Source: Bacteroidia bacterium (GTDB lineage: Bacteria; Bacteroidota; Bacteroidia; J057). Taken from it: 64,000 bases of DNA. Where the stretch lies: NCBI GenBank assembly GCA_022760475.1, contig JALEFZ010000008.1, forward strand, positions 1-64,000, given 5' to 3'. This document shows positions 1 to 64,000 of the stretch, in pieces. How positions within the stretch are numbered: position 1 is the first letter of the stretch; every line of letters starts with the position of its first letter. The notes beneath the pieces are model-generated. The model did no database searches. It had not been told where the DNA came from and saw only the letters and a program-made list of their open reading frames with translations. The position numbers and the translations under genes are program-made.

Positions 1-767
1 TGGACAAGGTACTGATGGGCTGAGACAAACCCAAAGGCATCCCAGGAGGTAAGTTGAAGTACGCTAGGGGTTGAGCTATTTGTTTCAACTCTTTCTACAA
101 TTTTGTATGTGTCTCCACCAAAGTATTCGACGGAGATGTCGTATCCAAGGCCTTTGACAGATGAGCCTGGAACCTCATAAGCGATATCATCGAGATAGGT
201 ACCATTGAGATCGTACTTTACTATTAATCCTTTGGTTTTACTGCTAGAAGGCTCATCTTGGGTGTAACCTATGGCATGGATTTCCTGAACGCCCGGAAGG
301 TAAACAACATCCTCGAAGCGAGTTTTTTGCTCGCCAAATCTTCGCGCCCACAAGACCTTGCCATCTTCGTCGATCATGAGGATTGTTCCTACTTGTGGAG
401 AAGGCAAGTTAGAACCAGTAAAGGCCCATCCCACCAGGGCATATCCTACTCCATCAACAGCTACAATATTTTTGGAATGATCAATGAGAAAGTTTTGGTA
501 ATTGTAAGCCCATTCGATGATACCATTTTCGTCGCTTTTTTGAACATAGAATAAACCAGAAAGGGAAGCACTTTCCTTTTGTTGTCCAAGGGTAATTACG
601 TCACCAGCTGTGTTGGCTTCACATGAAATGGTATTATCTGTCGAGGAAAGTGCAAAGGTATAATCAGGATTGTATTCCTCATAATGATACTGAAATTGCG
701 CCATTCCTGATTTCATCGCGGCAAAGGCACAAATCAGCATTAATAGTAAAAGTCGAATGTTAATCAT
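1..767 (-). CDS. Secreted propeller-like protein, 5' part only
   Basis: The reading frame opens at the ATG at 767 and runs off the left edge of the window, giving the first 255 residues. It begins with a signal peptide (MINIRLLLLMLICAFAAMKS) that probably ends at the Ala-Gln just after GM, a common Bacteroidota cleavage site. The mature part has repeated short strand patterns of the kind (I/V)xxDExGxxxWAxxF, for example DENGIIEWAYNY and DEDGKVLWARRF, as in beta-propeller-like secreted proteins of this phylum, many of which end in a T9SS sorting domain. The C-terminus is outside the window, so sorting and function cannot be stated. No enzyme motif is visible. Confidence 0.75.
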   Translation of the reverse strand, partial: MINIRLLLLMLICAFAAMKSGMAQFQYHYEEYNPDYTFALSSTDNTISCEANTAGDVITLGQQKESASLSGLFYVQKSDENGIIEWAYNYQNFLIDHSKNIVAVDGVGYALVGWAFTGSNLPSPQVGTILMIDEDGKVLWARRFGEQKTRFEDVVYLPGVQEIHAIGYTQDEPSSSKTKGLIVKYDLNGTYLDDIAYEVPGSSVKGLGYDISVEYFGGDTYKIVERVETNSSTPSVLQLTSWDAFGFVSAHQYLV

Positions 768-1242
768 GTTGTTGTACTGTTATATAATGATTGAAAATTG
801 TCTGCTGACACCATCCATCAATTTGGTTTATGTCCCTTGGACGAAGAACGTCCATAGACATATAAGCATAAGAAACATTGAGTTTCTGGAACAATGAATG
901 ATTATAGGAGCGGTATCCATATAGGGTAGTCGGAATCGGCGAGATACTTCTTTGGAAAAATTCTTAATCTTTTCAATTTTTTCTAAATGAGTAATCTCTA
1001 TACGTGAAATAAATAAGCCTGGAGAAATGGCAGCTATTTTCTGACTTTGGTCTAATTGATGCAAAATTATCCCCCAATAGGGCTTGGGAATATTAATAGT
1101 TCCATCTGAAATCCTTGATTTGAAGAAATGAGATAGGTATTCCTGGGAATTATAAACTTTTCTTATGCTAATTCTAATTATTATAAATAAAAAATTATGA
1201 ATTCTCTTTTTTATGTTTGTTCTCAAGAAACAAGGAAAAAGA
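768..1242. other. Intergenic region upstream of icd
   Basis: This AT-rich gap separates the divergent secreted-protein gene and the isocitrate dehydrogenase gene. A minus-strand frame is open across 828-1200, but its only ATG lies inside the dehydrogenase gene and its product resembles nothing I know, so it is not called. The octamer TATGTTTG at 1212-1219 fits the Bacteroidota -7 consensus TAnnTTTG, although no TTTG is visible at the expected -33 distance. It overlaps the upstream in-frame ATG at 1213, which argues for translation from 1243. Confidence 0.4.
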
Positions 1243-2676
1243 ATGACAAGAATTACCGTAGCAAAAGGTGATGGCATTGGGCCAGAAATCATGGATGCCA
1301 CTCTGGCCATCCTTAAGGCAGCCGACGCAAACATCGAGTGGGATGAAATTCAGATCGGGAAGCAAGTTTACCTTTCCGGAAATTCAAGTGGGATTGGGGG
1401 AGAGGCATGGGAAGCCATCCGCAGAAACAAAGTTTTCCTAAAGGCACCCATCACAACGCCGCAGGGACAAGGCTACAAAAGCCTGAATGTAACCATCAGG
1501 AAGTCCTTGGGATTATTTGCCAATGTGAGGCCTTGTAACAGCTTCCACCCGTTTATTCATACCAAGCATCCTGAAATGGATGTGGTGGTAATTCGTGAAA
1601 ACGAGGAGGACTTGTACGCTGGAATTGAGCACCAGCAAACTGAAGAGGTGGTTCAGTGCCTGAAATTGATCACGCGCCCAGGATGTGAGAAAATTGTACG
1701 CTATGCGTTTGAATATGCAAGGATCTATAACAGATCCAAGGTAAGTTGCTTCGTGAAGGACAACATCATGAAGCATACCGATGGGCTTTTCCACAAGGTA
1801 TTCAAGGAAATCGCAACTGAGTATCCAGACATTGAGTCTGATTCGTGGATCGTAGACATCGGAGCTGCTCGTCTTGCAGACCAACCTGAGATTTTTGATG
1901 TGATTGTGCTTCCAAATCTTTATGGAGATATCGTTTCTGACATCACTGCGCAAATCTCTGGATCGGTAGGATTGGCAGGGACAGCCAATATTGGCATCGA
2001 GAGCGCCATGTTTGAAGCCATTCATGGATCAGCACCTGACATAGCTGGGCAGAATATTGCCAATCCATCAGGATTACTTCGTGCAGCGGTGATGATGCTT
2101 AATCACATCGGCCAACAGGAAGTAGCCGAAAAAATCAACAATGCATGGCTAAGTGTAATTGAAAAAGGAATCCATACCAAGGATATATTCCGTGAGGGAG
2201 TCAGTAGCAAACTAGTGAGCACCAGCGAATTTGCTGAGGCTGTCATTGAGCATTTGGGGCATAAGCCAGAAAACATCGAGGCGGTTATATACAGCAAAGG
2301 GGTTCAGTTTGAAATCCCTAAATACCGCAGAAAGCCTTCCGCCAAGAAGGTACTAAAGGGTGTAGATGTATTTGTGGATTGGAAAGGAGATGAGGCGAAT
2401 ATGCTGGCCGGTAGGCTTCAAAAACTCAACAACGGCATCCAACTCAGCATGATCACCAATCGTGGAGTAAAGGTGTGGCCCAATGGTTTTGATGAGACCT
2501 TCTGCACAGATCATTGGAGGTGCAGGTTTGAGAAGCTCGATGGGGGAGAAGTGGATAAGAAAAGCATTCCACATATCCTTAGCAATGCCATCGAAGAAGG
2601 TTTGGACATCATCAAAACTGAAAATTTGTATGAATTCAATGGCGAAAGGGGTTATTCCCTGGGACAGGGACAGTAA
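1243..2676 (+). CDS. icd: Isocitrate dehydrogenase, Thermus-type, probably NAD-dependent
   Basis: It oxidises and decarboxylates isocitrate to 2-oxoglutarate in the TCA cycle (cytosolic). The 477-residue length, with an extra C-terminal domain of about 140 residues, matches the Thermus/Rickettsia-type enzyme rather than the 416-residue E. coli form. Visible motifs are GDGIGPEIM at the N-terminus, the substrate loop SLNVTIRKSLGLFANVRP, the catalytic Tyr in RENEEDLYAGIEH, the catalytic Lys in CFVKDNIMKHTDG, and the metal-binding Asp residues in LPNLYGDIVSD. The cofactor loop reads HGSAPDIAGQ (Asp266-Ile267), where NADP enzymes have Lys-Tyr. Asp-Ile is the pattern of NAD-dependent enzymes. The ATG at 1243 is preferred over 1213 because the family N-terminus starts there and a purine-rich stretch (AAGGAAAAAG) precedes it. 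A strong terminator follows. Confidence 0.93.
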   Translation: MTRITVAKGDGIGPEIMDATLAILKAADANIEWDEIQIGKQVYLSGNSSGIGGEAWEAIRRNKVFLKAPITTPQGQGYKSLNVTIRKSLGLFANVRPCNSFHPFIHTKHPEMDVVVIRENEEDLYAGIEHQQTEEVVQCLKLITRPGCEKIVRYAFEYARIYNRSKVSCFVKDNIMKHTDGLFHKVFKEIATEYPDIESDSWIVDIGAARLADQPEIFDVIVLPNLYGDIVSDITAQISGSVGLAGTANIGIESAMFEAIHGSAPDIAGQNIANPSGLLRAAVMMLNHIGQQEVAEKINNAWLSVIEKGIHTKDIFREGVSSKLVSTSEFAEAVIEHLGHKPENIEAVIYSKGVQFEIPKYRRKPSAKKVLKGVDVFVDWKGDEANMLAGRLQKLNNGIQLSMITNRGVKVWPNGFDETFCTDHWRCRFEKLDGGEVDKKSIPHILSNAIEEGLDIIKTENLYEFNGERGYSLGQGQ

Positions 2677-2704
2677 ATAGGTTGTGTTTTTCATAGATGC
2701 TAGA

Positions 2705-2735
2705 GGGCAGTGCTGGATGGCATTGCCCTTGTTTT
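2705..2735 (+). terminator. Intrinsic terminator of icd
   Basis: GGGCAGTGC and GCATTGCCC form a 9-bp stem with one G-U pair and a 6-nt loop, followed by TTGTTTTATT. It begins 29 bases after the icd stop codon. Confidence 0.8.
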
Positions 2736-3156
2736 ATTGGCTAAAATAATCATTAATCATAGACCGACCTATCAAAAAAACTGAGGCTATCTTCGATATG
2801 CTATTCCCAATACGGCCACTCATGCCCTCTGGCAAGTTCTTCCGGTCCCATCAGCAGAGGCTTTCCCCATGACAGGAAATATCAATCGAAATGGCAAAAG
2901 GCAGCAGCCTTCATTTTCAAAAAGATTTCATCGCCATCAGGGATTTCCAAGATTACCTAATCAGTTACCAAATTATCTTTTCAGATTGCGGTGGCAGAAG
3001 TGGTTTTGATAGACATGTGGGTTAAGGGGGCAATTTGACTCAGTTCTAAGTTGAGATATTTATCCAAATGGTTCCTTTCTCTTTTGAAGAATACATACAC
3101 TATATTGTATGTAAACCGTGGATAATTTGGGATAATTGCTACACTATTGAATACTC
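2736..3156. other. Intergenic region before the AraC-type gene
   Basis: About 420 bases with no gene I can support. Presumably it holds the promoter of the AraC-type regulator, but no clear TTTG/TAnnTTTG pair is seen. Confidence 0.4.
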
Positions 3157-3990
3157 ATGAATCCGGAGCTCGAAGAAGTAGACCTGTCTCATAAGGAGAA
3201 TATACTCGCCTTTACATTTTCTCAAAAGAATTTTGATGCACCCTGGCATTTTCACCCTCAGCATGAACTCACATTTATCTGGGAGAGCAAGGGGAGCAAG
3301 TTCATTGGAGATTTTGTAGGGCCATATGAGACTGGTGAACTGGTACTTATGCGTTCCAATTTACCCCATTGCTGGAAAAATCAGGTTGACAAAAATGGCA
3401 TGTGTAAGGCCACAGTCATCCAATGGAACAAGAAGATTTTTCCAGAAATTCAGGAGCTTAATGCTATCCTTGAAATGCTGAGACTTGCTTCGAAGGGGCT
3501 TTTGTTTGATAAGGGTAAGGTACAGTCGCTCGCGCCCGTTCTCGAAAAAATGCCTAAGTTGAAAGGTCATGAGCTATACGTAGGACTACTGTCCTTGCTC
3601 TCAAGCCTGTGCAACATTTCATACAAAACTTTATCTGAATCAGGTTTTCAAGATGATTTACCGAGTGAATACAGCAGTAGAATGAATCAGATTCATGATT
3701 TCGTAGACAAGAATTACAGCCGAAAGGTTTACCTCAAGGAGGTGGCAGAAGTGGTAAATATGTCCGAGCAATCATTCTCAAGATTTTTCAGTAAAATGAT
3801 GGGAAGGCCATTTTTTACCTTCCTCAACGAATACCGAATTACAGTAGCAGGTCGCCTCTTGATTGAAACAGACTGGTCAGTCTCCCAAATAGGCTATTCA
3901 TGTGGATATGAGTCATTACCCTTTTTCCACAAACAATTCAGCAAGTTCATGAATGAATCTCCTTCCCGATACAGGAAGAAGTTTGCCTGA
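3157..3990 (+). CDS. AraC-family transcriptional regulator
   Basis: A 277-residue DNA-binding regulator. The N-terminal half is a cupin-like sensor domain with WHFHPQHELTFI near residues 30-41 and the ELVLMRSNLPHCW stretch typical of AraC proteins that bind small molecules. The C-terminal 100 residues hold the double helix-turn-helix: YLKEVAEVVNMSEQSFSRFF, then WSVSQIGYSCGYESLPFFHK and the family signature SPSRYRKKF. It is convergent with the P450 operon and the stop codons are only 14 bases apart. Control of that operon is a reasonable guess from position, but the sequence does not prove it and the effector is unknown. Confidence 0.9.
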   Translation: MNPELEEVDLSHKENILAFTFSQKNFDAPWHFHPQHELTFIWESKGSKFIGDFVGPYETGELVLMRSNLPHCWKNQVDKNGMCKATVIQWNKKIFPEIQELNAILEMLRLASKGLLFDKGKVQSLAPVLEKMPKLKGHELYVGLLSLLSSLCNISYKTLSESGFQDDLPSEYSSRMNQIHDFVDKNYSRKVYLKEVAEVVNMSEQSFSRFFSKMMGRPFFTFLNEYRITVAGRLLIETDWSVSQIGYSCGYESLPFFHKQFSKFMNESPSRYRKKFA

Positions 3991-4004
3991 AACTACCGTG
4001 AATC

Positions 4005-5249
4005 CTATGCTAATATTAAATCAGGCTTCAGGTCTATTTGAGGATTTTGGAGTTTGTTTTGATCTAAAATTGACCCATCCTTGATGAATTTTGTTCCAAG
4101 CACGTAGGCCTTTGGGTGGTTAATGGCATGAACAGCGATTAGCTTTTCCCCTTTGAAATACCAAACCGATAAGGAATTTGAATTGGACTCCTTTCTAACA
4201 CAAAGTTTGTCATAAGCTGTTGTTAAGCCCACCATCTGTAATTTTGCATCAAACTGGTCAGACCAGAACCATGGAATATTTGAAAGTTTCTTATCATTTC
4301 CACAGATATGGGAAGCTGCAATCTTAGCCTGCTCAACGGCATTCTGGACAGATTCAAGTCGCATCATGTCTCCATAAGCCTCGTTTTTATGCCAACTGCA
4401 ATCTCCTATAGCGTAGATATCCTGAATGGAGGTTTGCATAAATCCGTTGACTGAAATCCCATTCGCAGTATCTAAACCTGCCGATTTGGCCAAAGTGAGA
4501 TTTACCTTCACGCCTACCCCTACAACGATCATTTCAGCTGAGAATTCAGTTCCATCTTTGCATTCCAAAACGAAGGTATCGCCTGATCTTTTAACATGCT
4601 TCAATTCCTTACCAAGCTCAATGCTTACCCCCTTTTCAGCATGAAAGTTTTCAAACCAGTCTGAAATTTCGGGACAACTTACCCTTGACAACAATCTTAG
4701 CTCCCTTTCGATCAGGCAAACTTGAGCTCCCATTTGTGAGAGGGAGGCAGCAATTTCAAGACCTATAAATCCACCACCTACAACAGCGATTTGTTTCTGC
4801 CGACAATGGGCCAAACCGTTTAGGATTTCCTTGACATCCTCTGCGCTTCTGAGGGTGAATATTTGTTTCCCCACTTCCAAACCGGGAATGGGAGGAACAA
4901 AAGCATCCGCACCAGTTGCTAAAATGAGTTTATCATAGCTCAGTTTGTTGCCATCACCCAACAGGATATGTTTTTCTTGCCCATTGACAGATTGGACATT
5001 CTTGCCAAGTTCCAATTGGATTTCAGCCTTGTGGTAGCTGTTCAATGGCTTCAAGGCAAATTTTTCTATTTCACCTCCATTTACCAGAAATTTTTTCGAG
5101 AGGGGAGGGCGATGGTAAGGCAGGTTGGGATCCCTGTCAATCAGGATTATTTTTCCTTCCCAGCCCTCTTTGCGTAAGGCAAAGGCTGCATATACCCCTG
5201 CATGGCTGGCTCCTATGATCACACAAACTTGCTTATATCTGTCTAGCAT
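4005..5249 (-). CDS. Ferredoxin reductase, FAD/NAD(P)H, P450 partner
   Basis: A 414-residue flavoprotein of the rubredoxin/putidaredoxin reductase family that passes electrons from NAD(P)H to the adjacent ferredoxin. It has two dinucleotide-binding folds: the FAD motif VIIGASHAGVYAA at the N-terminus and the NAD(P)H motif VVGGGFIGLEIAASL near residue 155, plus LILATGA and the second FAD motif YAIGDCS near residue 283. The active-site loop DPNLPYHRPPLSKKFL is characteristic of this family. It is the last gene of the P450-ferredoxin-reductase operon, 8 bases after the ferredoxin. A class I P450 system needs exactly this protein. Confidence 0.92.
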   Translation of the reverse strand: MLDRYKQVCVIIGASHAGVYAAFALRKEGWEGKIILIDRDPNLPYHRPPLSKKFLVNGGEIEKFALKPLNSYHKAEIQLELGKNVQSVNGQEKHILLGDGNKLSYDKLILATGADAFVPPIPGLEVGKQIFTLRSAEDVKEILNGLAHCRQKQIAVVGGGFIGLEIAASLSQMGAQVCLIERELRLLSRVSCPEISDWFENFHAEKGVSIELGKELKHVKRSGDTFVLECKDGTEFSAEMIVVGVGVKVNLTLAKSAGLDTANGISVNGFMQTSIQDIYAIGDCSWHKNEAYGDMMRLESVQNAVEQAKIAASHICGNDKKLSNIPWFWSDQFDAKLQMVGLTTAYDKLCVRKESNSNSLSVWYFKGEKLIAVHAINHPKAYVLGTKFIKDGSILDQNKLQNPQIDLKPDLILA

Positions 5250-5257
5250 TCTATGGA

Positions 5258-5569
5258 TTATTCTCTGGCAACTATTAATTCAATCCCATCCAGCTTTTCA
5301 GAAATTTCGATCTGACAGGATAGCCTTGAATTTTCCTTGGCAAGTTCATCAAATTCAAGCATTTCTTTTTCAATTTTTTCAGCTTCTCCTACGATTTTCC
5401 TGTATGTCTCATTGACATATACATGGCAGGTTGCACAGGAGCATACCCCCCCACAATCACCATCTAGGCCCGCTATACCTACTGAAGTGGCAAGCTCCAT
5501 GATAGATCCTGAAGTTCCTTCGACTGAGATTTTCTCCCCCTCCTGAGTGATAAAGTTGATAACAGCCAT
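5258..5569 (-). CDS. [2Fe-2S] ferredoxin, putidaredoxin/adrenodoxin type
   Basis: A 103-residue electron carrier between the reductase and the P450. The cluster ligands lie in DCGGVCSCATCHVYV, giving the C-x5-C-x2-C spacing of vertebrate-type ferredoxins (one additional Cys sits inside the x5 stretch), and the fourth ligand is in SRLSCQIEIS. The C-terminal segment following the last Cys matches putidaredoxin-like proteins. It is located between the P450 and the reductase genes with short gaps (28 and 8 bases), so co-transcription is very likely. Confidence 0.93.
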   Translation of the reverse strand: MAVINFITQEGEKISVEGTSGSIMELATSVGIAGLDGDCGGVCSCATCHVYVNETYRKIVGEAEKIEKEMLEFDELAKENSRLSCQIEISEKLDGIELIVARE

Positions 5570-5597
5570 TTTCTTGTTTTATTGATTGAGTATAAAA

Positions 5598-6761
5598 TTA
5601 GCCTTGCTGGGAATAGAGCTTAACATTTAATTTTTCAAAACCGACCTTCCTTTTGAAGTCTCCCCACTCTTCAATGTTTTCTTCCGCCTCCAGAATTTCG
5701 ATTTTAGAAACCTTTCGGGGAAGAATCCTGAGAAACTCCTTCATGATTTGCCTGGCGTGGGTAGCTCCGAGACATTTGTGATGAGAAAAACCAAAAGCTA
5801 CATGTGGATTTACTTTGCGGTCAAGAATTACCTCATTCGGATTTTCGAAGACCGTTTCATCCCTGTTTGCCGATGCCCAGCAAAGTGAGATGCGGCTATC
5901 AGACTTGACTTCATGGCCGCATACTGCTGTATCTGAAGTAGAAACCCTTCCTATATGGGTTAATGGTGAGAAATATCGGACAAGTTCCTCTGTAGCTTTC
6001 CCAATGATGGACGGGTCCTTTCTAAGCCAATCGAGCATTTTGGGCTTTTCTGCAAAATAGCTCAGGCTATTGGTCAGAAAATTGATGACGGTATCCCTTC
6101 CACCGGCGAAGGTCAGTACCAAGATGCCTTTTACTTCTTCTCTGCTGAGTTTTCTTCCTTCCAATTCTGTATTTAGCAGGACTGAATACAGGTCTTTTCC
6201 AGGCTTTTCTATTGCCCTGTCAATTTCCTTTTCGATGTAATCATAAAGGATATTGGCTTTGTCCTTGTCGAGGGCTGTTGCCTCCGATCTGAACACATGT
6301 ACCCCCCAGGAAATCCATGTTTCCGCCTCTTCCATGGAAGTATTCAACAGCAAGGTCAAAGCCTTCGACTGCAGGGGAAGCGATAATTCGCTGATGACTT
6401 CTGTGGCCTCCTGCTTCAATTGTTCATCCAGGAGCTCAGAAATGATGGCAGAAAGTGAATTCTTATATTCTTCTTGTAAAGGTCTTTTGAACCAACTTTC
6501 CAGGACTTTTCTATAAGCAGTATGATTGGGAGGGTCTATTTCAAACGGAATTTGGCGAGTATCCCGAATGTTCACCTCGGAAGGAACAACGATTCTTCCA
6601 GGCTTAGCTTCGGACTTAAAGCCTTTCCAATTAAAGGCACATTTTCTGACATCCTTGTGCCTCAAAACCATGACAATTGGATCATCTTGGTCATTCATCT
6701 GACCAATGCCTTTTTGCTTTCTGGCTTCTTCAAATGTGTCTTGAAACAAACTGTCTTTCAT
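5598..6761 (-). CDS. Cytochrome P450 monooxygenase
   Basis: A 387-residue soluble bacterial P450, the first gene of a complete class I operon. Visible are the I-helix oxygen-activation motif AGGRDTVINF, the K-helix ExxR motif in TEELVRYFSP, and the haem-binding loop FGFSHHKCLGATHAR with the axial thiolate at Cys331. A His replaces the usual Gly/Arg two residues before the Cys, which is a common variation. The frame is also open upstream to a TTG at 6818, but the ATG at 6761 gives a normal P450 N-terminus. The substrate cannot be read from sequence. Terpene, steroid or fatty-acid hydroxylation are all possible. Confidence 0.93.
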   Translation of the reverse strand: MKDSLFQDTFEEARKQKGIGQMNDQDDPIVMVLRHKDVRKCAFNWKGFKSEAKPGRIVVPSEVNIRDTRQIPFEIDPPNHTAYRKVLESWFKRPLQEEYKNSLSAIISELLDEQLKQEATEVISELSLPLQSKALTLLLNTSMEEAETWISWGVHVFRSEATALDKDKANILYDYIEKEIDRAIEKPGKDLYSVLLNTELEGRKLSREEVKGILVLTFAGGRDTVINFLTNSLSYFAEKPKMLDWLRKDPSIIGKATEELVRYFSPLTHIGRVSTSDTAVCGHEVKSDSRISLCWASANRDETVFENPNEVILDRKVNPHVAFGFSHHKCLGATHARQIMKEFLRILPRKVSKIEILEAEENIEEWGDFKRKVGFEKLNVKLYSQQG

Positions 6762-7087
6762 TGCGATGTCTGTAGATAAGTGGATGGATAATGCTTTGTT
6801 TCCAGTACCAATGAGCAAAAATTATATAAATGAAAGATCTTTTATTTTAACGACTTGGTTCTTTATTTTGATGGGAAAGGGCAAAAAACTATAATTTCGA
6901 GGGCTAAATAGGAAATTTTTTCTTTCAAAAACTCAATTTGCTCAAAAAGCTGTGGAGAAAATTTTAGACTTCAAGAAATGAGTTTATTGCTCCCACTGAT
7001 TCTGATTATCGAACTGTTTGCCTCCTTCTGGTTAGTTAAAAACTCCTTGATCCGCCCCTTATGCCTGATATGAGTTATGAGAATTTT
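6762..7087. other. Intergenic region upstream of the P450 operon
   Basis: About 326 AT-rich bases. No gene is supported. The part nearest 6761 must contain the P450 operon promoter; a TATATAATTTTTG stretch on the minus strand near 6811-6830 resembles but does not exactly fit the Bacteroidota -7 element. Confidence 0.35.
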
Positions 7088-7189
7088 TTAGAATTGATCA
7101 AAGGTCGGTACTGAAGCTCTGGAAGGCTCTTTAGTACAACCAAAAGCTCCAGACAAAAGGATAAAAAACAGTATCATGACAAATTTCAT
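7088..7189 (-). pseudogene. 33-codon lipoprotein start, probable gene remnant
   Basis: Directly after the GH127-type gene, an ATG at 7189 opens a 33-residue frame: a basic start (MKF), a hydrophobic core and a good lipobox LSGAFGC at residues 12-18, followed by only 15 more residues before a TAA. This is exactly the export signal of a Bacteroidota lipoprotein with almost no mature protein. Seven bases separate the start codon from the stop codon of the GH127-type gene, so it sits as the last cistron of that operon. I read it as the 5' end of a deleted lipoprotein gene. A genuine tiny lipopeptide is the alternative. Confidence 0.45.
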
Positions 7190-7195
7190 GGGCAT

Positions 7196-9235
7196 TTATT
7201 TTGTTGGAAAAGTTACCCTTCTCAAAACAGTCTGCCCCATTGGAACAAGTTTGATCTTTACCGCTTTTCCACTTCCAGAATCGATAGCCATTCCTTTTAT
7301 TATAGGCTTTCCACTGTTTATATATTGGAATTTTAAGTTGGCTCCAGGCAGCACCAATTTTTCATGATTATGATTTTCTGCCAGACAGTAATAGTCATGA
7401 AAGCCTTTCAGAGCATAGTCCTTGAAATTCTTTCGTTTGTGGGGAATCTCCATGGCATATACAAGAGGTCCTCGCTGAACATAAAGTTCACCACTTTTGA
7501 ATTCCTTTGTTTCTACCTCATACTCAAAGCTTAGTTGAATTTTATCTCCCTTTTTCCAAGTCCTCTTAAGGGTATAGAATCCATTCTCAAAGTTGGCTTC
7601 ACCACCGTTTATCAAGATTTTCTTTGCCCAGGAGGGTTTTCTGAATTGAATCCTGAAGCTAATTGGCTTTTCGGGAGAAATTTCAAATTCAATTTCGTCT
7701 GAATAAGGGTATTCGGTTTTTTGTTTGATCCCTACCTTTGTCCCATTAAAATTGGTATTCAGGCTGCAGGGACCATAAAGCATGGCTACGAATCCATCTT
7801 CTTTTCTGCCCCACATTTGATCCATAAAATAGCTGAAATTTCTGGTGTAGTTTGGTACACAACAAACGGCAGGTTGGGAGTGGGTAGGAGAATATTTGTA
7901 GCGTGTTTCGTCTTCCTTTCCATCCATGGATTTTCCATCGAGTTTGTAGCAATTATCAGCTTTTCCATAAGTCAAAGCCTTGCCCTCAGCATCCCTGGCG
8001 CCCAGGATGGCATTGAATGTCAATTTTTCAGCCTGGTCTGCAAAGTCAATATTACCTGTTTTCAAGGCAGCTACCCCATAAAAGTTCCTGAGTTCTAGCA
8101 TCGAGCAAAACTCTGCCGCAGTATGAGTCGGATCAGCATCGAGTTCAGCTATCCACTCCATAGCGTGGCCTGCACCACTTGGTAGGATGCACTTATTCAA
8201 TTTGAACAAGGCATTTTCATAGGCAATTTTTAACTCATCATAGCCCGTGAAATAATAGGCAGACAGTAGAGACCTGAGGTGTTCATAGGTATGAACACCA
8301 TGGGCAGAAAATGGCTCATCCTTCTTTACGAGAAATGGGTAACGTATGTCATTAAAGGCCCGGTTCACGTTGTAGGTTGAATATGCTCTGTACAAATAGC
8401 TTGCATAATTGGCATATTCCTGCTTTGCTGTGATTCTATAGAGGCTTTCACAAACATCCGTCATCATCAGGCCATGAGTAACCCCACCAAAACCATTTTT
8501 TAAGTCAAATGGGCTCCTTACATCTTTGTTGTACCTGGACATGGTCAGCTTCATGGCCTTTTCTACTGCATCCAAAACCCTTTTCTCCTTACTTATCTCA
8601 TAATAAGCCAACATCATCCTGAAAGCAGTGGTCTGCGCCCAAAGTTCTCCGTTAGAACCCTCATGTTGGTAGCGAAGGTTTTTCTTGTAAATGCCTATGT
8701 ATCCATCATCATCCTGAGAGGCCAAGAGACCTTCAACGATTTTTTTGCTTTGCTCTATGGCCTCCTTGTTACCAGTAAGAAAGGCATGACGTACAAAACC
8801 ATCTCGCCAGTTCCCTATGGTTTCGGCATTCCACCACATGATGGAGGTTTCCCATTCCTCTCCGGTTAAGACCAGGTCTCCCATCTCAGGAATGTCTTCC
8901 ATTCCACCCCTGCGGGCTGTATGATAGAGATCATCTGCCTTAAATCCAGGATAAAGTTCATCAAGGGCTCCGACCATGCCATGTTGTAAGTCTTCACTCA
9001 TCAACTTGAGAAGCCAACCTTCGGGTTTGTTTTCGCCAGTGGGAATTGTTTCAAATGCTTCTTTTAGGGGGCTAGGTCGTCCTTCAAAAAAGGTCAATAG
9101 GGCACTGTCATTTTCAATGGTCTTTGCCACCTTGTTGACATTGCTGGTAAAGTTTTTGCCCTGAGAACCCATATTTTTACATCCCACAAAAGAAATGGAA
9201 AGGAAAATTATAAGGCATGGAATATATTTTCTCAT
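7196..9235 (-). CDS. GH127-type beta-L-arabinofuranosidase lipoprotein (DUF1680)
   Basis: A 679-residue exported protein of the DUF1680/GH127 superfamily, (alpha/alpha)6-barrel enzymes that remove terminal beta-L-arabinofuranose from plant or algal glycans. The four zinc/catalytic ligands of the family are all present: Glu375 and Cys377 in AAEFCSMLEL, and Cys458-Cys459 in AVCCVPNYTRN, one of which is the thiolate nucleophile. The start at 9235 rather than the upstream ATG at 9283 gives a proper lipoprotein signal (MRKYIPCLIIFLSISFVGC), so the enzyme is probably anchored to the outer membrane. It is followed by the lipoprotein remnant and preceded by a sulfatase gene 54 bases upstream in the same direction. 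Related families GH137/GH142/GH146 share the fold, so the exact sugar is uncertain. Confidence 0.85.
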   Translation of the reverse strand: MRKYIPCLIIFLSISFVGCKNMGSQGKNFTSNVNKVAKTIENDSALLTFFEGRPSPLKEAFETIPTGENKPEGWLLKLMSEDLQHGMVGALDELYPGFKADDLYHTARRGGMEDIPEMGDLVLTGEEWETSIMWWNAETIGNWRDGFVRHAFLTGNKEAIEQSKKIVEGLLASQDDDGYIGIYKKNLRYQHEGSNGELWAQTTAFRMMLAYYEISKEKRVLDAVEKAMKLTMSRYNKDVRSPFDLKNGFGGVTHGLMMTDVCESLYRITAKQEYANYASYLYRAYSTYNVNRAFNDIRYPFLVKKDEPFSAHGVHTYEHLRSLLSAYYFTGYDELKIAYENALFKLNKCILPSGAGHAMEWIAELDADPTHTAAEFCSMLELRNFYGVAALKTGNIDFADQAEKLTFNAILGARDAEGKALTYGKADNCYKLDGKSMDGKEDETRYKYSPTHSQPAVCCVPNYTRNFSYFMDQMWGRKEDGFVAMLYGPCSLNTNFNGTKVGIKQKTEYPYSDEIEFEISPEKPISFRIQFRKPSWAKKILINGGEANFENGFYTLKRTWKKGDKIQLSFEYEVETKEFKSGELYVQRGPLVYAMEIPHKRKNFKDYALKGFHDYYCLAENHNHEKLVLPGANLKFQYINSGKPIIKGMAIDSGSGKAVKIKLVPMGQTVLRRVTFPTK

Positions 9236-9289
9236 GAGTATAAATTCAGGTAATAAGCTCAAAAGGATGATTTCGATTGGCAAAAAATC

Positions 9290-10753
9290 TTACTTTTCTT
9301 CCCCTGTTAATCTTCGGTAATAAGAAATTCTTGGGTCCATTCCTTTTTTAATTTTATAATCTTCAGCCAATTTTTTGAGTTCCTGGAAGGCTTCTGGATG
9401 CTTATCAGAGACATCATGATCATTTCTCAAGTCATTATTTAAGTCAAATAGCTCAACTTCATTATCTGTCACATGCCATCTCAGGAACCAATTGTCCTTG
9501 CGTACCCAGTATCCTTCTACATGGCGACCCATGACTTCTTTGGGGTCGCGTGAGCGGGTGGAGATTACATTCCCTTGAACAAAATCTCGAAGGCCTTCTT
9601 TTTCACCTTCAATTACATCCTTAAAAGACCTACCATAATAGTATTCAGGTATATCCAGCCCCACATAATCCAGGACTGTTGCAGGAATATCTGCACTGTG
9701 AATCAATGCATTGGTTCTAACTCCTTTGGCAAGCTTCTTGCCATCTCCCCAGGTGAAAATGACGGGAGTGCGGAATGACATGTCGTAAATGGAAGATTTG
9801 CCCTTGTCTCCACCGTTGTGTGAGCGCATTGGGTCGTTCCAGTACTCTTGTTTGGGATCTTGTTCCCATCCATTGTCATTTACATAAATGATCAGGGTAT
9901 TGTCATAGAGTCCTTTTTCTTTTAAATAGCCCACCATCTCTCCCCAAGCATCATCAAACCATGTGCAATTGGCATAGTACTGTTTGGCTGACTCCGACAT
10001 ATCCTTGTTTTTGTAGAGGTTGTAATACTTTTCAGGAGCGTCGAAGGGATAGTGAGGTAATGATGGGGCAAACCACATAAAGAAAGGCCTTCCTTTGGTT
10101 TCTTCAAGGAAATCATAGGCAGGTTGGTTGGTAACACGGGCCAGGTCCATGCCATCTCCTCCCATGTGCTTAATGAACCAGTCTTTGGTTTTTTGTTCTC
10201 CTTCAGTCCAGCCTTTAGTCATTCCGTGGGTAAAGCCACCATTCTGATAATTAAATTCCCACCATTTGCCTCCCTGGAAGGAGACATAGCCTTTTTCCGC
10301 AAGCATTTTGGGAAGGGTATTGGCTTGTGCGAAGGCGTAGGCTTTTTTGTCAAAATCTTCCTGGAATGCCTGAACGGATTCTGCTGGTATTTTTTTCTCC
10401 TTTATTTCTTTGTCCATAAGGGCAAAGGCTTCCTTCTGGAAGTCAATTGGAAGGGTACCTGTAAGCAGGGTTTGTAAGGAAGGCCTACAATGATTATCAG
10501 ACACATAACCATCGGTAAAGAGCACACCATTGGCTGCTAGTGAATCCATATTGGGGGTTTGGAGGTAATCCGCTCCCATGAATCCAAAGTAGGGATAGCC
10601 CTGGTCATCCCCTACGAGCATGATGATATTGGGCAGTTCATGGGTACTGTTGTCTTCTTTCTTTTTGGTAGTACCTGGTGAAGAACAAGCTGAAATCCCA
10701 ATAATTAGCAGGCTTATTCCCAATATTTTTTTTCCGATCATACAAATTTTCAT
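9290..10753 (-). CDS. Sulfatase (S1 family) with altered signature
   Basis: A 487-residue exported sulfatase of the alkaline-phosphatase fold, expected to remove sulfate esters from a polysaccharide. It has the N-terminal metal motif NIIMLVGDDQGYPYFG, the signature HCRPSLQTLLTG, and the second metal cluster in YVNDNGWEQDP and HNGGDKGKSSIYDMS. Cys89 would become formylglycine. The signature arginine of C-x-P-S-R is replaced by leucine here (C-R-P-S-L), which is unusual. The N-terminus carries a lipobox (IGISACSS), so it is a lipoprotein. It lies between a serine hydrolase and the GH127-type enzyme in one operon, implying a sulfated glycan as shared target. Phosphodiesterase or phosphonate hydrolase activity is the alternative. 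Confidence 0.87.
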   Translation of the reverse strand: MKICMIGKKILGISLLIIGISACSSPGTTKKKEDNSTHELPNIIMLVGDDQGYPYFGFMGADYLQTPNMDSLAANGVLFTDGYVSDNHCRPSLQTLLTGTLPIDFQKEAFALMDKEIKEKKIPAESVQAFQEDFDKKAYAFAQANTLPKMLAEKGYVSFQGGKWWEFNYQNGGFTHGMTKGWTEGEQKTKDWFIKHMGGDGMDLARVTNQPAYDFLEETKGRPFFMWFAPSLPHYPFDAPEKYYNLYKNKDMSESAKQYYANCTWFDDAWGEMVGYLKEKGLYDNTLIIYVNDNGWEQDPKQEYWNDPMRSHNGGDKGKSSIYDMSFRTPVIFTWGDGKKLAKGVRTNALIHSADIPATVLDYVGLDIPEYYYGRSFKDVIEGEKEGLRDFVQGNVISTRSRDPKEVMGRHVEGYWVRKDNWFLRWHVTDNEVELFDLNNDLRNDHDVSDKHPEAFQELKKLAEDYKIKKGMDPRISYYRRLTGEEK

Positions 10754-10805
10754 GATAGAATGATTTTTGGGATGAATTTCAATGAATGTATTTCAGTTTA
10801 ATGTG

Positions 10806-12125
10806 TTAGTCAATTTTGTTTTCCTCTTTCCAGAGCTCCTGGTAAACGGCCTTTCTGAATATTTCCGAAGGACCTGTAGGCATGTTGAACATTTGGGTCA
10901 TTACGATGCCAACAAACTTCCTTTTGGTATCGACCCAGGCATATGTGCCCTCATAGCCTCCTACTACCCAAAGACCGGCTTCGCCTGTTCCCATTTTGCG
11001 GAGCGTATCTCCGGTAACCCAGAGGTTGTAGCCGTTATGGCCCCATGGGCTGTTCTTTTGTGTATGTGGGGAGGACATATCTACGATGGTAGATTCTTCC
11101 AACAGGCGGTATCCATTCAACTTCCCCCTTTGGAGAAGCATTCTTAGAAAATCTGCATACCCATCAGTTGTGGCCAGCATTCCTTCTCCACCCAGGTAGA
11201 GTTCACTTTCTTGAGAATAGTCTGGAAGTTCTGCACCAAAGATCTGGGATTCATTTTCTTCTGTAATCTTGATGAATTCCTTTCCTCCTGAAGTCCTGGG
11301 AAGGAGGGTAACTTCATCGGGTTTGCCATATTGAAGACCTTCTATTTTCAAGGGGCCTGTGATACGGTCAACGACCAGCTGTTTAAGGCTTTGGCCAGTG
11401 GCTTTTTCTACTAACATACCCAAAACCGTGGTATTCAGGCCGTAATAGTAGCTATGACCTGGCTGCTGTACCAGGGGTAAATTCTTCATTCGTTGAATCA
11501 ACTCGTCTGTATTTTTTGCAGCATTCAGGTTTTGGGCACGCCAAATGCTGTCCAGACAGCTTATGCTCGTCCATGGATAGTAAAAACCAGCCTCATGGTT
11601 GATCAGGTGGCGGACAGTCATTTCTTCTTCCATCTGTACCATGTGCATGGGGCAGGCCTTTTGACCTTTCTCATATTCATAATCTGCCAGCGGTTTACCT
11701 TCAGCAGACATGGCTACTTCTAGCTTGGAGAATTCTGGGATGTATTTTCCTATCGGCTCGTCGAAACTTAGTTTGCCCTCCTCTATCAGATCCAAAGCTA
11801 CGGTAATGGTAAGTATCTTACTCATGGACCATATCCTGAACCAGGAATCCTTGTTGACCTCCAGACCAGGATAAAGCTCGTTGTTAACCTTGCTATGTTC
11901 ATAGAGGGTCTTTCCATTCAAAGCTTCTATTCGGGCATAAACGAAGGGGATTTGATCATTGATGACCATGCTGTCCAAGGCCTGACTAATCCCTGGGTTG
12001 TCTTTCAGGAAAGCCAATTCTACTTGAGATGCATCTTGCCCAGATCCATCATTGGTAGTTTTACAGGCTGATAATGCCATTCCTGCCAACAGCAAAAGCA
12101 AATAAATTAGATGTATGCGGTTCAT
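10806..12125 (-). CDS. Serine hydrolase of the class C beta-lactamase fold
   Basis: A 439-residue exported lipoprotein (lipobox ALSAC near residue 20). The Ser-x-x-Lys active site is in WSMSKILTITVALDL, the Tyr-x-Asn-like element is YYYGLNTTVLG, and the third element is the WGHNGYNLWVTGD region. Such proteins are more often esterases or peptidases than true beta-lactamases. It is the first gene of an operon with the sulfatase (52-base gap) and the GH127-type enzyme, so deacylation of an esterified glycan is a plausible role, inferred from context only. Confidence 0.85.
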   Translation of the reverse strand: MNRIHLIYLLLLLAGMALSACKTTNDGSGQDASQVELAFLKDNPGISQALDSMVINDQIPFVYARIEALNGKTLYEHSKVNNELYPGLEVNKDSWFRIWSMSKILTITVALDLIEEGKLSFDEPIGKYIPEFSKLEVAMSAEGKPLADYEYEKGQKACPMHMVQMEEEMTVRHLINHEAGFYYPWTSISCLDSIWRAQNLNAAKNTDELIQRMKNLPLVQQPGHSYYYGLNTTVLGMLVEKATGQSLKQLVVDRITGPLKIEGLQYGKPDEVTLLPRTSGGKEFIKITEENESQIFGAELPDYSQESELYLGGEGMLATTDGYADFLRMLLQRGKLNGYRLLEESTIVDMSSPHTQKNSPWGHNGYNLWVTGDTLRKMGTGEAGLWVVGGYEGTYAWVDTKRKFVGIVMTQMFNMPTGPSEIFRKAVYQELWKEENKID

Positions 12126-12306
12126 AGGTAGTCTTTTTATGATTTATTTGATTAGGATCCCATTAGGTAAAATGAAGTCAAAGTCTGCATCTGCCTTTGT
12201 TTTTTTCATTGGAATAAGCAAGTCGCCCCATGTAACTTGGTGTATATTAGTGGTATAAAGTCAGGTTGAAAGCTGTCTCAGCGAAGAAATTAAAGCTAGT
12301 TCCATC

Positions 12307-12695
12307 CTAAAATGAGTATTTATAGCTAATGGCATCAGCGATTACGTTGAATAGCAGTTTGCCAACATAATTGTCCAAATTCATTCGCTGTACCTCATTC
12401 ATTTCCTTTCTCCGTTCATTTACCACGAGTTTTAAGACTGGCTTACTGCCATCCTGGATGACAGTAAAGTTGATGTAGTTTTCGTCCTGTAAAAATAGGC
12501 TAATCCCAGCTTAGAAATCATCTTTTTTGAGTTTGAATTTCATGGATGCGAGGAATTCTAACTGTGATTCTTTCTGCCAAATGCGCATGAGGCTTTATCG
12601 CCCTCTTATTCGGCCTTATTTGTGGGACTTTGCCCCAGCAATTGCCCACCTATGGATACAAACAGTACTGCAGTTAGTAGAATACATTTATTCAT
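12307..12695 (-). pseudogene. Decayed secreted GH43-like C-terminal domain gene
   Basis: On the minus strand an ATG at 12695 starts a clear signal peptide (MNKCILLTAVLFVSIGGQLL, then GQSPTNKAE) that hits a stop. In a second frame the segment QLEFLASMKFKLKKDDF runs into a TAA at 12511-12513 and then continues in the same frame as AGISLFLQDENYINF, then DGSKPVLKLVV, ending at 12307. The pattern (strand, AGxxLFxxDENYIxF, strand) is that of the concanavalin-like C-terminal domain of GH43 beta-xylosidases and arabinofuranosidases. At least one frameshift, one nonsense codon and a large internal deletion are therefore present. It stands just upstream of the GH127/sulfatase operon and was probably part of it. 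Confidence 0.6.
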
Positions 12696-13117
12696 TTGCG
12701 CATGGTATTTTGCACGATTGTACAAATTAGTATGGCTATCAGTAAACTGATTCAGTGGCCTTAAAGCCCCTGAGCCTTACCTTCAAAAAAAATACCTAAA
12801 GTGGATCGATACATTTTTCATAAAGAGACAACAAATCAATGCTATGAGTTCATGTTTTTGTAGTAGCTGGCCTAGCTACCAGAACCCAAAAACCTGCAGA
12901 ATTCATGTGTACGATGATTCATATCCTAAAATTGATACTTATTTTAGGCTTGTTCATCCACTATTTTGTTATAGTTGTCAACTATTTCTCCTCAGTTAAC
13001 CCATATAAGTCGATTCATTAGATAAAATACTTGATAAAGGGGAAGTAAAAACAATTTCCATGAGAGTACAGAAATGAGTACCGAAATTCTTAGAGGGCAG
13101 TCTAAACCAAATCCTTT
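12696..13117. other. Intergenic region with small inverted repeats
   Basis: About 420 bases without a recognisable gene. Two short inverted repeats are visible: GTAGCT/AGCTAC around 12863-12879 (5-base spacer) and CCTAAAAT/ATTTTAGG at 12925-12948 (8-base loop). Neither is followed by a T-tract, so I do not call them terminators. Confidence 0.4.
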
Positions 13118-13864
13118 TCAGTAAATCCTCAATACATCAGATTCCTGAAATAAATTTCCAAGCTCCAATCCAAGTTCTGGATGGGCATATAACTCAGGAG
13201 GTACGCTGATATCACCAAGGTATAAGTCTCCAATGACACGTTTTGCTTCCGCTTCAAATAAGCCCTTTTTGGGCAAGGCCAGGGTCAAGGTCGCATCTGC
13301 TTTGGCTGTTGGATTATGGATCTTACCCGAAGTCAAATCCAGTCCTGAGGGTGTATCAAGGGAAAGTACCTTTTCCGTTCTGGAGTTCAGCCATTCAATC
13401 ATATAAGCTGCTGTCCCATAGGGATCTCCCTTTACACTATACCCAATGATCCCATCCACCAATAGGTCATACTTCCCTCCTCTAGGAAGTGCCTGACCAT
13501 CTGTAATAGGAATCCCCATTCTATCCAGTATATCCAGTTGATGAGCTGGAACAGGAGTCATTTTTTCCTTCTTGTTGGTGAGGTAAACTTCTACCCTGGC
13601 ACCCCAGTTGTGGAGCCTTCTGGCACATACCATGGCCCCACCTCCATTGCCACCTGTTCCTGCAAGTATAGCAACAGTTTTTCCCGCCGGATTTCCCCCA
13701 AAAAAGGCCTCCCTGGCCAAAAGCGCCAGACACCTCCCTGCATTTTCCATCATTTGTATGAGAATGATGTGGTACTCTTCAATCATAAGCCGATCAACAA
13801 TGATCATTTGAGCTGTATCAATGATTGGGAAGTTGGGTGGTATAACCTTAATGTAAGCAGACAT
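13118..13864 (-). CDS. nnrE: NAD(P)HX epimerase (YjeF N-terminal domain)
   Basis: A 248-residue cytosolic repair enzyme that interconverts the R and S forms of hydrated NAD(P)H so that a dehydratase can restore them. Motifs are QMMENAGRCLALLA, the glycine-rich nucleotide loop LAGTGGNGGGAMVCARRL, VDGIIGYSVKGDP and SLDTPSGLDLTSG. The usual GxGNNGGDG loop reads GTGGNGGGA here, a mild departure. The fused C-terminal dehydratase domain of many bacterial YjeF/NnrD proteins is absent, so only epimerase activity is expected. The start at 13864 avoids overlap with the upstream sigma/anti-sigma-like gene (stop at 13875) and fits the family length. Confidence 0.82.
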   Translation of the reverse strand: MSAYIKVIPPNFPIIDTAQMIIVDRLMIEEYHIILIQMMENAGRCLALLAREAFFGGNPAGKTVAILAGTGGNGGGAMVCARRLHNWGARVEVYLTNKKEKMTPVPAHQLDILDRMGIPITDGQALPRGGKYDLLVDGIIGYSVKGDPYGTAAYMIEWLNSRTEKVLSLDTPSGLDLTSGKIHNPTAKADATLTLALPKKGLFEAEAKRVIGDLYLGDISVPPELYAHPELGLELGNLFQESDVLRIY

Positions 13865-13874
13865 AGGATGAAAT

Positions 13875-14951
13875 TTAGGGGGCTGGGTGGTCTTGTTTTC
13901 CAAATTTTTGTGTAGTTGGATCGTAGGATACTTCTTCAAATGGCCCAAGAGTAAGCTGTTCTTTATCAGTTCTTATGCTTATCTCAGACTCCTTTACCCA
14001 AAATAAAAAGCCAGCTTCATTTTTCTCTACAAACAGGCTGTCCCCACTAGGGATAACAATCGAGGAGGAATTCTCCAGGGAAGAGAAATCACCCTTTTGG
14101 TCAAGCGCGAAAGTCGAAGACTTCAGGTAAATCCCAGCCTTGGGGAGGCCATCGTTTGGAGTTGGAGTGCCCCTACTGACGAAATAGCCCAGCATTACCA
14201 ACAGCGCTACAATCCCTAATAAACCCAAGGCCATTCGTAGGCTAAAACGCTTCAAACTGGTTTTTTTTACCTGCCCCAGGCGGGTATTTCCGAGGCTTGC
14301 TTCTAGTTTTTTCCAGGAGTCAACTTCATTTGGTGGACTGGCTTCAGGGAGAGATTTTATGCCATCCCACATCTCAAACATGATTTCGAAATACTCGGAA
14401 TGGCCATCTTCCAGGTCTACCCAATGCCTCAATTCATTTTCTTCATGTAGGTTCAAGTCCTCGGCCTGGTATCGGAGGACAAGTTGTTGGTATTTGGGAT
14501 CGGGAATGAAATTTAGCCTCGAACCTGCCAATTGAGCAAGGATGCTCGCGAGGCAATCTGCAAGTTCTGATTTACTTAGATTTAAGTCCTTGGCAGCCTG
14601 GTCCAGAGATTGATCTATCAGGATAGACTTTCTGACCAAGTCTTGCTCTGCTTGGGGAAATGCTTTAAAGGATTCATAGAGTTTTGCCCCTTCTTCTTGT
14701 GAGGGAGCATATTCCTTGGAAAAAGTCTCTAGCCTTGCCTGAAAAAACTCCAGAGGCGAAAGCCCCCCTGCAACCCTGCCTCCGTCATTCCAAAATTCCA
14801 GGAAAATCTGGTTGATGGTTCCGCTTGCTTCATGCATGGGGATGCCCAAGAGGCGAGCCTTTTCCAGCAAAACAGGGAAAAAACTGTGGTATAGTCTTTC
14901 AAGAGCTTCTGTTTTACCTTCTCCCAATTGTTGTATGAGGTCTCTTTCCAT
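13875..14951 (-). CDS. Single-chain ECF-sigma-like / FecR-like membrane protein
   Basis: A 358-residue protein that looks like two regulators in one chain. Residues 1-145 resemble a degenerate ECF sigma factor: a region-2-like helix ERDLIQQLGEGKTEALERLY with IFLEFWNDGG near 49-58, and a region-4-like part (FPQAEQDLVRKSILIDQSL, AAKDLNLSKSELADCLASI). Residues 153-220 resemble the cytoplasmic anti-sigma part of FecR proteins (YQAEDLNLHEENELRHWVDL, then HSEYFEIMFEMWDGI). A single membrane helix spans about 238-258, followed by about 100 extracytoplasmic residues. No separate sigma gene is adjacent. It lies 10 bases upstream of nnrE. The sigma assignment is by pattern only and may reflect a degenerate, non-functional copy. 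Confidence 0.55.
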   Translation of the reverse strand: MERDLIQQLGEGKTEALERLYHSFFPVLLEKARLLGIPMHEASGTINQIFLEFWNDGGRVAGGLSPLEFFQARLETFSKEYAPSQEEGAKLYESFKAFPQAEQDLVRKSILIDQSLDQAAKDLNLSKSELADCLASILAQLAGSRLNFIPDPKYQQLVLRYQAEDLNLHEENELRHWVDLEDGHSEYFEIMFEMWDGIKSLPEASPPNEVDSWKKLEASLGNTRLGQVKKTSLKRFSLRMALGLLGIVALLVMLGYFVSRGTPTPNDGLPKAGIYLKSSTFALDQKGDFSSLENSSSIVIPSGDSLFVEKNEAGFLFWVKESEISIRTDKEQLTLGPFEEVSYDPTTQKFGKQDHPAP

Positions 14952-15045
14952 GTCAACAATTTAGAAGAATTGTTTTATTTGGCCAGAACTTTTGATTAAT
15001 GTTAAGCACAAGAAAAGTTAAGCAGCTTTATCCTTCGTTTTGCCT

Positions 15046-15921
15046 ATGACAAATCCCTACCTCCAACTGCTGAGGCCACATCAGTACATCAAGAACCTGA
15101 TTCTGTTTCTACCTGCATTTTTTTCACTTAAACTCGTAGAGGAAGCTGTGTGGAAGAATACCTTGTTGGGGGTAATCGCTTTTTCGTTTGTCGCAAGCGC
15201 AGTATATATCATGAATGACTATGTAGACCGGGAGGAAGATAGCCAACATCCAGTCAAGAAAAACAGGCCATTGGCGTCTGGCAAGGTGCCTGCAAGTCAT
15301 GCCCTGCTCATCATGATGGCCTTGTTGGCGATGGGGATTCCTGCTTTTTATATGATTGATATCCACGCATTTTACCTGGTATCGGTCTATGTATTTGTCA
15401 ATGTCCTGTATTCATTTTGGCTCAAACAAATCCCCATTATTGACATCAACATCATAGCCCTTGGCTTTATCATCCGGATTGCCACGGGGGCCTTTCTTGC
15501 TGATCCTGATATCCTTTTAACTTCCTGGATTGTCTTGATGATTTTTTTAGGGGCATTGTTTATTGGCTTGGCCAAACGAAGGGAAGATGTAATCCTGGCC
15601 AGTGAGGGGCAACAAACACGCAAAGCCATCAAAGGCTATAACCTGGAGTTTATCAATGCAGCCATGGTCATCATGGCCTCAGTTATGATTGTGGCCTACA
15701 TTTCGTATACACAGGATGCAAAAATCCAGGAGAAATTTCAGTCAGAACAGCTTTACCTCACGGTATTCTTTGTTCTGCTGGGAGTCCTCAGGTACCTTCA
15801 GCTTACTTTCGTAGAAAAGAGAAGTGGAAATCCCAGTCAACTATTCCTCAGAGACCCTTTTCTGATCCTTACTGTATCCGGTTGGGCGATGACTTTTGCC
15901 TGGCTGATTTACTTTTCGTAG
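15046..15921 (+). CDS. UbiA-family prenyltransferase (decaprenyl-P phosphoribosyltransferase type)
   Basis: A polytopic membrane enzyme of 291 residues that transfers a polyprenyl or uses a polyprenyl phosphate acceptor. The N-terminus LLRPHQYIKNLILFLPAFFS and the Asp-rich site NDYVDREEDSQHPVKKNRPL match the branch that makes decaprenyl-phosphoribose-like lipids, rather than the menaquinone enzyme. The second polar loop is GLAKRREDVILASEG. Roughly eight hydrophobic helices are visible. The ATG at 15046 is preferred to the TTG at 15040. The 3' end overlaps the convergent dehydrogenase gene by 13 bases. Confidence 0.8.
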   Translation: MTNPYLQLLRPHQYIKNLILFLPAFFSLKLVEEAVWKNTLLGVIAFSFVASAVYIMNDYVDREEDSQHPVKKNRPLASGKVPASHALLIMMALLAMGIPAFYMIDIHAFYLVSVYVFVNVLYSFWLKQIPIIDINIIALGFIIRIATGAFLADPDILLTSWIVLMIFLGALFIGLAKRREDVILASEGQQTRKAIKGYNLEFINAAMVIMASVMIVAYISYTQDAKIQEKFQSEQLYLTVFFVLLGVLRYLQLTFVEKRSGNPSQLFLRDPFLILTVSGWAMTFAWLIYFS

Positions 15922-16760
15922 GAATAGAATCCTTGTCCACTCTTCCTCCCATAGTGCCCAGCATCGACTTTTTTCTGCTGAATTCTGCAAGGACGAAAAC
16001 GATCCTCATAGAAAAACGCCTCGTACATTGATTTGCTTACAGAAAGGTTGGTCTCAATTCCAATAAGGTCCATGAGTTCAAAGGGACCCATTCGAAAGCC
16101 GCTGCTCTTCAAGAGCCTGTCAACGGATTTGACTGAAGCGGTTTGTTCTTCAACGATTCTCATGCTCTCGAGATAGAACTGTCTGGCTACGCGGTTTACG
16201 ATGAAGCCAGGTTCGTCCTTGGTTTTGACGGCTACCTTACCCAATTTTCCCGCAAGCTCAAAAACGGCCTCGGCTACTTCCGGTGCTGTGCTTTCACCTG
16301 AAATGACTTCTACCAATTTCATGAGGGGAGCAGGGTTGAAAAAGTGCATCCCAACCACCCTTTCAGGCCTTTTCAGCCCTGCTGCAATTCTTGTAATCGG
16401 AATGGTAGAGGTGTTGGATGCTATAATGGTATCCGGATTGTTTTGAAACTCAATGGGGCCAAGGACCTTTTGTTTCAGCTCTACATTCTCAGGAACAGCT
16501 TCAATGATGAGATCTGCTATAAGCTCCTTATTATCAGTGGTATAGTAAATTCTCTCCATGCATAAATGCTTTTCCTCCTCGCTCATCTTGCCTTTCTCGA
16601 CTGATTTGGAAAGAAATTTTTCGAAATAAGACCTGGAGACATCCAGCATTTCGTCATTGATGTCAAAAAGAATGGTCGAAATACCTGCCCTGGCTGTAGT
16701 AAGGGCTATCCCTCTTCCCATAATTCCACCACCGATAACAGCTATCTTATTGATTTCCAT
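15909..16760 (-). CDS. 3-hydroxyacyl-CoA dehydrogenase, single domain
   Basis: A 283-residue NAD-dependent enzyme that oxidises L-3-hydroxyacyl-CoA (or reduces acetoacetyl-CoA) in fatty-acid or butanoate metabolism. The nucleotide-binding loop is IAVIGGGIMGRGIA, the catalytic serine region ASNTSTIPI, the catalytic His lies in GMHFFNPAPLMKLVEVI, and the C-terminal domain has DEPGFIVNRVARQFYLES. It ends with GRKSGQGFYSYEK, usual for the FadB2/Hbd group. The beta-lactamase gene stop codon lies 2 bases from its start, so the two are probably read as one unit. Confidence 0.9.
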   Translation of the reverse strand: MEINKIAVIGGGIMGRGIALTTARAGISTILFDINDEMLDVSRSYFEKFLSKSVEKGKMSEEEKHLCMERIYYTTDNKELIADLIIEAVPENVELKQKVLGPIEFQNNPDTIIASNTSTIPITRIAAGLKRPERVVGMHFFNPAPLMKLVEVISGESTAPEVAEAVFELAGKLGKVAVKTKDEPGFIVNRVARQFYLESMRIVEEQTASVKSVDRLLKSSGFRMGPFELMDLIGIETNLSVSKSMYEAFFYEDRFRPCRIQQKKVDAGHYGRKSGQGFYSYEK

Positions 16761-16762
16761 GT

Positions 16763-17563
16763 TTATTCACTTATGACGCCCATTTCCTTGAATACATTAT
16801 CGACGATTTTCCTCCTGGCGTATCTGTCTTTGGAGTCAACGATGTCGATATTTAAAGCATAATGATACACATTTTCTTTGGTTTCCAACCATCCTACAAG
16901 CCATCCAATATTGGGTTCGACTATATCTCCCCAGCCTGTTTTACCCATTAGTGTATAGCTATCAGTTTTCTTGAGAATGAGCATCTTTTTTACCGCGTCT
17001 ATGTGTCTTTTTTCAAATGGAACACGTTCATGGTAAACCTTCTCTAAAAAGGTGATTTGTTCTCTTGGGGTGATTTTCAATGTATTGTTCAACCAAAACA
17101 TATCAATGTCGGTGGTATCTCGATTGCCATAGCGTAGCGTATCCAGGTAGGAACGCATGGTTTCAGCTCCCACTCGGCGTGCCATTTCCTGATAAAACCA
17201 AAGTGCTGAGACTGGCAGGGCCGAGGCCATGTTGTGATCCCTGTTCCAGGCTTTAAAAACCCTATCCACGCTATCCCAGGGAACAACTTCCGAGGTGTCT
17301 GCTACAGCTCCAACTTGTAAGGAGATTAGCGAATTCGGGATTTTGAAGGTTGAAGCCGGCAAAAATGCAGAGTCAATCCTGCCAGGATTGTAGACATGCA
17401 TGGTACGCTTACCTTCATCAAAAATGACGATTCCTCCATGCACTCCAAGGCTGTCAAACTGTGCTTTCCATTCAGGGTGAAGTTTGTCCCTTCTTACTAC
17501 TGAACATGAAAAGAGGGACGTTAGCATAAATCCCAAAACAATAAATCCGAATGTTTTCCTCAT
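16763..17563 (-). CDS. Class D (OXA-type) beta-lactamase, lipoprotein
   Basis: A 266-residue serine beta-lactamase or related penicillin-binding hydrolase. All class D elements are recognisable: the Ser-x-x-Lys site in PASTFKIPNSL, the second motif as SALWFYQEMARRVG (Val of SxV replaced by Leu), YGN in LRYGNRDTT, the conserved Trp in FWLNNTLKI, and KTG in LMGKTGWGD. The start at 17563 rather than the upstream frame start at 17686 gives a signal peptide ending in a lipobox (LTSLFSC), so it is membrane anchored. It appears intrinsic to this chromosome, not carried on a cassette: no integron or IS is seen, and base composition matches neighbours. Whether it hydrolyses clinical beta-lactams is unknown. 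Confidence 0.88.
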   Translation of the reverse strand: MRKTFGFIVLGFMLTSLFSCSVVRRDKLHPEWKAQFDSLGVHGGIVIFDEGKRTMHVYNPGRIDSAFLPASTFKIPNSLISLQVGAVADTSEVVPWDSVDRVFKAWNRDHNMASALPVSALWFYQEMARRVGAETMRSYLDTLRYGNRDTTDIDMFWLNNTLKITPREQITFLEKVYHERVPFEKRHIDAVKKMLILKKTDSYTLMGKTGWGDIVEPNIGWLVGWLETKENVYHYALNIDIVDSKDRYARRKIVDNVFKEMGVISE

Positions 17564-17684
17564 AATTGAACTATATGCAAGCAAATTACTTTGACTTTTT
17601 AGCTTCGTCAATAGCCATCGATTAAGTATCCATTTTGAAGGGGAAATTGTTGGAAATGATTGAGCATTTGGCAAAATTTCTTTC

Positions 17685-18212
17685 ATGAATCTGGAAGAAA
17701 GAAAATACCCCGTAGGAAAATATCAGGCTCCCGAAATCATTGATGCTTCACAAAGGGAAAGCTGGATGATGGAGTTGGATGCATTCCCAGCCAAGTTCCG
17801 CCAATTGGCAGAATCGCTGACTGCTGATCAATTGAATAGCCCTTACAGAGAAGGAGGCTGGACAGGCAGGCAAGTCATTCATCATGTGCCAGATAGCCAC
17901 ATGAATGCCTACCTTCGTTTTCGATGGGCATTGACAGAAGACAATCCCATGATCAAGGCATATGACGAACAGGCTTGGGCCATGATGACGGACTATCAAA
18001 ATATGGATATTTCTGCATCCTTGAACTTCCTGGATAGTCTTCATAAAAAATGGGTTCAGGTTCAAAGCCATATGGATGAAAAGGATTGGTTGCGAACATA
18101 TAGACATCCTGAAGATGGTAAAACCTATCGCCTGGATCAGGTGTTAGGGATGTATGTGTGGCATGGGAATCACCACTTTGGTCACCTAAAAATCATTCAA
18201 CAGCAAAATTAA
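17685..18212 (+). CDS. DinB/YfiT-type metal-dependent transferase
   Basis: A 175-residue four-helix-bundle protein of the DinB superfamily, close to YfiT/bacillithiol S-transferase. The YPVGKYQAPEI start is typical of that branch. Metal-binding histidines are expected in VIHHVPDSHMN (about residue 63-73) and in the C-terminal WHGNHHFGHL. Family members conjugate low-molecular-weight thiols to electrophiles or act as hydrolases; the thiol used here is not known. It starts divergently from the beta-lactamase and is followed immediately by a Crp-type regulator. Confidence 0.82.
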   Translation: MNLEERKYPVGKYQAPEIIDASQRESWMMELDAFPAKFRQLAESLTADQLNSPYREGGWTGRQVIHHVPDSHMNAYLRFRWALTEDNPMIKAYDEQAWAMMTDYQNMDISASLNFLDSLHKKWVQVQSHMDEKDWLRTYRHPEDGKTYRLDQVLGMYVWHGNHHFGHLKIIQQQN

Positions 18213-18782
18213 TTGCATCCGTTTCAGCTTTATATCAAATCATTTGTAAACCTTCCTCTTGAGGATTGGCAGGAAATTGAGCTTTGCCTGACACGATCCG
18301 AAATTCCAGCCGATACCCTCCTGCTGGAAGAAGGTCAGGTGTGTTCAAAGCTGTATTTTGTAGAGGAAGGACTGTTGAGATTTTTTGTGTGGAATGATGG
18401 CCGAGAAGTAAACAAGTTTTTTACCCAGGCACCCTATTGTTTTACTTCTCAGAAAAGCTTCCGCAAGCAGATTCCAGCTAAAGAAAACATAGCTAGCATA
18501 GAGAAATGTGTCATTTGGTCTCTTCCGTATAAGGATGCTTTTGGCCTGCTAAGGCTGGCTTCCTGGTCAGAGTTTGTGAGGTTACTGATTCAGGAGGTGC
18601 AGGATTCAACTGAAGATATACTGACGGAGCTTCAAAATCAGACAGCCGAAAACAGGTACAAACAGATGTTGGAGGAGGAACCCCGTTTGCTTCAGAAAGT
18701 TCCCCTTAAACATTTGGCTTCTTACCTTGGGATTGCTCCTCAGTCTTTAAGCCGAATACGAAAAAAACTTGCTCGCTCATAA
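18213..18782 (+). CDS. Crp/Fnr-family transcriptional regulator
   Basis: A 189-residue protein with a cyclic-nucleotide-binding-type beta roll (IPADTLLLEEGQVCSKLYFV, EGLLRFF) and a C-terminal helix-turn-helix (LKHLASYLGIAPQSLSRIRK). It is of the short Bacteroidota Crp type without known ligand residues. The frame is blocked by the TAA of the preceding gene at 18210-18212, so translation must start at or after the TTG at 18213. TTG directly after the stop fits translational coupling. No ATG lies within the first 150 codons that would keep the sensor domain. Confidence 0.82.
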   Translation: MHPFQLYIKSFVNLPLEDWQEIELCLTRSEIPADTLLLEEGQVCSKLYFVEEGLLRFFVWNDGREVNKFFTQAPYCFTSQKSFRKQIPAKENIASIEKCVIWSLPYKDAFGLLRLASWSEFVRLLIQEVQDSTEDILTELQNQTAENRYKQMLEEEPRLLQKVPLKHLASYLGIAPQSLSRIRKKLARS

Positions 18783-18854
18783 GTTAACATAGGTTCAGTG
18801 CCTTGTTAGCTGTAAGGGATACTTTTGCCTTTGTATTCATTAATGAGATCGAAT

Positions 18855-19358
18855 ATGAAGACAATTATCATTGGTATTACATTGATTATGAGTATGTCAG
18901 CAACAATCGGACAGACAGAACAAGCAAGTAACAAAAACTTTTGGCACAGTACATCAACTACTGCCAGTGAAGCAGACATCTGGCAGATTTGGATGGATGT
19001 CCCCAATTGGAAGGCATGGGACACTGGCTTGCAAGATGCTGAGATGGGTGGCAAAATGACCCTCGGTTCCAAAGGGAAAATCACAACCCTTGAAGGACGA
19101 AAGGTGAAATTTGTAGTGGTAGAATACGCTGAAGGGAAATCTTATACCTACAAAACTTCCTTGCCATTGGGAGGGCTTTATGTGAAGCGAAGCCTTGAAC
19201 AAAAAGATGGCAAGACCTACTTTACGCATCGGGTATGGTTTAAGGGGCTGACAGCAGGTATTTTTGCTAAGCAGTTTGGGCCAAAATTCAGAGAAATGCT
19301 TCCCGGAGTCCTGGAGACTATCAAGTCAATTGCAGAACAAGAAAACAAAAACAAATGA
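18855..19358 (+). CDS. Exported SRPBCC-fold protein
   Basis: A 167-residue protein with a signal peptide (MKTIIIGITLIMSMSATIGQ) followed by a START/polyketide-cyclase-like fold: ASEADIWQIWMDVPNWKAWD is the usual first helix of that family, with RVWFKGLTAGIFAKQFGP before the long C-terminal helix. Export is unusual for this fold. The ATG at 18855 is chosen because it begins the signal peptide; the frame is open from 18825. The stop overlaps the next gene by 4 bases (ATGA), so the two are coupled. Ligand unknown. Confidence 0.75.
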   Translation: MKTIIIGITLIMSMSATIGQTEQASNKNFWHSTSTTASEADIWQIWMDVPNWKAWDTGLQDAEMGGKMTLGSKGKITTLEGRKVKFVVVEYAEGKSYTYKTSLPLGGLYVKRSLEQKDGKTYFTHRVWFKGLTAGIFAKQFGPKFREMLPGVLETIKSIAEQENKNK

Positions 19359-19732
19359 GTCCATGGGTCTATATCATGTACATAGGCAACATCATTGTTG
19401 CTGGTTGGATCAGTATAAGTTCCCTGTTTTTTCCGAAAACAGCTCAAATGACCGTTTTTGAAGGGAATTTTGCTTACTCTGAGTCCATCCGACTTGTGGG
19501 AGCCCTTTGGGGAGCGATTTTTTTGATTTCCTGTTTGGGAATGATCTTTCCAGAGAAAATGAGGTTTATCTTCCTTTTTCAGTTGATCTACAAATCTTCA
19601 TGGCTATTGTTTGCTGCCTTACCAGCCTTATTGAACAAACAAGCCTTTCCAAGGGCGATGGCCATGTTTTTCATTGTATGGGTAATTTTGCTTCCCTTGG
19701 TAATCCCCTGGACGAATCTATTTTCAAACTAG
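19355..19732 (+). CDS. Small four-helix membrane protein
   Basis: A 125-residue hydrophobic protein with four predicted membrane helices (around residues 4-24, 44-64, 68-86 and 98-118). I do not recognise a named family. The start overlaps the stop of the SRPBCC gene by 4 bases, which implies translational coupling and a shared job. Confidence 0.7.
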   Translation: MSPWVYIMYIGNIIVAGWISISSLFFPKTAQMTVFEGNFAYSESIRLVGALWGAIFLISCLGMIFPEKMRFIFLFQLIYKSSWLLFAALPALLNKQAFPRAMAMFFIVWVILLPLVIPWTNLFSN

Positions 19733-19804
19733 AAATCAAATAGGTCTTTGGGGGATTTTTGGAATCAAATCCCCCAATGCTTAGCTTAAAGAAAGCTTCT
19801 ACCC

Positions 19805-20863
19805 ATGCCTAAACGAATTCTACTATTTCTCGCAGTATTTATTGTCACTTATCTTATCTTTTGGCCTACTCCTCTAGATCCTGTGGTCTGGGAAGTCCCG
19901 AAATCGCCGGGTTTCGAAGGGCAATTTGCTTCAAATGAAAAGTTAAAGGCAATCAGCCGCGTTTTTGAAAATTGTCATGAATGTGAAGATGTGGCCATTG
20001 ATGCTGAAGGAATCCTTTATGCTGGAAGTGTAGATGGTAAAATCATGACCTATGACCTAAAATCTGGCAAGGAAAAGCTATTGGTGAATACCAAAGGAAG
20101 GCCATTGGGCTTGCACTTTGACAAGGATGGCTACCTGATTGTAGCAGATGCTGGCAATAACCTCATTTCTGTAAGTAAAGATGGGGATAGAATGCCACTA
20201 ATCGGTGAAAGGTATCCCGCAGGAAAGGATTTGAGGATCATTGATGACCTGGACATTGATAGTTCAGAGACCGTATTCTTCTCCAATGCCTCTTCTAAGT
20301 ACTACTTTGACATGTACAAATATGATTTGCTTGAACATCGGCCTAATGGTCAACTCTTTTCCTACAATTTAAAGAATCGCGAATTGACACTGCTGGTCGA
20401 CAGCTTGTATTTCGCCAATGGCGTCGCCTTGGATCATCAAGAAGAATTCGTGCTGGTTGCAGAGACAGGAGCCTACAGGCTGAGCCGTTATTGGCTAAAG
20501 GGGCCTAAGAAGGGCAGCACCGATATATTCATCGATAACCTTCCAGGTTTCCCTGACGGCATTTCCCGAGGGGAAGATGGCATCTTTTGGTTAACCCTGG
20601 CCTCTCCAAGAAAGGCTTCACTGGATGCAGTCATGATTTATCCTGAATTAAGGAAAGTCCTTACGCGTCTCCCGGAATTTTTGCATCCCAAGCCCGGTAA
20701 ACATGCCACCGTCCTTGGACTTGACAGGGAGGGCAGGGTAGTCCACAACTTGCAGGATCCCGACGGAGAATTTGGGCAAATTACCAATGCCCAGCAGTTT
20801 GGAGACAGTTTATACCTGGGTTCCCTGGCTGAAAATGGCATTGGGATATTGCCTTTGAAATAG
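19805..20863 (+). CDS. SMP-30/strictosidine-synthase-like beta-propeller
   Basis: A 352-residue six-bladed propeller with an N-terminal membrane anchor or signal (MPKRILLFLAVFIVTYLIFW). The segments SLYFANGVAL, YRLSRYWLKGPKKGSTDIF and LPGFPDGISRGEDG are the hallmarks of the strictosidine-synthase-like/APMAP branch, which act as lactonases or esterases with a calcium ion in the central channel. It may be a gluconolactonase-type enzyme, but substrate cannot be inferred. A bidirectional hairpin terminator follows. Confidence 0.83.
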   Translation: MPKRILLFLAVFIVTYLIFWPTPLDPVVWEVPKSPGFEGQFASNEKLKAISRVFENCHECEDVAIDAEGILYAGSVDGKIMTYDLKSGKEKLLVNTKGRPLGLHFDKDGYLIVADAGNNLISVSKDGDRMPLIGERYPAGKDLRIIDDLDIDSSETVFFSNASSKYYFDMYKYDLLEHRPNGQLFSYNLKNRELTLLVDSLYFANGVALDHQEEFVLVAETGAYRLSRYWLKGPKKGSTDIFIDNLPGFPDGISRGEDGIFWLTLASPRKASLDAVMIYPELRKVLTRLPEFLHPKPGKHATVLGLDREGRVVHNLQDPDGEFGQITNAQQFGDSLYLGSLAENGIGILPLK

Positions 20864-20879
20864 AAGGTGTAAAGATTGA

Positions 20880-20916
20880 AAGGCCTGACTGCTTGAAAGT
20901 AAGACAGTCAGGCCTT
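20880..20916. terminator. Bidirectional hairpin between convergent genes
   Basis: AAGGCCTGACTG and CAGTCAGGCCTT form a perfect 12-bp stem with a 13-base loop. It sits in the 65 bases between the convergent propeller and phosphatase/ArsC-like genes. The tract after the stem is short (TT on either strand), so efficiency is uncertain, but position and strength fit shared termination. Confidence 0.65.
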
Positions 20917-20928
20917 CTTGTGTAGGTG

Positions 20929-21555
20929 TTATACCAATTCTTTCTTGACCTTTTCAAATACCCAGTACATCTCAGAAGCAATCTGACGGCTTCTCTCCTG
21001 GTACTTGGCATCCTGCAAGTCGGTTCCATCGAATGCCTTGGGGTCATCATAGGATAGGGCAACCCTAAGCTCTGCGCCAGGAACAAAGGGACATGCTTCG
21101 TCCGCCTCCTGGCAAGTCATGATGGCGCCAAAATCTTTGTTGGGATTGGATGGATCAGAAAATACTTTGCTCCATGCCTCCGAGCCCTTGTCATTGTTAT
21201 CATTTCTGACAAGGTATTGTGGATTTACCCCTTCAGCCAGGACCTCAATGTCAAAACCAGCAGCTCTGATGGCCTTGATGGCATTTGGGTTGAAAGCGGT
21301 AGCTTCAGTTCCTCCTGAGTAGGTTTCCACGCCCATTACGCCATGATGTACGGCCATGGTTCTTGCCCATATCTGACCCATATGGCTACGCCTGGAATTG
21401 TGTGTACAAATGAAATTCAATTCACAAGGAAGACCTGCTTGAATTTTACCTTTGCAATATGATACAATTTTTTCCAGAAGCTCGATTCTTTGCTCAGGAA
21501 TGGCACGAACTTCAGGCTCAAGTTGTTCAATGTAAGTTTTAAGGCTTGGATACAT
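20929..21555 (-). CDS. Low-molecular-weight phosphatase / ArsC-like protein
   Basis: A 208-residue protein with the P-loop FICTHNSRRSHMGQIWA, a C-x5-R-S active site as in low-molecular-weight tyrosine phosphatases and thioredoxin-coupled arsenate reductases. Further family features are YSGGTEATAFNP, and the late MTCQEADEACPFVPG segment with two more cysteines that could complete an arsenate-reductase redox relay. Bacteroidota proteins of this type are usually annotated as protein-tyrosine-phosphatase. No other ars gene is nearby. The ATG at 21555 is used rather than 21582 because it fits the family N-terminus (MYPSLKTYIEQL). Confidence 0.8.
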   Translation of the reverse strand: MYPSLKTYIEQLEPEVRAIPEQRIELLEKIVSYCKGKIQAGLPCELNFICTHNSRRSHMGQIWARTMAVHHGVMGVETYSGGTEATAFNPNAIKAIRAAGFDIEVLAEGVNPQYLVRNDNNDKGSEAWSKVFSDPSNPNKDFGAIMTCQEADEACPFVPGAELRVALSYDDPKAFDGTDLQDAKYQERSRQIASEMYWVFEKVKKELV

Positions 21556-21704
21556 AGGAAAAATTTTGGGCAAATTAGTCAAGGCTTGTTAAGGCAATAG
21601 AAAGAAAAATCACAACTAATGTGTCCAGCAAGAATTTGACCCCAATTGCCAAGCCGAATTATTCCAACAGCCGTATAAATCATAACATAAATACCCATTG
21701 TAAC

Positions 21705-22412
21705 ATGAACTTGAGTTTTTGGAGCATTTTCGCCGTTCTTCTTATTGGCATTTCTGCATTTCTCTTTTTTGGAAGGGATCTTTACAAGCCGTTGATCCAG
21801 GGAAGCAGAAAAAGTGAAACCGTTAATTCCGTCAAAGAAGCCATTGGGAAAAATGCGATGGCCCGTCTAAAACCCCATCTCACCAGGGCAAATCTGGAGG
21901 AATTACCTACAAAATTGCTCCTCCTGGGATTTAAAAAAGAACGAAAACTGGAAGTCTATTTTAAAAGAGGAGAAAAGTATCAATTGTTGAGGAGCTATCC
22001 ATTTACTGCCTTCAGTGGAAAAATGGGGCCAAAACTAAGAGAGGGAGACAAACAAATTCCGGAAGGTATTTATAAAATTGAATTCCTAAACCCCAATTCC
22101 TCCTATCACCTTTCGATGAAAGTCAGTTACCCCAATGAATTCGACAAAGAAATGGCAAGAAAAGATGGCCGTACACAGCTTGGAGGAGATATTTTTATCC
22201 ATGGGAAAAAGGTGACCATAGGCTGTATTCCGATAGGGGATGAGGCCATCGAAGAGTTGTTTCTCCTGGCAGAGAATGCCTTGAATCAAGGGATTAAAGT
22301 CATCATCAGTCCCCATGACTTCAGGTTTGAGCCTGTATTCCCGGAAATTGAATCTGTAGACTGGGAGGAAAAACTGTATGAGAACATAAGGTTGGAACTT
22401 TATTCGATTTAA
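21705..22412 (+). CDS. L,D-transpeptidase (YkuD) family protein
   Basis: A 235-residue protein with an N-terminal membrane helix (MNLSFWSIFAVLLIGISAFL) and a YkuD catalytic domain: the His in GGDIFIHGKKVTIGCIPIGD and the catalytic Cys in TIGC. Such enzymes cross-link peptidoglycan or attach proteins to it in the periplasm. The frame extends upstream to 21621, but the ATG at 21705 begins the export/anchor helix. The domain lacks the repeated peptidoglycan-binding modules of larger homologues. Confidence 0.85.
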   Translation: MNLSFWSIFAVLLIGISAFLFFGRDLYKPLIQGSRKSETVNSVKEAIGKNAMARLKPHLTRANLEELPTKLLLLGFKKERKLEVYFKRGEKYQLLRSYPFTAFSGKMGPKLREGDKQIPEGIYKIEFLNPNSSYHLSMKVSYPNEFDKEMARKDGRTQLGGDIFIHGKKVTIGCIPIGDEAIEELFLLAENALNQGIKVIISPHDFRFEPVFPEIESVDWEEKLYENIRLELYSI

Positions 22413-22469
22413 TACTGCAACTTATGCATAGGGAAGCTCATAATGGATCAGTCTTAAATATTCTGATAT

Positions 22470-22500
22470 GAATAAGTGTTTGTAAACCAAACACTTATTC
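22470..22500. repeat. Perfect 13-bp inverted repeat upstream of membrane-protein gene
   Basis: GAATAAGTGTTTG and CAAACACTTATTC form a perfect 13-bp stem around TAAAC. It ends 29 bases before the ATG at 22530 and begins 57 bases after the L,D-transpeptidase stop. No T-tract follows on either strand, so it may be an operator or RNA hairpin rather than a terminator. Confidence 0.6.
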
Positions 22501-22529
22501 CCTCTTACAGTTCGGAGGTTTTATCCATC

Positions 22530-23429
22530 ATGTACGATTTCATCAAACGTGTTTATCGATTTCTCTTTAATGAGCACCGGAAAGAGCAGGTAGAACAGAT
22601 CTTTCTCTTTCTGGCTTTAGTTGGTTTCATCGTACATGTGATTGTGGTCTATTTGATTGATTTTGGCTTGGTACAGATTGTACCGGGAGATGATTCTTTA
22701 TTTACAAACGTCATTTCAGCCATTTATACCCCTTTCAGTTTTATCCTGGTCTACGAGGTCTTGCTATTGGTTTATTACCTGCCCTACTCCTTTTCGACTT
22801 CCATTGCCAAACAGTATGAGATTACTTCCCTGATAATTCTTAGAAGAATCTTCAAGGATATCGCCAAGTTGGACATCAAGTCTGAGGACTGGTCGGACAT
22901 CTACCATCTGAATCTGGTGGTGGACATGGCTGGGGTATTGATCATTGTTTTGATGATCTATGCCTTCTACCGCCTGTTAAAAAACAGGCCTAAACTTCCT
23001 GAACCACAAAATTTGAAGCGATTTGTGCTCATCAAAAAGGGAATTGCAGTAGCCCTTGTTCCTGTTCTTATTTTGATGTCCACTTACAGCTTACTGTCAT
23101 GGCTCCTGGAAATCAGGGACTTCAATCTTGGGCTTATATCCGAGATCGGTGACATCAATGCTGTTTTCTATGACAACTTCTTCAATTTATTGATCTTGGT
23201 TGATGTGATGCTATTGATGATTTCCCTCTTTTTTACCACCCACTATAGTTTGTTGATAAGAAATGCGGGTTTTGTGGTATCAACCATCTTGATAAGGCTT
23301 AGCTTTTCCTTTGATGGTTGGCAAAACACCTTTCTAATCCTATTGGGAGTTGGATTTGGAATCATTATTCAGGCTTTATATAACCTGATCGGAAAAGAAA
23401 AATCCTTTGTTCCTAGAGAATTTGAATGA
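22530..23429 (+). CDS. Polytopic membrane protein, unknown function
   Basis: A 299-residue protein with about six or seven hydrophobic helices (for example around residues 25-45, 65-90, 130-150, 170-190, 215-235, 245-280). The ATG at 22530 is preferred over the 22476 frame start because GGAGG lies about 12 bases upstream, an unusually clear ribosome-binding site for this genome. No catalytic or transport motif is seen. The 13-bp inverted repeat just upstream may control it. Confidence 0.65.
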   Translation: MYDFIKRVYRFLFNEHRKEQVEQIFLFLALVGFIVHVIVVYLIDFGLVQIVPGDDSLFTNVISAIYTPFSFILVYEVLLLVYYLPYSFSTSIAKQYEITSLIILRRIFKDIAKLDIKSEDWSDIYHLNLVVDMAGVLIIVLMIYAFYRLLKNRPKLPEPQNLKRFVLIKKGIAVALVPVLILMSTYSLLSWLLEIRDFNLGLISEIGDINAVFYDNFFNLLILVDVMLLMISLFFTTHYSLLIRNAGFVVSTILIRLSFSFDGWQNTFLILLGVGFGIIIQALYNLIGKEKSFVPREFE

Positions 23430-23441
23430 TGACAATTGGAT

Positions 23442-23864
23442 TTATTTCTTCCCCTGTACAGAATTCTTTTTAAAAGAAAGGGCAAAGAATGAGGCCGCCA
23501 AAACAATGGTAATGGGCGTAAAAATGATGCTTTCTAAGATACTTGCCGAGGCCAGATTCCCCAAAGTATTTAGTAGGAAGAAAAACCCACATACCCAAAG
23601 GAGTGCATTGACTATTTTTTCCGGAATTCGATGCTTGATATAGCCTGTCTTAAAGGCCACCACCAAACCTATCAGGAACATCACTCCCATGCCCATAACA
23701 AATGCCAACAAGAGCTGGTCGAAGGATTCGAGCCTTCCTCCCCAAACCATAGATGCAGGTAAAAACCCCATGATGATTAAGACCTGCAATACCAGATTAA
23801 GTCCTAGTAAAACAAATATGGTATTGGCGATGGTCGTCTTTTCAAGTTTTTGAAAAATTCCCAT
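23442..23864 (-). CDS. Small four-helix membrane protein, unknown
   Basis: A 140-residue protein with four hydrophobic helices (near residues 13-35, 45-68, 83-103 and 108-130) and a basic C-terminal tail. It is convergent with the preceding gene (12-base gap). I do not recognise a family. Confidence 0.65.
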   Translation of the reverse strand: MGIFQKLEKTTIANTIFVLLGLNLVLQVLIIMGFLPASMVWGGRLESFDQLLLAFVMGMGVMFLIGLVVAFKTGYIKHRIPEKIVNALLWVCGFFFLLNTLGNLASASILESIIFTPITIVLAASFFALSFKKNSVQGKK

Positions 23865-24005
23865 ATGAGCAATGCGTTAAAACTATCTACGTTTCTTATA
23901 TGAATATTTTAACGAATACCTGCACTTAAAGATCCATGTTAGTATTGGATAATGGGAAATTCCCTATTTTTGAAAAAATGAATACCTGCTAAAAACAAGC
24001 CCAAA

Positions 24006-25514
24006 ATGAACCGACCCTATTTTTTTATTTCAATCCTTTTTCTTGCTTTATTTTCTTTTTCCTGTAATACCACCTCCCAACTCCAAAAGTCTACCAAATG
24101 GGAGCAGGTAAACCTTCTCCAAGTCAATGATGTGTATGAAATTTCTCCTTTAGAAGGAGGAAAAGCGGGTGGCATGGCCCGTGTAGCAAGTCTGAAGAAG
24201 CAACTCTTGAAAGAAACGCCTCATACCTATGCTCTCCTGGCAGGGGATTTTCTTAGCCCTTCTGTAATTGGAACCATTAAAGTAGACGGAGAACGTGTGG
24301 CTGGAGAACAAATGGTTGATATCATGAATGCCAGTGGGATCAATTTGGTTTGCTTTGGTAACCATGAGTTTGACATCAAGGAGCGCGACCTTCAAAGTCG
24401 CATTGATGAATCTGAATTTTCATGGATTGGAGGGAATGTCCAACAACTCAAAAACGGAGAAAGCAAGGCTTTTGCGAAGAAAGGAGTACCTATTCCCCGC
24501 TATCTTGGCCTCAAAGTACTGGATAATTATACCATTGGCTTCGTGACCGCATGCTTGCCAGCGAACAAAAAAGACTTTGTCAATTACCAGGATATGTATA
24601 CTTCCATCAGCTCTGATTATAGCGAAATCAAGCCCAAAGTAGACATGGTGGTAGGACTTACCCACCTTGGAATTGGCATGGATAGAAAAGTCGCTGAAAG
24701 AGTTCCTGAGCTTTCCCTGATCATGGGCGGACATGAACATGAAGCCCATAAAGAAAGGGTAGGGGAGGTACCTATCTACAAGGCAGATGCCAATGCAAAA
24801 TCAGCCTGGATACATAGAATTTTTGTAAACAAGGAGACGAAAAAATCAATCATCAAATCGGAACTGGTTCAACTGGATGAAAATATCCCCTTGGATCCCG
24901 AAGTCCAGAAAAAGGTGCAAAAATGGGAAGAAAAGGCATTGAAGGCATTCGGTAAAAGTGGCATCGACTTAAAATCCCAAGTCGCTGTGCTGAAAGAGCC
25001 TTTGGATGGACTGGAAGTTCACATTCGTACAGAACAAACCAACCTCGGTTCAGCCATTGCTGAAGCCATGTACCAGGGATTCCCGGATTTGGATGCCTGT
25101 ATTTTTAATGGAGGATCTGTTCGCCTGGACGATTACCTGTCAGGTACCATTACCCAATACGACATCGTCAGAACCCTTCCATTTGGAGGAGGAGTCCAAA
25201 AGGTGGAGATGAAAGGGAGTCTTTTGAGAAAAATTCTTGATACAGGCCTGGCCAACAAGGGTTCCGGGGGCTATTTACAGTGGCACAACATCGGGCAGGA
25301 GAAAGGAGATTGGTTGATTGCAGGGCAACCTTTACAGGATTCTCGCATCTATGCTATAGCGGTGAGTGACTTTCTAATGACAGGGCTGGAGCGAGGATTG
25401 GATTGTTTGAAACCCAATAATCCCGAAATTACAAAAATAACCAAGCCCTCTGAAGCTGCCCCCGCTACCGACATTCGTATGTTGTTGATTCAATTTCTGA
25501 GTAAAGGGAACTAG
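24006..25514 (+). CDS. 5'-nucleotidase/UshA-like metallophosphoesterase lipoprotein
   Basis: A 502-residue exported lipoprotein (signal peptide ending FSFSC) with the two-domain 5'-nucleotidase architecture. The N-terminal metallophosphoesterase domain has LLQVNDVYEI, LLAGDFLSPS, CFGNHEFDIKERDL, VGLTHLG and IMGGHEHE. The C-terminal nucleotide-binding domain has EQTNLGSAIAEAM, FNGGSVR, TLPFGGG and GSGGYLQ. The canonical D-x-H of the first metal motif reads D-V-Y, a variant I associate with one branch of the family, so the metal site may differ. The likely role is periplasmic hydrolysis of nucleotides or sugar nucleotides for phosphate or nucleoside recovery. Confidence 0.87.
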   Translation: MNRPYFFISILFLALFSFSCNTTSQLQKSTKWEQVNLLQVNDVYEISPLEGGKAGGMARVASLKKQLLKETPHTYALLAGDFLSPSVIGTIKVDGERVAGEQMVDIMNASGINLVCFGNHEFDIKERDLQSRIDESEFSWIGGNVQQLKNGESKAFAKKGVPIPRYLGLKVLDNYTIGFVTACLPANKKDFVNYQDMYTSISSDYSEIKPKVDMVVGLTHLGIGMDRKVAERVPELSLIMGGHEHEAHKERVGEVPIYKADANAKSAWIHRIFVNKETKKSIIKSELVQLDENIPLDPEVQKKVQKWEEKALKAFGKSGIDLKSQVAVLKEPLDGLEVHIRTEQTNLGSAIAEAMYQGFPDLDACIFNGGSVRLDDYLSGTITQYDIVRTLPFGGGVQKVEMKGSLLRKILDTGLANKGSGGYLQWHNIGQEKGDWLIAGQPLQDSRIYAIAVSDFLMTGLERGLDCLKPNNPEITKITKPSEAAPATDIRMLLIQFLSKGN

Positions 25515-25557
25515 CATATCCCCAGCACATAGGATAATTGACATTCTGCCTTACGAA

Positions 25558-25565
25558 TAATTTTG
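25558..25565 (+). promoter_or_regulatory. Possible -7 element before LytTR regulator
   Basis: TAATTTTG matches the Bacteroidota -7 consensus TAnnTTTG exactly. A TTG at 25538-25540 lies 17 bases upstream, slightly closer than the usual 19-21. The resulting leader would be about 65 bases. Confidence 0.35.
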
Positions 25566-25639
25566 TATTTTGGGGATCTATGAAATAGGCAAAAGGTAAA
25601 CTTTTTCGCAGATTTAAAATTACTGAAGGACTTAAGTTT

Positions 25640-26401
25640 ATGATCAAAGCATTACTAGTTGAAGATGAAAAAAACAGCCAGGAACTGATAAGCGGGCTGA
25701 TCAATGAGTATTGTGAAGGAGTAGAGGTCGCCGGAATTGCGGGGAGTGTAGCAGAAGCATTGAAAAAAATTGAGGAACTTCAACCTGAACTTCTATTTTT
25801 GGATATAGAATTGCCTGATGGTGATGGTTTCCAGGTCTTGGAAAAAACAGCTATCAAGGACTTCGAGGTTATTTTTATCACTGCCTACGACCAGTATGCA
25901 ACCAAGGCATTCAAGTTTTCGGCTACGGATTACCTCCTGAAGCCGGTTGACATAGATGAGTTGCAGGAGGCAGTGAAGCGTGTCCTGGACAAGCGAGCAA
26001 GCACCCCCAAAGAAGAACAGCAGGCCAGATTGGAGGCATTGATTGCCAACCTCAAGCATCTTCAGCAGCCCCTAAAAAGAATTGTATTACCTACATCCAA
26101 CGGTTTTACAGTCGTCAATCCTGATGACATCATCCGTTGCGAGTCAGATAGAAATTATACCTTCATTTTCCTGAAGGATGGCCGCAAAATCTTGGTTTCA
26201 AGGACAATAAAGGAGTATGACGAAATGCTTTCTGATTATAACTTTTTCAGAATCCACCAGTCCCACTTGATCAACCTTGGTTACCTGAAAAATTATACCC
26301 GTGGCCGCGGCGGCTACGTCGAACTGACTGACGGATCTGTGCTCGATGTGTCGGCTCGTAGGAAGTCCGAGTTTTTGAAGCGCATGTCTGTGGATGGTTA
26401 A
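25640..26401 (+). CDS. LytTR-family response regulator, orphan
   Basis: A 253-residue regulator. The receiver domain (residues 1-120) has the acidic pocket VEDE, the phospho-acceptor Asp in LLFLDIELPDGDG, and the Lys in YLLKPVD. The C-terminal LytTR DNA-binding domain runs from RIVLPTSNGFTVVNPDDIIR to the end, with FFRIHQSHLINLGYLKNYTR. No histidine kinase is adjacent. A bidirectional terminator follows about 140 bases downstream. Confidence 0.92.
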   Translation: MIKALLVEDEKNSQELISGLINEYCEGVEVAGIAGSVAEALKKIEELQPELLFLDIELPDGDGFQVLEKTAIKDFEVIFITAYDQYATKAFKFSATDYLLKPVDIDELQEAVKRVLDKRASTPKEEQQARLEALIANLKHLQQPLKRIVLPTSNGFTVVNPDDIIRCESDRNYTFIFLKDGRKILVSRTIKEYDEMLSDYNFFRIHQSHLINLGYLKNYTRGRGGYVELTDGSVLDVSARRKSEFLKRMSVDG

Positions 26402-26542
26402 AGTACATCCCTTCTGGAAAGAAGGTGGGGAGGAATTCAAGAAATTTTTTCTTCATACAAGTAGTCAAAGTTCAGGCAGTAATTGCATAAATAATTTAGG
26501 AAAATTCTACCTAATGAACAGCTTGCAAGTCTGACAAAAAAT

Positions 26543-26579
26543 AAAAAAAGGGATGGCGAAAAAGCCATCCCTTTTTTTT
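26543..26579. terminator. Strong bidirectional intrinsic terminator
   Basis: GGGATGGC and GCCATCCC (26550-26571) form a perfect stem with loop GAAAAA. Seven A precede and eight T follow, so it works in both directions, serving the LytTR regulator (+) and the T9SS cargo gene (-). Confidence 0.92.
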
Positions 26580-26589
26580 GCTCTGTTAC

Positions 26590-29500
26590 TTAATTGTTAT
26601 GGATCCACTTTCTCACGATAGTCTCTCCATCTTCAAAGGAAACTTTGATCAGGTAGATTCCACTTGCCAGTGAAACACGGTTTAATGGATAGTTGACCGA
26701 CTCCAGTTTTTCCTCAAAAAGGGTCGCTAGTCTTTGCCCATTCAATTGGAAGAGTTCAATCTTCCCATTTTTCATAGGAGCCTGATTGAACAGGAGGAAA
26801 CTTTCGTTTAGACCGGAGTTGTAAGCGACTGAAACGCCTATGCTTGCTGTGGGTACAAATACTTCTACCTGGTCAGAATATTCAAAGCTGCCATCAAGGT
26901 CAACCTGCTTCAATCGATAGGTATAAGTCGTGTTTCCAAATGGAAGTTTTTTATCTACGAATTGATATTTCTGAATCACAGAGCTGTTTCCAATTCCGTC
27001 TACGAAAGCTATTTCTTCGAATTCTTCCCCTCTAATGGCTCGTTCTATGGAAAAGCCCATGTTGTTTTTCTCTGATCCGGTAGACCAATCCAATAAGACT
27101 TCCTCATTGACATATTCACCTTCAAAACCCAGGAATTCCACAGGGGTTACTGAAGGAGCTATTCCGGGAACTCCAAAGCCAAATCCTGAGAATCCGTCTG
27201 TGAAGCTGGCAGTAAGTGTATAATTGGTTCCAAAAGTTCCCTGGGTTATGGTGGTTACCGAGTCTATGCTGCTGTTGTTGCTGGCACCTCCTGCGGGAGT
27301 AACCGTAGAGATGGTGATGCCGTCAGTCTTGACCACGATGATATCTCCGATGGTCTGACCTGTAGCAGATGCCCAATCATCCAGTTCAGCTTGCGTGAAG
27401 TAAACCGTCATGTCATAGCTTGCAGTAGCATTATTGTTGGTTGGGGTAATGTTCAATGTTTTGGCTACCAGGTCATTTCCATCGCCTGCTGCTGAGTTCC
27501 AGAAATCTACATGCGCAGCACCGGCTGATGTAGTTGATCGGTCAATTTGAACTGTAGTACAACCAAAGTCATGAGGTCCATTATCAATTCTACAGATTAC
27601 ATTTCCTGAAGCTTCGTAAAAGTAAACGGTCTCATTCGGCCCCAAATACTCATCCGCGCTTACAATCTGATCTTCCACCACGGTTTCCAAAGAATTGTAC
27701 AACCTGACATCAGGTCTGAAGAAGCTGGCACTAGCAAAACTTATAATATCACAACCATCGGTAGTGGTGGAGGATTCATACCAGGTATTCTGGTTTGTTA
27801 GGACTCCGGTAAAGTTGGTTGATTGGATTACATCTGCATTGGCTCCTGCAGAAGCATTGTTGAAACAGGTTTCTACCAAGAGGTTCGAAGTTCCGTCCCA
27901 GGCGAATTGTGAATCAAAAATTATCTGATTCCAACCAGCAGCGGTTGTTACATCACCGCTGTATACGGTGGTAGTCCCAGTTTCAAATTCCAGGCTCCCG
28001 GGGAATTCGGTCGTGCTGGTATTTTTCATTTTAATGGTAAAGTCCGAAAACGGCTGTGTACTGTTTTTGGTGGTTACATTCCAGGCAATGGCTTTGAAAT
28101 TATCCCCGGCAGAGAATCCCGCTGTAGTCAATTCAGCTGCGGTGTAAACTGTTTGTAGTTTAAAGTCAGAGGTGTTGGATCTAAAAACTGTCCCAAAGGA
28201 TGACAAACCCGTCCCTGAACCAACCAAAGCGAAGTTCGTGCTTGGATCAGGGGTAAAGTCATTATCCTGGATATTGACATTCTTCTGGAAGTCTGAACCA
28301 GCAACTGCGTCAGTTGTTCCAGCATTTGTAACTGCAATTTCCATGTCTATATCTTCAAGCGATTCGACAGCCTCGTCATCATAGATCCTGATCGTTACAT
28401 CCTGGGTGGTAACACCGGCAGTAGTGAATGTGAAGGTACTTGGGAGAATGTCAAAATCAATTCCTTCGGTAGCCGAAGAGGTGGCAGCTGCACTGACTTC
28501 GATATTGGCATCTGCCGTAGGGTTTTTATTGATAACTACGGTTACGGTATAATCAATGAAATCCAGACAGTCATCCGGAGCAGCCTTTGTACCACTTGTG
28601 TTATCCTCAACCGTGTTCAATTCTCCTCCGGAGAAGTTAACTGTTGTAGCAGAGAATGCTGTGGTTGAATAAAGTCCGCGGCCGTGTGTAGCAGCAATAA
28701 CAACATCGTCAGAAACCCTGGTTTGAAGCATGTCCACTCGGACGTTGGCCAGGTTGGTGTTGGTTGCATCCCAATCAGTTCCACCTGCTGCGCTAAGGTC
28801 ATCTGTAGACCATACACCCAGTTCGGTAGCAAGCAATGCTTGATTGCTCTGACCCGGAACGAACATCGCCCAACGGATAGGAATATTGGGAAGGTCTCCT
28901 TCTCTATTGTTCCAGATGATCCCTCCATCCGTAGTTTCCCAGACACTGTTTACACCATAGTTGGAATAGGTAACCAGTAAGTGGTTGTCATTTCCATTTT
29001 CTACTGCAATACAAGATACATACCCACTGGCACTTGCCAGGGTGGAAGATTGAAGAATTCTCGTTGCAGATGGTGCGCCTGTATTGGCATTGTCGATGCG
29101 GTAGACATCACCATCAAAGCCCGTCCCAAAGTTATCCAGTCCAAGGAAAACCGTAGCAGGATTATTAGGAGAAACTGTAACTGCCGAAACTTCATTTCCT
29201 CCAAATGTTCCAAAAGTAAAGGTGCTCGCAGTTGGAGTTCCTTCTACATCCTCTACCCGCAGGTATTGACCTGTATTCCATGCACCATATAGGATATTGT
29301 TGGTATTGTCGTAATCTGTTGGATTGATGAATTTGCCGGCAGTACTGCTGTAGTTGTAGTTGGTGAAGGACGCAAAACTATTGGTAGATATCCTATAGTT
29401 GTTATAAATAAAGGAAGTGATTTGAGTAGTTGAATTCGTCTGGTCAATGTGGCAAAAAGCTCCATCACCGCCTGTAACCTCTACTGTGGCATTGACACCA

Positions 29501-31080
29501 GAACTGCTGAATTGTTGTGATCCATTGTCTTGGGCTCCAGCCAGGAAATAGTCTATCCCGGCATCGGGGTGCATGGCACAAGCATAAAACTGGGTGGTAT
29601 TGTAATTGGTACCCTTGGTAGCAAAACTTGGCAAGGAGACTGTATTATTGATGTCAGTCGTATAGTCAATCCCTCCATCTGAGGTGATAACTGCATTTGT
29701 AGAGCTTCCAGGTTCAAAAATAATGTTGTGGTGATCCGCATGAACATTTTGTGCGCTTGTGTATCCTGTAGCTCCAAACAACGACCATGTGGTGATCTGG
29801 GTCCAGGTAGCACCTCGGTCACTAGATCTCAATGCATCAATACCGCCGATGTATAAGGTATTCGCATTGTTGGGATCAACCTGGGCAATGAGGTCGTACC
29901 ATGCTTGCCCCCTTGTAAATATGCTTCCAGATCCCTGGTCAATGATCGTAGGGATAGTAAGTGTCGTATAAGTAGGGGCGGTAGTCAATGGATTGCCACT
30001 AACATTTTCAGACCTGTACATTTCAGTAACGTCATTAGACCCGACGCCTTCGCCCAAAATGTAAAGCCTGTCTGCATCAGAAGGGGCAACAGCCATCTCC
30101 AGGCGATCAATGGTTGAGGTGGAACCTGTTCCTGAAGCTGGAGGGAAAATCCTGACCCAGTTTCCTGCATCACCTGTATTGCCACCGTAGGTAGCAGCAT
30201 CTGATTTCCATACCTCTCCATAAGAGGAGACATATAAATCGCCGTCAGCCCCAATTTCCAGATCTCCCATTCGGGAGTTTGCCGAGGGGGTGGATGTACC
30301 GGACAGGTCCAGTCCATTTACACCTGTGCTAAGTACTGTGGTATAATTGACACCACCGTCTGTTGATTTCCATAGACCAAAAAATCTGGTGGCCACATAT
30401 AAGTCTCCGTTAGCGGCAACTTCCAGGTCATTTACAAAGAAGATTCCAGTCGAGTTGGCCAATTGAGTGAAAGAAGTTCCTCCATTGGTCGTTTTCCAAA
30501 TACCTTCTCCCTGTACCGCATCAGTGTTACCCCAGCCTTCACCTGTAGCTACATAAATGATATTTGTATTCGATGGGTCCTGTGCAATCGCGGAGACTGC
30601 AAGGTTGTTCCAAAACTCATTTTGATGTGTCCAGGTGGGGTTGGCATTTTGAAAGTTCGTCGTCTTCCATAATCCTCCGGCTACAGAACCTACAAAGACC
30701 GTATTGTTGGTAGCATCAGATTCGTCGAAAAGGAAAGCCCTCGTCCTGCCAGGTACATTATTGGGCCCTCTTTCGTCCCAGGAAATGCCAGTTATACCAG
30801 CTCTGGACTGGTTCTGATTGCTCAAAATTTCCCTCTTCAAATTTTCCCTGGCGATTCTTAGCTCCTCAATCGGAACCAATCCCGTTGCAGGATCCTTTGT
30901 CATTTCAAAATCATGCTTCCATGCAAGGTCCATCCTGTCTCTTTTCGATGGCTTTTTGTAAGGGACAGGCTCAACTGTTCCTGTTTTGATAACCTTGCCT
31001 TGTTGGGTTTCACATGAAAAAAGAACAAATCCCGTCAAAAGGAGCAGGATTAATTTTTGCAAGTAATTAATTGATTTCAT
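26590..31080 (-). CDS. Giant secreted BNR/propeller + Calx-beta protein with T9SS signal
   Basis: A 1496-residue surface or secreted protein. After a signal peptide with a lipobox-like end (GFVLFSCETQQ), residues about 95-800 form sialidase/VPS10-type repeats (VGSVAGGLWKTTN, GIWKTTNGGTSFTQL, GLWKSTDGGVNYTTV, VWETTDGGIIWNN). A Calx-beta-like domain follows around 820-950 (EGIDFDILPSTFTFTTA, IYDDEAVESLEDIDMEIAV). A long beta-rich stretch comes next, and the last 80 residues are a type A T9SS sorting domain (NGKIELFQLNGQRLATL, LASGIYLIKVSFEDGETIVR). Such proteins often adhere to or act on polymers; no catalytic motif is certain. The combination of an apparent lipobox Cys and a T9SS tail is odd. 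Confidence 0.87.
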   Translation of the reverse strand: MKSINYLQKLILLLLTGFVLFSCETQQGKVIKTGTVEPVPYKKPSKRDRMDLAWKHDFEMTKDPATGLVPIEELRIARENLKREILSNQNQSRAGITGISWDERGPNNVPGRTRAFLFDESDATNNTVFVGSVAGGLWKTTNFQNANPTWTHQNEFWNNLAVSAIAQDPSNTNIIYVATGEGWGNTDAVQGEGIWKTTNGGTSFTQLANSTGIFFVNDLEVAANGDLYVATRFFGLWKSTDGGVNYTTVLSTGVNGLDLSGTSTPSANSRMGDLEIGADGDLYVSSYGEVWKSDAATYGGNTGDAGNWVRIFPPASGTGSTSTIDRLEMAVAPSDADRLYILGEGVGSNDVTEMYRSENVSGNPLTTAPTYTTLTIPTIIDQGSGSIFTRGQAWYDLIAQVDPNNANTLYIGGIDALRSSDRGATWTQITTWSLFGATGYTSAQNVHADHHNIIFEPGSSTNAVITSDGGIDYTTDINNTVSLPSFATKGTNYNTTQFYACAMHPDAGIDYFLAGAQDNGSQQFSSSGVNATVEVTGGDGAFCHIDQTNSTTQITSFIYNNYRISTNSFASFTNYNYSSTAGKFINPTDYDNTNNILYGAWNTGQYLRVEDVEGTPTASTFTFGTFGGNEVSAVTVSPNNPATVFLGLDNFGTGFDGDVYRIDNANTGAPSATRILQSSTLASASGYVSCIAVENGNDNHLLVTYSNYGVNSVWETTDGGIIWNNREGDLPNIPIRWAMFVPGQSNQALLATELGVWSTDDLSAAGGTDWDATNTNLANVRVDMLQTRVSDDVVIAATHGRGLYSTTAFSATTVNFSGGELNTVEDNTSGTKAAPDDCLDFIDYTVTVVINKNPTADANIEVSAAATSSATEGIDFDILPSTFTFTTAGVTTQDVTIRIYDDEAVESLEDIDMEIAVTNAGTTDAVAGSDFQKNVNIQDNDFTPDPSTNFALVGSGTGLSSFGTVFRSNTSDFKLQTVYTAAELTTAGFSAGDNFKAIAWNVTTKNSTQPFSDFTIKMKNTSTTEFPGSLEFETGTTTVYSGDVTTAAGWNQIIFDSQFAWDGTSNLLVETCFNNASAGANADVIQSTNFTGVLTNQNTWYESSTTTDGCDIISFASASFFRPDVRLYNSLETVVEDQIVSADEYLGPNETVYFYEASGNVICRIDNGPHDFGCTTVQIDRSTTSAGAAHVDFWNSAAGDGNDLVAKTLNITPTNNNATASYDMTVYFTQAELDDWASATGQTIGDIIVVKTDGITISTVTPAGGASNNSSIDSVTTITQGTFGTNYTLTASFTDGFSGFGFGVPGIAPSVTPVEFLGFEGEYVNEEVLLDWSTGSEKNNMGFSIERAIRGEEFEEIAFVDGIGNSSVIQKYQFVDKKLPFGNTTYTYRLKQVDLDGSFEYSDQVEVFVPTASIGVSVAYNSGLNESFLLFNQAPMKNGKIELFQLNGQRLATLFEEKLESVNYPLNRVSLASGIYLIKVSFEDGETIVRKWIHNN

Positions 31081-31426
31081 GACTAATGTTGGGTTTTAAA
31101 AAAACTGACTTGAAAATCAGGGAATTGAAATAACTAGGGAAGGGGGTGTATAAAATGGAAAGCAACGAATGTTTCCTTTTTTCCGTGTTAAATTTATATA
31201 AAAAAAGTTTAAAATCATTTGACAAATTCTGAGTCGGGTGAAAAATTTCATGAATGGTTAATACTGGTATTTGAAGTAAATTTCTCCTGCCAACGATATA
31301 GAGTTGGGAAGTTTATTCTCATTCTTGTTGGATTATTTGCCTGATTGGCAGCATGAAATTTCCAAAAAATCAAACTGTGTTTTAATTTTAGGAACTATTG
31401 CTAGATTGAATAGTACAAATAGGTAT
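31081..31426. other. Divergent promoter region
   Basis: About 346 AT-rich bases between the divergent T9SS cargo and hslU genes. The hslU frame is open through 31304-31426, but those 41 codons are not part of the conserved protein and I treat them as non-coding leader. No clear promoter pair is seen. Confidence 0.4.
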
Positions 31427-32815
31427 ATGCAAGATCAATTAACCCCGGCTAGAATTGTTCAGGAACTGGACAAATACATCATTGGCCAAGCGGATGCGAA
31501 GAAGGCGGTTGCCATCGCCTTGAGAAATAGATGGCGAAGAATGAACGCTGAAAAAGAGATTCAGAAGGAAATCATTCCTAACAATATATTGATGATTGGC
31601 CCCACTGGGGTTGGAAAAACTGAGATCGCTCGTAGGTTGGCTCAACTTGCGAATGCCCCCTTTATCAAAGTGGAGGCTTCAAAGTTTACTGAGGTGGGAT
31701 ATGTCGGAAGGGATGTAGAAAGCATGGTCAGGGACCTTGTGGAGCAATCTGTGAACCTTGTGAGGGCTGAGCAGAAAGAGATCGTTCGAGAAGCCGCCCA
31801 GGAAGGTGCGAATGAAAAAATATTGGATATTCTGATTCCACCTGTCCATTCAGGAGTTCAGGGCCCCGCTAAAGAAAATCCAAGTATTGGCTTTCCTGCT
31901 ATCTCTGAAAGCTATTCTGATCAGGAGTTGAATGAGAGAACTCGAAGCATGTTTCGGAAGAAGCTCAAGGATGGGGAATTGGAAGACAGAATGATTGAGG
32001 TGGAGGTTACCGTTCCTGCCCATAATGTTCAGGTTGTAGGGCCTATGGGTATGGATGGGATGGATGGTATTCAGGAAATGCTTAGTGGGATGATGCCCAA
32101 AAAGAAGAAAAAGAGAAAGCTGACTGTAAAAGAGGCCAGGGAATATTTTGTCGAAGAAGAGGCCGAACGCCTAATCGACATGGATGGGGTAACCCGTGAT
32201 GCACTTGAAAGAGCCCAAAACAGTGGCATCATCTTCATTGATGAGATCGATAAGGTAGCTGTAAATTCTTCAGGTGGGAAGGGTGGACCCGATGTATCCC
32301 GCCAAGGAGTGCAAAGAGACCTCCTGCCAATTGTGGAGGGTTCTGTGGTGAATACCAAACATGGTTCTGTCAAGACAGATCATATCCTTTTCATTTCTGC
32401 CGGTGCTTTCCATGTATCAAAGCCTAGTGATCTGATTCCTGAGCTTCAGGGACGTTTCCCTATCCGGGTAGAACTAAATCCATTGACCAAGGAAGATTTT
32501 ATCAAAATTCTTACTCAACCCCGTAACGCCCTTACCAAGCAGTATCAGGCATTGCTTCAAAGTGAGGGAGCAAGTATCACCTTTGATGAGAGTGCTATAG
32601 AAGCCATGGCTGAGATGGCCAGTACAGTGAATTCTGAGGTCGAAAACATTGGAGCAAGGCGTTTACATACCATCATGAGCGCCCTCCTGAATGATATTCT
32701 TTTTGAGGTTCCGGATATCAATCCCAACATTTCATTTTTGATAGATAGGGACTTTGTCATGGAGAAATTAAACCATATTGTCAAAAAACGAGACTTGAGT
32801 CAATACATATTATAA
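31427..32815 (+). CDS. hslU: HslU, ATPase subunit of the HslUV protease
   Basis: A 462-residue AAA+ unfoldase that normally feeds proteins to the HslV peptidase. The N-domain starts LTPARIVQELDKYIIGQADA; Walker A is GPTGVGKT, the pore loop is GYVGRDVESMVRDL (G-Y-V-G), Walker B is GIIFIDEIDK, and sensor-2/C-domain GARRLHTIMSALL. The end DLSQYIL is the HslV-docking tail, so an HslV partner is expected elsewhere since none is adjacent. The start at 31427 matches the family N-terminus. Confidence 0.95.
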   Translation: MQDQLTPARIVQELDKYIIGQADAKKAVAIALRNRWRRMNAEKEIQKEIIPNNILMIGPTGVGKTEIARRLAQLANAPFIKVEASKFTEVGYVGRDVESMVRDLVEQSVNLVRAEQKEIVREAAQEGANEKILDILIPPVHSGVQGPAKENPSIGFPAISESYSDQELNERTRSMFRKKLKDGELEDRMIEVEVTVPAHNVQVVGPMGMDGMDGIQEMLSGMMPKKKKKRKLTVKEAREYFVEEEAERLIDMDGVTRDALERAQNSGIIFIDEIDKVAVNSSGGKGGPDVSRQGVQRDLLPIVEGSVVNTKHGSVKTDHILFISAGAFHVSKPSDLIPELQGRFPIRVELNPLTKEDFIKILTQPRNALTKQYQALLQSEGASITFDESAIEAMAEMASTVNSEVENIGARRLHTIMSALLNDILFEVPDINPNISFLIDRDFVMEKLNHIVKKRDLSQYIL

Positions 32816-32831
32816 TTTGGCTTCAGCCATA

Positions 32832-32877
32832 AAAAAATGTTCAATCACCAATTTAGTGTGGCGATTGAACATTTTTT
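32832..32877. terminator. Bidirectional terminator between hslU and porD-like gene
   Basis: AAAAAATGTTCAATC and GATTGAACATTTTTT are inverted arms around an 18-base centre. Two further G-C pairs beyond one A-C mismatch are possible inside. A-tract before and T-tract after allow termination in both directions. Confidence 0.85.
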
Positions 32878-32902
32878 ATTCAAAGTCTTTTCTAAAAGCT
32901 TC

Positions 32903-33799
32903 TTATTTCTGCACCTTACTATACTTAGGCATGTTGGTTGGGTCAACATCCTGCATGATGGTCAGAAATTCTTTTTGGTCATTTACAAAAGCATTCTGGA
33001 ATACCTTAACCAATTCCTGGTTTTTGGTATCACAGAATATTCTTACCAAATAGAGCTGTGGATTCTGGCGGTTGAGCCTTTGCAAATCCCTAAGACAAGC
33101 GAGTATGGCTTTGCGGCCCCTTGCTGGACTTTCTGCCAAGCCATCTATTCCAGTCCTGTGATATTTATAAAGTACCTGATGGAATACCCTGTATTTTGTA
33201 TTCATGAGGTTTTCTGCTAGCCAAAAGCGATTTTTCAGTGTTTGTTCGCTCGATTTCCAACCCGACTCATTCGAACTACTTGCAAGCCCTACAATCTCTC
33301 TGGCAGTATTGAAATGAGCCTGTCCGCCATTTGGAGCGAAGCTGTCATAGTCAAAACCCAGAATGACAAAGGCATAGAAATTTAGCAGGGCCGTAAGGTT
33401 ATCCGTATAGGTATTCTGGACATAGGCCATGTTTTGGTAGGGAAGGTATTTGAAATTGAATGCATTGTCCCTAATCGTCAGCAAGGAAGTCTCGTAAGTT
33501 GAATTATATGCTGGCCTGTAGACCTGGAAGTTGGCCTGACATACAAAATAGTCGACACTGGGCTGAGAACTGACGATGATTTGGAGCCCTACCCGGATTC
33601 TTTCATGACCTTCAAATTTATCTTGGGTAAAGGCCGTGGTATTCATATATCTGGAAATGTTTTGCTGCATATCCTTGAATACCGTTTTATCTCCCTGGAT
33701 TTGCTGGGAATTGATGGTAACGGTAACTAGAAATTCCTGGGCTTTGAGGTGTGTGATAGAAAGTCCAAGTAGGAGAAATAAAATGATTGATAACCTCAT
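32903..33799 (-). CDS. DUF4835 / PorD-type T9SS-associated protein
   Basis: A 298-residue exported protein (signal peptide ending THLKAQ) of the DUF4835 family, found almost only in Bacteroidota and annotated as PorD because of its association with type IX secretion. Diagnostic segments are VTVTINSQQIQGDKTVFKDM, the aromatic stretch RDNAFNFKYLPYQNM and FYAFVILGFDYDSFAPNGG. It lies 1 base after coaBC, in the conserved Bacteroidota order bamD, omega, coaBC, DUF4835. recN, which often follows, is not here; hslU is convergent instead. Confidence 0.87.
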   Translation of the reverse strand: MRLSIILFLLLGLSITHLKAQEFLVTVTINSQQIQGDKTVFKDMQQNISRYMNTTAFTQDKFEGHERIRVGLQIIVSSQPSVDYFVCQANFQVYRPAYNSTYETSLLTIRDNAFNFKYLPYQNMAYVQNTYTDNLTALLNFYAFVILGFDYDSFAPNGGQAHFNTAREIVGLASSSNESGWKSSEQTLKNRFWLAENLMNTKYRVFHQVLYKYHRTGIDGLAESPARGRKAILACLRDLQRLNRQNPQLYLVRIFCDTKNQELVKVFQNAFVNDQKEFLTIMQDVDPTNMPKYSKVQK

Positions 33800-33800
33800 A

Positions 33801-35000
33801 TTAGGTGTTATTTTTTTGTTTTCTCAGTCTAATGACTTGCTGAAGGATATCCTTGGCAAGCTCTTTTTTGCTTTTCAACGGAAAGGACATCTGTTCTTCA
33901 TCTCTGAAAAGCAGCGTTAGCTTGTTGGTATCATGGCCAAAACCAGCTCCGGCATCCTTCATTGAGTTCAAAACTACGAAATCCAAGTTTTTACTTTGGA
34001 GCTTTTTTTTTGCATTATCCAACTCATTATGTGTTTCAAGGGCAAAACCCACCAAAATTTGTTCACTTTTTTTAATGGCACCGACTGATTTAAGGATATC
34101 TCGGGTTCTTTTTAATGGGATATTGAGGTCTCCTTCAGCTTTTTTGATTTTCTGATGGGACACTTCCAGGGGAGTGTAATCCGCAACAGCTGCAGTCATG
34201 ATTACTACATCCTTGTCTTGAAGGTTCTGGTGCACGGCCTCATACATTTCCTGTGCTGACTGGACATCAATCCTGTAAATGTTCTTTGGAAGTTCAAGTT
34301 GAGTAGGGCCTGAGACAATAGTTACCTCTGCACCCAATCTGGCGGCTTCTTCTGCCAATGCATAGCCCATTTTACCTGTAGAGTGATTGGTGATGTAGCG
34401 GACTGGATCTATCGCTTCGCGGGTAGGTCCAGCAGTCAACAATAAGCCTGTTCCAGCAAGGGGTTTTTCTCCAAAGAAAGTTTGAACAGCAGTCAAAATA
34501 TCTTCGGCTTCCATCAACCTGCCAGGTCCCTGTAATCCACTGGCCAAAAAACCATCTCCAACTGGCAATACATGAACGCCGTCCTTCTGAAGAATCTCAA
34601 GGTTAGCCTGGGTACGGGGATGCACATACATGTCGGCATCCATGGCAGGTGCTACCATCACAGGGCAGGGAGCTGCAAGATATACCGCTGTCAAGGCATT
34701 GTCGCAAAGTCCATGGGCGAACTTCGCCAGGGTATTGGCGGTGGCGGGAACGACAAGTAAGAGGTCTGCCCAGGTTCCAAGGCCAACATGTTCAGACCAA
34801 CCTTCATTCCAAAGATCAGAGAAGACATTTCCTTTGGTAAGGGCGGAAAAACTGAGTTCTCCTACAAACTTTTCAACCGAGGGGGTGGTAACTACTTTTA
34901 CTTCTGCACCTGCTTTTTGGAGCAACCGTAGCAAAAAAACTGCTTTATAAGCAGCAATGCTGGCTGTAACTCCCAAAACGATCTTTTTTCCTTTGAGCAT
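33801..35000 (-). CDS. coaBC: CoaBC: phosphopantothenoylcysteine synthetase/decarboxylase
   Basis: A 399-residue bifunctional enzyme that makes 4'-phosphopantetheine for CoA. The N-terminal flavin-dependent CoaC part shows VLGVTASIAAYKAVFLLR, HVGLGTWADLLLVVPATANT and PAMDADMY (canonical PxMNxxMW). The reducing cysteine of the LACGxxGxGR segment reads Ser here (LASGLQGPGR), a change I believe is shared by many Bacteroidota homologues. The CoaB part has LLTAGPTREAIDPVRYITNHSTGKMG in two pieces and ILVGFALET. It lies in the bamD-omega-coaBC-DUF4835 cluster. Confidence 0.94.
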   Translation of the reverse strand: MLKGKKIVLGVTASIAAYKAVFLLRLLQKAGAEVKVVTTPSVEKFVGELSFSALTKGNVFSDLWNEGWSEHVGLGTWADLLLVVPATANTLAKFAHGLCDNALTAVYLAAPCPVMVAPAMDADMYVHPRTQANLEILQKDGVHVLPVGDGFLASGLQGPGRLMEAEDILTAVQTFFGEKPLAGTGLLLTAGPTREAIDPVRYITNHSTGKMGYALAEEAARLGAEVTIVSGPTQLELPKNIYRIDVQSAQEMYEAVHQNLQDKDVVIMTAAVADYTPLEVSHQKIKKAEGDLNIPLKRTRDILKSVGAIKKSEQILVGFALETHNELDNAKKKLQSKNLDFVVLNSMKDAGAGFGHDTNKLTLLFRDEEQMSFPLKSKKELAKDILQQVIRLRKQKNNT

Positions 35001-35104
35001 AAATGTAGTGTAGGTGGCTAATTGGCCTTATTGAAATAAAAATGGCGAACCAAAGGCTCGCCAAAATTTACAATTCTTGATTCAATATCTTCGAAAAAAT
35101 GTGC

Positions 35105-35410
35105 TTAAACGTCTCCGTTAGGATCTTTCCAGTACACATTTTCTTCCAGGAACTCTTCCAATGCAATTTGAGTTGGCTTGGGCTTGCGCTCATAAAAGCG
35201 GCTGATTTCAATCTGCTCTTTGTTTTCCATAACCTCTTCAAGGTTGTCGTATGCAGGAGCAAATTCAGCCAGTTTCTGGGTCAACTCGTCTTTCACCTCA
35301 AGGGTGATTTGGTTGGCACGCTTACCGGAAACGATGATAGAACGGTAGATGTTGCCACCAAGGTCATTCAATCTCAAGGTATCAACTGGCAAAAAATCGT
35401 TATCTCTCAT
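35105..35410 (-). CDS. rpoZ: RNA polymerase omega subunit, Bacteroidota type
   Basis: A 101-residue small protein. The segment NIYRSIIVSGKRANQITLEV carries the conserved omega motif (R-A-N-Q-I), and the position between bamD and coaBC is conserved in the phylum. It promotes assembly and stability of RNA polymerase. The ATG at 35410 gives the usual N-terminus MRDNDFLPVDTLRLNDL; the longer frame from 35446 would only add 12 hydrophobic residues. Confidence 0.88.
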   Translation of the reverse strand: MRDNDFLPVDTLRLNDLGGNIYRSIIVSGKRANQITLEVKDELTQKLAEFAPAYDNLEEVMENKEQIEISRFYERKPKPTQIALEEFLEENVYWKDPNGDV

Positions 35411-35521
35411 ATATAATTGAAGGTATAATCTTCCAAAATAAATCATACGGATAATAGCTTCCGCATGTTTTTAGAACTTCAAAACAATAAAAAAATTGTC
35501 GGATTTCAAAGCTGGAATTCC

Positions 35522-36355
35522 TTAGGAACCTTGCTGGCTTGCAGAGATCTTTCCAAGAGCCTTTTTCGTTTTCAAATAGGTACTTTCAGCGTCTTTTTTG
35601 AAAACACTATTTGGATAGGAGTCTATAAAACGCTCATAGTAATCTACCGCATCGAGGTAGCGGTTTTTCTTTTTGGTTGTGATGGAGTTTTCTGCCAATT
35701 CATAAGCCGCCTTGATCATGTATAGGCGTGTTTCTTCTCTATACCTCGAATCAGGAAATTCCTCCAACATTACTTGACAGGTGGTAACGGCAGCCTTATA
35801 TTTTTCTCGATTGAAGTATAGTACTGCGGTATCAAATTGCTTTTTTGCCAGGCGTTCCCTGAGTTCATTGATTCTGGCGTTTGCCTCTCCGATTTGGGTG
35901 GCGTAAGGGTAGCTATTGATAAAGAGCTGGTACTGCTCAATTGCCTGATTGGTAAATGATTGATCCAGATAAGATGGAGCTGATTCCCGATAATAACTTT
36001 CAGCTACCATGTAGGTACATTCCGGAGTTTTGGGATCTGCTGGGTATAATTTTGCGTATTGATCGAAATAGTAGGCTGAGATCACATAGAAGCCTGAGTT
36101 AAACTTTGCATAGGCATAATGGTAAAGAATTTCCTTTGCCCTGGCTTGGCCACGGTATGCTGCCTGCAGTTCTTCAAAAAGAAAGGATGCCCTTTCGTAG
36201 TCGCCATTTTTATAAAAGAAAAAGGCTGCTGAATCTTTTTGGGAAAGGGTTCCCTTTCTAGAATACTGGGAGTATGTCCTATACTGCTCATTGCAGGATG
36301 CCAGCATCAAAAGAGCCATCAAAAGCCCTGCTATATTCAAAATTCCTCTCTTCAT
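35522..36355 (-). CDS. bamD: BamD outer-membrane assembly lipoprotein
   Basis: A 277-residue TPR lipoprotein of the BAM complex, which inserts beta-barrels into the outer membrane. The signal peptide ends in the lipobox MLASC. TPR-like repeats are visible: AAFFFYKNGDYERASFLFEE, FNSGFYVISAYYFDQYAKLY, QAIEQYQLFINSYPYATQ and AVTTCQVMLEEFPDSRYREE. The start at 36355 rather than 36424 gives the lipoprotein signal. It leads the omega-coaBC-DUF4835 gene group. Confidence 0.9.
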   Translation of the reverse strand: MKRGILNIAGLLMALLMLASCNEQYRTYSQYSRKGTLSQKDSAAFFFYKNGDYERASFLFEELQAAYRGQARAKEILYHYAYAKFNSGFYVISAYYFDQYAKLYPADPKTPECTYMVAESYYRESAPSYLDQSFTNQAIEQYQLFINSYPYATQIGEANARINELRERLAKKQFDTAVLYFNREKYKAAVTTCQVMLEEFPDSRYREETRLYMIKAAYELAENSITTKKKNRYLDAVDYYERFIDSYPNSVFKKDAESTYLKTKKALGKISASQQGS

Positions 36356-36456
36356 ATCTTGCAAAACTAACAAATAATCCAATGATAGGCTGACAAATTT
36401 TCTATTTTTGCCTTTCTGATACATCCTCCTGACGAAGGAGATACACTTTGGGTTGC

Positions 36457-37584
36457 ATGAAGTTGGTAGACAGATACATCATTGGACAATTTATCAGCAC
36501 CTTCCTGTTTATGTTGGGAATGGTTCTGGTCATCTGTGTGGTTGTAGATTTTATAGAGAAATTGGATCTTTTCCTTGATAATGAGATCCCATTAAATGAA
36601 ATCATATTCAACTATTACCTAAATTTTCTGGCATATTATGGGAATTTGCTGGCCCCGATATGTATTTTCCTGGGGGTCATATTCTTTACTTCCAGAATGG
36701 CTTCCAGGACAGAGATAGTTCCTATTTTGAGTGCCGGTGTGAATTTTGGGAGGTTGTTGAGGCCATATCTGATCATGGGAATCTTCTTCATGGCTGTGGG
36801 CTTCATTTTTAAATCCTATTTAATCCCACTCTCTACCGACGCCCGCCTTGATTTTGAATACAAGTACATGGGGCGGGTAAAAAAGAATCTTGGCAAACGG
36901 ATGGACATCCACAAAAAGGTCGCTGCTGACACCTATGTGTATTTTCACCACTTTAATGAGCGAAACAATGTCGGGACCAATTTTGGAATGGAGAAGGTGG
37001 TCAACGGTAAGGTAGTGCGGAAGATCAGTGCCAAAAAGATCAACTGGATTGACTCGACAGAGTCCTGGCAATTGTCAACTGTAGAAATAAGGGAACTGGA
37101 TGGTTTAAGGGAGACCATCACCCGCCCAAAGAAACTGGACACAACATTTTTGTTGTCGCCAGATGATATTTTCATTCGCGAACAATTTGCGGAGAGCATG
37201 ACCTTGCCGAAACTCCTTGACTTGATCGACCTAGAGGAACTACGTGGGTCTGACATCCTGAATTTTTTATACCTAGAGCGGCATAGACGATTTTCAGATC
37301 CTCTGGCCATATTCATATTGACAATGCTTGGTTTTGCGATCAGTTTCGAGAAATCCAGGGGAGGTATTGCAGTCAAAATCGGCATGGGGCTTATCCTGGC
37401 TTTTCTGTATATCGCTTTGCTCTATGGTGGTGCTGCGGTAGTAGGAGAGGAATATCCGCCCTGGCTGGCTGTCTGGATGCCCAATATTGTATTTTTTCCC
37501 CTGGCGACCGTATTGATCATCATGGGAAGGAATCCCGGCATTTTCAGTAACCTGATCAGGCGCTTGAGGGGGCAGGTGGATTAA
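36457..37584 (+). CDS. LptF/LptG-family permease
   Basis: A 375-residue inner-membrane protein of the YjgP/YjgQ family that helps extract lipopolysaccharide for transport to the outer membrane. The N-terminus MKLVDRYIIGQFISTFLFML, two N-terminal helices, a coupling helix with ASRTEIVPILSAGVNFGRLL, a periplasmic beta-jellyroll (about residues 125-260) and three C-terminal helices follow the family plan. It is divergent from bamD with a short intergenic region. An AAGGAG lies at 36435-36440, 16 bases before the ATG and 7 before an in-frame TTG at 36448; I chose the ATG because it begins the conserved sequence. Confidence 0.9.
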   Translation: MKLVDRYIIGQFISTFLFMLGMVLVICVVVDFIEKLDLFLDNEIPLNEIIFNYYLNFLAYYGNLLAPICIFLGVIFFTSRMASRTEIVPILSAGVNFGRLLRPYLIMGIFFMAVGFIFKSYLIPLSTDARLDFEYKYMGRVKKNLGKRMDIHKKVAADTYVYFHHFNERNNVGTNFGMEKVVNGKVVRKISAKKINWIDSTESWQLSTVEIRELDGLRETITRPKKLDTTFLLSPDDIFIREQFAESMTLPKLLDLIDLEELRGSDILNFLYLERHRRFSDPLAIFILTMLGFAISFEKSRGGIAVKIGMGLILAFLYIALLYGGAAVVGEEYPPWLAVWMPNIVFFPLATVLIIMGRNPGIFSNLIRRLRGQVD

Positions 37585-37626
37585 AAGTTAAGTTTATTGA
37601 GGAAGATCAAAATTCATCCATATAAA

Positions 37627-37658
37627 TTTGGATAAAAGTCCTTGCCGTTGCACTTTTG
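37627..37658 (+). promoter_or_regulatory. Bacteroidota-type promoter of tRNA-Val
   Basis: A TTTG at 37627-37630 (-33 element) is followed after exactly 20 bases by CACTTTTG at 37651-37658, one mismatch from the -7 consensus TAnnTTTG. The tRNA begins 7 bases later, consistent with initiation at or next to the mature 5' end. Confidence 0.75.
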
Positions 37659-37665
37659 TAGACCT

Positions 37666-37740
37666 GACTCATTAGCTCAGTTGGTTCAGAGCGCTGCCTT
37701 GACAGGGCAGAGGTCACTGGTTCGAGCCCAGTATGAGTCA
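37666..37740 (+). tRNA. tRNA-Val (anticodon GAC)
   Basis: A full cloverleaf can be drawn: acceptor GACTCAT pairs perfectly with ATGAGTC, D-stem GCTC/GAGC, anticodon stem CTGCC/GGCAG around the loop TTGACAG (anticodon GAC), and T-arm ACTGG TTCGAGC CCAGT. The discriminator base is A at 37740. CCA is not encoded. Confidence 0.93.
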
Positions 37741-37745
37741 CTCAG

Positions 37746-37779
37746 ATCCTGTTTCCAAGTAGAAACAGGATTTTTTTTT
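37746..37779 (+). terminator. Intrinsic terminator of tRNA-Val
   Basis: ATCCTGTTTC and GAAACAGGAT form a perfect 10-bp stem with loop CAAGTA, followed by a run of T to 37779, five bases after the tRNA end. Confidence 0.93.
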
Positions 37780-37944
37780 GAAACTTGTTACTTTATTAAA
37801 TCAACTCCAAAAACGCTCGATTTCGATCTCTTTAAGTTTTTTCTTCGGCCTTCGAAACTTAGGTGTTTATAATTAAGTTATAAATATAGAATAGTTCTGT
37901 GATTTGAAGTTTGTGTAGAAATAGGTAATAAATAATAGCAAATA

Positions 37945-39168
37945 ATGAGTAGACAAGTATATATTCTTGGAGCAGGCTTTTCCATACCCACAGGTGTTCC
38001 ATCCCAAATTGGATTAACCAAAGAATTGTTCAACTTCAAGTTTTCGAAAAAAGAGCTAGAAGGAGAGTTCCATATAGCGATGAAAACTCTCCTGGAAAAG
38101 CTTGAACAACTCAAGGATTTTCTTCAAGCGGAGTTCGGAATTGAGTTTGACGGGGAAACACAAGACGGCATGTCGTTTTATTTGGAAGACTTGTATACCC
38201 CACTTGATAGAGCAATTCAAGAAAATTCTTATTTAAGGACAATTCCTCCAGAAGATTTGCTAAAGTATAGGAGAGCCTTGGATTCAATTCTGGCAATAAT
38301 TCTAAAGAGAATCACTTCTAACCCAGATATTGATTTTATAAAAACTGAATACGTAGAGAAATTTGCCAGGTATATCGTTAAGAAAAGCCGTCAAGGAGCG
38401 GAAAGGCCTACTGAACCAAGTCCAGTATCTGTTGTAACCACCAATTGGGATACGATCCTCGACAAGATGTTGATGAAGGAATTGCTCACTGTTAATTCAC
38501 AAAAACCTAAAGGAAAAATAGATTACATCTGCCATATCGTAAATAATAGTGAGTACGTTCCAGTAGAACCTGGAATGTTAGCCATTGCAAAAGGTAACTT
38601 CACAGTCAAGCTGTTAAAAATACATGGGTCTACCAATTGGTTGCATTGCCCTAAATGCAGAAGGATATACCTGGATATTCGTCCTGAAGATATTTTTGAT
38701 GGGGAATTCAACCTAATCAAATGTTTTAACTGCAAGAAGTTTGAGGAACCAATCAAGAATCCCATTCTTCGAACCAGACTTTTGATGCCCACTTTCCTTA
38801 AGGATTTTAACAATTTCCAAACAAAGCTAATCTGGAATTACAGTGCAAAAGAAATTCGAGAAGCTGATGAAATAATTTTTATAGGATATTCCTTCCCAAT
38901 GGCCGATTTTGAATTTAGGCAATTGCTATTTAGACAGGTTCGCAAGCGGGCAAAAATTAAAGTTATTTTATATGAGGAAGAGAAAAGTGGCTTGGTGGTA
39001 ACATCGCAAAATTATAATGAAGCCTTATTGACGGGACTTTCAATTGAGAATGTGGCTGCTTTAAAAAGGTATTTGAGTTTTTTTGGAGGAAAAATTCACA
39101 ACAGAATTGAAATTAGATTTGAAGGGGTAAAAAGCTATGTTGATACACTTGAGTTAGTGGAGAATTAG
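37945..39168 (+). CDS. SIR2-like protein with zinc ribbon, next to tRNA
   Basis: A 407-residue protein of the SIR2-like superfamily. The NAD-binding start is VYILGAGFSIPTG; further sirtuin-type elements are VVTTNWDTILD (in place of TQNxDxL), KIHGSTNWLHCPKC with the second pair CFNCKKF forming a zinc ribbon, and IIFIGYSFPMADFEF. In bacteria such stand-alone proteins either act on NAD or belong to phage-defence modules; the first Asn-Asp pair of classical deacetylases (NID) is replaced by N-W-D. It is a single gene between tRNA-Val and a convergent housekeeping gene and is more AT-rich than its neighbours, as expected of an acquired gene. Confidence 0.85.
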   Translation: MSRQVYILGAGFSIPTGVPSQIGLTKELFNFKFSKKELEGEFHIAMKTLLEKLEQLKDFLQAEFGIEFDGETQDGMSFYLEDLYTPLDRAIQENSYLRTIPPEDLLKYRRALDSILAIILKRITSNPDIDFIKTEYVEKFARYIVKKSRQGAERPTEPSPVSVVTTNWDTILDKMLMKELLTVNSQKPKGKIDYICHIVNNSEYVPVEPGMLAIAKGNFTVKLLKIHGSTNWLHCPKCRRIYLDIRPEDIFDGEFNLIKCFNCKKFEEPIKNPILRTRLLMPTFLKDFNNFQTKLIWNYSAKEIREADEIIFIGYSFPMADFEFRQLLFRQVRKRAKIKVILYEEEKSGLVVTSQNYNEALLTGLSIENVAALKRYLSFFGGKIHNRIEIRFEGVKSYVDTLELVEN

Positions 39169-39257
39169 GGAACACAGATGAGCCCCAGCTGTGTTTGACA
39201 AAATCGTAGCTACTTTCTGAAAACAGTTCTATACTTGTTAGCCGGTTGCCCATTACC

Positions 39258-40112
39258 CTAAATATCCCTCACACACCTAAATCCGGTATGAAAAAGCGAG
39301 GTTTCAGGCGTGGAACTGGTTTCTCCTATGATTTGAAAACCATGGCACACATTTAAGTCGCACAAAAATGAGCCTCCCCTAGCAATTTTTTCTGGGCCAG
39401 TATTGCTTCGCTCTACAGGAGACCAATCTTCCATCCATTCCCACACATTCCCAACGATGTCTTCCAATCCTACTGAAGATTCACCAAAATGCCCGACAGG
39501 AGAAGTCGTCAAATAGCCATCTTCTGCCAGGTTGAAATTTGGGAATGCCCCTTGCCAATAATTGGCCATGAATTTTCCATTGACCTTGGTAGAATTTCCC
39601 CAGGGGTACCTGAGTTTTTCTTGATTGTTTGTCCTGGCAGCCAACTCCCATTCATCTTGTCTGGGAAGTCGTTTGCCAGCCCATTTTGCATAGGCCTGTG
39701 CATCATACCAGGAGACCTGTGTTACCGGATGGTCTTCAGCTGCCTTAGCTCCTTCTGGACCCTGTGGCATTCGCCAATTTGCTCCCTTTACCAAGTCCCA
39801 GCTGCCTTTCTCAAAGTTAAATACTCCTGCATCCCCAAATTTTTCTGCCGAACTTACATGACCGGTGGCCTTCACAAAAACTGCAAACTCTGCAACCGTT
39901 ACCGGGTGTTTGTCCATCCAGAAGTCCTTCGTTTCACGGCCTTCTATTGATCCTCCAGAAATCTTTACCATAGGAGTTTCTCCCCTCGGCTTTTGGGCTG
40001 TTATTGGTTTGGATACAGTTTCTGTTTTCCTCGTACTAGTTTCGGTCTCACAGGCCCATACACTCCACATCATTAGAATGAACAGGAATGTAAATTTTGA
40101 GAGGGAACTCAT
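39258..40112 (-). CDS. Formylglycine-generating-enzyme-like lipoprotein
   Basis: A 284-residue exported protein of the FGE-sulfatase (SUMF1) family, lipobox SVWAC. The fold is shown by KISGGSIEGRETKDFWMDKH, HPVTQVSWYDAQAYAKWAGK, RLPRQDEWELAAR, and GLEDIVGNVWEWMEDW. The copper-site cysteines of true FGE are both present at the right spacing in GGSFLCDLNVC (C-x4-C), whereas many family members lack them. This suggests it can oxidise the sulfatase cysteine to formylglycine outside the cytoplasm, and could serve the sulfatase at 9.3-10.8 kb. Non-catalytic binding or gliding-related (GldJ/GldK-type) roles are alternatives. Confidence 0.82.
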   Translation of the reverse strand: MSSLSKFTFLFILMMWSVWACETETSTRKTETVSKPITAQKPRGETPMVKISGGSIEGRETKDFWMDKHPVTVAEFAVFVKATGHVSSAEKFGDAGVFNFEKGSWDLVKGANWRMPQGPEGAKAAEDHPVTQVSWYDAQAYAKWAGKRLPRQDEWELAARTNNQEKLRYPWGNSTKVNGKFMANYWQGAFPNFNLAEDGYLTTSPVGHFGESSVGLEDIVGNVWEWMEDWSPVERSNTGPEKIARGGSFLCDLNVCHGFQIIGETSSTPETSLFHTGFRCVRDI

Positions 40113-40362
40113 AGTTGATTGATTTTTACCAGACATCCATTTCGCATCAGAAACAGCAGATATCGCAATAAACTAAGGCTTTTCTTTCTTAACAAGGCTT
40201 CGCCAATGGTTTAAGGGACATTTTTAGCATGTCTTTGAATTCATCTGATGAACCCTTACCAGAAAGTTTGAATTAATTATCAAAAGCATCTCATTTAAGA
40301 AACCATTAGTTTAAAGTAAAAGTCTTGTTTTATGAATCAATTGAAACTCCATACCAGGATTT

Positions 40363-42891
40363 ATGAAACTACCCTTAATCGTCATCAATGTATGGCTTTG
40401 GATCTCTTTTCCAGTTGCAGTTTCATTTGGCCAAGGAGGTCGAATCACAGGTCAAGTGTTGGATGGAATAAAAAAAACTCCCCTACCATATGCCACTCTT
40501 AGTCTTATAAATAAAAAAAATAGCAACGTTTTTGGAGGAGGCCTGACAGATTCAATCGGTAAATTTTCCATTCTAACTACAACTTTTTCCAACTCCTTCC
40601 TTCAAATTCGATTTTGGGGTTACAAGACCCTCAACATCGATATAGAAGCCGAAAGTTCTGTGGAGATAGTTGATTTGGGTGTTTTGGAATTGAGTCCTGC
40701 TGCCCAATTGGTGGAAGAAGTTGAAATAAGTGGGAGGAAAAGCCGTGTCTATCAGAAAGTCGATCGACAGGTTTTCGATGCAGGTCAATTCCAGAATGCT
40801 GAAGGGGGCAGTGCCTTCGATGTGGTGAAGAATCTCCCCTCAACCAGCGTAGATGCCCTGGGCAATATTTCCTTGAGGGGTAGTGGAGGGTTTCTTTTGC
40901 TGATTAATGGGAGGCAGCTTCAAGGAGATCCAAGTGCCTACTTAAATCAAATTCCTGCTAATTCCATAGAGCAAGTAGAGGTGATCACTACACCATCAGC
41001 TCAATTTGACCCGGATGGCAATTCCGGAATCATCAACATCATCACAAAGGAAAACGCCACAGATGGCCTTTTCATCCAGGCGAAGCTTTTGCTTGGAGCT
41101 CCAAGTATAGAGCCTTATGGCAACAAGGAGGCAAGTCGTAGATTTACAGGAGATTTGAGCCTTAGTTGGAAGAAAGGGAAATGGTCAATAAATAGTGGAT
41201 TGGATTACCGAAGGAATGACATTGCAGGCCAACGCATAGGCTATGTGAATACATATGAGAAAGAGCAATTGACGGAGTTTCCCAGCTCAGGAGAAAGGAG
41301 TTTTGATCGCTACCAATATTCAGGAAGGATATCGGCCAGCTTTAGCCCGAATTCAAACAAGGAGTTGACCCTTAGCCTCTTTGGAGGAGACCGAACGCAA
41401 TTTAGAACAGCTGACATACTGTATGCACCCCAACAAAGGAGGAGCATTAGGTTAGATGATTTTCAAGGGGTGGAGGAATATTGGCAATCCTACAAATTAA
41501 ACGATAGAACCAGCAGCCAGGGTGAACTGATTGACAGTTTGACCTATTTCAACGAAAACCTAAGGGTAAGGGAAGGTGATTTCCTCCTGGGTAGCCTGGA
41601 TTACATGTTCAAGTTTGCAGACAACAGTCAGCTATTCATTTCTGCTCTTTATGAGCGAAGTTTTTTGGGAGGACCGACTGACAATGCTTCTCTGGCTTGG
41701 CCCAACATCCAGGACTCCTTGCAATATCAGTTCAATACCAATGACAATCCCCTCGATGGCATACTGGCAAAACTTGATTACACCACCGACATTGATGGAG
41801 CGGATTTCGCAGCAGGTTTCCAGTTCAGGTTTCTGAATCACCCTGGAGATTTTCTCTACCTGGACAGGGATTTTGAGAACAATAGCTTCATTGAGAACCC
41901 ACTTTTTACCAACAGAATATTACTTAGGAGGCAGATATACGCTATTTATTCCCAGATTTCGGGGGGAGATAAATTGTCTTATAATGTCGGTTTGCGTTTG
42001 GAATATATGGATAGGCAGGTCGAGCTCCAAAATCCTGATACTACATTTAACTACAACATCCTCCAGCCCTTTCCCAGCCTGAATCTAACATATGACCTTG
42101 GTGGTTATGCCTCCTTGAAATTGGGCTACAGCAGAAGGATTCAGCGGACTACCACATTCAAGATGACACCCTTCCCTGAACGAGAACATAATGAAACCCT
42201 GGAACAAGGAGATGCTGAACTCTTGCCTGAGTTTATCAATTCCCTTGAAATCGGTTTCTCTAAATCATGGACAGACTATAGTTTTTACATCACTCCTTAC
42301 TACCGGAGGGTAGAGAACCTGATCAATAGGGTAAATACAGTTTTCAATGACAGTATTCTCAATAGGATTTATACCAATGTGGGTGTGGGAGAAGCCATAG
42401 GTACGGAACTGGGTTTCACCCTTGATCCAACTAATTGGTGGGGTATTTTTGCAGGGGGAAATGTCTATCGGTATCAAATTGAAGGGGATTTGTTTGGGGA
42501 CAGGATCAATACTGCCAATTGGATTTATTCCATCAATGCCCAAAGTGATTTCAGTTTAAGTTACGGCATGGCTTTACAGATAGGGATCAACTTCCTATCT
42601 CGCAGGATAACGGCCCAGGGGGAAAATAGCCGTTTCTACAATCCCTAACTTACTTTTAAAAAGCGTTTTTGGAAGGGGAAATTGGTTGCCAGCCTTCAAT
42701 GGCAAAGCATAGACCTGGGCTTCCTTCAAAGCAATGAGCAAAGGATAACTACCCAGAGAGAAAACTTTTTTACCACCACCAACTATGTCTATGAAGTAGA
42801 TCGGATATTGATAGGCCTGAGCTATCAACTAAGACAAAATCCCAATAAGTTCAAGGCCATCAAAAGTGAGTTTGGTGAGAAAGAATATTGA
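40363..42891 (+). pseudogene. TonB-receptor-like outer-membrane barrel interrupted by one stop
   Basis: The frame starts with a signal peptide (MKLPLIVINVWLWISFPVAV) and a CarboxypepD-like domain (RITGQVLDGIKKTPLPYATL), then a plug-like domain (SAFDVVKNLPSTSVDALGNI, LLINGRQLQGDPSAYL, QIPANSIEQVEVITTPSAQF) and a large beta barrel, as in TonB-dependent receptors of the OMP_b-brl_3 type. A TAA at 42646-42648 stops it after SRFYNP. The same frame continues as LTFKKRFWKGKLVASLQWQS and ends in GEKEY at 42891, giving the final barrel strands and an aromatic end. A single change (for example TAC to TAA) explains this. The uninterrupted protein would be 842 residues. Loss of the last strands should prevent insertion. 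Confidence 0.8.
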
Positions 42892-42919
42892 AACATCCAA
42901 CGGGCTAAATTATAGCTTT

Positions 42920-45502
42920 TTATGAATCCAGCCTGCTTTTACCAACTGCTAAATTCAGGGATTTCATGACCTCCCACTTCCTGGATTTGTCAAAAATGAA
43001 GGTACTTATTTTTAGGGATTTCCCTTTTGTTGCCCTGCCATCATCAGGATTAGCAGGAATTCTGGAAAGTTTTAGTTTGTAAAGATTTTCATCTTCATCC
43101 CAAATCCACCATCCGATTTGCTGGACCCATGCGCTGTTAGCTCTGCTTTGTTTAAGACTTTGAGGTAGCGTAACTGCCAATAATAATTTATTCGGATCGT
43201 GCGCTCTTTTCATCTTGAAGATGAGGTTATCCTTTAAGAGAACCAATGGATTGCTGATGTCGAATAATTCGATTTGGCTAATCATATCATCTTCTTCGAA
43301 TATGCAAAGCTCCAACTCAAAAAATCGGGCGATTTGCTTGATGTACAAATCAGCAGCAGAGGGTTGGAGATGTGAGGCACAGCCTGAAAGGGCTATCTTT
43401 ACCTTGAAGGTTTTGTGGGGCATGATGCTCAAACCGGTATCCCTAAGTTTTATTTCTTTCTCTTCATTGCTTGGAAATTCTCCCAGTGTATAGAGTGATT
43501 TTATGATGAAATCTTTATGAAACCACTGATTGTACTGCTCATGCTCAACCGGGGGGCTGGGACTATCATCCATGAGGATTAAAAACAATTGCCAAATTGA
43601 CTCCTTGTAGCCCATTTCCAGATAGGGGAGAGGTTTTGGGCTTCCGATGACCTTGAATATATCGAAAATCTGAAAGGGCATTTTTCCATCTCTCTGCTGT
43701 TTGATGAGTAATGGCCTGTCTTTGGGATTAAGCTTTAATTTGCTCACAAAAAAACCGATCTGACTGCCCACATCATCGACCTTTACCGAGAATTTATTGG
43801 AAAGGTAAAAGGTCTGAAAATAGTAGTTGGGGACAAACTGCATTCCTGGTCCATCTTCCAATTGATAATCCCAATGGATATTAAAGCGGTTTTTTGGGCC
43901 ATCAGGATCAAAATCCAGGGTGATGTGTGTTTGATGATGGGCATGTTCCTTGTTTTTTTCCCAAAAGTAGATCTTGAGTTTATCTGGGCATTTGAATTTG
44001 GGATTTCCAAGTTTACGTGCTCTTTCCCAGGTAGCTATTTGGTCAAAGGCTCTTGTGAGTATTTTTGCCCTTTGAAGGCCTATTATGTGCTTATCAAAGG
44101 GTGGTTTTCTATGAATAGAATCAAGCAGCATTCTACCCGTTTCATTGTAGGTAATCCTTAGCCCATTATCTGTATGGGCTGCTTTATATCCTGAAGAATC
44201 ATTTATCCCCTCAAGCAGTCTTTCCCTTGGAATTAAATCAAAATTGGCTTTAAAATTTTCCGTGGAGAACAGGAAGGAGTCGCCATCTACAGTTTTTTCC
44301 TGCGCCAAAAGTTCTGAGAGGATGGTCTCCTCACTTTTCAGATGTGGAAGGATCAACTCTTCCACCCCGTTATCATCAATTATTGACAATTTATCCCGAA
44401 CGACATCTACAGGAACAGCTTTATACTGCTTGCCTTTGTAGTACAAGCCATGTTGAGGGACATTGGACATGTCTACCGGACTTTCTGCAAGTCCAATCGC
44501 GATGGTACTCACCTCATGGGTTTCTATAATGTCCCCCTTAGGGAAACTTACCGAATACCTTGCCTGGGTCCCCGATTGGATGCCATGTATGACTCCCTGG
44601 TTGATAACCCATCTATTCCATTCTTTGCTAAATACGAGATATCCTGTCAGGCTGCTTCCCAATTTGTCATGCTGGAGAAAAATAGACTCAGATCTAAGAT
44701 TTCCATAAGTCTCCAACCTTGGGTTGTAGGCTTCCACTTGGGAAAGGAGTCTTTTGACCCTGTTTCGCACAACAGCTGCCAGGTTAGAATAACTGATTTG
44801 GCCTTTGGTATCCCGCAAGACATTAATCAAATGGTAGGTAAACAGCCCTTGAACTTTAGGGTTTTCAGCCTGGTTCACCTTTCTTTCTATGGCCTTTTCT
44901 CGTGGACCACAGGCCGCAAAAAGAATATGTGGAGGATTGGCATTTCTGTTTTCTTCTCCTGTCGATCCTTCTATAAATGAATCCTCAGGTCGTTGCTCTA
45001 CATTTGGTGGGGCTTTTTTTGTCCTGGATAAGGAATAGGAAATGTGCTCGATCCGGGTGCCAGAACCGGAATGGCAACAATCCAAAATAACTACCACTTC
45101 AGGGGCTTCAGGCTTATCCGTCAATTCCTTTATCAGGTATTTTAATTCGATATCTGCCAGGTCATAGCTATCAATTCGTGTATTATAACAAACCAGATTT
45201 TCGTGATAATCATCTGTCATGGATTCGACCAGAACTTCCGGGGATTTGCGGGTAGATCCATGTCCTGAAAAATAAAACAGCGCAATGTCTCCTTTTCCCG
45301 CATTGCCCAAATGCTCCCTGAACTGTTCAATGATGGATTCATAGGTGGCATCCTCACCCAGGATACGTTCGGTAGAAAAGTCAAGGCCAGATTCCTCAAG
45401 TAGGTAATTTTCTACCAATGTTACATCATTTTGAGCACCCAGTAGGTCTTGAACCCTGGGGCTGCGATAGTCATTTATACCAACAAGTAGTGCGTAGTTC
45501 AT
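42920..45502 (-). CDS. Caspase-like (peptidase C14) protease, 860 aa
   Basis: The N-terminal 250 residues are a caspase-like domain: ALLVGINDYRSPRVQDLLGA, the catalytic His81 in LFYFSGHGS, and the catalytic Cys143 in VVILDCCHSGSG, the His-Cys dyad of metacaspase-type proteases. SGSG and the acidic loop EDSFIEGSTGEEN follow. A short segment around 285-400 and a long C-terminal part (400-860) have no family I recognise; the latter has WVQQIGWWIWDEDENLYKLK near the end. No signal or membrane segment is seen, so it is cytosolic. It is the last gene of a four-gene operon with a LytTR regulator (2-base gap), a histidine kinase and a 165-residue protein, divergent from the gasdermin gene. It is a candidate activator of that pore former. 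Confidence 0.88.
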   Translation of the reverse strand: MNYALLVGINDYRSPRVQDLLGAQNDVTLVENYLLEESGLDFSTERILGEDATYESIIEQFREHLGNAGKGDIALFYFSGHGSTRKSPEVLVESMTDDYHENLVCYNTRIDSYDLADIELKYLIKELTDKPEAPEVVVILDCCHSGSGTRIEHISYSLSRTKKAPPNVEQRPEDSFIEGSTGEENRNANPPHILFAACGPREKAIERKVNQAENPKVQGLFTYHLINVLRDTKGQISYSNLAAVVRNRVKRLLSQVEAYNPRLETYGNLRSESIFLQHDKLGSSLTGYLVFSKEWNRWVINQGVIHGIQSGTQARYSVSFPKGDIIETHEVSTIAIGLAESPVDMSNVPQHGLYYKGKQYKAVPVDVVRDKLSIIDDNGVEELILPHLKSEETILSELLAQEKTVDGDSFLFSTENFKANFDLIPRERLLEGINDSSGYKAAHTDNGLRITYNETGRMLLDSIHRKPPFDKHIIGLQRAKILTRAFDQIATWERARKLGNPKFKCPDKLKIYFWEKNKEHAHHQTHITLDFDPDGPKNRFNIHWDYQLEDGPGMQFVPNYYFQTFYLSNKFSVKVDDVGSQIGFFVSKLKLNPKDRPLLIKQQRDGKMPFQIFDIFKVIGSPKPLPYLEMGYKESIWQLFLILMDDSPSPPVEHEQYNQWFHKDFIIKSLYTLGEFPSNEEKEIKLRDTGLSIMPHKTFKVKIALSGCASHLQPSAADLYIKQIARFFELELCIFEEDDMISQIELFDISNPLVLLKDNLIFKMKRAHDPNKLLLAVTLPQSLKQSRANSAWVQQIGWWIWDEDENLYKLKLSRIPANPDDGRATKGKSLKISTFIFDKSRKWEVMKSLNLAVGKSRLDS

Positions 45503-45504
45503 AA

Positions 45505-46200
45505 TTAAATGCTAATGATGGTAGGGGGATTGAAGCCTTTGGCGACGGGAAGGCGCTTGCCATTGCTCATGATGACGTAACCCCCGTCCGTACGGCTATA
45601 ACTTTCTACATACTGGATGTTGACCACGAAACTTCTGTGGATTCGATGAAATTCGAATTTTTCCAGGGCAGTGGTAATCTTACCTAAGAGGCGTGGAGAA
45701 TCTATTTCCTCCCCGTTGAACAAGGTGAAAACTGCCCGTTGGTTGGCCCCGCTGACATAAAGGATCTCCTCGAGGCTTACCAGCCTGTAGCCGTCTGAAA
45801 CTGGAATGGCAAGTCGATTGGGCTTGTCTCCAAGGCTGGATTGTCGCTTGATGACCTTTTGAACAGACTCAACCAGTTCTGTATGTGTGAATGGCTTTTT
45901 CAGGTAATCTACTGCATTGGCCTTTACAGCTTCTACTCCATAATCGCTGTGATTGGTCGTGATGATCAAATGGAAACCAATAGGTTCCAATTCTGTAAGC
46001 AGGTCAAAACCATTGACAGGTCCCAACTGGATGTCCAGGAAAACAAGGTCAGGCTTGAGGTCTCGGATGGTTTTGATGCCTTCTTCCGCCGTAAGGCATG
46101 TGCCAATCACTTCTACCTGAGGGCAATACTTTTTTAGCTTATTCTTTAGGTTAATAAGCCCATTTTCTTCATCCTCAACGATTACTGCTTTGATTTTCAT
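45505..46200 (-). CDS. LytTR response regulator, caspase operon
   Basis: A 231-residue two-component regulator. The receiver domain has VEDE, the phospho-acceptor Asp in LVFLDIQLGPVNGFDLL, and Lys in YLKKPFTHTEL. The C-terminal LytTR DNA-binding domain shows RLAIPVSDGYRLVSLEEILY and FHRIHRSFVVNIQYVESYSR. It lies between the kinase (19-base gap) and the caspase (2-base gap). It probably controls this operon and perhaps the divergent gasdermin gene, whose promoters share the 326-base gap at 48764-49089. Confidence 0.93.
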   Translation of the reverse strand: MKIKAVIVEDEENGLINLKNKLKKYCPQVEVIGTCLTAEEGIKTIRDLKPDLVFLDIQLGPVNGFDLLTELEPIGFHLIITTNHSDYGVEAVKANAVDYLKKPFTHTELVESVQKVIKRQSSLGDKPNRLAIPVSDGYRLVSLEEILYVSGANQRAVFTLFNGEEIDSPRLLGKITTALEKFEFHRIHRSFVVNIQYVESYSRTDGGYVIMSNGKRLPVAKGFNPPTIISI

Positions 46201-46219
46201 GCTTTTTCTGTTTGTTGTG

Positions 46220-48250
46220 TCAATTTTGTTCTAATGGAATCCAGAGTTTTACCCTGGTTCCTGCCGGTTCCCCATAGGTATCATACAAGTCTTCAATTTC
46301 TATCCTTCCTTTTTGGAAAGCTCCCTTATGGCTAAGCCTTTGGGCAAGGATATCAGTGCTATGGGACCTTTCTTCTTCCCTGGCAACTTTCCCCTTCAAT
46401 TCTGCTGCTTTTTTTCTTCCAATGCCATTGTCAATCACTTCACAAATGATAAATGCAGTGCTTTGTGCTTCCTTAAAATTGATTTTTAGCCATCCTTCTT
46501 GTTTATAGCCATTGATTCGATGTTGGAGGCCATGCCAGATGGCATTTTCAACGACTGGTTGTACCAGCATAGGAGGTATTTTCAGGGATCGCACAGGAAG
46601 GTTGGCATCCACTTCCAACTCGTATTCAAATTTTTCATTTAACCTCAGCCGTTCCAACTCCACATAGTTTTTCAGAATACCCAATTCTTGTTGAAGGCTG
46701 ATTTGGCTTTTGTCAGAGTTCCGAAGAATAGCGTCTGCCAATCTTGAAAATTTGACCAGGTACTCAGAAGCTTTTTCCTTTCCATCGGGCAAATCATCAT
46801 CATTGATCAGAGAATCGATTGAATTCAGGGTATTGCCAATGAAATGCGGATTCATCTTGGCTTGTGCCAATTGGAGGCTGAGCTGAAGCTCTTTCTGAAG
46901 GTTTCTCAATTGGTTTTGCTGGAAGATCAGGAAGAAAGCCAATACAAGTAGGAGCCCGATTCCGATAGAAATAAGGATCATGTTTCTTCTCTGTCTGCGG
47001 GCCTTTATGCGTTCTTCTGCAAGGTCATATTCTTTTAATTGATGATAAATTTGAGCTTCTATTCGAGCTACATTTTGACTGAAATCATCCAGGGAAGCAC
47101 TAGAAATACGTTTAAAAATGGAGTCATTGCGATCGGGATTAATGGTGTGATAGGCTTCCCAATAAGCAAGGGTTTGCTTATGCCTGGACAGATCAGCTTT
47201 TTCCATGGAGTTAATAGCTGCTTGCTCAAAATATTTTTCTGCCGAATCGGCATCAGAAGCGAATTGCCTATCCGAAATCATATACCTCTGGTGGTAGAGA
47301 TAGCCCATTTCTGCATAGACATCATGAAGGATGTAAGGGAAGGCACCCTGGAGGTTTTGCTGATATTTCAGCAAGGAGGAATCAAAATAAGCTGGAATCC
47401 CTTCTATCATGTACATGGCCAGGTATAAATCTCCTTCGAGGTTTATCGCATGACCTACAGCCTCCCGATCCGAATTCTCCCGGAATAAGTTTGCTGCTTT
47501 GCTGAATGCTTGTAGTCCCCTTTTCACTTTTTGACTATCCAGTGGACCGGTATTTCCGAAGTAATCATTCAGAATCATCTCTCGCTCAAAGTTTCCAGCA
47601 ACCCTAAGGTTTATAGCTGCATCTTCTTTTCTCCCAATTGCCAGAAAGTTTTCTGCACCTTTATAGATGATCTCAAGGCTTTTACTTACTGAATCATTTT
47701 CATAAAGGTTTGAAAATGCATGGTAGGAGGCTACCAGTCTATTAAGCCTTTCCTCTAACTCAATATTTTCTTCTTTTTTCTTGACCAGGTCAATGGCTTT
47801 TTTCAGGTCATTTAAATCCTCAATTAGAGCATTTTCAAAATCTATTTCCTTGAGTAAAAGGAGAGACTTTGCCTGCCAATAGGGCTGCTTTAAGCTAGAA
47901 AAGATCTCAACAGCTTCTTTGCCTAAGGCTTTTGCCCGCTCTGCATAAAAGCCAGAGAATTGGCGGGCTTCATTTTCAAACTTTGCCATATAATAAAAGG
48001 CAGTAGCTGTTTCTTTTTCCCGACCCAACTTGACCGCAGCACTCCTTAATTCTTTCCCCAATTCGTAGCATTTTTCTGAGTTATGGCAGGCTTCCAATTG
48101 GGTAATCATCTGTTCCAATTCCCTTACCGAATTTTGATATTGCAAACTCGCAATCCCCGCTATCAGTAGGCCAATGAGGAAAAGCAAGCCCACCCCCCGA
48201 ATCAAAGAGGGTGGGAATAATTGTTTTAGCTTCGAAAGGGTAGCATTCAT
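46220..48250 (-). CDS. LytS/YehU-type sensor histidine kinase with large extracytoplasmic sensor
   Basis: A 676-residue kinase. One membrane helix lies near residues 20-40, then about 380 residues of helical repeats (many E-K-A-rich helices, TPR-like: SKAANLFRENSDREAVGHAI, EKYFEQAAINSMEKADLSRH) that should be outside the cytoplasm, then a second helix around 425-445 and a coiled coil. The PF06580 phospho-acceptor region is MNPHFIGNTLNSIDSLI (NPHF box), and the ATP-binding N box VQPVVENAIWHGLQHRI with DNGIGRKKA follows. The ATG at 48250 is chosen; a TTG at 48265 is also in frame. Partner of the adjacent LytTR regulator. The sensor faces the same compartment as the exported TPR proteins at 53-63 kb. 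Confidence 0.9.
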   Translation of the reverse strand: MNATLSKLKQLFPPSLIRGVGLLFLIGLLIAGIASLQYQNSVRELEQMITQLEACHNSEKCYELGKELRSAAVKLGREKETATAFYYMAKFENEARQFSGFYAERAKALGKEAVEIFSSLKQPYWQAKSLLLLKEIDFENALIEDLNDLKKAIDLVKKKEENIELEERLNRLVASYHAFSNLYENDSVSKSLEIIYKGAENFLAIGRKEDAAINLRVAGNFEREMILNDYFGNTGPLDSQKVKRGLQAFSKAANLFRENSDREAVGHAINLEGDLYLAMYMIEGIPAYFDSSLLKYQQNLQGAFPYILHDVYAEMGYLYHQRYMISDRQFASDADSAEKYFEQAAINSMEKADLSRHKQTLAYWEAYHTINPDRNDSIFKRISSASLDDFSQNVARIEAQIYHQLKEYDLAEERIKARRQRRNMILISIGIGLLLVLAFFLIFQQNQLRNLQKELQLSLQLAQAKMNPHFIGNTLNSIDSLINDDDLPDGKEKASEYLVKFSRLADAILRNSDKSQISLQQELGILKNYVELERLRLNEKFEYELEVDANLPVRSLKIPPMLVQPVVENAIWHGLQHRINGYKQEGWLKINFKEAQSTAFIICEVIDNGIGRKKAAELKGKVAREEERSHSTDILAQRLSHKGAFQKGRIEIEDLYDTYGEPAGTRVKLWIPLEQN

Positions 48251-48265
48251 GGCAGCACTGATCAA

Positions 48266-48763
48266 TTAGGATTCCGGTAAGATGCTTTGGGTATAGGCTC
48301 TTAAAGATTCTAGCGCTTTTTGGGTCGATTCATCCAACTCCATTTCTGAATATTTCTGAATAAACTTTTCGTACTGCCCTTTTAAGTCCAATTGCTTGAT
48401 TGCTGCCAGGCTATTTATAAGATGCTCCAGGATCAAATCCATTTCGCCATCACCTGTTGTATGATCACCTTCGTACAGCCTGGCTAATAGAAGCGGATCA
48501 AAATCAGGTCTACTTAATTTAACAGGAGTTCCTGGACGGACGTTTTTTGACCTGTCTACCAGTATCATGATTTCGTCTTCGAGGTCTTGGTCAAGAGAAG
48601 AATTGCTCAGGCTGTTTTCCAAAGCAACCGCAGCTTCAACAATATCATTTTGTAAGTCTTCAGCGCCATCATTAAAATCAATGATTTTCTGAATCAGGTC
48701 AGATAATTCTGTGTCTACAGCCTCATCACCGGTAGGCATGAGACTGGAAAAGTAATTGCTCAT
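48266..48763 (-). CDS. 165-residue acidic helical protein, unknown
   Basis: A small, strongly acidic protein, apparently all-helical and without signal, cysteine or membrane helix. No family is recognised. It is the first gene of the kinase-regulator-caspase operon; the kinase begins 15 bases (ATG) after its stop. Position suggests a cytosolic partner or inhibitor of the kinase or caspase, but that is guesswork. Confidence 0.7.
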   Translation of the reverse strand: MSNYFSSLMPTGDEAVDTELSDLIQKIIDFNDGAEDLQNDIVEAAVALENSLSNSSLDQDLEDEIMILVDRSKNVRPGTPVKLSRPDFDPLLLARLYEGDHTTGDGEMDLILEHLINSLAAIKQLDLKGQYEKFIQKYSEMELDESTQKALESLRAYTQSILPES

Positions 48764-49089
48764 AAGTTGTGTTTAATGCATTTTGATAATTGACATAAAT
48801 AAATTGCTTGATTTTTTTGAAATTTTCTAATTTTCTGACATTATCCCTATTTCTTAATATAATTTCTGGGGTAAAATTATCAGGAGGTGGACTAGAAAAA
48901 CAGATACGTAAAGTGAATAGGTGTTTTGATCAAGAAAAGCCACCAATCTGGCTAGTGGAGGTAAAGGAAGGTTTCAACAAAAAAGCTGGCAACTAATAAT
49001 TTTTAAGAAATATTTGAAAAAGCGGAATTTTATTCTTCTTTTCATATTGGAAAAAAATAAAATTGTTAGCCATTTATAATTATTAGTCA
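48764..49089. promoter_or_regulatory. Shared divergent control region, caspase operon / gasdermin
   Basis: A 326-base, very AT-rich region between the divergent caspase-kinase operon and the gasdermin gene. It must contain both promoters and is the natural place for binding by the LytTR regulator. A 62-codon frame at 48808-48996 has no recognisable product and is not called. No clear TTTG/TAnnTTTG pair or paired LytTR-type repeat could be picked out by eye. Confidence 0.5.
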
Positions 49090-49950
49090 ATGAAAAGGAG
49101 GCTTCGACTTTGCAGCAAAGAAGATGGATTGGTGAAGTTGGTCAAAGAAGAATTGCATGCAGTATTGATTCGTGTACCTCAGGAGATATACAAACCCCTG
49201 GCAGTTTTGGTCATGGATCCAGATGGCAACATCATACCTCCGATTCGTGGAAACTTTGCCAATTACCTGACCGCTAAAGATGATTTTGAACTACGGTCGG
49301 AAGACCTGACCCCTACTCGGGTTGCCAACATTTCAGGCAAAGAAACCATAGCTTTTGATACAGATCTGGGCTTAAAGATCCTCGATGGGTACCTCAAAGG
49401 ATTTTTAGGTGGCTTGGGGGTAAGTGTCCCTTCATTTACCTTCGAAATAAATTCTTCCAAAACCATGTCATATACCTTCGAAGAGGTATACCGCATCGCC
49501 CTGGATCATGGCATGTTGGGCGATCACCTGATGATTCACCAACTGAATGTTGACAGCCCGGCAGTGAGCCAATTCCTGGGCGAAAACGCCAATCAAATGT
49601 TGTTGATTGATCAGACATTTGTTAGCAAGGAGTTCAATATTACCTTTCAGACAGAGAAACAAGGTAAACTTGAACTCGAACTGGATGCCTTGGTTGATGC
49701 TGTGGGTTCAATCAGCGAACATTTAGAAGTCAGCAGAAAAAGCAGCAGTACCGTTTCATTCAAAGGGGATAATCCACTACCATTTGCCTTTTCCTGTATC
49801 AAATTGGTAATCGACGATAAGGGAAATGTCAAGGACATACCTCAGGTACCCTTGGACATGCTACATGCCAATCGAAAGGATGAAGCAGGAGAGGTCGAGT
49901 TCCAGCACTTTTTAGAAGATGAAGGTGATATGCTTGATCTGAGTATTTAA
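49090..49950 (+). CDS. Bacterial gasdermin-family pore-forming protein
   Basis: A 286-residue protein that matches bacterial gasdermins in length and order of motifs. The N-terminus has Cys8 in RLCSKEDGLVKLVKEEL, the position of the lipidated cysteine of that family. The central NISGKETIAFDTDLGLKI, then GGLGVSVPSFTFEINSS and MSYTFEEVYRIALD follow the family's glycine-rich hairpin region, and SSTVSFKGDNPLPFAFSCIK followed by LVIDDKGNVKDI its last strands. Known members are held inactive by a short C-terminal peptide that a caspase-like protease removes, after which about 50 subunits form large membrane pores and kill the cell. Here the final 25 residues after HAN are acidic, and R262-K263 would be a natural cleavage point. 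No signal peptide. Divergent from the caspase operon; followed 21 bases later by a membrane-protein gene. Confidence 0.85.
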   Translation: MKRRLRLCSKEDGLVKLVKEELHAVLIRVPQEIYKPLAVLVMDPDGNIIPPIRGNFANYLTAKDDFELRSEDLTPTRVANISGKETIAFDTDLGLKILDGYLKGFLGGLGVSVPSFTFEINSSKTMSYTFEEVYRIALDHGMLGDHLMIHQLNVDSPAVSQFLGENANQMLLIDQTFVSKEFNITFQTEKQGKLELELDALVDAVGSISEHLEVSRKSSSTVSFKGDNPLPFAFSCIKLVIDDKGNVKDIPQVPLDMLHANRKDEAGEVEFQHFLEDEGDMLDLSI

Positions 49951-49971
49951 GCTACCGATTAACCTATCCTT

Positions 49972-50388
49972 ATGAGGCATACCGTATCTATTAAAAGCAA
50001 TCCAGACCTGGAAGAAGTTAAGAAGTTGCTTGAGGAGGCCCTTCCTGAGTCCAATCCCCAGATAGGACAAGCCCGTTTTCCTTTGGGTCGCAGGCATATT
50101 TTTGCTAAATGGGAAGGAAAACTGATCTATATCTACAAAAAGGGAAAAGGATTGTTGGTTAAGGTTCCCGAACGAAGAACATATCAAAGTTATTTGGGAA
50201 CACTGATTGGCTTGATCTTGTGGATTTTTTATATAAAAAATAATGTTTTTTGGTTTCGGATAACATTTTTCTGTCTTGTAGTCGTAATTGTTGGGGGGAT
50301 ATTTGGCCTGGTTTTTAGGCAAAACAAGCCAGGACCAAATTTCGCAATGATAGTTGCCAATTACTTAAAAGACCACTTGGAGAAGTAG
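49972..50388 (+). CDS. Two-helix membrane protein downstream of gasdermin
   Basis: A 138-residue protein with an N-terminal soluble part (about 70 residues, LEEVKKLLEEALPESNP and ARFPLGRRHIFAKWEGK) and two membrane helices near residues 74-91 and 94-115. No family is recognised. It starts 21 bases after the gasdermin stop, so it is probably co-transcribed. It may control or be the partner of gasdermin at the membrane, for which no direct evidence exists. Confidence 0.75.
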   Translation: MRHTVSIKSNPDLEEVKKLLEEALPESNPQIGQARFPLGRRHIFAKWEGKLIYIYKKGKGLLVKVPERRTYQSYLGTLIGLILWIFYIKNNVFWFRITFFCLVVVIVGGIFGLVFRQNKPGPNFAMIVANYLKDHLEK

Positions 50389-50617
50389 AGACTTTACTAA
50401 CTCAAAAGCACCCTTTACTTCCATAATCCTATCTTCACTCCTTTTTGGGGCTTATTTACTTCCTCGATCACTTAGCTTTACTAAGTCATATCCAGTTTTC
50501 ACTTTGCCATAGTGGGACTTTACTTGATGGGCCAAATCCTGCTTTGATAGCTGCCGTATCTGTTTGTGTATCAGTTAGTAAAGACTGATAATTTAAAAAA
50601 CACACAGATCGACCGCT

Positions 50618-51166
50618 ATGAATTTTATGTCCAAATTTCAAATTCAACATCTCGAACGCTACTATCCAGGGCAGGTGTATATGAAGGGAGACCGCTTGGT
50701 ATTTCCTTCCTACCTCAACCGGAATAAGGGCTTCGAGCGCAACCGCCTCATCATAATTCTGGTTTTGCTCGGACTTTTTTTGGGAGGGCTTGTTTGGTGG
50801 AATGACTTTCCAGAAGAACTTGCCAGGATACACTTGTATTTTTACCTGATTGTATCCATACCCATGTTGGTCAAAGGTTTTGGTCGCTCCTACGAAATTG
50901 ACCTGCTCCATTCAAATTTTGAGGTGAAATACTTCGGTAGAACCCTCAAAAAGATTCCCATGAGAAGGTTTCTAAGGGTTGAATGCATAGACATCCATTC
51001 GCAGGAAGAATACATGCATACCCGAGTTGAAATTGTATTTACCAGAGGCCTTTCCAGACGGATCGGAAAATTCGGGGATCGCGCCTCAGCAAGTTTTTTA
51101 GCAAAATCTGTGGAATCAGTGGCTGAGGAAGCCAATAATCCCTTAAAGCCCGAATTTTTTAATTAA
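50618..51166 (+). CDS. Two-helix membrane protein with PH-like domain
   Basis: A 182-residue protein with two close membrane helices (about residues 42-60 and 70-86) after a basic segment, followed by a cytoplasmic beta-rich domain: YEIDLLHSNFEVKYFGRTLK, IPMRRFLRVECIDIH, RVEIVFTRGLSRRIG. This order of helices plus strands resembles bacterial PH (bPH) membrane proteins. The next gene has the same layout with the equivalents DIENGEYCILLFGRMFRR, IPLENVSKIHQT and VDLIGKWGKRREMI, so the two are distant paralogues. Preceded by a 229-base gap. Function unknown. Confidence 0.75.
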   Translation: MNFMSKFQIQHLERYYPGQVYMKGDRLVFPSYLNRNKGFERNRLIIILVLLGLFLGGLVWWNDFPEELARIHLYFYLIVSIPMLVKGFGRSYEIDLLHSNFEVKYFGRTLKKIPMRRFLRVECIDIHSQEEYMHTRVEIVFTRGLSRRIGKFGDRASASFLAKSVESVAEEANNPLKPEFFN

Positions 51167-51207
51167 CGAAGTCAAATTTTTCAAAAACACACCCAAAACC
51201 CAATATC

Positions 51208-51744
51208 ATGTACATTAAACTAATGAACGACCTACTTGAATTAGCCAAGCACTATCCGGATTACTTTTCAGTTGAAGGTTTAAAAATCCATTTCCATGGA
51301 AACCTCCATCGCAGCAAAAGAGTAGGCCTTATTGTTCTATCAGTATTCGCAGCCATTAGCCTTTCACTCTTTGTATTCATGTCAATTGCTTTATTTGAAG
51401 AAGGGGGACTACAGACTTCATTATTAATCCTTGCGGTAGGTTTGATGGTCAATGGCTTTCTATTTATCCCCATCATTGGCAAATCTGGTATCCTTGATAT
51501 TGAAAATGGAGAGTACTGCATTCTACTATTTGGACGTATGTTCAGGAGAATTCCCTTGGAGAATGTGAGTAAAATCCATCAAACCACCCAATATTACAAT
51601 GGGATTTATCAGGGGGTAAGCGTGGATCTAATTGGAAAATGGGGAAAAAGAAGGGAAATGATTCGCTTCAAAGACCAGAAAATCGCCAGAGAGATTGCCA
51701 CTGTGGCTGCTTTTGCCATGCAAAAGGCCAAAGGACTGGTATAA
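51208..51744 (+). CDS. Two-helix membrane protein with PH-like domain, paralogue
   Basis: A 178-residue protein with membrane helices near residues 41-60 and 68-90, then the same PH-like cytoplasmic pattern as the previous gene (GEYCILLFGRMFRRIPLENV, then GVSVDLIGKWGKRREMI). The shared pattern FGRxxRRIP is the best evidence that the two are related. The 41-base gap suggests co-transcription with the preceding gene. Unknown function, probably a structural or regulatory part of the gasdermin locus. Confidence 0.75.
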   Translation: MYIKLMNDLLELAKHYPDYFSVEGLKIHFHGNLHRSKRVGLIVLSVFAAISLSLFVFMSIALFEEGGLQTSLLILAVGLMVNGFLFIPIIGKSGILDIENGEYCILLFGRMFRRIPLENVSKIHQTTQYYNGIYQGVSVDLIGKWGKRREMIRFKDQKIAREIATVAAFAMQKAKGLV

Positions 51745-52075
51745 GAGTGAATTCATGAAATTTTGTAACAAGAAGTAATTTGATTTCCCAATTTTGGGAC
51801 AAATGATGGAGGTATGGGAAGGAGCCTTCTCATACCTCACTTGCTAGAATGCTTCGTTAACTCATTAAAAAGGTGGCTTTACTCACTATTGATGTTATTT
51901 CATATCAATTAAGGTAATTTTTACCATCTCCAAGGAGTTTGTTTTTTTGCTGAATTTCGTTTTATCCTGATGGATAAAAATTTATAATCAAAAGTATTCT
52001 TTTTTTCAGAGAAGATTTTTTTTTCTACATTTAGCTATATTTCGATTAGTCGTAAAACTCAATTAGTCAAAAATA
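51745..52075. other. Intergenic region with a long hairpin
   Basis: About 330 bases between the small membrane proteins and the CHAT protease gene. At 51809-51838 GAGGTATGGGAAGG and CCTTCTCATACCTC form a 13-14 bp stem with one G-U pair and a very small loop. It has no following T-tract, so it is a weak terminator at best but may be an RNA structure or protein-binding palindrome. AT-rich DNA (with T8-T9 runs) precedes the CHAT gene. Confidence 0.55.
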
Positions 52076-53413
52076 ATGTCTCCAATTATTTATTTGGCAT
52101 TTGCAAATAGTTCTGATAATCCGCTCTATCAATTATCCGCGGAGGAGCGCTCAATCAGAGAAATTCTCAGGGAGAGGTATGTAAATAAGGGGCATTTCCT
52201 GGTCGAGTCTAATTCTTACTCCAAACTTGATGATTTAAGGAAGGACCTCACCCAGTTTAAGGATCAGATTTTCCTGTTTCATTACAGTGGTCATGCAAGT
52301 GGCAAGAGTGTTCTGCTTCCCAGTGGAAGGGCAGCAGCAAGTGGCCTTGGGAAAATGCTGGGAGAACTCCCCAATTTGAAATTGGTTATCTTAAATGGCT
52401 GTGAGACGCAGGCCCAGGTTGATCAATTATTAGCCCTAGGTGTACCCGCTGTCATTGCTACTCATACCAAGATCGAAGATCGGTTGGCAAGGAAATTTTC
52501 CGAGCAATTCTATGAATCATTGGTTCAAGGCTATAGCATTGAAGAGGCATATACCCAATGGGTAAATTATCTGGAAACCCTGGGTGAGGATGCCAAGGCT
52601 ATTGTAAATCCCAGGGACCTGGAGGAGGATGACGACTACATTGAACAACTCAACCAATGGGGACTTTTTTATAAAAAAGGTGGTGCAGAGTCCTTACAGG
52701 CCACCTTGCCTAAGGTCTCTCCAAATGAAAAGAACAGGAAAAGGATTTATCTCCTTTTAGCGGGGGTACTGCTTGCTTTGGCTTCGCTTGGAGGGCTATC
52801 CATTTACAATTCTGTTCAGCCTTTTGACTTTGTTTTTGAAGTGGTAGATAGAGATGGGCAAGCCAGCCGGGCTTTGACAGGTGAACTTGACAAGCTAAAC
52901 ATGGAAGCGGGTGATTCCCTCATGATGATTGAAAAGGAAACCCCTGAGTTTAGTTTGACGCAGACTGATCCCCCCATCATGGGTAGGATCAATGTGGAAG
53001 GGAATATATATTTTGAGGATTTACCTCATTCCCTAAGAAATAATGCCTTGGGGTATTCCTTGAAATCCAAATACTATCAGGTGGCTGGTCGACCGGAAAG
53101 CATTAAAATGAAGGGAAATCGGGGAAAATTGACCATTGAGAGAACAGAAGTGCTGTGTTGTATAAAAGGGAGGGTACGGATATGGCCTGATTTGATTCCG
53201 CTTGAAGGTGCCACGGTTGTGTTTCAGGATACGGCAGTGAAGACAAATGCAGCAGGTTACTTTGAATTTCGGATACCTGAGCATGCGCAAAAGCGTATTC
53301 AAAAAGTCAGCATTTCTCATCCTGATATGAAAAGTACCCGTCATGAGAGCATTCAACCTGAATTGATATTCCAGGATAAAAGTCCTTGGGACATAAATGT
53401 AGACCCCAAATAA
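52076..53413 (+). CDS. Membrane-anchored CHAT protease with extracytoplasmic domain
   Basis: A 445-residue protein. Residues 1-200 are a CHAT (caspase-related) protease domain without signal peptide: catalytic His73 in LFHYSGHASGK and catalytic Cys109 in VILNGCETQAQ, with the helix GVPAVIATHTKIEDRLARKF typical of CHAT. One membrane helix spans about 224-244; basic residues RKR stand before it, so the protease faces the cytoplasm. The 200 residues outside end in a CarboxypepD-like domain (ICCIKG-type start at 361, LEGATVVFQDTAVKTNAAGY). Four following genes carry the same kind of domain in exported form. Its stop lies 22 bases before the first of them. I infer a signal-transducing protease that could cut the gasdermin in response to periplasmic events. 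Confidence 0.85.
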   Translation: MSPIIYLAFANSSDNPLYQLSAEERSIREILRERYVNKGHFLVESNSYSKLDDLRKDLTQFKDQIFLFHYSGHASGKSVLLPSGRAAASGLGKMLGELPNLKLVILNGCETQAQVDQLLALGVPAVIATHTKIEDRLARKFSEQFYESLVQGYSIEEAYTQWVNYLETLGEDAKAIVNPRDLEEDDDYIEQLNQWGLFYKKGGAESLQATLPKVSPNEKNRKRIYLLLAGVLLALASLGGLSIYNSVQPFDFVFEVVDRDGQASRALTGELDKLNMEAGDSLMMIEKETPEFSLTQTDPPIMGRINVEGNIYFEDLPHSLRNNALGYSLKSKYYQVAGRPESIKMKGNRGKLTIERTEVLCCIKGRVRIWPDLIPLEGATVVFQDTAVKTNAAGYFEFRIPEHAQKRIQKVSISHPDMKSTRHESIQPELIFQDKSPWDINVDPK

Positions 53414-53435
53414 ACCCACAAAACTCATTTCCCTC

Positions 53436-56114
53436 ATGAGCCAAACACTGAAAACATATATCGGAATTCTTCTCTTGTCCTTGTTTTGGAAAAATGGAGT
53501 AAGTCAATACACCCAAAGTGGCATCATCACCCTTCAGAATTCTGGTAAAAAGGCTGTCGAGGGAGCTGAGATCGGAGCCCCTCCCTGGGGGAAGACCACG
53601 GTTACAGATAGCAAGGGGGACTTTGAACTGATTTTTTCTGGCAAAGGTGCCGGTTATGAGAGCTTTCTGAAAGTCAGGAAACCTGGATATGAGGTAGTCA
53701 ATAAGGAAGCCCTTTTTCATACCCTTACGGTAGAGGGGGAAGGTTTGAGCTTGTATATGTGTAAAGAAGGAGAGTGGCAGAAAAACGCCATTTTATACTA
53801 CGGAATCAATGAGAAAAACCTGACCCGAAGATATGAGGCGAAAATTGCCTCATTAAGGGTAAAAATGAGTGGTGAGCAGAGCAGCTTGACCGATAGCCTA
53901 AAGGGATTGCAAGCCAAATACGAGGCTGCTCTTAGCCAGGCCAAAACACTTGCGCAGAAATTTGCTACCACCAATCTGGATGACGTTTCGGATTTATACA
54001 ATGAAGCCTTTGCCCTTTTTAGAGAAGGAAAGATTGCCGCTTCTATTGAGGTTTTAAATGAAGATGCCTTGGATGAACAATACCGTAGAATCCAGAAGGA
54101 GATCAAAGATGGCAAGGAATGGATTACCATCGGGGAAGAGAAAAAGGCAATTGGTAAAGATGCGTTGGAAAGCGGGATCAAGAATTACCTATTGAGAGCA
54201 GAGCTGTTGACCATTGACCTTCGATTTGATGAAGCGGATCGGGCATATCGCAAGGCGGTGGATGCCGATACATCTAGGTGGGAAACTGCAGTTACATATG
54301 CCCAATTCTTGAATGGCCAAGGAAGGCATGAGGAGGCGGTAATTCAAAATAAAAAGGGACTAAGGTCGACAGAAAAATGGTTTGAAAAAGCCCTTTCGTT
54401 GAATGGGCTAGGCATATCATATTTTGAACTGGGAGAGTTTGGTTTGGCGAAAGAGGAATTTGAAAAAGCCATTGACTGTTTTGGTGAAAAAGCAGAGTTT
54501 CTATTTTTTTCACCAGGTAAAACCCATGTCGGTTTTATTCACATCTATACAACTGCCTTGGGAAATCTTTCAAGCTGTTACCTTATTGAAAATAATTTGG
54601 GGAAGGCTAAAGAGTTAATGAAGGAAGTCATAAAGATTTCAGGGCTATTAGAAGTCAAACCCGGGATGGTCCAATTGTCAACAAAAACTGACCTATCCAT
54701 TCTTTATCCATCGGCAAATTTCTTCAATTATTTTCAGTTAGGCGAATTATTCCTCCTAAGTAACCAGCCTGATTCTGCAATTCTCTATTCGAATAAAGGA
54801 TTGGCATATGTAGACCAGTTAATGGCTTTCAATTCCTACCAGTATGAGCCTAAGAAAGCCCTTTATTATGACTTATTAGGTAAGGCACACTTAAGTAGGC
54901 GGAATCTCAATGAAGCAAAAAACTCTTTCGAAATAGCTGTTCGCCTTACAAGAGAATTGGAGGAAAAGAATCCAGGTGTTCATGGATTAAGTTTAGCCCA
55001 ATCGTTAACAAATTTAGGTACGGTCTATTTACAAATGAATGTCCATGATAGTGTTTTATCACTTTGCCTAGAAGCGAAAAAGATTTATGAAGAGATCGAT
55101 GTTACAGGCGTTGAAATTCAAGGGAAGAGCAGGGTGTATGAGTGTTTGGGGACTGTTTATAACGCCCAAAAAAAGTTTGGACTTGGTTTAGAGCAGTACT
55201 TGAAGGCGATAGAATTAATTGAAGATTCTAATACAGAGAAAAAAGGCAGGTATCTCGCTTATTATGGAAAACTCAAGATAAATATAGGTTGGAGTTATTT
55301 TGAACTTAAAAAGTATGAAGAATCTTCAAGGATAATCAAGGAAGGTATAAATATATTAAGGCCTATCTCAATGGGGCAAAATGGGTTGGTAAATAGCTCT
55401 CTTCTTTTGGGATACGAAATTCTTGCAGTTATTGCTCATAATGACTACGCTCCTAAAGAGGCAGAATTTGCGCTGCTAAAAGCTGATTCCATAATCAAGC
55501 AAACACCTTCTGCTCCTAATTCTAAACAAGAGAAAAGATATTTGCAACGAAATAAGTATGGCGTCAGCCTTGATATAAGACACTTTTTACAAGACAACTA
55601 TATTGCAAAATATATTTCTATAAAGAAAAACTACTTCACCTATATCACTGCGACCAAATTCAAAACACTAAAGAAAGAAACAGATTTAAAGGAATTAATA
55701 AACCAACAGAAAGTCATTGCGGCTGGCTTTGAAAAGTACAGTGGAAAATATTTACAAGAAAAGGCATATAGGCATGCCATGTCAGATATTTATGGGACTC
55801 TGGCATGGTATCAGCTATTGGATAGAAACTACGAAGCTGCACTGGAAGCAGCTAATGTCAGCACCAAATTGGAACCGTTAATGAATACGGCACTTTTGGT
55901 GAAGATGCACCTGAATTTCATTGAAAAGGATCCGAATACATATTTTTCAAGCTATATATCTATGGCCTATATGCCACCCTTGATCAAAGACTATAGCTGG
56001 GGGAAAATTATCATCAACGACCTGGAGGAACTGGACTCAAGGGGCTTGATTCCAGAAGACAGGAAGCACTACATTAGCCAAATCAAGCAGATCATTAAGC
56101 AGAAAAAGCCATGA
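53436..56114 (+). CDS. Exported CarboxypepD-coiled coil-TPR protein, paralogue 1
   Basis: An 892-residue exported protein (signal peptide ending KNGVSQ). Residues about 28-115 are a CarboxypepD-like domain (GIITLQNSGKKAVEGAEIG, SKGDFELIFSGKGAGYESFL, KPGYEVVNKEALFHTL, SLYMCKEGEWQKNAILYY). A coiled coil follows to about 175, ending in ATTNLDDVSDLYNEAF, which is a near-identical hallmark in all four paralogues. TPR-type repeats fill the rest, for example FDEADRAYRKAVDADTSRWE, and the C-terminal module (NYFTYITATKFKTLK, WGKIIINDLEELDSRGLIPE) is shared with the next protein. It overlaps the next gene by 4 bases. Periplasmic sensor or scaffold is my inference. Confidence 0.85.
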   Translation: MSQTLKTYIGILLLSLFWKNGVSQYTQSGIITLQNSGKKAVEGAEIGAPPWGKTTVTDSKGDFELIFSGKGAGYESFLKVRKPGYEVVNKEALFHTLTVEGEGLSLYMCKEGEWQKNAILYYGINEKNLTRRYEAKIASLRVKMSGEQSSLTDSLKGLQAKYEAALSQAKTLAQKFATTNLDDVSDLYNEAFALFREGKIAASIEVLNEDALDEQYRRIQKEIKDGKEWITIGEEKKAIGKDALESGIKNYLLRAELLTIDLRFDEADRAYRKAVDADTSRWETAVTYAQFLNGQGRHEEAVIQNKKGLRSTEKWFEKALSLNGLGISYFELGEFGLAKEEFEKAIDCFGEKAEFLFFSPGKTHVGFIHIYTTALGNLSSCYLIENNLGKAKELMKEVIKISGLLEVKPGMVQLSTKTDLSILYPSANFFNYFQLGELFLLSNQPDSAILYSNKGLAYVDQLMAFNSYQYEPKKALYYDLLGKAHLSRRNLNEAKNSFEIAVRLTRELEEKNPGVHGLSLAQSLTNLGTVYLQMNVHDSVLSLCLEAKKIYEEIDVTGVEIQGKSRVYECLGTVYNAQKKFGLGLEQYLKAIELIEDSNTEKKGRYLAYYGKLKINIGWSYFELKKYEESSRIIKEGINILRPISMGQNGLVNSSLLLGYEILAVIAHNDYAPKEAEFALLKADSIIKQTPSAPNSKQEKRYLQRNKYGVSLDIRHFLQDNYIAKYISIKKNYFTYITATKFKTLKKETDLKELINQQKVIAAGFEKYSGKYLQEKAYRHAMSDIYGTLAWYQLLDRNYEAALEAANVSTKLEPLMNTALLVKMHLNFIEKDPNTYFSSYISMAYMPPLIKDYSWGKIIINDLEELDSRGLIPEDRKHYISQIKQIIKQKKP

Positions 56115-59100
56115 AAAAGCATTTTTGGATATTGATTTTTTTTGTGGTATTTGCTTCTGATTTATTGAGTCAATTTCCGCAGAAAGGCATCATCACCCTT
56201 CAAAATTCTGGTAAGAAGGCTGTCGAGGGAGCTGAGTTATCCTCCCTTTGGGCAAAGCCTGACATCTCTGACAACAAAGGGAACTTTGAGCTTAATTTTC
56301 AAGGAAAGGAAGCTGGCTATGAAGCCCTCATCAAGGTAAAGAAAGCTGGGTTCGAAGTAGTCAATCAGAAAGATCTTTTTCATACCCTTAGTGTTGAAAC
56401 CAGTCCCCTTAAACTGTTTATGTGTAAGGAGGGCCAATGGCAGGAAAATGCCTTAAATTTCTATAGGATAAGCCAGGAAAGCCTCACCCAAGCCTATGCA
56501 ATTAAAATTGAAGAGCTTAATGAGAGGTTAAAAAGTAATCAGAAAGCGTTAGCCGACAGCCTTTTTCACTATAAAGAAAAATATGACAGAACTTTGAACT
56601 TGGCTCGAACACTGTCTGAAAAATTTGCTACTACAAACCTGGATGATGTTTCTGATTTGTATAAAAATGCTATCCTGGCCTTCAAGGATGGAAATATTAA
56701 TGCCTCCTTGGAGGTACTTTCCGAAGAAAAACTAGAGGAGCAATACAATCGCATTAATCAGGAAATCAAGGATGGAAGAGATCTTATTTCCATTGGGGAG
56801 CTTAAAAAGGTAAACGGCAAAGAGGCATTAAAGCAGGGAATAGAAGATTATTTGCTGAGGGCAGATTTGTTGAGTATTAGGTTCAGGTTTGATGAAGCCT
56901 ACCAAGCCTACAGAAAGGCAGTGGAAGCCGATACGAGCTGGTGGTACCCCCGAGATGCTTATGCTAGTTTTCTAACATATCAGGGAGAGTATTCAAAGGC
57001 AATCGTACAATTGCAAAAAGCCCGTGGCTTGACTCGTAGAAGATGGGAATTAGGTGTGATAGATTATGGGCTGGCTGTAGCTTATGCTGAACTAGAGGAT
57101 TACTCAACTTCTATTGTATTCTTGGAAGGTATCATGGAAAGCCTAGAGAACTGGAAGCAAGTGCAGAGCTCTCAATTTGATTGGTTCTATCTCAATATTT
57201 ATTCCTTGTTGGGCAATTGTTATTTGATGCAAAATCAGTTTGAAAAAGCAAGAAAGAAACTAAAGGTCTCCCAGGCTATTTCCAGAGAACTGCTGAATTC
57301 AAGCCATACCGATCCTGAAATTTACCTTAATGCAGTTTTTGTTTCCTTCCAGGGCCTTGGGAAAACTTATCTAAGAACCAGTCAGTTTGATTCAGCGATT
57401 GTCTATCTCAACGAAGGCTTGTCTTTTGCCCGGAAGTTAACCGCCAGAAACGAGGAGGTATATGGTTTTGCAGAAGCTGAATGCCTCAATAGTTTGGCTA
57501 TGGCTCACCTGGAGGAAAGAAATTTTGAGAGAGCCATTAGCCTGAATAAGGAAGCAATACCCATTAAAATGAGGGATTACGAGCGCATTCCAAAGTCTAA
57601 TTATTTATCCCTTGCTAGTTCTTTGGCAAATTTGGGGGCAGCTTACATTGAGTCCCATAATTATACCGAGGGAGCCAAAAGCATGATGGAGGCGGAAGCC
57701 ATCCTTGAAGAATTCCGCCATGATGTGGATTATTCCTCATTTAATGAGGGGCGTTTATGTATTGACATGGCCATGCTATTTTGGAGAATCTTTGATGAGG
57801 ACAAAGCTATATTCTATGCGCAGAGAGGTTTACGTATTTTTGAGTGGCATTTGCAGAAAGATCCTTTAAGGGCAAGACCTTTTTTGGGTAGAGCAAAAAT
57901 GACTTTAGGAAAAATCTTCACAGATCAAGGCAATTTCCCAGAAGCAGAAAGTCTTTACTTGGAGTCGGTTGCCCTGTTGGATTCCCTAAATAAAAATATA
58001 GAATCCAGAGGAGCTTTTGATCGCTATTTGGCTATGGGGCATGGAGATTTAGGGATCTTGTATGACCGAATGAGCCAGTATTCCAAAAGTATTTACCACT
58101 ACAACAAGGCCATGGATTTTATTGAAAGAAATATTCTTTCATCAGCAAGGGTTTACCTTCCTCACAAAGCGAAAATACTTCAGGATAAGGCTTTGGTTCT
58201 CTCCAAAATGGAACTGATAGCTCAATCTGAGGCATGTCATAAGGAAAGCATGGCTGTTTATCAAAGGATTGAATCTGAGGTTTCCTATGTCCCCAAAAGT
58301 ATATACGCAAAATGTCTACTAGGCTATGCTGAACTAAAAATTCAAGATATCAGGGATTATCAAGCAGGAGAAGAATTGACTAAAAAGGCATTAAACATTC
58401 TGGAAGAAATTGGTACAACTAATCCTCAAGCTTTTCGAATAGATTTGATCAGGGCAAATTTACTGATGGCATTGTCCTTCAACGGCAGAAATTTGATTCA
58501 GGATGCCCGCTTAAGGATTCAAACTTGCTTGATTTTGATCGGTCAATTGTCCGAAAAGGAGCTGGCTTTTAATTTAGGCTTGGTAGCGACAGTGGAGAAT
58601 CGAATGGCAAACTACTCCCATAAACTCAGACTCTTTTCGGAGGGAAGGAAATATGCAGAATCTGCTGCCCTGAAATATGAACTGCTATTTCAAGAAGGGA
58701 ACTGTAATTTTAGTTGGGATGCGATGATAAATTACAAAACCCTCGGATCAATCAACCAATCATGGAGGGCAGGAAAAGCATCCTTGGAAGCCTGGCAAAA
58801 GGCCGATCATGTATTGAAACGTTGCTCCAATTTGGAACTAGAGAAATTAACTAGCTACCGAAGGTATTACCTTGTTAGTGGCCAGGATATCAGGCTTGAT
58901 TTGAGAACTTACATCATGGATTCCAGGATTGAGCAATATAATGCTACCCATAAAAACTACTTTACTTATATCACCAAGTCCAAATTAAGCCAATTGAAGC
59001 AAGCCAAATCCTTGCCTGATCGGATTAAGCGGCTTGAAGTAATCAAAGGTGGCTTTGAAAAGTATTTTGGTAAACTCTATAACGGTCTTGGATACCTAGA

Positions 59101-59437
59101 GGCAATGGCTGATGTCTATGGCAACCTTGCTTGGCTTCAACTAAGGGAGGGAAACATAGGTGCTGCTGGGGAGTTAGTGAAAAAGAGCATAGCAACTGAT
59201 CCTCAGGAACCACTGGCAAAGCTCCTGCAAATCCACTTGATGCTGGTGAAAGGAAATCCGGAGATGGCCGTTTTGGCTTATCAAAATAGAGAACCCAATA
59301 GCTACTTTATTGATACCATCTCATGGGGAGAAGTGATATTGAGCGATTTGGCTGAACTGGAATCAAAAGGCTTGATTCCCAAGGGCCGCCAGAAATATCT
59401 GAAACAAATAAGAACATACCTATCAACTCAACCATGA
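56111..59437 (+). CDS. Exported CarboxypepD-coiled coil-TPR protein, paralogue 2
   Basis: A 1108-residue paralogue with signal peptide (MKKHFWILIFFVVFASDLLS, then Q). Same domain order: GIITLQNSGKKAVEGAELS, FMCKEGQWQENALNFYRIS, coiled coil, ATTNLDDVSDLYKNAI, FDEAYQAYRKAVEADTSWWY. It then has a longer repeat array than paralogue 1, with clear TPRs such as GKIFTDQGNFPEAESLYLES, and the shared C-terminal NYFTYITKSKLSQLK and WGEVILSDLAELESKGLIPK. ATGA overlaps join it to genes on both sides, so translation is coupled. Variable repeat length between paralogues suggests diversifying specificity. Confidence 0.85.
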   Translation: MKKHFWILIFFVVFASDLLSQFPQKGIITLQNSGKKAVEGAELSSLWAKPDISDNKGNFELNFQGKEAGYEALIKVKKAGFEVVNQKDLFHTLSVETSPLKLFMCKEGQWQENALNFYRISQESLTQAYAIKIEELNERLKSNQKALADSLFHYKEKYDRTLNLARTLSEKFATTNLDDVSDLYKNAILAFKDGNINASLEVLSEEKLEEQYNRINQEIKDGRDLISIGELKKVNGKEALKQGIEDYLLRADLLSIRFRFDEAYQAYRKAVEADTSWWYPRDAYASFLTYQGEYSKAIVQLQKARGLTRRRWELGVIDYGLAVAYAELEDYSTSIVFLEGIMESLENWKQVQSSQFDWFYLNIYSLLGNCYLMQNQFEKARKKLKVSQAISRELLNSSHTDPEIYLNAVFVSFQGLGKTYLRTSQFDSAIVYLNEGLSFARKLTARNEEVYGFAEAECLNSLAMAHLEERNFERAISLNKEAIPIKMRDYERIPKSNYLSLASSLANLGAAYIESHNYTEGAKSMMEAEAILEEFRHDVDYSSFNEGRLCIDMAMLFWRIFDEDKAIFYAQRGLRIFEWHLQKDPLRARPFLGRAKMTLGKIFTDQGNFPEAESLYLESVALLDSLNKNIESRGAFDRYLAMGHGDLGILYDRMSQYSKSIYHYNKAMDFIERNILSSARVYLPHKAKILQDKALVLSKMELIAQSEACHKESMAVYQRIESEVSYVPKSIYAKCLLGYAELKIQDIRDYQAGEELTKKALNILEEIGTTNPQAFRIDLIRANLLMALSFNGRNLIQDARLRIQTCLILIGQLSEKELAFNLGLVATVENRMANYSHKLRLFSEGRKYAESAALKYELLFQEGNCNFSWDAMINYKTLGSINQSWRAGKASLEAWQKADHVLKRCSNLELEKLTSYRRYYLVSGQDIRLDLRTYIMDSRIEQYNATHKNYFTYITKSKLSQLKQAKSLPDRIKRLEVIKGGFEKYFGKLYNGLGYLEAMADVYGNLAWLQLREGNIGAAGELVKKSIATDPQEPLAKLLQIHLMLVKGNPEMAVLAYQNREPNSYFIDTISWGEVILSDLAELESKGLIPKGRQKYLKQIRTYLSTQP

Positions 59438-61905
59438 AAAATTTAAGCCTATTATTCCTGTGGATGGGGTTGCTCCCTATACTCTTGCCTGCCCAGCACA
59501 GCCTTCGGGGAATCATTACGTATCAAGATTCCAACAAGAAGGCCGTGGCAGGAGCAGAAGTTTCTGCCCTATGGTCCAAGAAGGACATCACCAATTCCGA
59601 TGGAGAGTTTAGCCTTTTGTATGCAAATAAGGGGCCTGGATATGAGACTTTATTGAAGGTAGTCAAACAAGGCTATGAGGTCGTAAACAAGGATGATCTC
59701 CTGCATACCCTCACAAAAAGTACAAAAGCTGTCAAGTTGTATGTATGCCCTGAGGGGGAATGGCAAAGGAAAGCGTTGGCTTATTATGAAATCAGCGAAA
59801 ATCATTTCAACCAAAAATATAAGCTTGAACAGAGCCGCATCAGAACAACCTATGCCAAGGACCTTGCCAAGATGAATGAATCATTGAGGCAACTCGATGA
59901 AAAATACAAGGCAGTATTGGGACAGATTCAAGCCTTTTCGGAACGAATGGCCAAGGCCAACCTGGATGATGTATCTGACCTTTATCAAAAGGCTTTTGAA
60001 TATTTCAAGAATGGGGAGTTTGAATTGGCGATCAGTGCTTTGAATGAAAAAGTCCTGGAAGATCAGTTCCAGCGAATACAACGTGAAACCCAGCAAGGCA
60101 AGGAATTAGTAGCCATTGGCAAGGCAAAACTGGTGGCCGGCGAAGAAGCCCTGGAACAAAGTATTGAAAATTACTTGCTAAGGGCTGATCTCCAGGTCAT
60201 TAACTTTCAGTTTGATGATGCAGACCTCAGCTTTAATAAAGCAATAGCCGCAAATCCTGAAAGGTGGAATTCTTATCACAGGTATGGAATATTTTTGCAA
60301 GAACGATCCAAATTTTCAAAGTCAACCCAAATATTAACTAAAGCCTTGTCGGTTGCCAAAGAACCTTTGGATCTCGCAATGACTCAGGCTAATGTTGGAT
60401 TGGCTTTATTTCGGGAAAATCGTTTCAAAGAAAGCCTCGAAATATTGGAAAAACCCCTGATTACCTCTGCCAAACTATACAAGGAATATCCGGAAAATTA
60501 TGGAGCATTTTATAGTGAAGTATTAAATGCTAAAGGCTTAGCTCATCTGGGTTTGAATAATGTGGATAGCGCAGGGGTCATTCTTCATCAAGCAATTAAC
60601 CTTCTGTCCGATTTACTTGAGGTCATAAAGGAGGAGGACGTGAAATCAAGAGTTGTAATTGCAGTTGAACTGGCAAATACGGCAATCAACCTTGGGAATG
60701 CCTATGCAAAGGTAATGAATTATGAAAATGCCATCAAATTTTGCGGAATAGCCAGGGATATATATCGTCCTATTGTACAAGTCCGGTTCCGGGAGGCTGC
60801 TCCTTACTATGCAGACATTCTTAGTAACCTGGGAACTATGAAAGTCGCTTCAGGTAGGAGGGTGGAAGGAATTACTACTGTGGACTCTGCCATTCAAATT
60901 GTTAGAAAACTTGCTGAGGAAGATCCTGAAATATTCAATCCGAAGTTGGCTGTTTATTTGAATACCCTGGGGCTGTTGTCCTATGGAGCAAAAAGGGATT
61001 TGTACAGCCAGAAATGTTTGGAAGAATCAAAGGACATTTTACAGCTATATTATACCCATGAAAAGGATGCCTATGCGATCCAGATGTTCAGTATCCTTTT
61101 GAACCTTGGAAACTTATATACCCTCCAAGGGAAGTATGTTTTGGCAAAAATGAACTTATTATCGGCTGAAAGGATTCGATTGGAGCAATCAAAGGAGGGG
61201 ATCAATTCTTATGGCCCTGACTTGATCAGAATTCAGATAGGTCGTTGTAATTTGTTCGTCGAGGAATTTGCCAATTCAAATTCATCAGAAAGACTTAAAG
61301 TGGACTCTGTTTTTAAATATGTAAGAAAGGCGGAGCAACTCATTTCGAAGTGTAATTCTACCGTTGAGATTGATAGTTTAACCGATAATATAAAGTGGTA
61401 TGGGGCGACTGCAAGGGTGTATCAAGCTGATTATGATGGCAGCCGTCAAAAGTTGACTACAGCCTTTCAATATTCCAAGACAAGTCGGGAACGAGAAGAA
61501 ATTTTGGATCAATTGATCCCAATGTTTGAGGATGAGCTTCTATACAAACAGCGGCTAATAAATGTGAAAGATCTAAAAATAGCCTTGGCAGAAAGTTATG
61601 GCTTGTATTGCCTGGCGCAACTGTCCAACAAACATTTCAAAAAAGCAGAGATTTCAGCCGTGCGGGCGAGAGAATTAGACCCTGGCCAGGAATGGGTTGA
61701 GGTAGGTTACGCCCTTGCCAAACTGCTTCAGGGAGAATATGAAACCGCACGAAGGATTTTACTGGTTGAAAAGGATAAAGTTTATCAAAAGACCTACACC
61801 CGAGGAGTCTATGCCAATGGGGTGCTAAACTTATTAAAGCAGAACAATGCCATTCCTTCAGAGCGGGGGAAAGACGTTCAGAAAATCAGGAAAATACTCA
61901 AGTGA
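59434..61905 (+). CDS. Exported CarboxypepD-coiled coil-TPR protein, paralogue 3
   Basis: An 823-residue paralogue with signal peptide MKNLSLLFLWMGLLPILLPA. The CarboxypepD-like domain reads GIITYQDSNKKAVAGAEVSA, KQGYEVVNKDDLLHTL, LYVCPEGEWQRKALAYY; the hallmark is MAKANLDDVSDLYQKAF. TPR helices follow (FDDADLSFNKAIAANPERWN, LNLGNLYTLQGKYVLAKMNL). The C-terminal part differs from paralogues 1 and 2 and ends with a TPR-like pair. It overlaps paralogue 2 by 4 bases; a 50-base gap leads to paralogue 4. Confidence 0.84.
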   Translation: MKNLSLLFLWMGLLPILLPAQHSLRGIITYQDSNKKAVAGAEVSALWSKKDITNSDGEFSLLYANKGPGYETLLKVVKQGYEVVNKDDLLHTLTKSTKAVKLYVCPEGEWQRKALAYYEISENHFNQKYKLEQSRIRTTYAKDLAKMNESLRQLDEKYKAVLGQIQAFSERMAKANLDDVSDLYQKAFEYFKNGEFELAISALNEKVLEDQFQRIQRETQQGKELVAIGKAKLVAGEEALEQSIENYLLRADLQVINFQFDDADLSFNKAIAANPERWNSYHRYGIFLQERSKFSKSTQILTKALSVAKEPLDLAMTQANVGLALFRENRFKESLEILEKPLITSAKLYKEYPENYGAFYSEVLNAKGLAHLGLNNVDSAGVILHQAINLLSDLLEVIKEEDVKSRVVIAVELANTAINLGNAYAKVMNYENAIKFCGIARDIYRPIVQVRFREAAPYYADILSNLGTMKVASGRRVEGITTVDSAIQIVRKLAEEDPEIFNPKLAVYLNTLGLLSYGAKRDLYSQKCLEESKDILQLYYTHEKDAYAIQMFSILLNLGNLYTLQGKYVLAKMNLLSAERIRLEQSKEGINSYGPDLIRIQIGRCNLFVEEFANSNSSERLKVDSVFKYVRKAEQLISKCNSTVEIDSLTDNIKWYGATARVYQADYDGSRQKLTTAFQYSKTSREREEILDQLIPMFEDELLYKQRLINVKDLKIALAESYGLYCLAQLSNKHFKKAEISAVRARELDPGQEWVEVGYALAKLLQGEYETARRILLVEKDKVYQKTYTRGVYANGVLNLLKQNNAIPSERGKDVQKIRKILK

Positions 61906-61955
61906 GGGTATAAATCCTTATTTTATGTGATCATGCTAATCCAATCATTTTCAAG

Positions 61956-63371
61956 ATGAATAGACTTATTAATCTGGCAGTATTGTTAAGTTTCCTGGGG
62001 ACTATTCAGGTTTTTTCCCAGAATGCTGTCAATGGCTTGGTAACCATCCAAAACTCAGAAAACACCCCCATTGAAGGTGCAGAGGTATCTGAGGGCTTTT
62101 CCAAGCCGGTCATTACTGATAGCAAGGGGGAATTTCAGCTTTTGTATAATGGAAAAAGCGAAGGGTATAAGATGAATGTAGAGGTGAAATACCCTGGTTA
62201 TGAGGTCGTCAACCAACGTGCCCTCCAACATACCATCCGCAAAGACCAGCGAAGGAAGTTTAAAATCTATATGTGTAAGGAAGGTGAATGGGAAGAAAAT
62301 GCAATTCGCTTTTACAACATCAATGAGAAGGTCATTACTCAAAAGTATGAAAATGAGGTTCAAAGGCTCAGGAAAGAGCTAAAGAATCAAAGCCGCCTTC
62401 TGAGTGATTCATTGAGTATCTTGCAAAATAACTATAAAAATGCCCTGGCTGTAGCCCAAAGGTTGGCTGAACAGTTTGCTGTGGCCAATCTGGATGATGC
62501 AGATGAGCTATATAAGGCAGCTTATGAACAGTTTAAAAAGGGAAACATTGACAGTGCCATCATTATCCTCGATGAAAATCAGTTGGATGAAGACATCTTC
62601 AATGCTAAAAATGAGATTGATCAAGGAAATATCATGATCAACGGTGGGACAGAGAAAGTTTTGAATGGGGAAAAAAAGAAGAAGTATTTGGCCAAGTCCT
62701 ACCTGACCAGGTATAGAGGGCTCAAGCAAAAGGGCAATCCTGATCTTGGATTTTCTATCAAACGGGCTTTCGAACTCGACTCTACCAATTTCATCATCCG
62801 ACAAGCGTATGCCGATTTTCTTCATCCGGATACTGCCTTTCGAAGGCATTACTACTTGTTGATTGCAGAGAGCCAATCCATCGATCAGAAAATCCTCATG
62901 TGGCAAAGGCTCATCGATTCTTATGAATCTTTCAAACAGGATGAGCAAATGGTGGCCTCCCTGTACCGAGCCATCAAACTTTCGAAGGGCAAGGAGGGAA
63001 ATTATGCCCTGATAGTTAGGCTTGGAGATTATATCTCTGGTGAAGTGGAGTCTCTTGTCTTTGACGGAAAAGCCAAGGAGGCAGAAGAGATGGCCTATAA
63101 ATTCATGAATTTAGGCTTGCCAAATGCTTATCGCTCAAAGACTCCCTTCAAAAAGCTTCAAAGCCTCACTGCTTTGTCAAAGTTGGTGCAAGGGCGTTTT
63201 GAAGAAGCAAACTTTGCTTATCAGGAATTAATCGTAGATGGAAATTACAGCACAGAGGATTTACAATTGGCTTTGGAAGATTTGCAAAGAGCCAAAACCC
63301 AACTTGGAGAAAGTAAGGAACTCAAAAAGTTGGAAAAGATGCTTCTCAAGGAAATCAAGAAAAGAGCCTAG
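61956..63371 (+). CDS. Exported CarboxypepD-coiled coil protein, short paralogue 4
   Basis: A 471-residue paralogue with signal peptide ending IQVFSQ. It keeps the CarboxypepD-like domain (GLVTIQNSENTPIEGAEVS, IYMCKEGEWEENAIRFY), the coiled coil and the hallmark VANLDDADELYKAAYEQFKK, but has a much shorter repeat region (SYLTRYRGLKQKGNPDLGFS, ELDSTNFIIRQAYADFLHPD) and a basic C-terminal end. Last gene of the run. It may be a truncated or accessory form; no frameshift is seen. Confidence 0.82.
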   Translation: MNRLINLAVLLSFLGTIQVFSQNAVNGLVTIQNSENTPIEGAEVSEGFSKPVITDSKGEFQLLYNGKSEGYKMNVEVKYPGYEVVNQRALQHTIRKDQRRKFKIYMCKEGEWEENAIRFYNINEKVITQKYENEVQRLRKELKNQSRLLSDSLSILQNNYKNALAVAQRLAEQFAVANLDDADELYKAAYEQFKKGNIDSAIIILDENQLDEDIFNAKNEIDQGNIMINGGTEKVLNGEKKKKYLAKSYLTRYRGLKQKGNPDLGFSIKRAFELDSTNFIIRQAYADFLHPDTAFRRHYYLLIAESQSIDQKILMWQRLIDSYESFKQDEQMVASLYRAIKLSKGKEGNYALIVRLGDYISGEVESLVFDGKAKEAEEMAYKFMNLGLPNAYRSKTPFKKLQSLTALSKLVQGRFEEANFAYQELIVDGNYSTEDLQLALEDLQRAKTQLGESKELKKLEKMLLKEIKKRA

Positions 63372-63746
63372 ACTCTATGAGGAGACACACTCACTGGGCC
63401 ATAAGCTGTATCGCCTTGCTAGGTCTAGGTGCTTGAGATGTGATTTTACACCTTTGTTGCAGTGCATATTCCTGAAAAATACAAGCTGACAGTATGCTGT
63501 CAAGCGATAGAATCTGTTGGTGTACACATCAATAGGCGTTCTTTCTATTCAATTCCTAATAGAAACAAGGAGAATACCTAGTCATTTATTTTGTGAGTGA
63601 ATAACTAGTGTATCTATTAATGTACCCTACCAATTGGTAGGGTTCTTTTTTGCCTTTACTTGTTCATAGGCCCTCCTTACTCGTTGGCTATTTATCAACT
63701 GAAACCTTGAGAATAAATTGGAACTCAATCGAAACACAACATACTT
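63372..63746 (+). other. Intergenic region with terminator
   Basis: About 375 bases with no recognisable gene. A terminator lies at 63624-63651: ACCCTACC and GGTAGGGT form an 8-bp stem with loop AATT, followed by TCTTTTTT. It is 250 bases after the last TPR gene and 95 before the next, so it may end the gasdermin-locus transcript or act as a leader attenuator of the following gene. A 6-bp palindrome (TGACAG/CTGTCA) stands near 63488-63503. Confidence 0.7.
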
Positions 63747-64000
63747 ATGATGAAAAATTCCTTATTCTATCTTGGATTGGTTTTCTGCCTGCTCATGTTT
63801 TCTGCTTGTACTGAGGCCGAAGATTCTTGTAACCCATTTTCTGGAACCTATTCAGGGAGCCTCGAAGGTGATCTTGAAGGAGAAATCAATTTTGTAGTGG
63901 TAGCGGAAAGCACATCCTCAGGAACACGTTTTTCGCTGGATGGGACTTGGAAAGCGACTTATAAACCTACGGGAGAGGAACTTACAGGCAGGATTCGTGA
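63747..64000 (+). CDS. Lipoprotein, 5' part only
   Basis: The frame begins at 63747 (or the second ATG at 63750) with a lipoprotein signal (MKNSLFYLGLVFCLLMFSAC) and continues CTEAEDSCNPFSGTYSGSLE off the right edge. 84 codons are visible. The mature part looks like a small beta-rich lipoprotein (SGTYSGSL, LDGTWKATY). No family is recognised. Confidence 0.7.
   Translation, partial: MMKNSLFYLGLVFCLLMFSACTEAEDSCNPFSGTYSGSLEGDLEGEINFVVVAESTSSGTRFSLDGTWKATYKPTGEELTGRIR

What the first reader, a model, noticed from the sequence alone, without database searches (positions are those of the whole stretch)
42920..63371. Candidate trans-envelope suicide system combining gasdermin, two proteases, LytTR signalling and an exported TPR array
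In one 20-kb locus are a cytosolic caspase, a gasdermin, a membrane-anchored CHAT protease whose outside part carries a CarboxypepD-like domain, four exported proteins with the same domain plus TPRs, a kinase with a large extracytoplasmic helical sensor, and three small membrane proteins. The shared domain between the CHAT protein and exported proteins suggests they meet in the periplasm. I infer that envelope events (phage entry, damage) are sensed outside and relayed to proteases that free the gasdermin. I do not know this combination as a described system.
Basis: inference. Interest (0 to 1): 0.96.

Follow-up and report, generated by a model that had tools for sequence, protein, structure and literature searches.

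The report
Gasdermin cassette beside a CHAT-protease receptor
A bacterial "suicide pore" gene with its activating protease sits next to genes for a membrane receptor that carries a second protease inside the cell and pairs with exported sensor-like proteins; the receptor belongs to a small, swappable family not previously described as far as could be checked, but its link to the suicide pore is seen in this one genome only.

Summary
They are best read as two neighbouring modules, not one conserved system.

Module A is a gasdermin-caspase cassette of a known kind; in the only other family genome with a gasdermin the same pair occurs, on a 7.6 kb contig without CHAT or TPR genes.

Module B (52076-53413 plus the TPR genes) belongs to an apparently undescribed family of trans-envelope receptors. 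The same transmembrane/extracytoplasmic part occurs with EAD11 (four loci, one in this genome), CHAT (this locus and one frameshifted relative) or an anti-sigma-like domain (one) on the cytosolic side, always followed by an exported CarboxypepD protein (seven of seven). Only the window copy lies by a gasdermin; four genomes with the receptor show no gasdermin hit. EAD11 and CHAT are also fused in single cytosolic proteins in eight family genomes, so CHAT-TM looks like a direct fusion of a receptor that elsewhere would recruit CHAT through EAD11.

Whether this receptor triggers this gasdermin is open (about 0.35).

The parts
49090..49950 (+). bacterial gasdermin (286 aa); C8 is the only N-terminal cysteine (possible acylation site); R262/K263 lie 23-24 residues before the C-terminus, a plausible cleavage site
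   Evidence: cleavage about 20 residues from the C-terminus after L or R is reported for bGSDMs in PMC9612521
42920..45502 (-). caspase-like (Peptidase_C14) protease, 860 aa, H81/C143, no TM; homologous to the gasdermin-adjacent caspases in G006 and G105 over the protease part only
45505..46200 (-). response regulator with LytTR DNA-binding domain (D56)
46220..48265 (-). sensor histidine kinase, two TM helices about 385 residues apart, H474 (ATG start at 48250 possible instead of TTG 48265)
48266..48763 (-). orphan helical protein P0004 (165 aa), first gene of the kinase/regulator/caspase operon
   Evidence: AlphaFold model too poor to use
49972..50388 (+). small membrane protein P0006, 21 nt downstream of the gasdermin
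50618..51166 (+). small membrane protein P0007, homologous to P0008
51208..51744 (+). small membrane protein P0008
52076..53413 (+). receptor P0009: CHAT (residues 1-165, H73/C109), TM (about 222-243), extracytoplasmic C-terminal region ending in a CarboxypepD-like domain
53436..56114 (+). exported CarboxypepD + TPR protein P0010 (892 aa)
56111..59437 (+). exported CarboxypepD + TPR protein P0011 (1108 aa)
59434..61905 (+). exported CarboxypepD + TPR protein P0012 (823 aa)
61956..63371 (+). exported CarboxypepD protein P0013 (471 aa) of the same family; TPR support marginal

Best explanation
The locus is two adjacent modules. Module A (42920-50388, perhaps to 51744) is a gasdermin-caspase death cassette: the caspase would clip the short C-terminal tail of the gasdermin (candidate site R262/K263), whose pore domain then perforates the inner membrane; a divergent operon adds a two-component system that probably sets expression. 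Module B (52076-63371) is a trans-envelope receptor: exported CarboxypepD/TPR proteins sense or bind something outside the inner membrane and engage the extracytoplasmic beta-domains of P0009, whose single TM carries the change to a cytosolic CHAT protease. The same receptor body is used with EAD11 (which would recruit EAD11-fused effectors, among them EAD11-CHAT proteins) or with an anti-sigma-like domain, so the cytosolic output is swappable; in the window the protease is fused directly. Shown: domain content, gene order, reuse of the receptor body with different cytosolic domains, constant exported partner. Inferred: signalling direction, binding between P0009 and P0010-P0013, protease activity, EAD11 homotypic recruitment. 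Open (about 0.35): whether CHAT acts on the caspase or gasdermin next door.
For: Gasdermin and caspase identity and the same pair in G006. Receptor body of P0009 homologous to that of EAD11-TM proteins (hmmsearch 1e-5) and these to an anti-sigma-like TM protein (1e-23). EAD11 well over its cut-off in the three of the four receptors scanned with Pfam and by a local profile in the fourth. Exported CarboxypepD partner immediately downstream in 7 of 7 receptor loci: window, G000:C78, G010:C1223, G010:C1228, L131, L132, L133. EAD11 and CHAT in one polypeptide in eight family genomes including this one. CHAT relatives of P0009 lie in nSTAND1 and iSTAND/AAA conflict-type operons. P0001-like caspases neighbour CHAT genes without gasdermin in G013 and G014. 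The host genome holds 33 EAD11 matches and several other EAD11-TM-ectodomain proteins.
Against: Receptor-body homology of P0009 itself is modest (20-26% identity) and rests mainly on the C-terminal half. CHAT-TM + TPR is known from two loci, one split by a frameshift on a 4.1 kb contig. The exported proteins have no known ligand. The structure model of the receptor ectodomain was unusable. No co-occurrence of the two modules was found outside this genome. A 331 nt gap separates module B from P0008, so a shared transcript is not shown.
Confidence: 0.62

Rival explanations
1. One integrated system: envelope events sensed by the TPR array and the kinase are relayed to CHAT and caspase, which together free the gasdermin.
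For: Both modules in one 20 kb stretch; expected chance proximity of any CHAT/EAD11 gene within 5 kb is about 0.055; caspase and CHAT genes are neighbours at two other loci; CHAT is listed among the proteases of bGSDM operons (PMC9612521).
Against: Six other receptor loci lack an adjacent gasdermin; four genomes with the receptor give no gasdermin hit; the gasdermin-caspase contig of G006 has no receptor; P0004 and the kinase were not seen with other gasdermins.
Confidence: 0.3
2. Module B is an envelope-stress or cell-contact regulator unrelated to death: CHAT releases a cytosolic regulator, as an anti-sigma receptor would, and proximity to the gasdermin is an accident of defence-gene clustering.
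For: The same receptor body sits behind a sigma factor gene with an anti-sigma-like N-terminus in a Bacteroidales MAG (L133); EAD11 copies are not next to recognised effectors.
Against: CHAT relatives sit in nSTAND/iSTAND conflict-type operons; in L133 the exported partner itself carries a caspase domain.
Confidence: 0.25
3. The exported TPR proteins and P0009 form an envelope scaffold (for example of a secretion or surface structure) and CHAT is a processing protease for it, with no signalling role.
For: TPR arrays are common scaffolds; four tandem paralogs suggest structural multiplicity.
Against: EAD11 or an anti-sigma-like domain can replace CHAT on the same body, which fits signalling better than processing; CHAT is on the other side of the membrane from the TPR proteins.
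Confidence: 0.1

Closest known systems
Bacterial gasdermin-protease (bGSDM) systems (Johnson et al. 2022; reviewed in PMC9612521, PMC9079055)
   Same: gasdermin over the curated cut-off, adjacent caspase-like protease, short C-terminal tail with a basic residue at about the expected distance
   Different: caspase is on a divergent operon with a LytTR two-component system and an orphan protein; a transmembrane CHAT receptor with exported TPR proteins lies next door
Effector-associated-domain conflict systems of multicellular bacteria (Kaur et al. 2020, PMC7159879; 2021, PMC8195603)
   Same: EAD-type and caspase-like peptidase modules, EAD-effector fusions, many copies per genome; EAD11-CHAT fusions and STAND-linked CHAT genes were seen here
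   Different: EAD11 or CHAT is placed on a single-pass receptor with an extracytoplasmic CarboxypepD region and an exported partner; no NTPase in the module; EAD11 is not named in either paper's main text
TPR-CHAT (Csx29) of Craspase (PMC9729208)
   Same: a CHAT protease associated with TPR units (lead from the literature, no sequence test made)
   Different: here the TPRs are on separate exported proteins across the membrane; no CRISPR parts were seen among P0001-P0013
Sigma/anti-sigma trans-envelope regulators of Bacteroidota
   Same: L133: sigma-70 region 4 gene, TM protein with the same extracytoplasmic body, exported CarboxypepD partner
   Different: the cytosolic domain in the window is a protease; no sigma factor in the module

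Membership tests
bacterial gasdermin system | gasdermin family match over curated cut-off | tested here: met
   NF051890 137.6 bits vs 100; PADLOC 2.4e-47
bacterial gasdermin system | adjacent caspase-like, CHAT or trypsin-like protease | tested here: met
   P0001 on the divergent operon, P0009 2.1 kb downstream
bacterial gasdermin system | cleavage near the C-terminus by the neighbouring protease | not testable with these tools
   R262/K263 are only candidates
bacterial gasdermin system | N-terminal acylated cysteine | tested here: inconclusive
   only C8; the reported site is C3 in Bradyrhizobium; the two well-scoring class homologs L069/L070 have no N-terminal Cys
CHAT protease | Pfam CHAT over cut-off and His/Cys pair | tested here: met
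   36.4 bits vs 24; H73, C109
EAD11 receptor-type proteins | EAD11 domain in the protein | tested here: not met
   P0009 has CHAT instead; only the TM/extracytoplasmic part is shared
trans-envelope receptor module defined here | TM + CarboxypepD body homologous to the EAD11 receptors | tested here: met
   hmmsearch 1e-5; phmmer 3e-5 and 1e-4
trans-envelope receptor module defined here | exported CarboxypepD partner gene immediately downstream | tested here: met
   7 of 7 loci
EAD/STAND ternary conflict system | STAND, MoxR/vWA or GTPase core component in the operon | tested here: not met
   no NTPase among P0001-P0013 by Pfam

The most novel reading that the evidence does not exclude
The window encodes an outside-in death receptor of bacteria: exported TPR proteins detect an envelope event, the single-pass receptor P0009 activates its cytosolic CHAT, and CHAT triggers the caspase or the gasdermin directly, which would be a membrane-receptor trigger for a bacterial gasdermin.
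Probability: 0.3. Interest if true: 0.87.

Novelty: new variant of a known kind. Interest (0 to 1): 0.62.

Why it matters
What activates bacterial gasdermins is stated as an open question (PMC9612521). The receptor family found here gives bacteria something shaped like a metazoan death receptor: outside sensor, one membrane pass, and on the inside either a death-type protease or an adaptor domain of the kind proposed to recruit one. It yields concrete, testable gene pairs, and one place where such a receptor lies beside a gasdermin. If the coupling fails, the receptor family still links an envelope-sensing body to three different cytosolic outputs.

Tried and rejected
Phylum-wide searches with the TPR N-terminus and the receptor body returned, outside the host's family, mostly partial CarboxypepD matches in long open frames; these were not counted as members. 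L201, L202, L203 and L204 match the receptor body but have no CHAT or EAD11 assigned and were left out of the seven. P0004 and receptor-ectodomain structure predictions were too poor (pLDDT 57 and 45), so no fold search was run. A Bacteroidota-type promoter pattern was not found in full in the intergenic gaps. No integrase was identified: the gene after tRNA-Val is a weak SIR2_2/Tis1_ImmP match, not a recombinase. Primary bGSDM papers were not held in the library, so reviews were used.

Full report
Observation. The window lies in a 6.86 Mb genome of 96 contigs. The named relatives found by the TPR genes are Saprospiraceae MAGs, so the host is probably a Bacteroidota of that kind (inference). 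The gasdermin is firm. The caspase and CHAT catalytic pairs are intact. The four exported proteins are paralogs sharing an N-terminal CarboxypepD-like region and the hallmark NLDD; three have clear TPRs and the fourth only marginal ones. The domain shared with P0009 is supported by profile-profile comparison but is a widespread fold in this phylum, so by itself it does not prove that the proteins meet.

Gene order. On the minus strand P0004, kinase, LytTR regulator and caspase are closely packed. On the plus strand the gasdermin is followed by P0006 after 21 nt, then P0007-P0008 after 229 nt, then after 331 nt P0009-P0013, packed with gaps of 22 nt, overlaps of 4 and 4 nt, and a gap of 50 nt. 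This suggests at least two plus-strand transcripts (inference).

Gasdermin cassette. Gasdermins are rare here: 2 of 22 genomes in the order, 8 of 395 in a class sample and 4 of 395 in a phylum sample, counting weak matches. In G006 a weakly scoring gasdermin is followed by a caspase similar to P0001 (3e-37) on a 7.6 kb contig with no CHAT or TPR gene. In G105 a weak gasdermin-like gene diverges from a caspase. The C-terminal 500 or so residues of P0001 are not conserved between these. A gasdermin next to a caspase-like protease is the known arrangement (PMC9612521, PMC9079055).

Receptor module. Searching with the TPR N-terminus found an operon in the host genome itself (C78) and in G010, L131 and L132, in which the exported TPR gene follows a protein with the order EAD11, one TM, CarboxypepD-type region. 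The TM/extracytoplasmic part matches P0009 (1e-5) and an anti-sigma-like TM protein in a Bacteroidales MAG (1e-23), which follows a sigma-70 region 4 gene and precedes an exported protein with CarboxypepD and caspase domains. A second CHAT-TM-CarboxypepD plus exported TPR locus is in G010:C1228, where the receptor reading is broken by a frameshift and the contig ends in the TPR gene. In all seven loci the exported partner is the next gene. Only the window has a gasdermin next to it; G010, G736, G737 and G738 gave no gasdermin match, with the caveats that the MAGs are fragmentary, that two of the loci are on contigs under 5 kb, and that the last search rang in no control genome.

Link between EAD11 and CHAT. 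In eight family genomes, the host included, EAD11 and CHAT lie in one polypeptide without a predicted TM. Domains found fused in one protein and exchanged on the same receptor body suggest a shared pathway: EAD11 receptors may recruit EAD11-CHAT, and P0009 may bypass recruitment by direct fusion. Homotypic recruitment by EADs is proposed in PMC7159879 for other EADs; it was not tested here. CHAT relatives of P0009 are present, usually in several copies, in every genome of the family and often sit beside nSTAND1 or AAA/iSTAND genes, a conflict-system setting.

Coupling. With 38 CHAT/EAD11 genes in 6.86 Mb, 0.055 would be expected within 5 kb of the gasdermin by chance, without allowing for the clustering of defence genes. 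CHAT and P0001-type caspases are neighbours at two other loci without gasdermin (L086, L089). This makes coupling plausible, not shown. I put it at about 0.35, and the full outside-in chain at 0.3.

Verdict. The parts are confirmed. The single-system reading is not supported by comparison. The receptor family with swappable cytosolic outputs is the more interesting result. No paper in the held library describing it turned up in the searches made; subscription papers and preprints were largely out of reach.

Noticed in passing
L133:8596-11194: Bacteroidales MAG: sigma-70 region 4 gene, anti-sigma-like TM protein with the P0009-type extracytoplasmic body, and an exported protein with CarboxypepD and caspase (C14) domains in one run of genes.
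   Followed up: partly
L072:7655-10448; L074:8256-10520: Weak gasdermin-like proteins with lipoprotein-type signal peptides beside a caspase that also has one (L072), or beside a protein with a signal peptide that looks papain-like by eye but has no Pfam match (L074): possible exported gasdermin-like/protease pairs.
   Followed up: no
L231:4928-7237: Host-genome protein with EAD11, a TM and an NlpC/P60 peptidoglycan-hydrolase domain on the far side of the membrane.
   Followed up: partly
L227:4406-8999: EAD11-TM protein with a weak DUF4384 match, followed by a 1176 aa exported protein that looks like WG repeats: another receptor-plus-exported-partner layout.
   Followed up: no
L235:3560-4552; L236:4372-5574; L247:1292-2260: Three further EAD11-TM proteins of the host genome with unassigned far-side regions.
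   Followed up: no
L089:6076-11788; L086:3678-11176: P0001-like caspase genes next to or near P0009-like CHAT genes without a gasdermin.
   Followed up: partly
window 39258-40136: FGE-sulfatase-domain gene 2.8 kb from the caspase; genes of this fold are reported near some bGSDM genes (PMC9612521), link here unknown.
   Followed up: no
window 37945-39168: Gene just after tRNA-Val with sub-threshold SIR2_2 and Tis1_ImmP matches.
   Followed up: no
L082:1077-4157: G006, the other gasdermin genome of the family, has a lone exported TPR homolog on a different contig, with no receptor gene seen beside it.
   Followed up: partly

What the first reader, a model, noticed from the sequence alone, without database searches (positions are those of the whole stretch)
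52076..53413. CHAT protease fused through a membrane helix to a periplasmic CarboxypepD-like domain
CHAT domains are usually found with cytosolic TPR partners. Here the protease is cytoplasmic, with one helix at 224-244 and about 200 extracytoplasmic residues that resemble the domain of the neighbouring exported TPR proteins. This suggests a signalling protease working across the inner membrane.
Basis: partly seen in the sequence, partly recalled or inferred. Interest (0 to 1): 0.82.

Follow-up and report, generated by a model that had tools for sequence, protein, structure and literature searches.

The report
Membrane-spanning CHAT protease with outside sensors
A bacterial caspase-like protease is fused through one membrane helix to an outer domain of a kind that also heads four exported repeat proteins in the same operon; related operons carry other death or signalling modules in its place, so it looks like a receptor that could turn an outside signal into an inside cut.

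Summary
The 445-aa ORF has a CHAT domain (Pfam 5e-9) with aligned His73/Cys109, one helix (about 224-244, positive side inward), no signal peptide, and 201 outer residues. Only the last ~80 outer residues are CarboxypepD-like: family profiles match the exported TPR proteins' heads (hhalign 95%) and SusC/RagA N-terminal domains. The first ~115 are unassigned. The operon is P0001 plus four exported CarbD-headed TPR proteins.
Comparison goes further. The same TM-outer half sits directly before exported CarbD-headed genes in 10 of 14 loci found, but its cytosolic module is swapped: CHAT (two, apparently captured independently), EAD11 adaptor, STY4199-type HEPN, unknown helical, or anti-sigma-like beside a sigma factor. 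One relative fuses both CarbD types in one chain. TPR heads are conserved, repeats diverged.
Best reading: a modular outside-in transducer whose output here is a CHAT protease; signalling itself is inferred. A bacterial gasdermin lies 2.1 kb upstream on the same strand, a tempting substrate, but in both related gasdermin loci the direct neighbour is a C14 caspase, homologous to one in this window, so that link is only a hypothesis. New variant of the EAD/CHAT conflict-system and transmembrane-signalling kinds.

The parts
52076..53413 (+). CHAT protease - single TM helix - outer domain - CarbD-like domain (445 aa); dyad H73, C109; TM about 224-244; CarbD about 363-445
53436..56114 (+). exported TPR protein 1 (892 aa), CarbD head, long helices, TPRs; starts 22 bp after the CHAT gene
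56111..59437 (+). exported TPR protein 2 (1108 aa), overlaps the preceding gene
59434..61905 (+). exported TPR protein 3 (823 aa), overlaps the preceding gene
61956..63371 (+). exported TPR protein 4 (471 aa)
49090..49950 (+). bacterial gasdermin (286 aa); possible but unproven downstream target
   Evidence: PADLOC bGSDM E 2.4e-47; NCBIfam prok_gasdermin 137.6 bits, cut-off 100
42920..45502 (-). C14 caspase (860 aa), homologous to the C14 gene beside gasdermin in two relatives; the likelier gasdermin protease
49972..51744 (+). three small ORFs with hydrophobic segments (138, 182, 178 aa) between gasdermin and the CHAT gene; role unknown

Best explanation
P0001 is the membrane transducer of a modular outside-in signalling system of Bacteroidota. 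Exported TPR proteins, with a conserved CarbD/coiled-coil head and diverged repeats, sample the periplasm. Their head contacts the CarbD end of P0001. The signal passes through the outer domain and the single helix and switches the cytosolic CHAT protease on or off, which then cleaves a cytosolic protein, most likely as part of a counter-invader or regulated-death response. In sister systems the same transducer carries an EAD11 adaptor (expected to recruit EAD11-bearing effectors such as TIR or CHAT), a HEPN domain, or an anti-sigma-like domain beside a sigma factor. Shown here by sequence: domain make-up, predicted topology, intact dyad, tight gene order, module swapping, one natural fusion of both CarbD types. 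Inferred: CarbD-CarbD contact, direction of signalling, proteolysis, substrate, biological role.
For: Operon with gaps of 22, -4, -4 and 50 bp. TM-outer-CarbD gene directly upstream of an exported CarbD-headed gene in 10 of 14 loci (two of the 10, L107 and L108, near-identical), gaps between about -37 and +37 bp. Outer length 176-201 aa in 11 of 11 transducers while the N-terminal module varies. N-modules: EAD11 PF19964 (1.6e-20, 4.7e-19, 1.6e-18 in the three scanned of four), HEPN_STY4199 (4e-35, 2.5e-35), sigma-factor neighbour of the anti-sigma-like form. K/R higher on the N-side of the helix in 10 of 11, tie in 1. In L032 one 1577-aa chain carries a CarbD at 1092 and a TPR-head CarbD at 1190, and overlaps a CHAT gene by 8 bp. 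In all three arrays compared, pair identity falls from head to repeats (window 45-64% to 23-33%). P0001 and L033 CHATs fall apart in the CHAT tree (L033 with L017, 0.89, inside a clade at 0.96) and their outer halves are separated (0.86), so CHAT was probably captured twice. Own genome has 35 EAD11 matches, 29 over cut-off, among them EAD11-TIR and EAD11-CHAT. EAD coupling with direct-fusion alternatives is the published principle (PMC7159879, section 30 read).
Against: No experiment. CarbD is a very common Bacteroidota domain: at E 1e-6, 188 of 395 genomes match A4, mostly over the CarbD part only, so CarbD-CarbD similarity does not prove contact. The better hhalign score for TPR heads (95.1%) than for a TonB-receptor CarbD (5.4%, E 0.0071) is confounded by alignment depth (17 rows against 1). 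AF2 of the outer half failed (pLDDT 46.5). 3 of 14 head loci have no transducer beside them, and one transducer (L038) has no CHAT and no TPR gene beside it. L033 is split by a frame change and its TPR gene runs off a 4.1-kb contig. Only two CHAT forms are known to me. No substrate is shown. P0001 has no PADLOC or NCBIfam hit at E 0.01.
Confidence: 0.6

Rival explanations
1. Direct gasdermin trigger: on an outside signal the CHAT protease cleaves the autoinhibitory tail of the neighbouring gasdermin, opening pores and killing the cell (a bacterial analogue of a death receptor).
For: Gasdermin gene 2.1 kb upstream on the same strand. In G005 too a CHAT gene (1682 aa, with an NTPase-like region) lies about 5 kb from gasdermin. 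A TPR-bearing CHAT protease activates a gasdermin in Podospora (review PMC12881547, passages seen).
Against: In the two relatives with gasdermin (3 of 22 genomes have one, own included) the direct neighbour is a C14 caspase homologous to the window's, so C14 is the likelier protease. No gasdermin matched in the genomes of the other transducers: G004, G010, G338, G391, nor in the genomes of L107-L109. Three small ORFs and a 331-bp gap separate gasdermin from the CHAT operon.
Confidence: 0.17
2. Anchoring only: the helix and CarbD domain hold a CHAT protease near the envelope or at a scaffold; the TPR proteins are a periplasmic scaffold and no signal crosses the membrane.
For: CarbD and TPR are common binding modules. 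Tail-anchored CHAT-TM proteins without an outer domain exist in the same genome (L172).
Against: The outer half keeps 176-201 residues across swapped N-modules, including an anti-sigma-like one beside a sigma factor, a class that normally relays outside signals. Heads are conserved while repeats diverge.
Confidence: 0.15
3. The CHAT-TM gene and the TPR array are unrelated neighbours that happen to share a common domain.
For: CarbD is very common; 3 of 14 head loci lack a transducer.
Against: Repeated adjacency within about 40 bp in 10 of 14 loci and a fused form in an 11th.
Confidence: 0.05

Closest known systems
EAD-coupled conflict systems and EACC1-caspase two-gene system (Kaur et al. 2020, PMC7159879)
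   Same: Caspase-superfamily effectors, EAD adaptors interchangeable with directly fused effectors, a proposed membrane sensor activating a protease (section 30 and passages of section 33 seen)
   Different: EACC1 has short extensions on both sides of its helix and the caspase is a separate protein; here CHAT is fused to the helix, with about 200 outer residues and exported TPR partners. EAD11 and carboxypeptidase are not mentioned in that main text
Membrane anti-sigma signalling of Bacteroidota (Dma family, PMC13088901, passages seen; FecR type, recalled)
   Same: Cytosolic regulator - one helix - periplasmic part; L109 has this layout beside a sigma factor
   Different: Dma proteins have a disordered tether and a C-terminal beta-barrel; here a CarbD end plus exported partners, and a protease output
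TPR-CHAT proteases (Craspase Csx29; fungal CHAT-gasdermin pairs)
   Same: CHAT domain; TPRs as the partner sensor module (search listing; passages)
   Different: There the TPRs are fused to CHAT in the cytosol (location recalled); here they are exported, separate chains across a membrane
Bacterial gasdermin-caspase systems (Johnson et al. 2022, seen only through the commentary PMC9079055, whole text)
   Same: The window holds a gasdermin and a C14 caspase near the operon
   Different: No evidence that CHAT replaces the caspase

Membership tests
CHAT proteases (PF12770) | Significant match to the CHAT profile | tested here: met
   36.4 bits, cut-off 24; 8tl0 E 1.1e-4
CHAT proteases (PF12770) | Catalytic His and Cys present | tested here: met
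   H73, C109; 18 of 21 aligned CHATs keep both; the role of these residues is recalled
CHAT proteases (PF12770) | Protease activity | not testable with these tools
   needs an assay
Single-pass inner-membrane receptor | One helix, N-inside, soluble outer domain, no signal peptide | tested here: met
   (hydropathy and charge only; no DeepTMHMM available)
CarboxypepD_reg-like domain | Curated Pfam cut-off reached by the protein itself | tested here: not met
   P0001 17.6 bits against 32.3; homologue L107 44.1
CarboxypepD_reg-like domain | Family-profile match to solved domains of this fold | tested here: met
   6ytc 6.5e-5, 6sli 9e-5, 5t3r 5.6e-4
CarboxypepD_reg-like domain | Predicted fold of the outer half | tested here: inconclusive
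   pLDDT 46.5
EACC1-caspase system | Separate EACC1 TM gene beside a caspase gene | tested here: not met
   protease is fused to the helix here
EAD-coupled systems | An EAD in the system | tested here: not met
   P0001 has none; the sister locus in the same genome, L037, has EAD11
bGSDM system | Protease directly beside gasdermin | tested here: inconclusive
   in the window both C14 and CHAT lie a few kb away; direct C14 neighbour in 2 of 2 relatives with gasdermin

The most novel reading that the evidence does not exclude
A bacterial death receptor: periplasmic TPR sensors with an interchangeable repertoire of repeats signal through a shared CarbD transducer to a cytosolic CHAT protease that opens the gasdermin encoded next door, giving outside-in pyroptosis; sister receptors recruit the same kind of death effectors through EAD11.
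Probability: 0.13. Interest if true: 0.95.

Novelty: new variant of a known kind. Interest (0 to 1): 0.72.

Why it matters
CHAT and EAD systems are mostly described as cytosolic responders to invasion. A transducer that carries a protease, an adaptor, a HEPN domain or an anti-sigma-like module on one fixed outer half, paired with dedicated exported TPR proteins, would let bacteria start effector or death pathways from outside the inner membrane, as metazoan death receptors do. It makes testable how CHAT proteases are switched across a membrane, and what periplasmic TPR arrays recognise.

Tried and rejected
Chance fusion or misassembly: rejected because a second CHAT-TM-CarbD locus (L033) and eight other loci (L034, L037, L103, L104, L106-L109) share the gene order.

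Conserved membrane protein upstream: the 178-aa ORF 51208-51744 against the 186-aa gene before the L034 transducer, no similarity.

Viral origin: no relative of P0001 in viral contigs.

Fold of the outer half: AF2 with four rows failed, so no fold search was made with it. The TPR-head model was usable (pLDDT 77.3, pTM 0.36): most Foldseek matches are generic TPRs or designed helical proteins, and one of six with E <= 0.001 is a SusC N-terminal domain (9hfj, TMt 0.68).

Wider spread: A2 in 7 of 395 class genomes; A5 in 3 of 395 phylum genomes, own included, the other two matched only in the coil/TPR part, and in 2 of 45 of family f15. score only 6 or 7 candidates per genome, so misses are possible. 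The L109 transducer matched 2 of 395, own included.

Literature: searches listed no paper whose title or abstract start describes a CHAT-TM-CarbD transducer; subscription papers are mostly not held, and Johnson 2022 and Wein 2025 were not available.

Full report
What is there. The ORF at 52076-53413 encodes 445 residues: CHAT (22-161) with His73 and Cys109 aligned to the intact dyad of relatives (18 of 21 aligned CHATs keep both; L168, L172a and L172b do not), one helix at about 224-244, and 201 outer residues. The charge bias puts CHAT inside. The last ~80 residues are CarboxypepD-like. The Pfam score of the protein itself is below cut-off, but the family profile A4 finds the N-terminal domains of SusC-type receptors in the PDB and the heads of the exported TPR proteins (hhalign 95.1%). 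Residues 246-362 are a separate outer region without a match; the model of the outer half is unreliable.

The operon. Four exported TPR genes follow with gaps of 22, -4, -4 and 50 bp. Each begins with a signal-peptide-like segment and a CarbD head. The modelled head of the first has strands at 24-110, then long helices and TPR helices; Foldseek places a SusC N-terminal domain among its six matches at E <= 0.001. CarbD identity between the four is 45-64%, falling to 23-33% in the repeats, and the same drop is seen in the arrays L103 and L104: conserved heads with diverged repeats.

Relatives. Profiles of the outer half or of the heads were searched through the order (22 genomes), class (395), phylum (395) and family f15 (45), and in named genomes. 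Fourteen distinct loci with an exported CarbD-headed gene were examined: window, L033, L034, L037, L103, L104, L106, L107, L108 and L109 have a TM-outer-CarbD gene directly before it; L032 has the two fused; L035, L036 and L105 have none. In L109 the exported partner is a CarbD-headed C14 caspase, not a TPR protein. The N-terminal modules differ: CHAT (window, L033), EAD11 (L034, L037, L107, L108; the last not scanned but near-identical to L107), HEPN_STY4199 (L103, L104), unknown helical (L106), anti-sigma-like beside a sigma-70 region 4 gene (L109; the anti-sigma label is mine, from layout only). L038 has the module without CHAT and without a TPR neighbour. More distant three-helix forms with a similar outer part, two of them followed by an exported gene, are L140-L143.

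Swapping. The two CHAT forms fall in different parts of a CHAT tree and their outer halves are separated with support 0.86. Both trees are small, and P0001's own placement is weak (0.51). The own genome carries an EAD11 version (L037) and 35 EAD11 matches, 29 over cut-off, including EAD11-TIR, EAD11-NB-ARC, EAD11-TM-NlpC and EAD11-CHAT (one EAD11-CHAT has lost its His, the other has an EAD11 below cut-off). This is the published EAD coupling principle, in which an effector is either fused directly to a core component or recruited through an adaptor (PMC7159879, section 30 read).

Conflict context. The HEPN forms lie beside a gene related to the C-terminal part of CHAT proteins (BLASTP E 9e-18 for the L104 gene), in L104 followed by an nSTAND1 NTPase. 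The window itself holds a gasdermin at 49090-49950, a C14 caspase at 42920-45502 and a SIR2-like gene at 37945-39168. Among 22 genomes three have a gasdermin, own included; in both relatives the direct neighbour is a C14 caspase homologous to the window's. The window's gasdermin therefore most likely belongs with C14. A CHAT gene within about 5 kb of gasdermin in two of the three loci is suggestive, but may reflect clustering of defence genes. No gasdermin matched in the other transducer genomes.

Mechanism. My best reading is an outside-in transducer: TPR proteins sense, the shared CarbD domain couples, the helix relays, CHAT cuts. Shown by sequence: anatomy, predicted topology, gene order, swapping. 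Inferred: contact, direction, activity, substrate. The direct gasdermin trigger is kept as a bold alternative (about 0.13-0.17).

Known kinds. The closest are the EAD/EACC1 systems, membrane anti-sigma factors, TPR-CHAT proteases and gasdermin-caspase pairs. None that I saw in the papers held joins CHAT, a membrane helix and exported TPR partners, but the pool of papers is partial. I rate it a new variant of a known kind.

Noticed in passing
window 49090-49950 (+) and 42920-45502 (-): A bacterial gasdermin and, 3.6 kb away on the other strand behind a LytTR regulator, a histidine kinase and a 165-aa gene, a C14 caspase; relatives L199 and L200 have gasdermin and C14 side by side near a large exported sensor-like gene.
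   Followed up: partly
window 37945-39168 (+): SIR2-like protein matching PADLOC SIR2 models (E 1.4e-10).
   Followed up: no
whole genome G000: 35 EAD11 matches, 29 over cut-off, in one genome, fused among others to TIR, NB-ARC, NlpC/P60 and CHAT domains: a large EAD11 repertoire.
   Followed up: partly
L109:8596-11194: Sigma factor, anti-sigma-like TM-CarbD protein and an exported CarbD-C14 caspase in a Bacteroidales genome: a caspase apparently on the outer side.
   Followed up: partly
L172:2170-3952: Two tail-anchored CHAT-TM proteins in the same genome with degraded dyads.
   Followed up: no
L032:7376-12109: 1577-aa protein with up to three helices carrying both CarbD types and TPRs, overlapping a CHAT gene by 8 bp.
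   Followed up: partly
L140-L143: Three-helix proteins with a similar outer part; in L141 and L142 an exported gene follows; in L143 a long N-terminal region precedes the helices.
   Followed up: no
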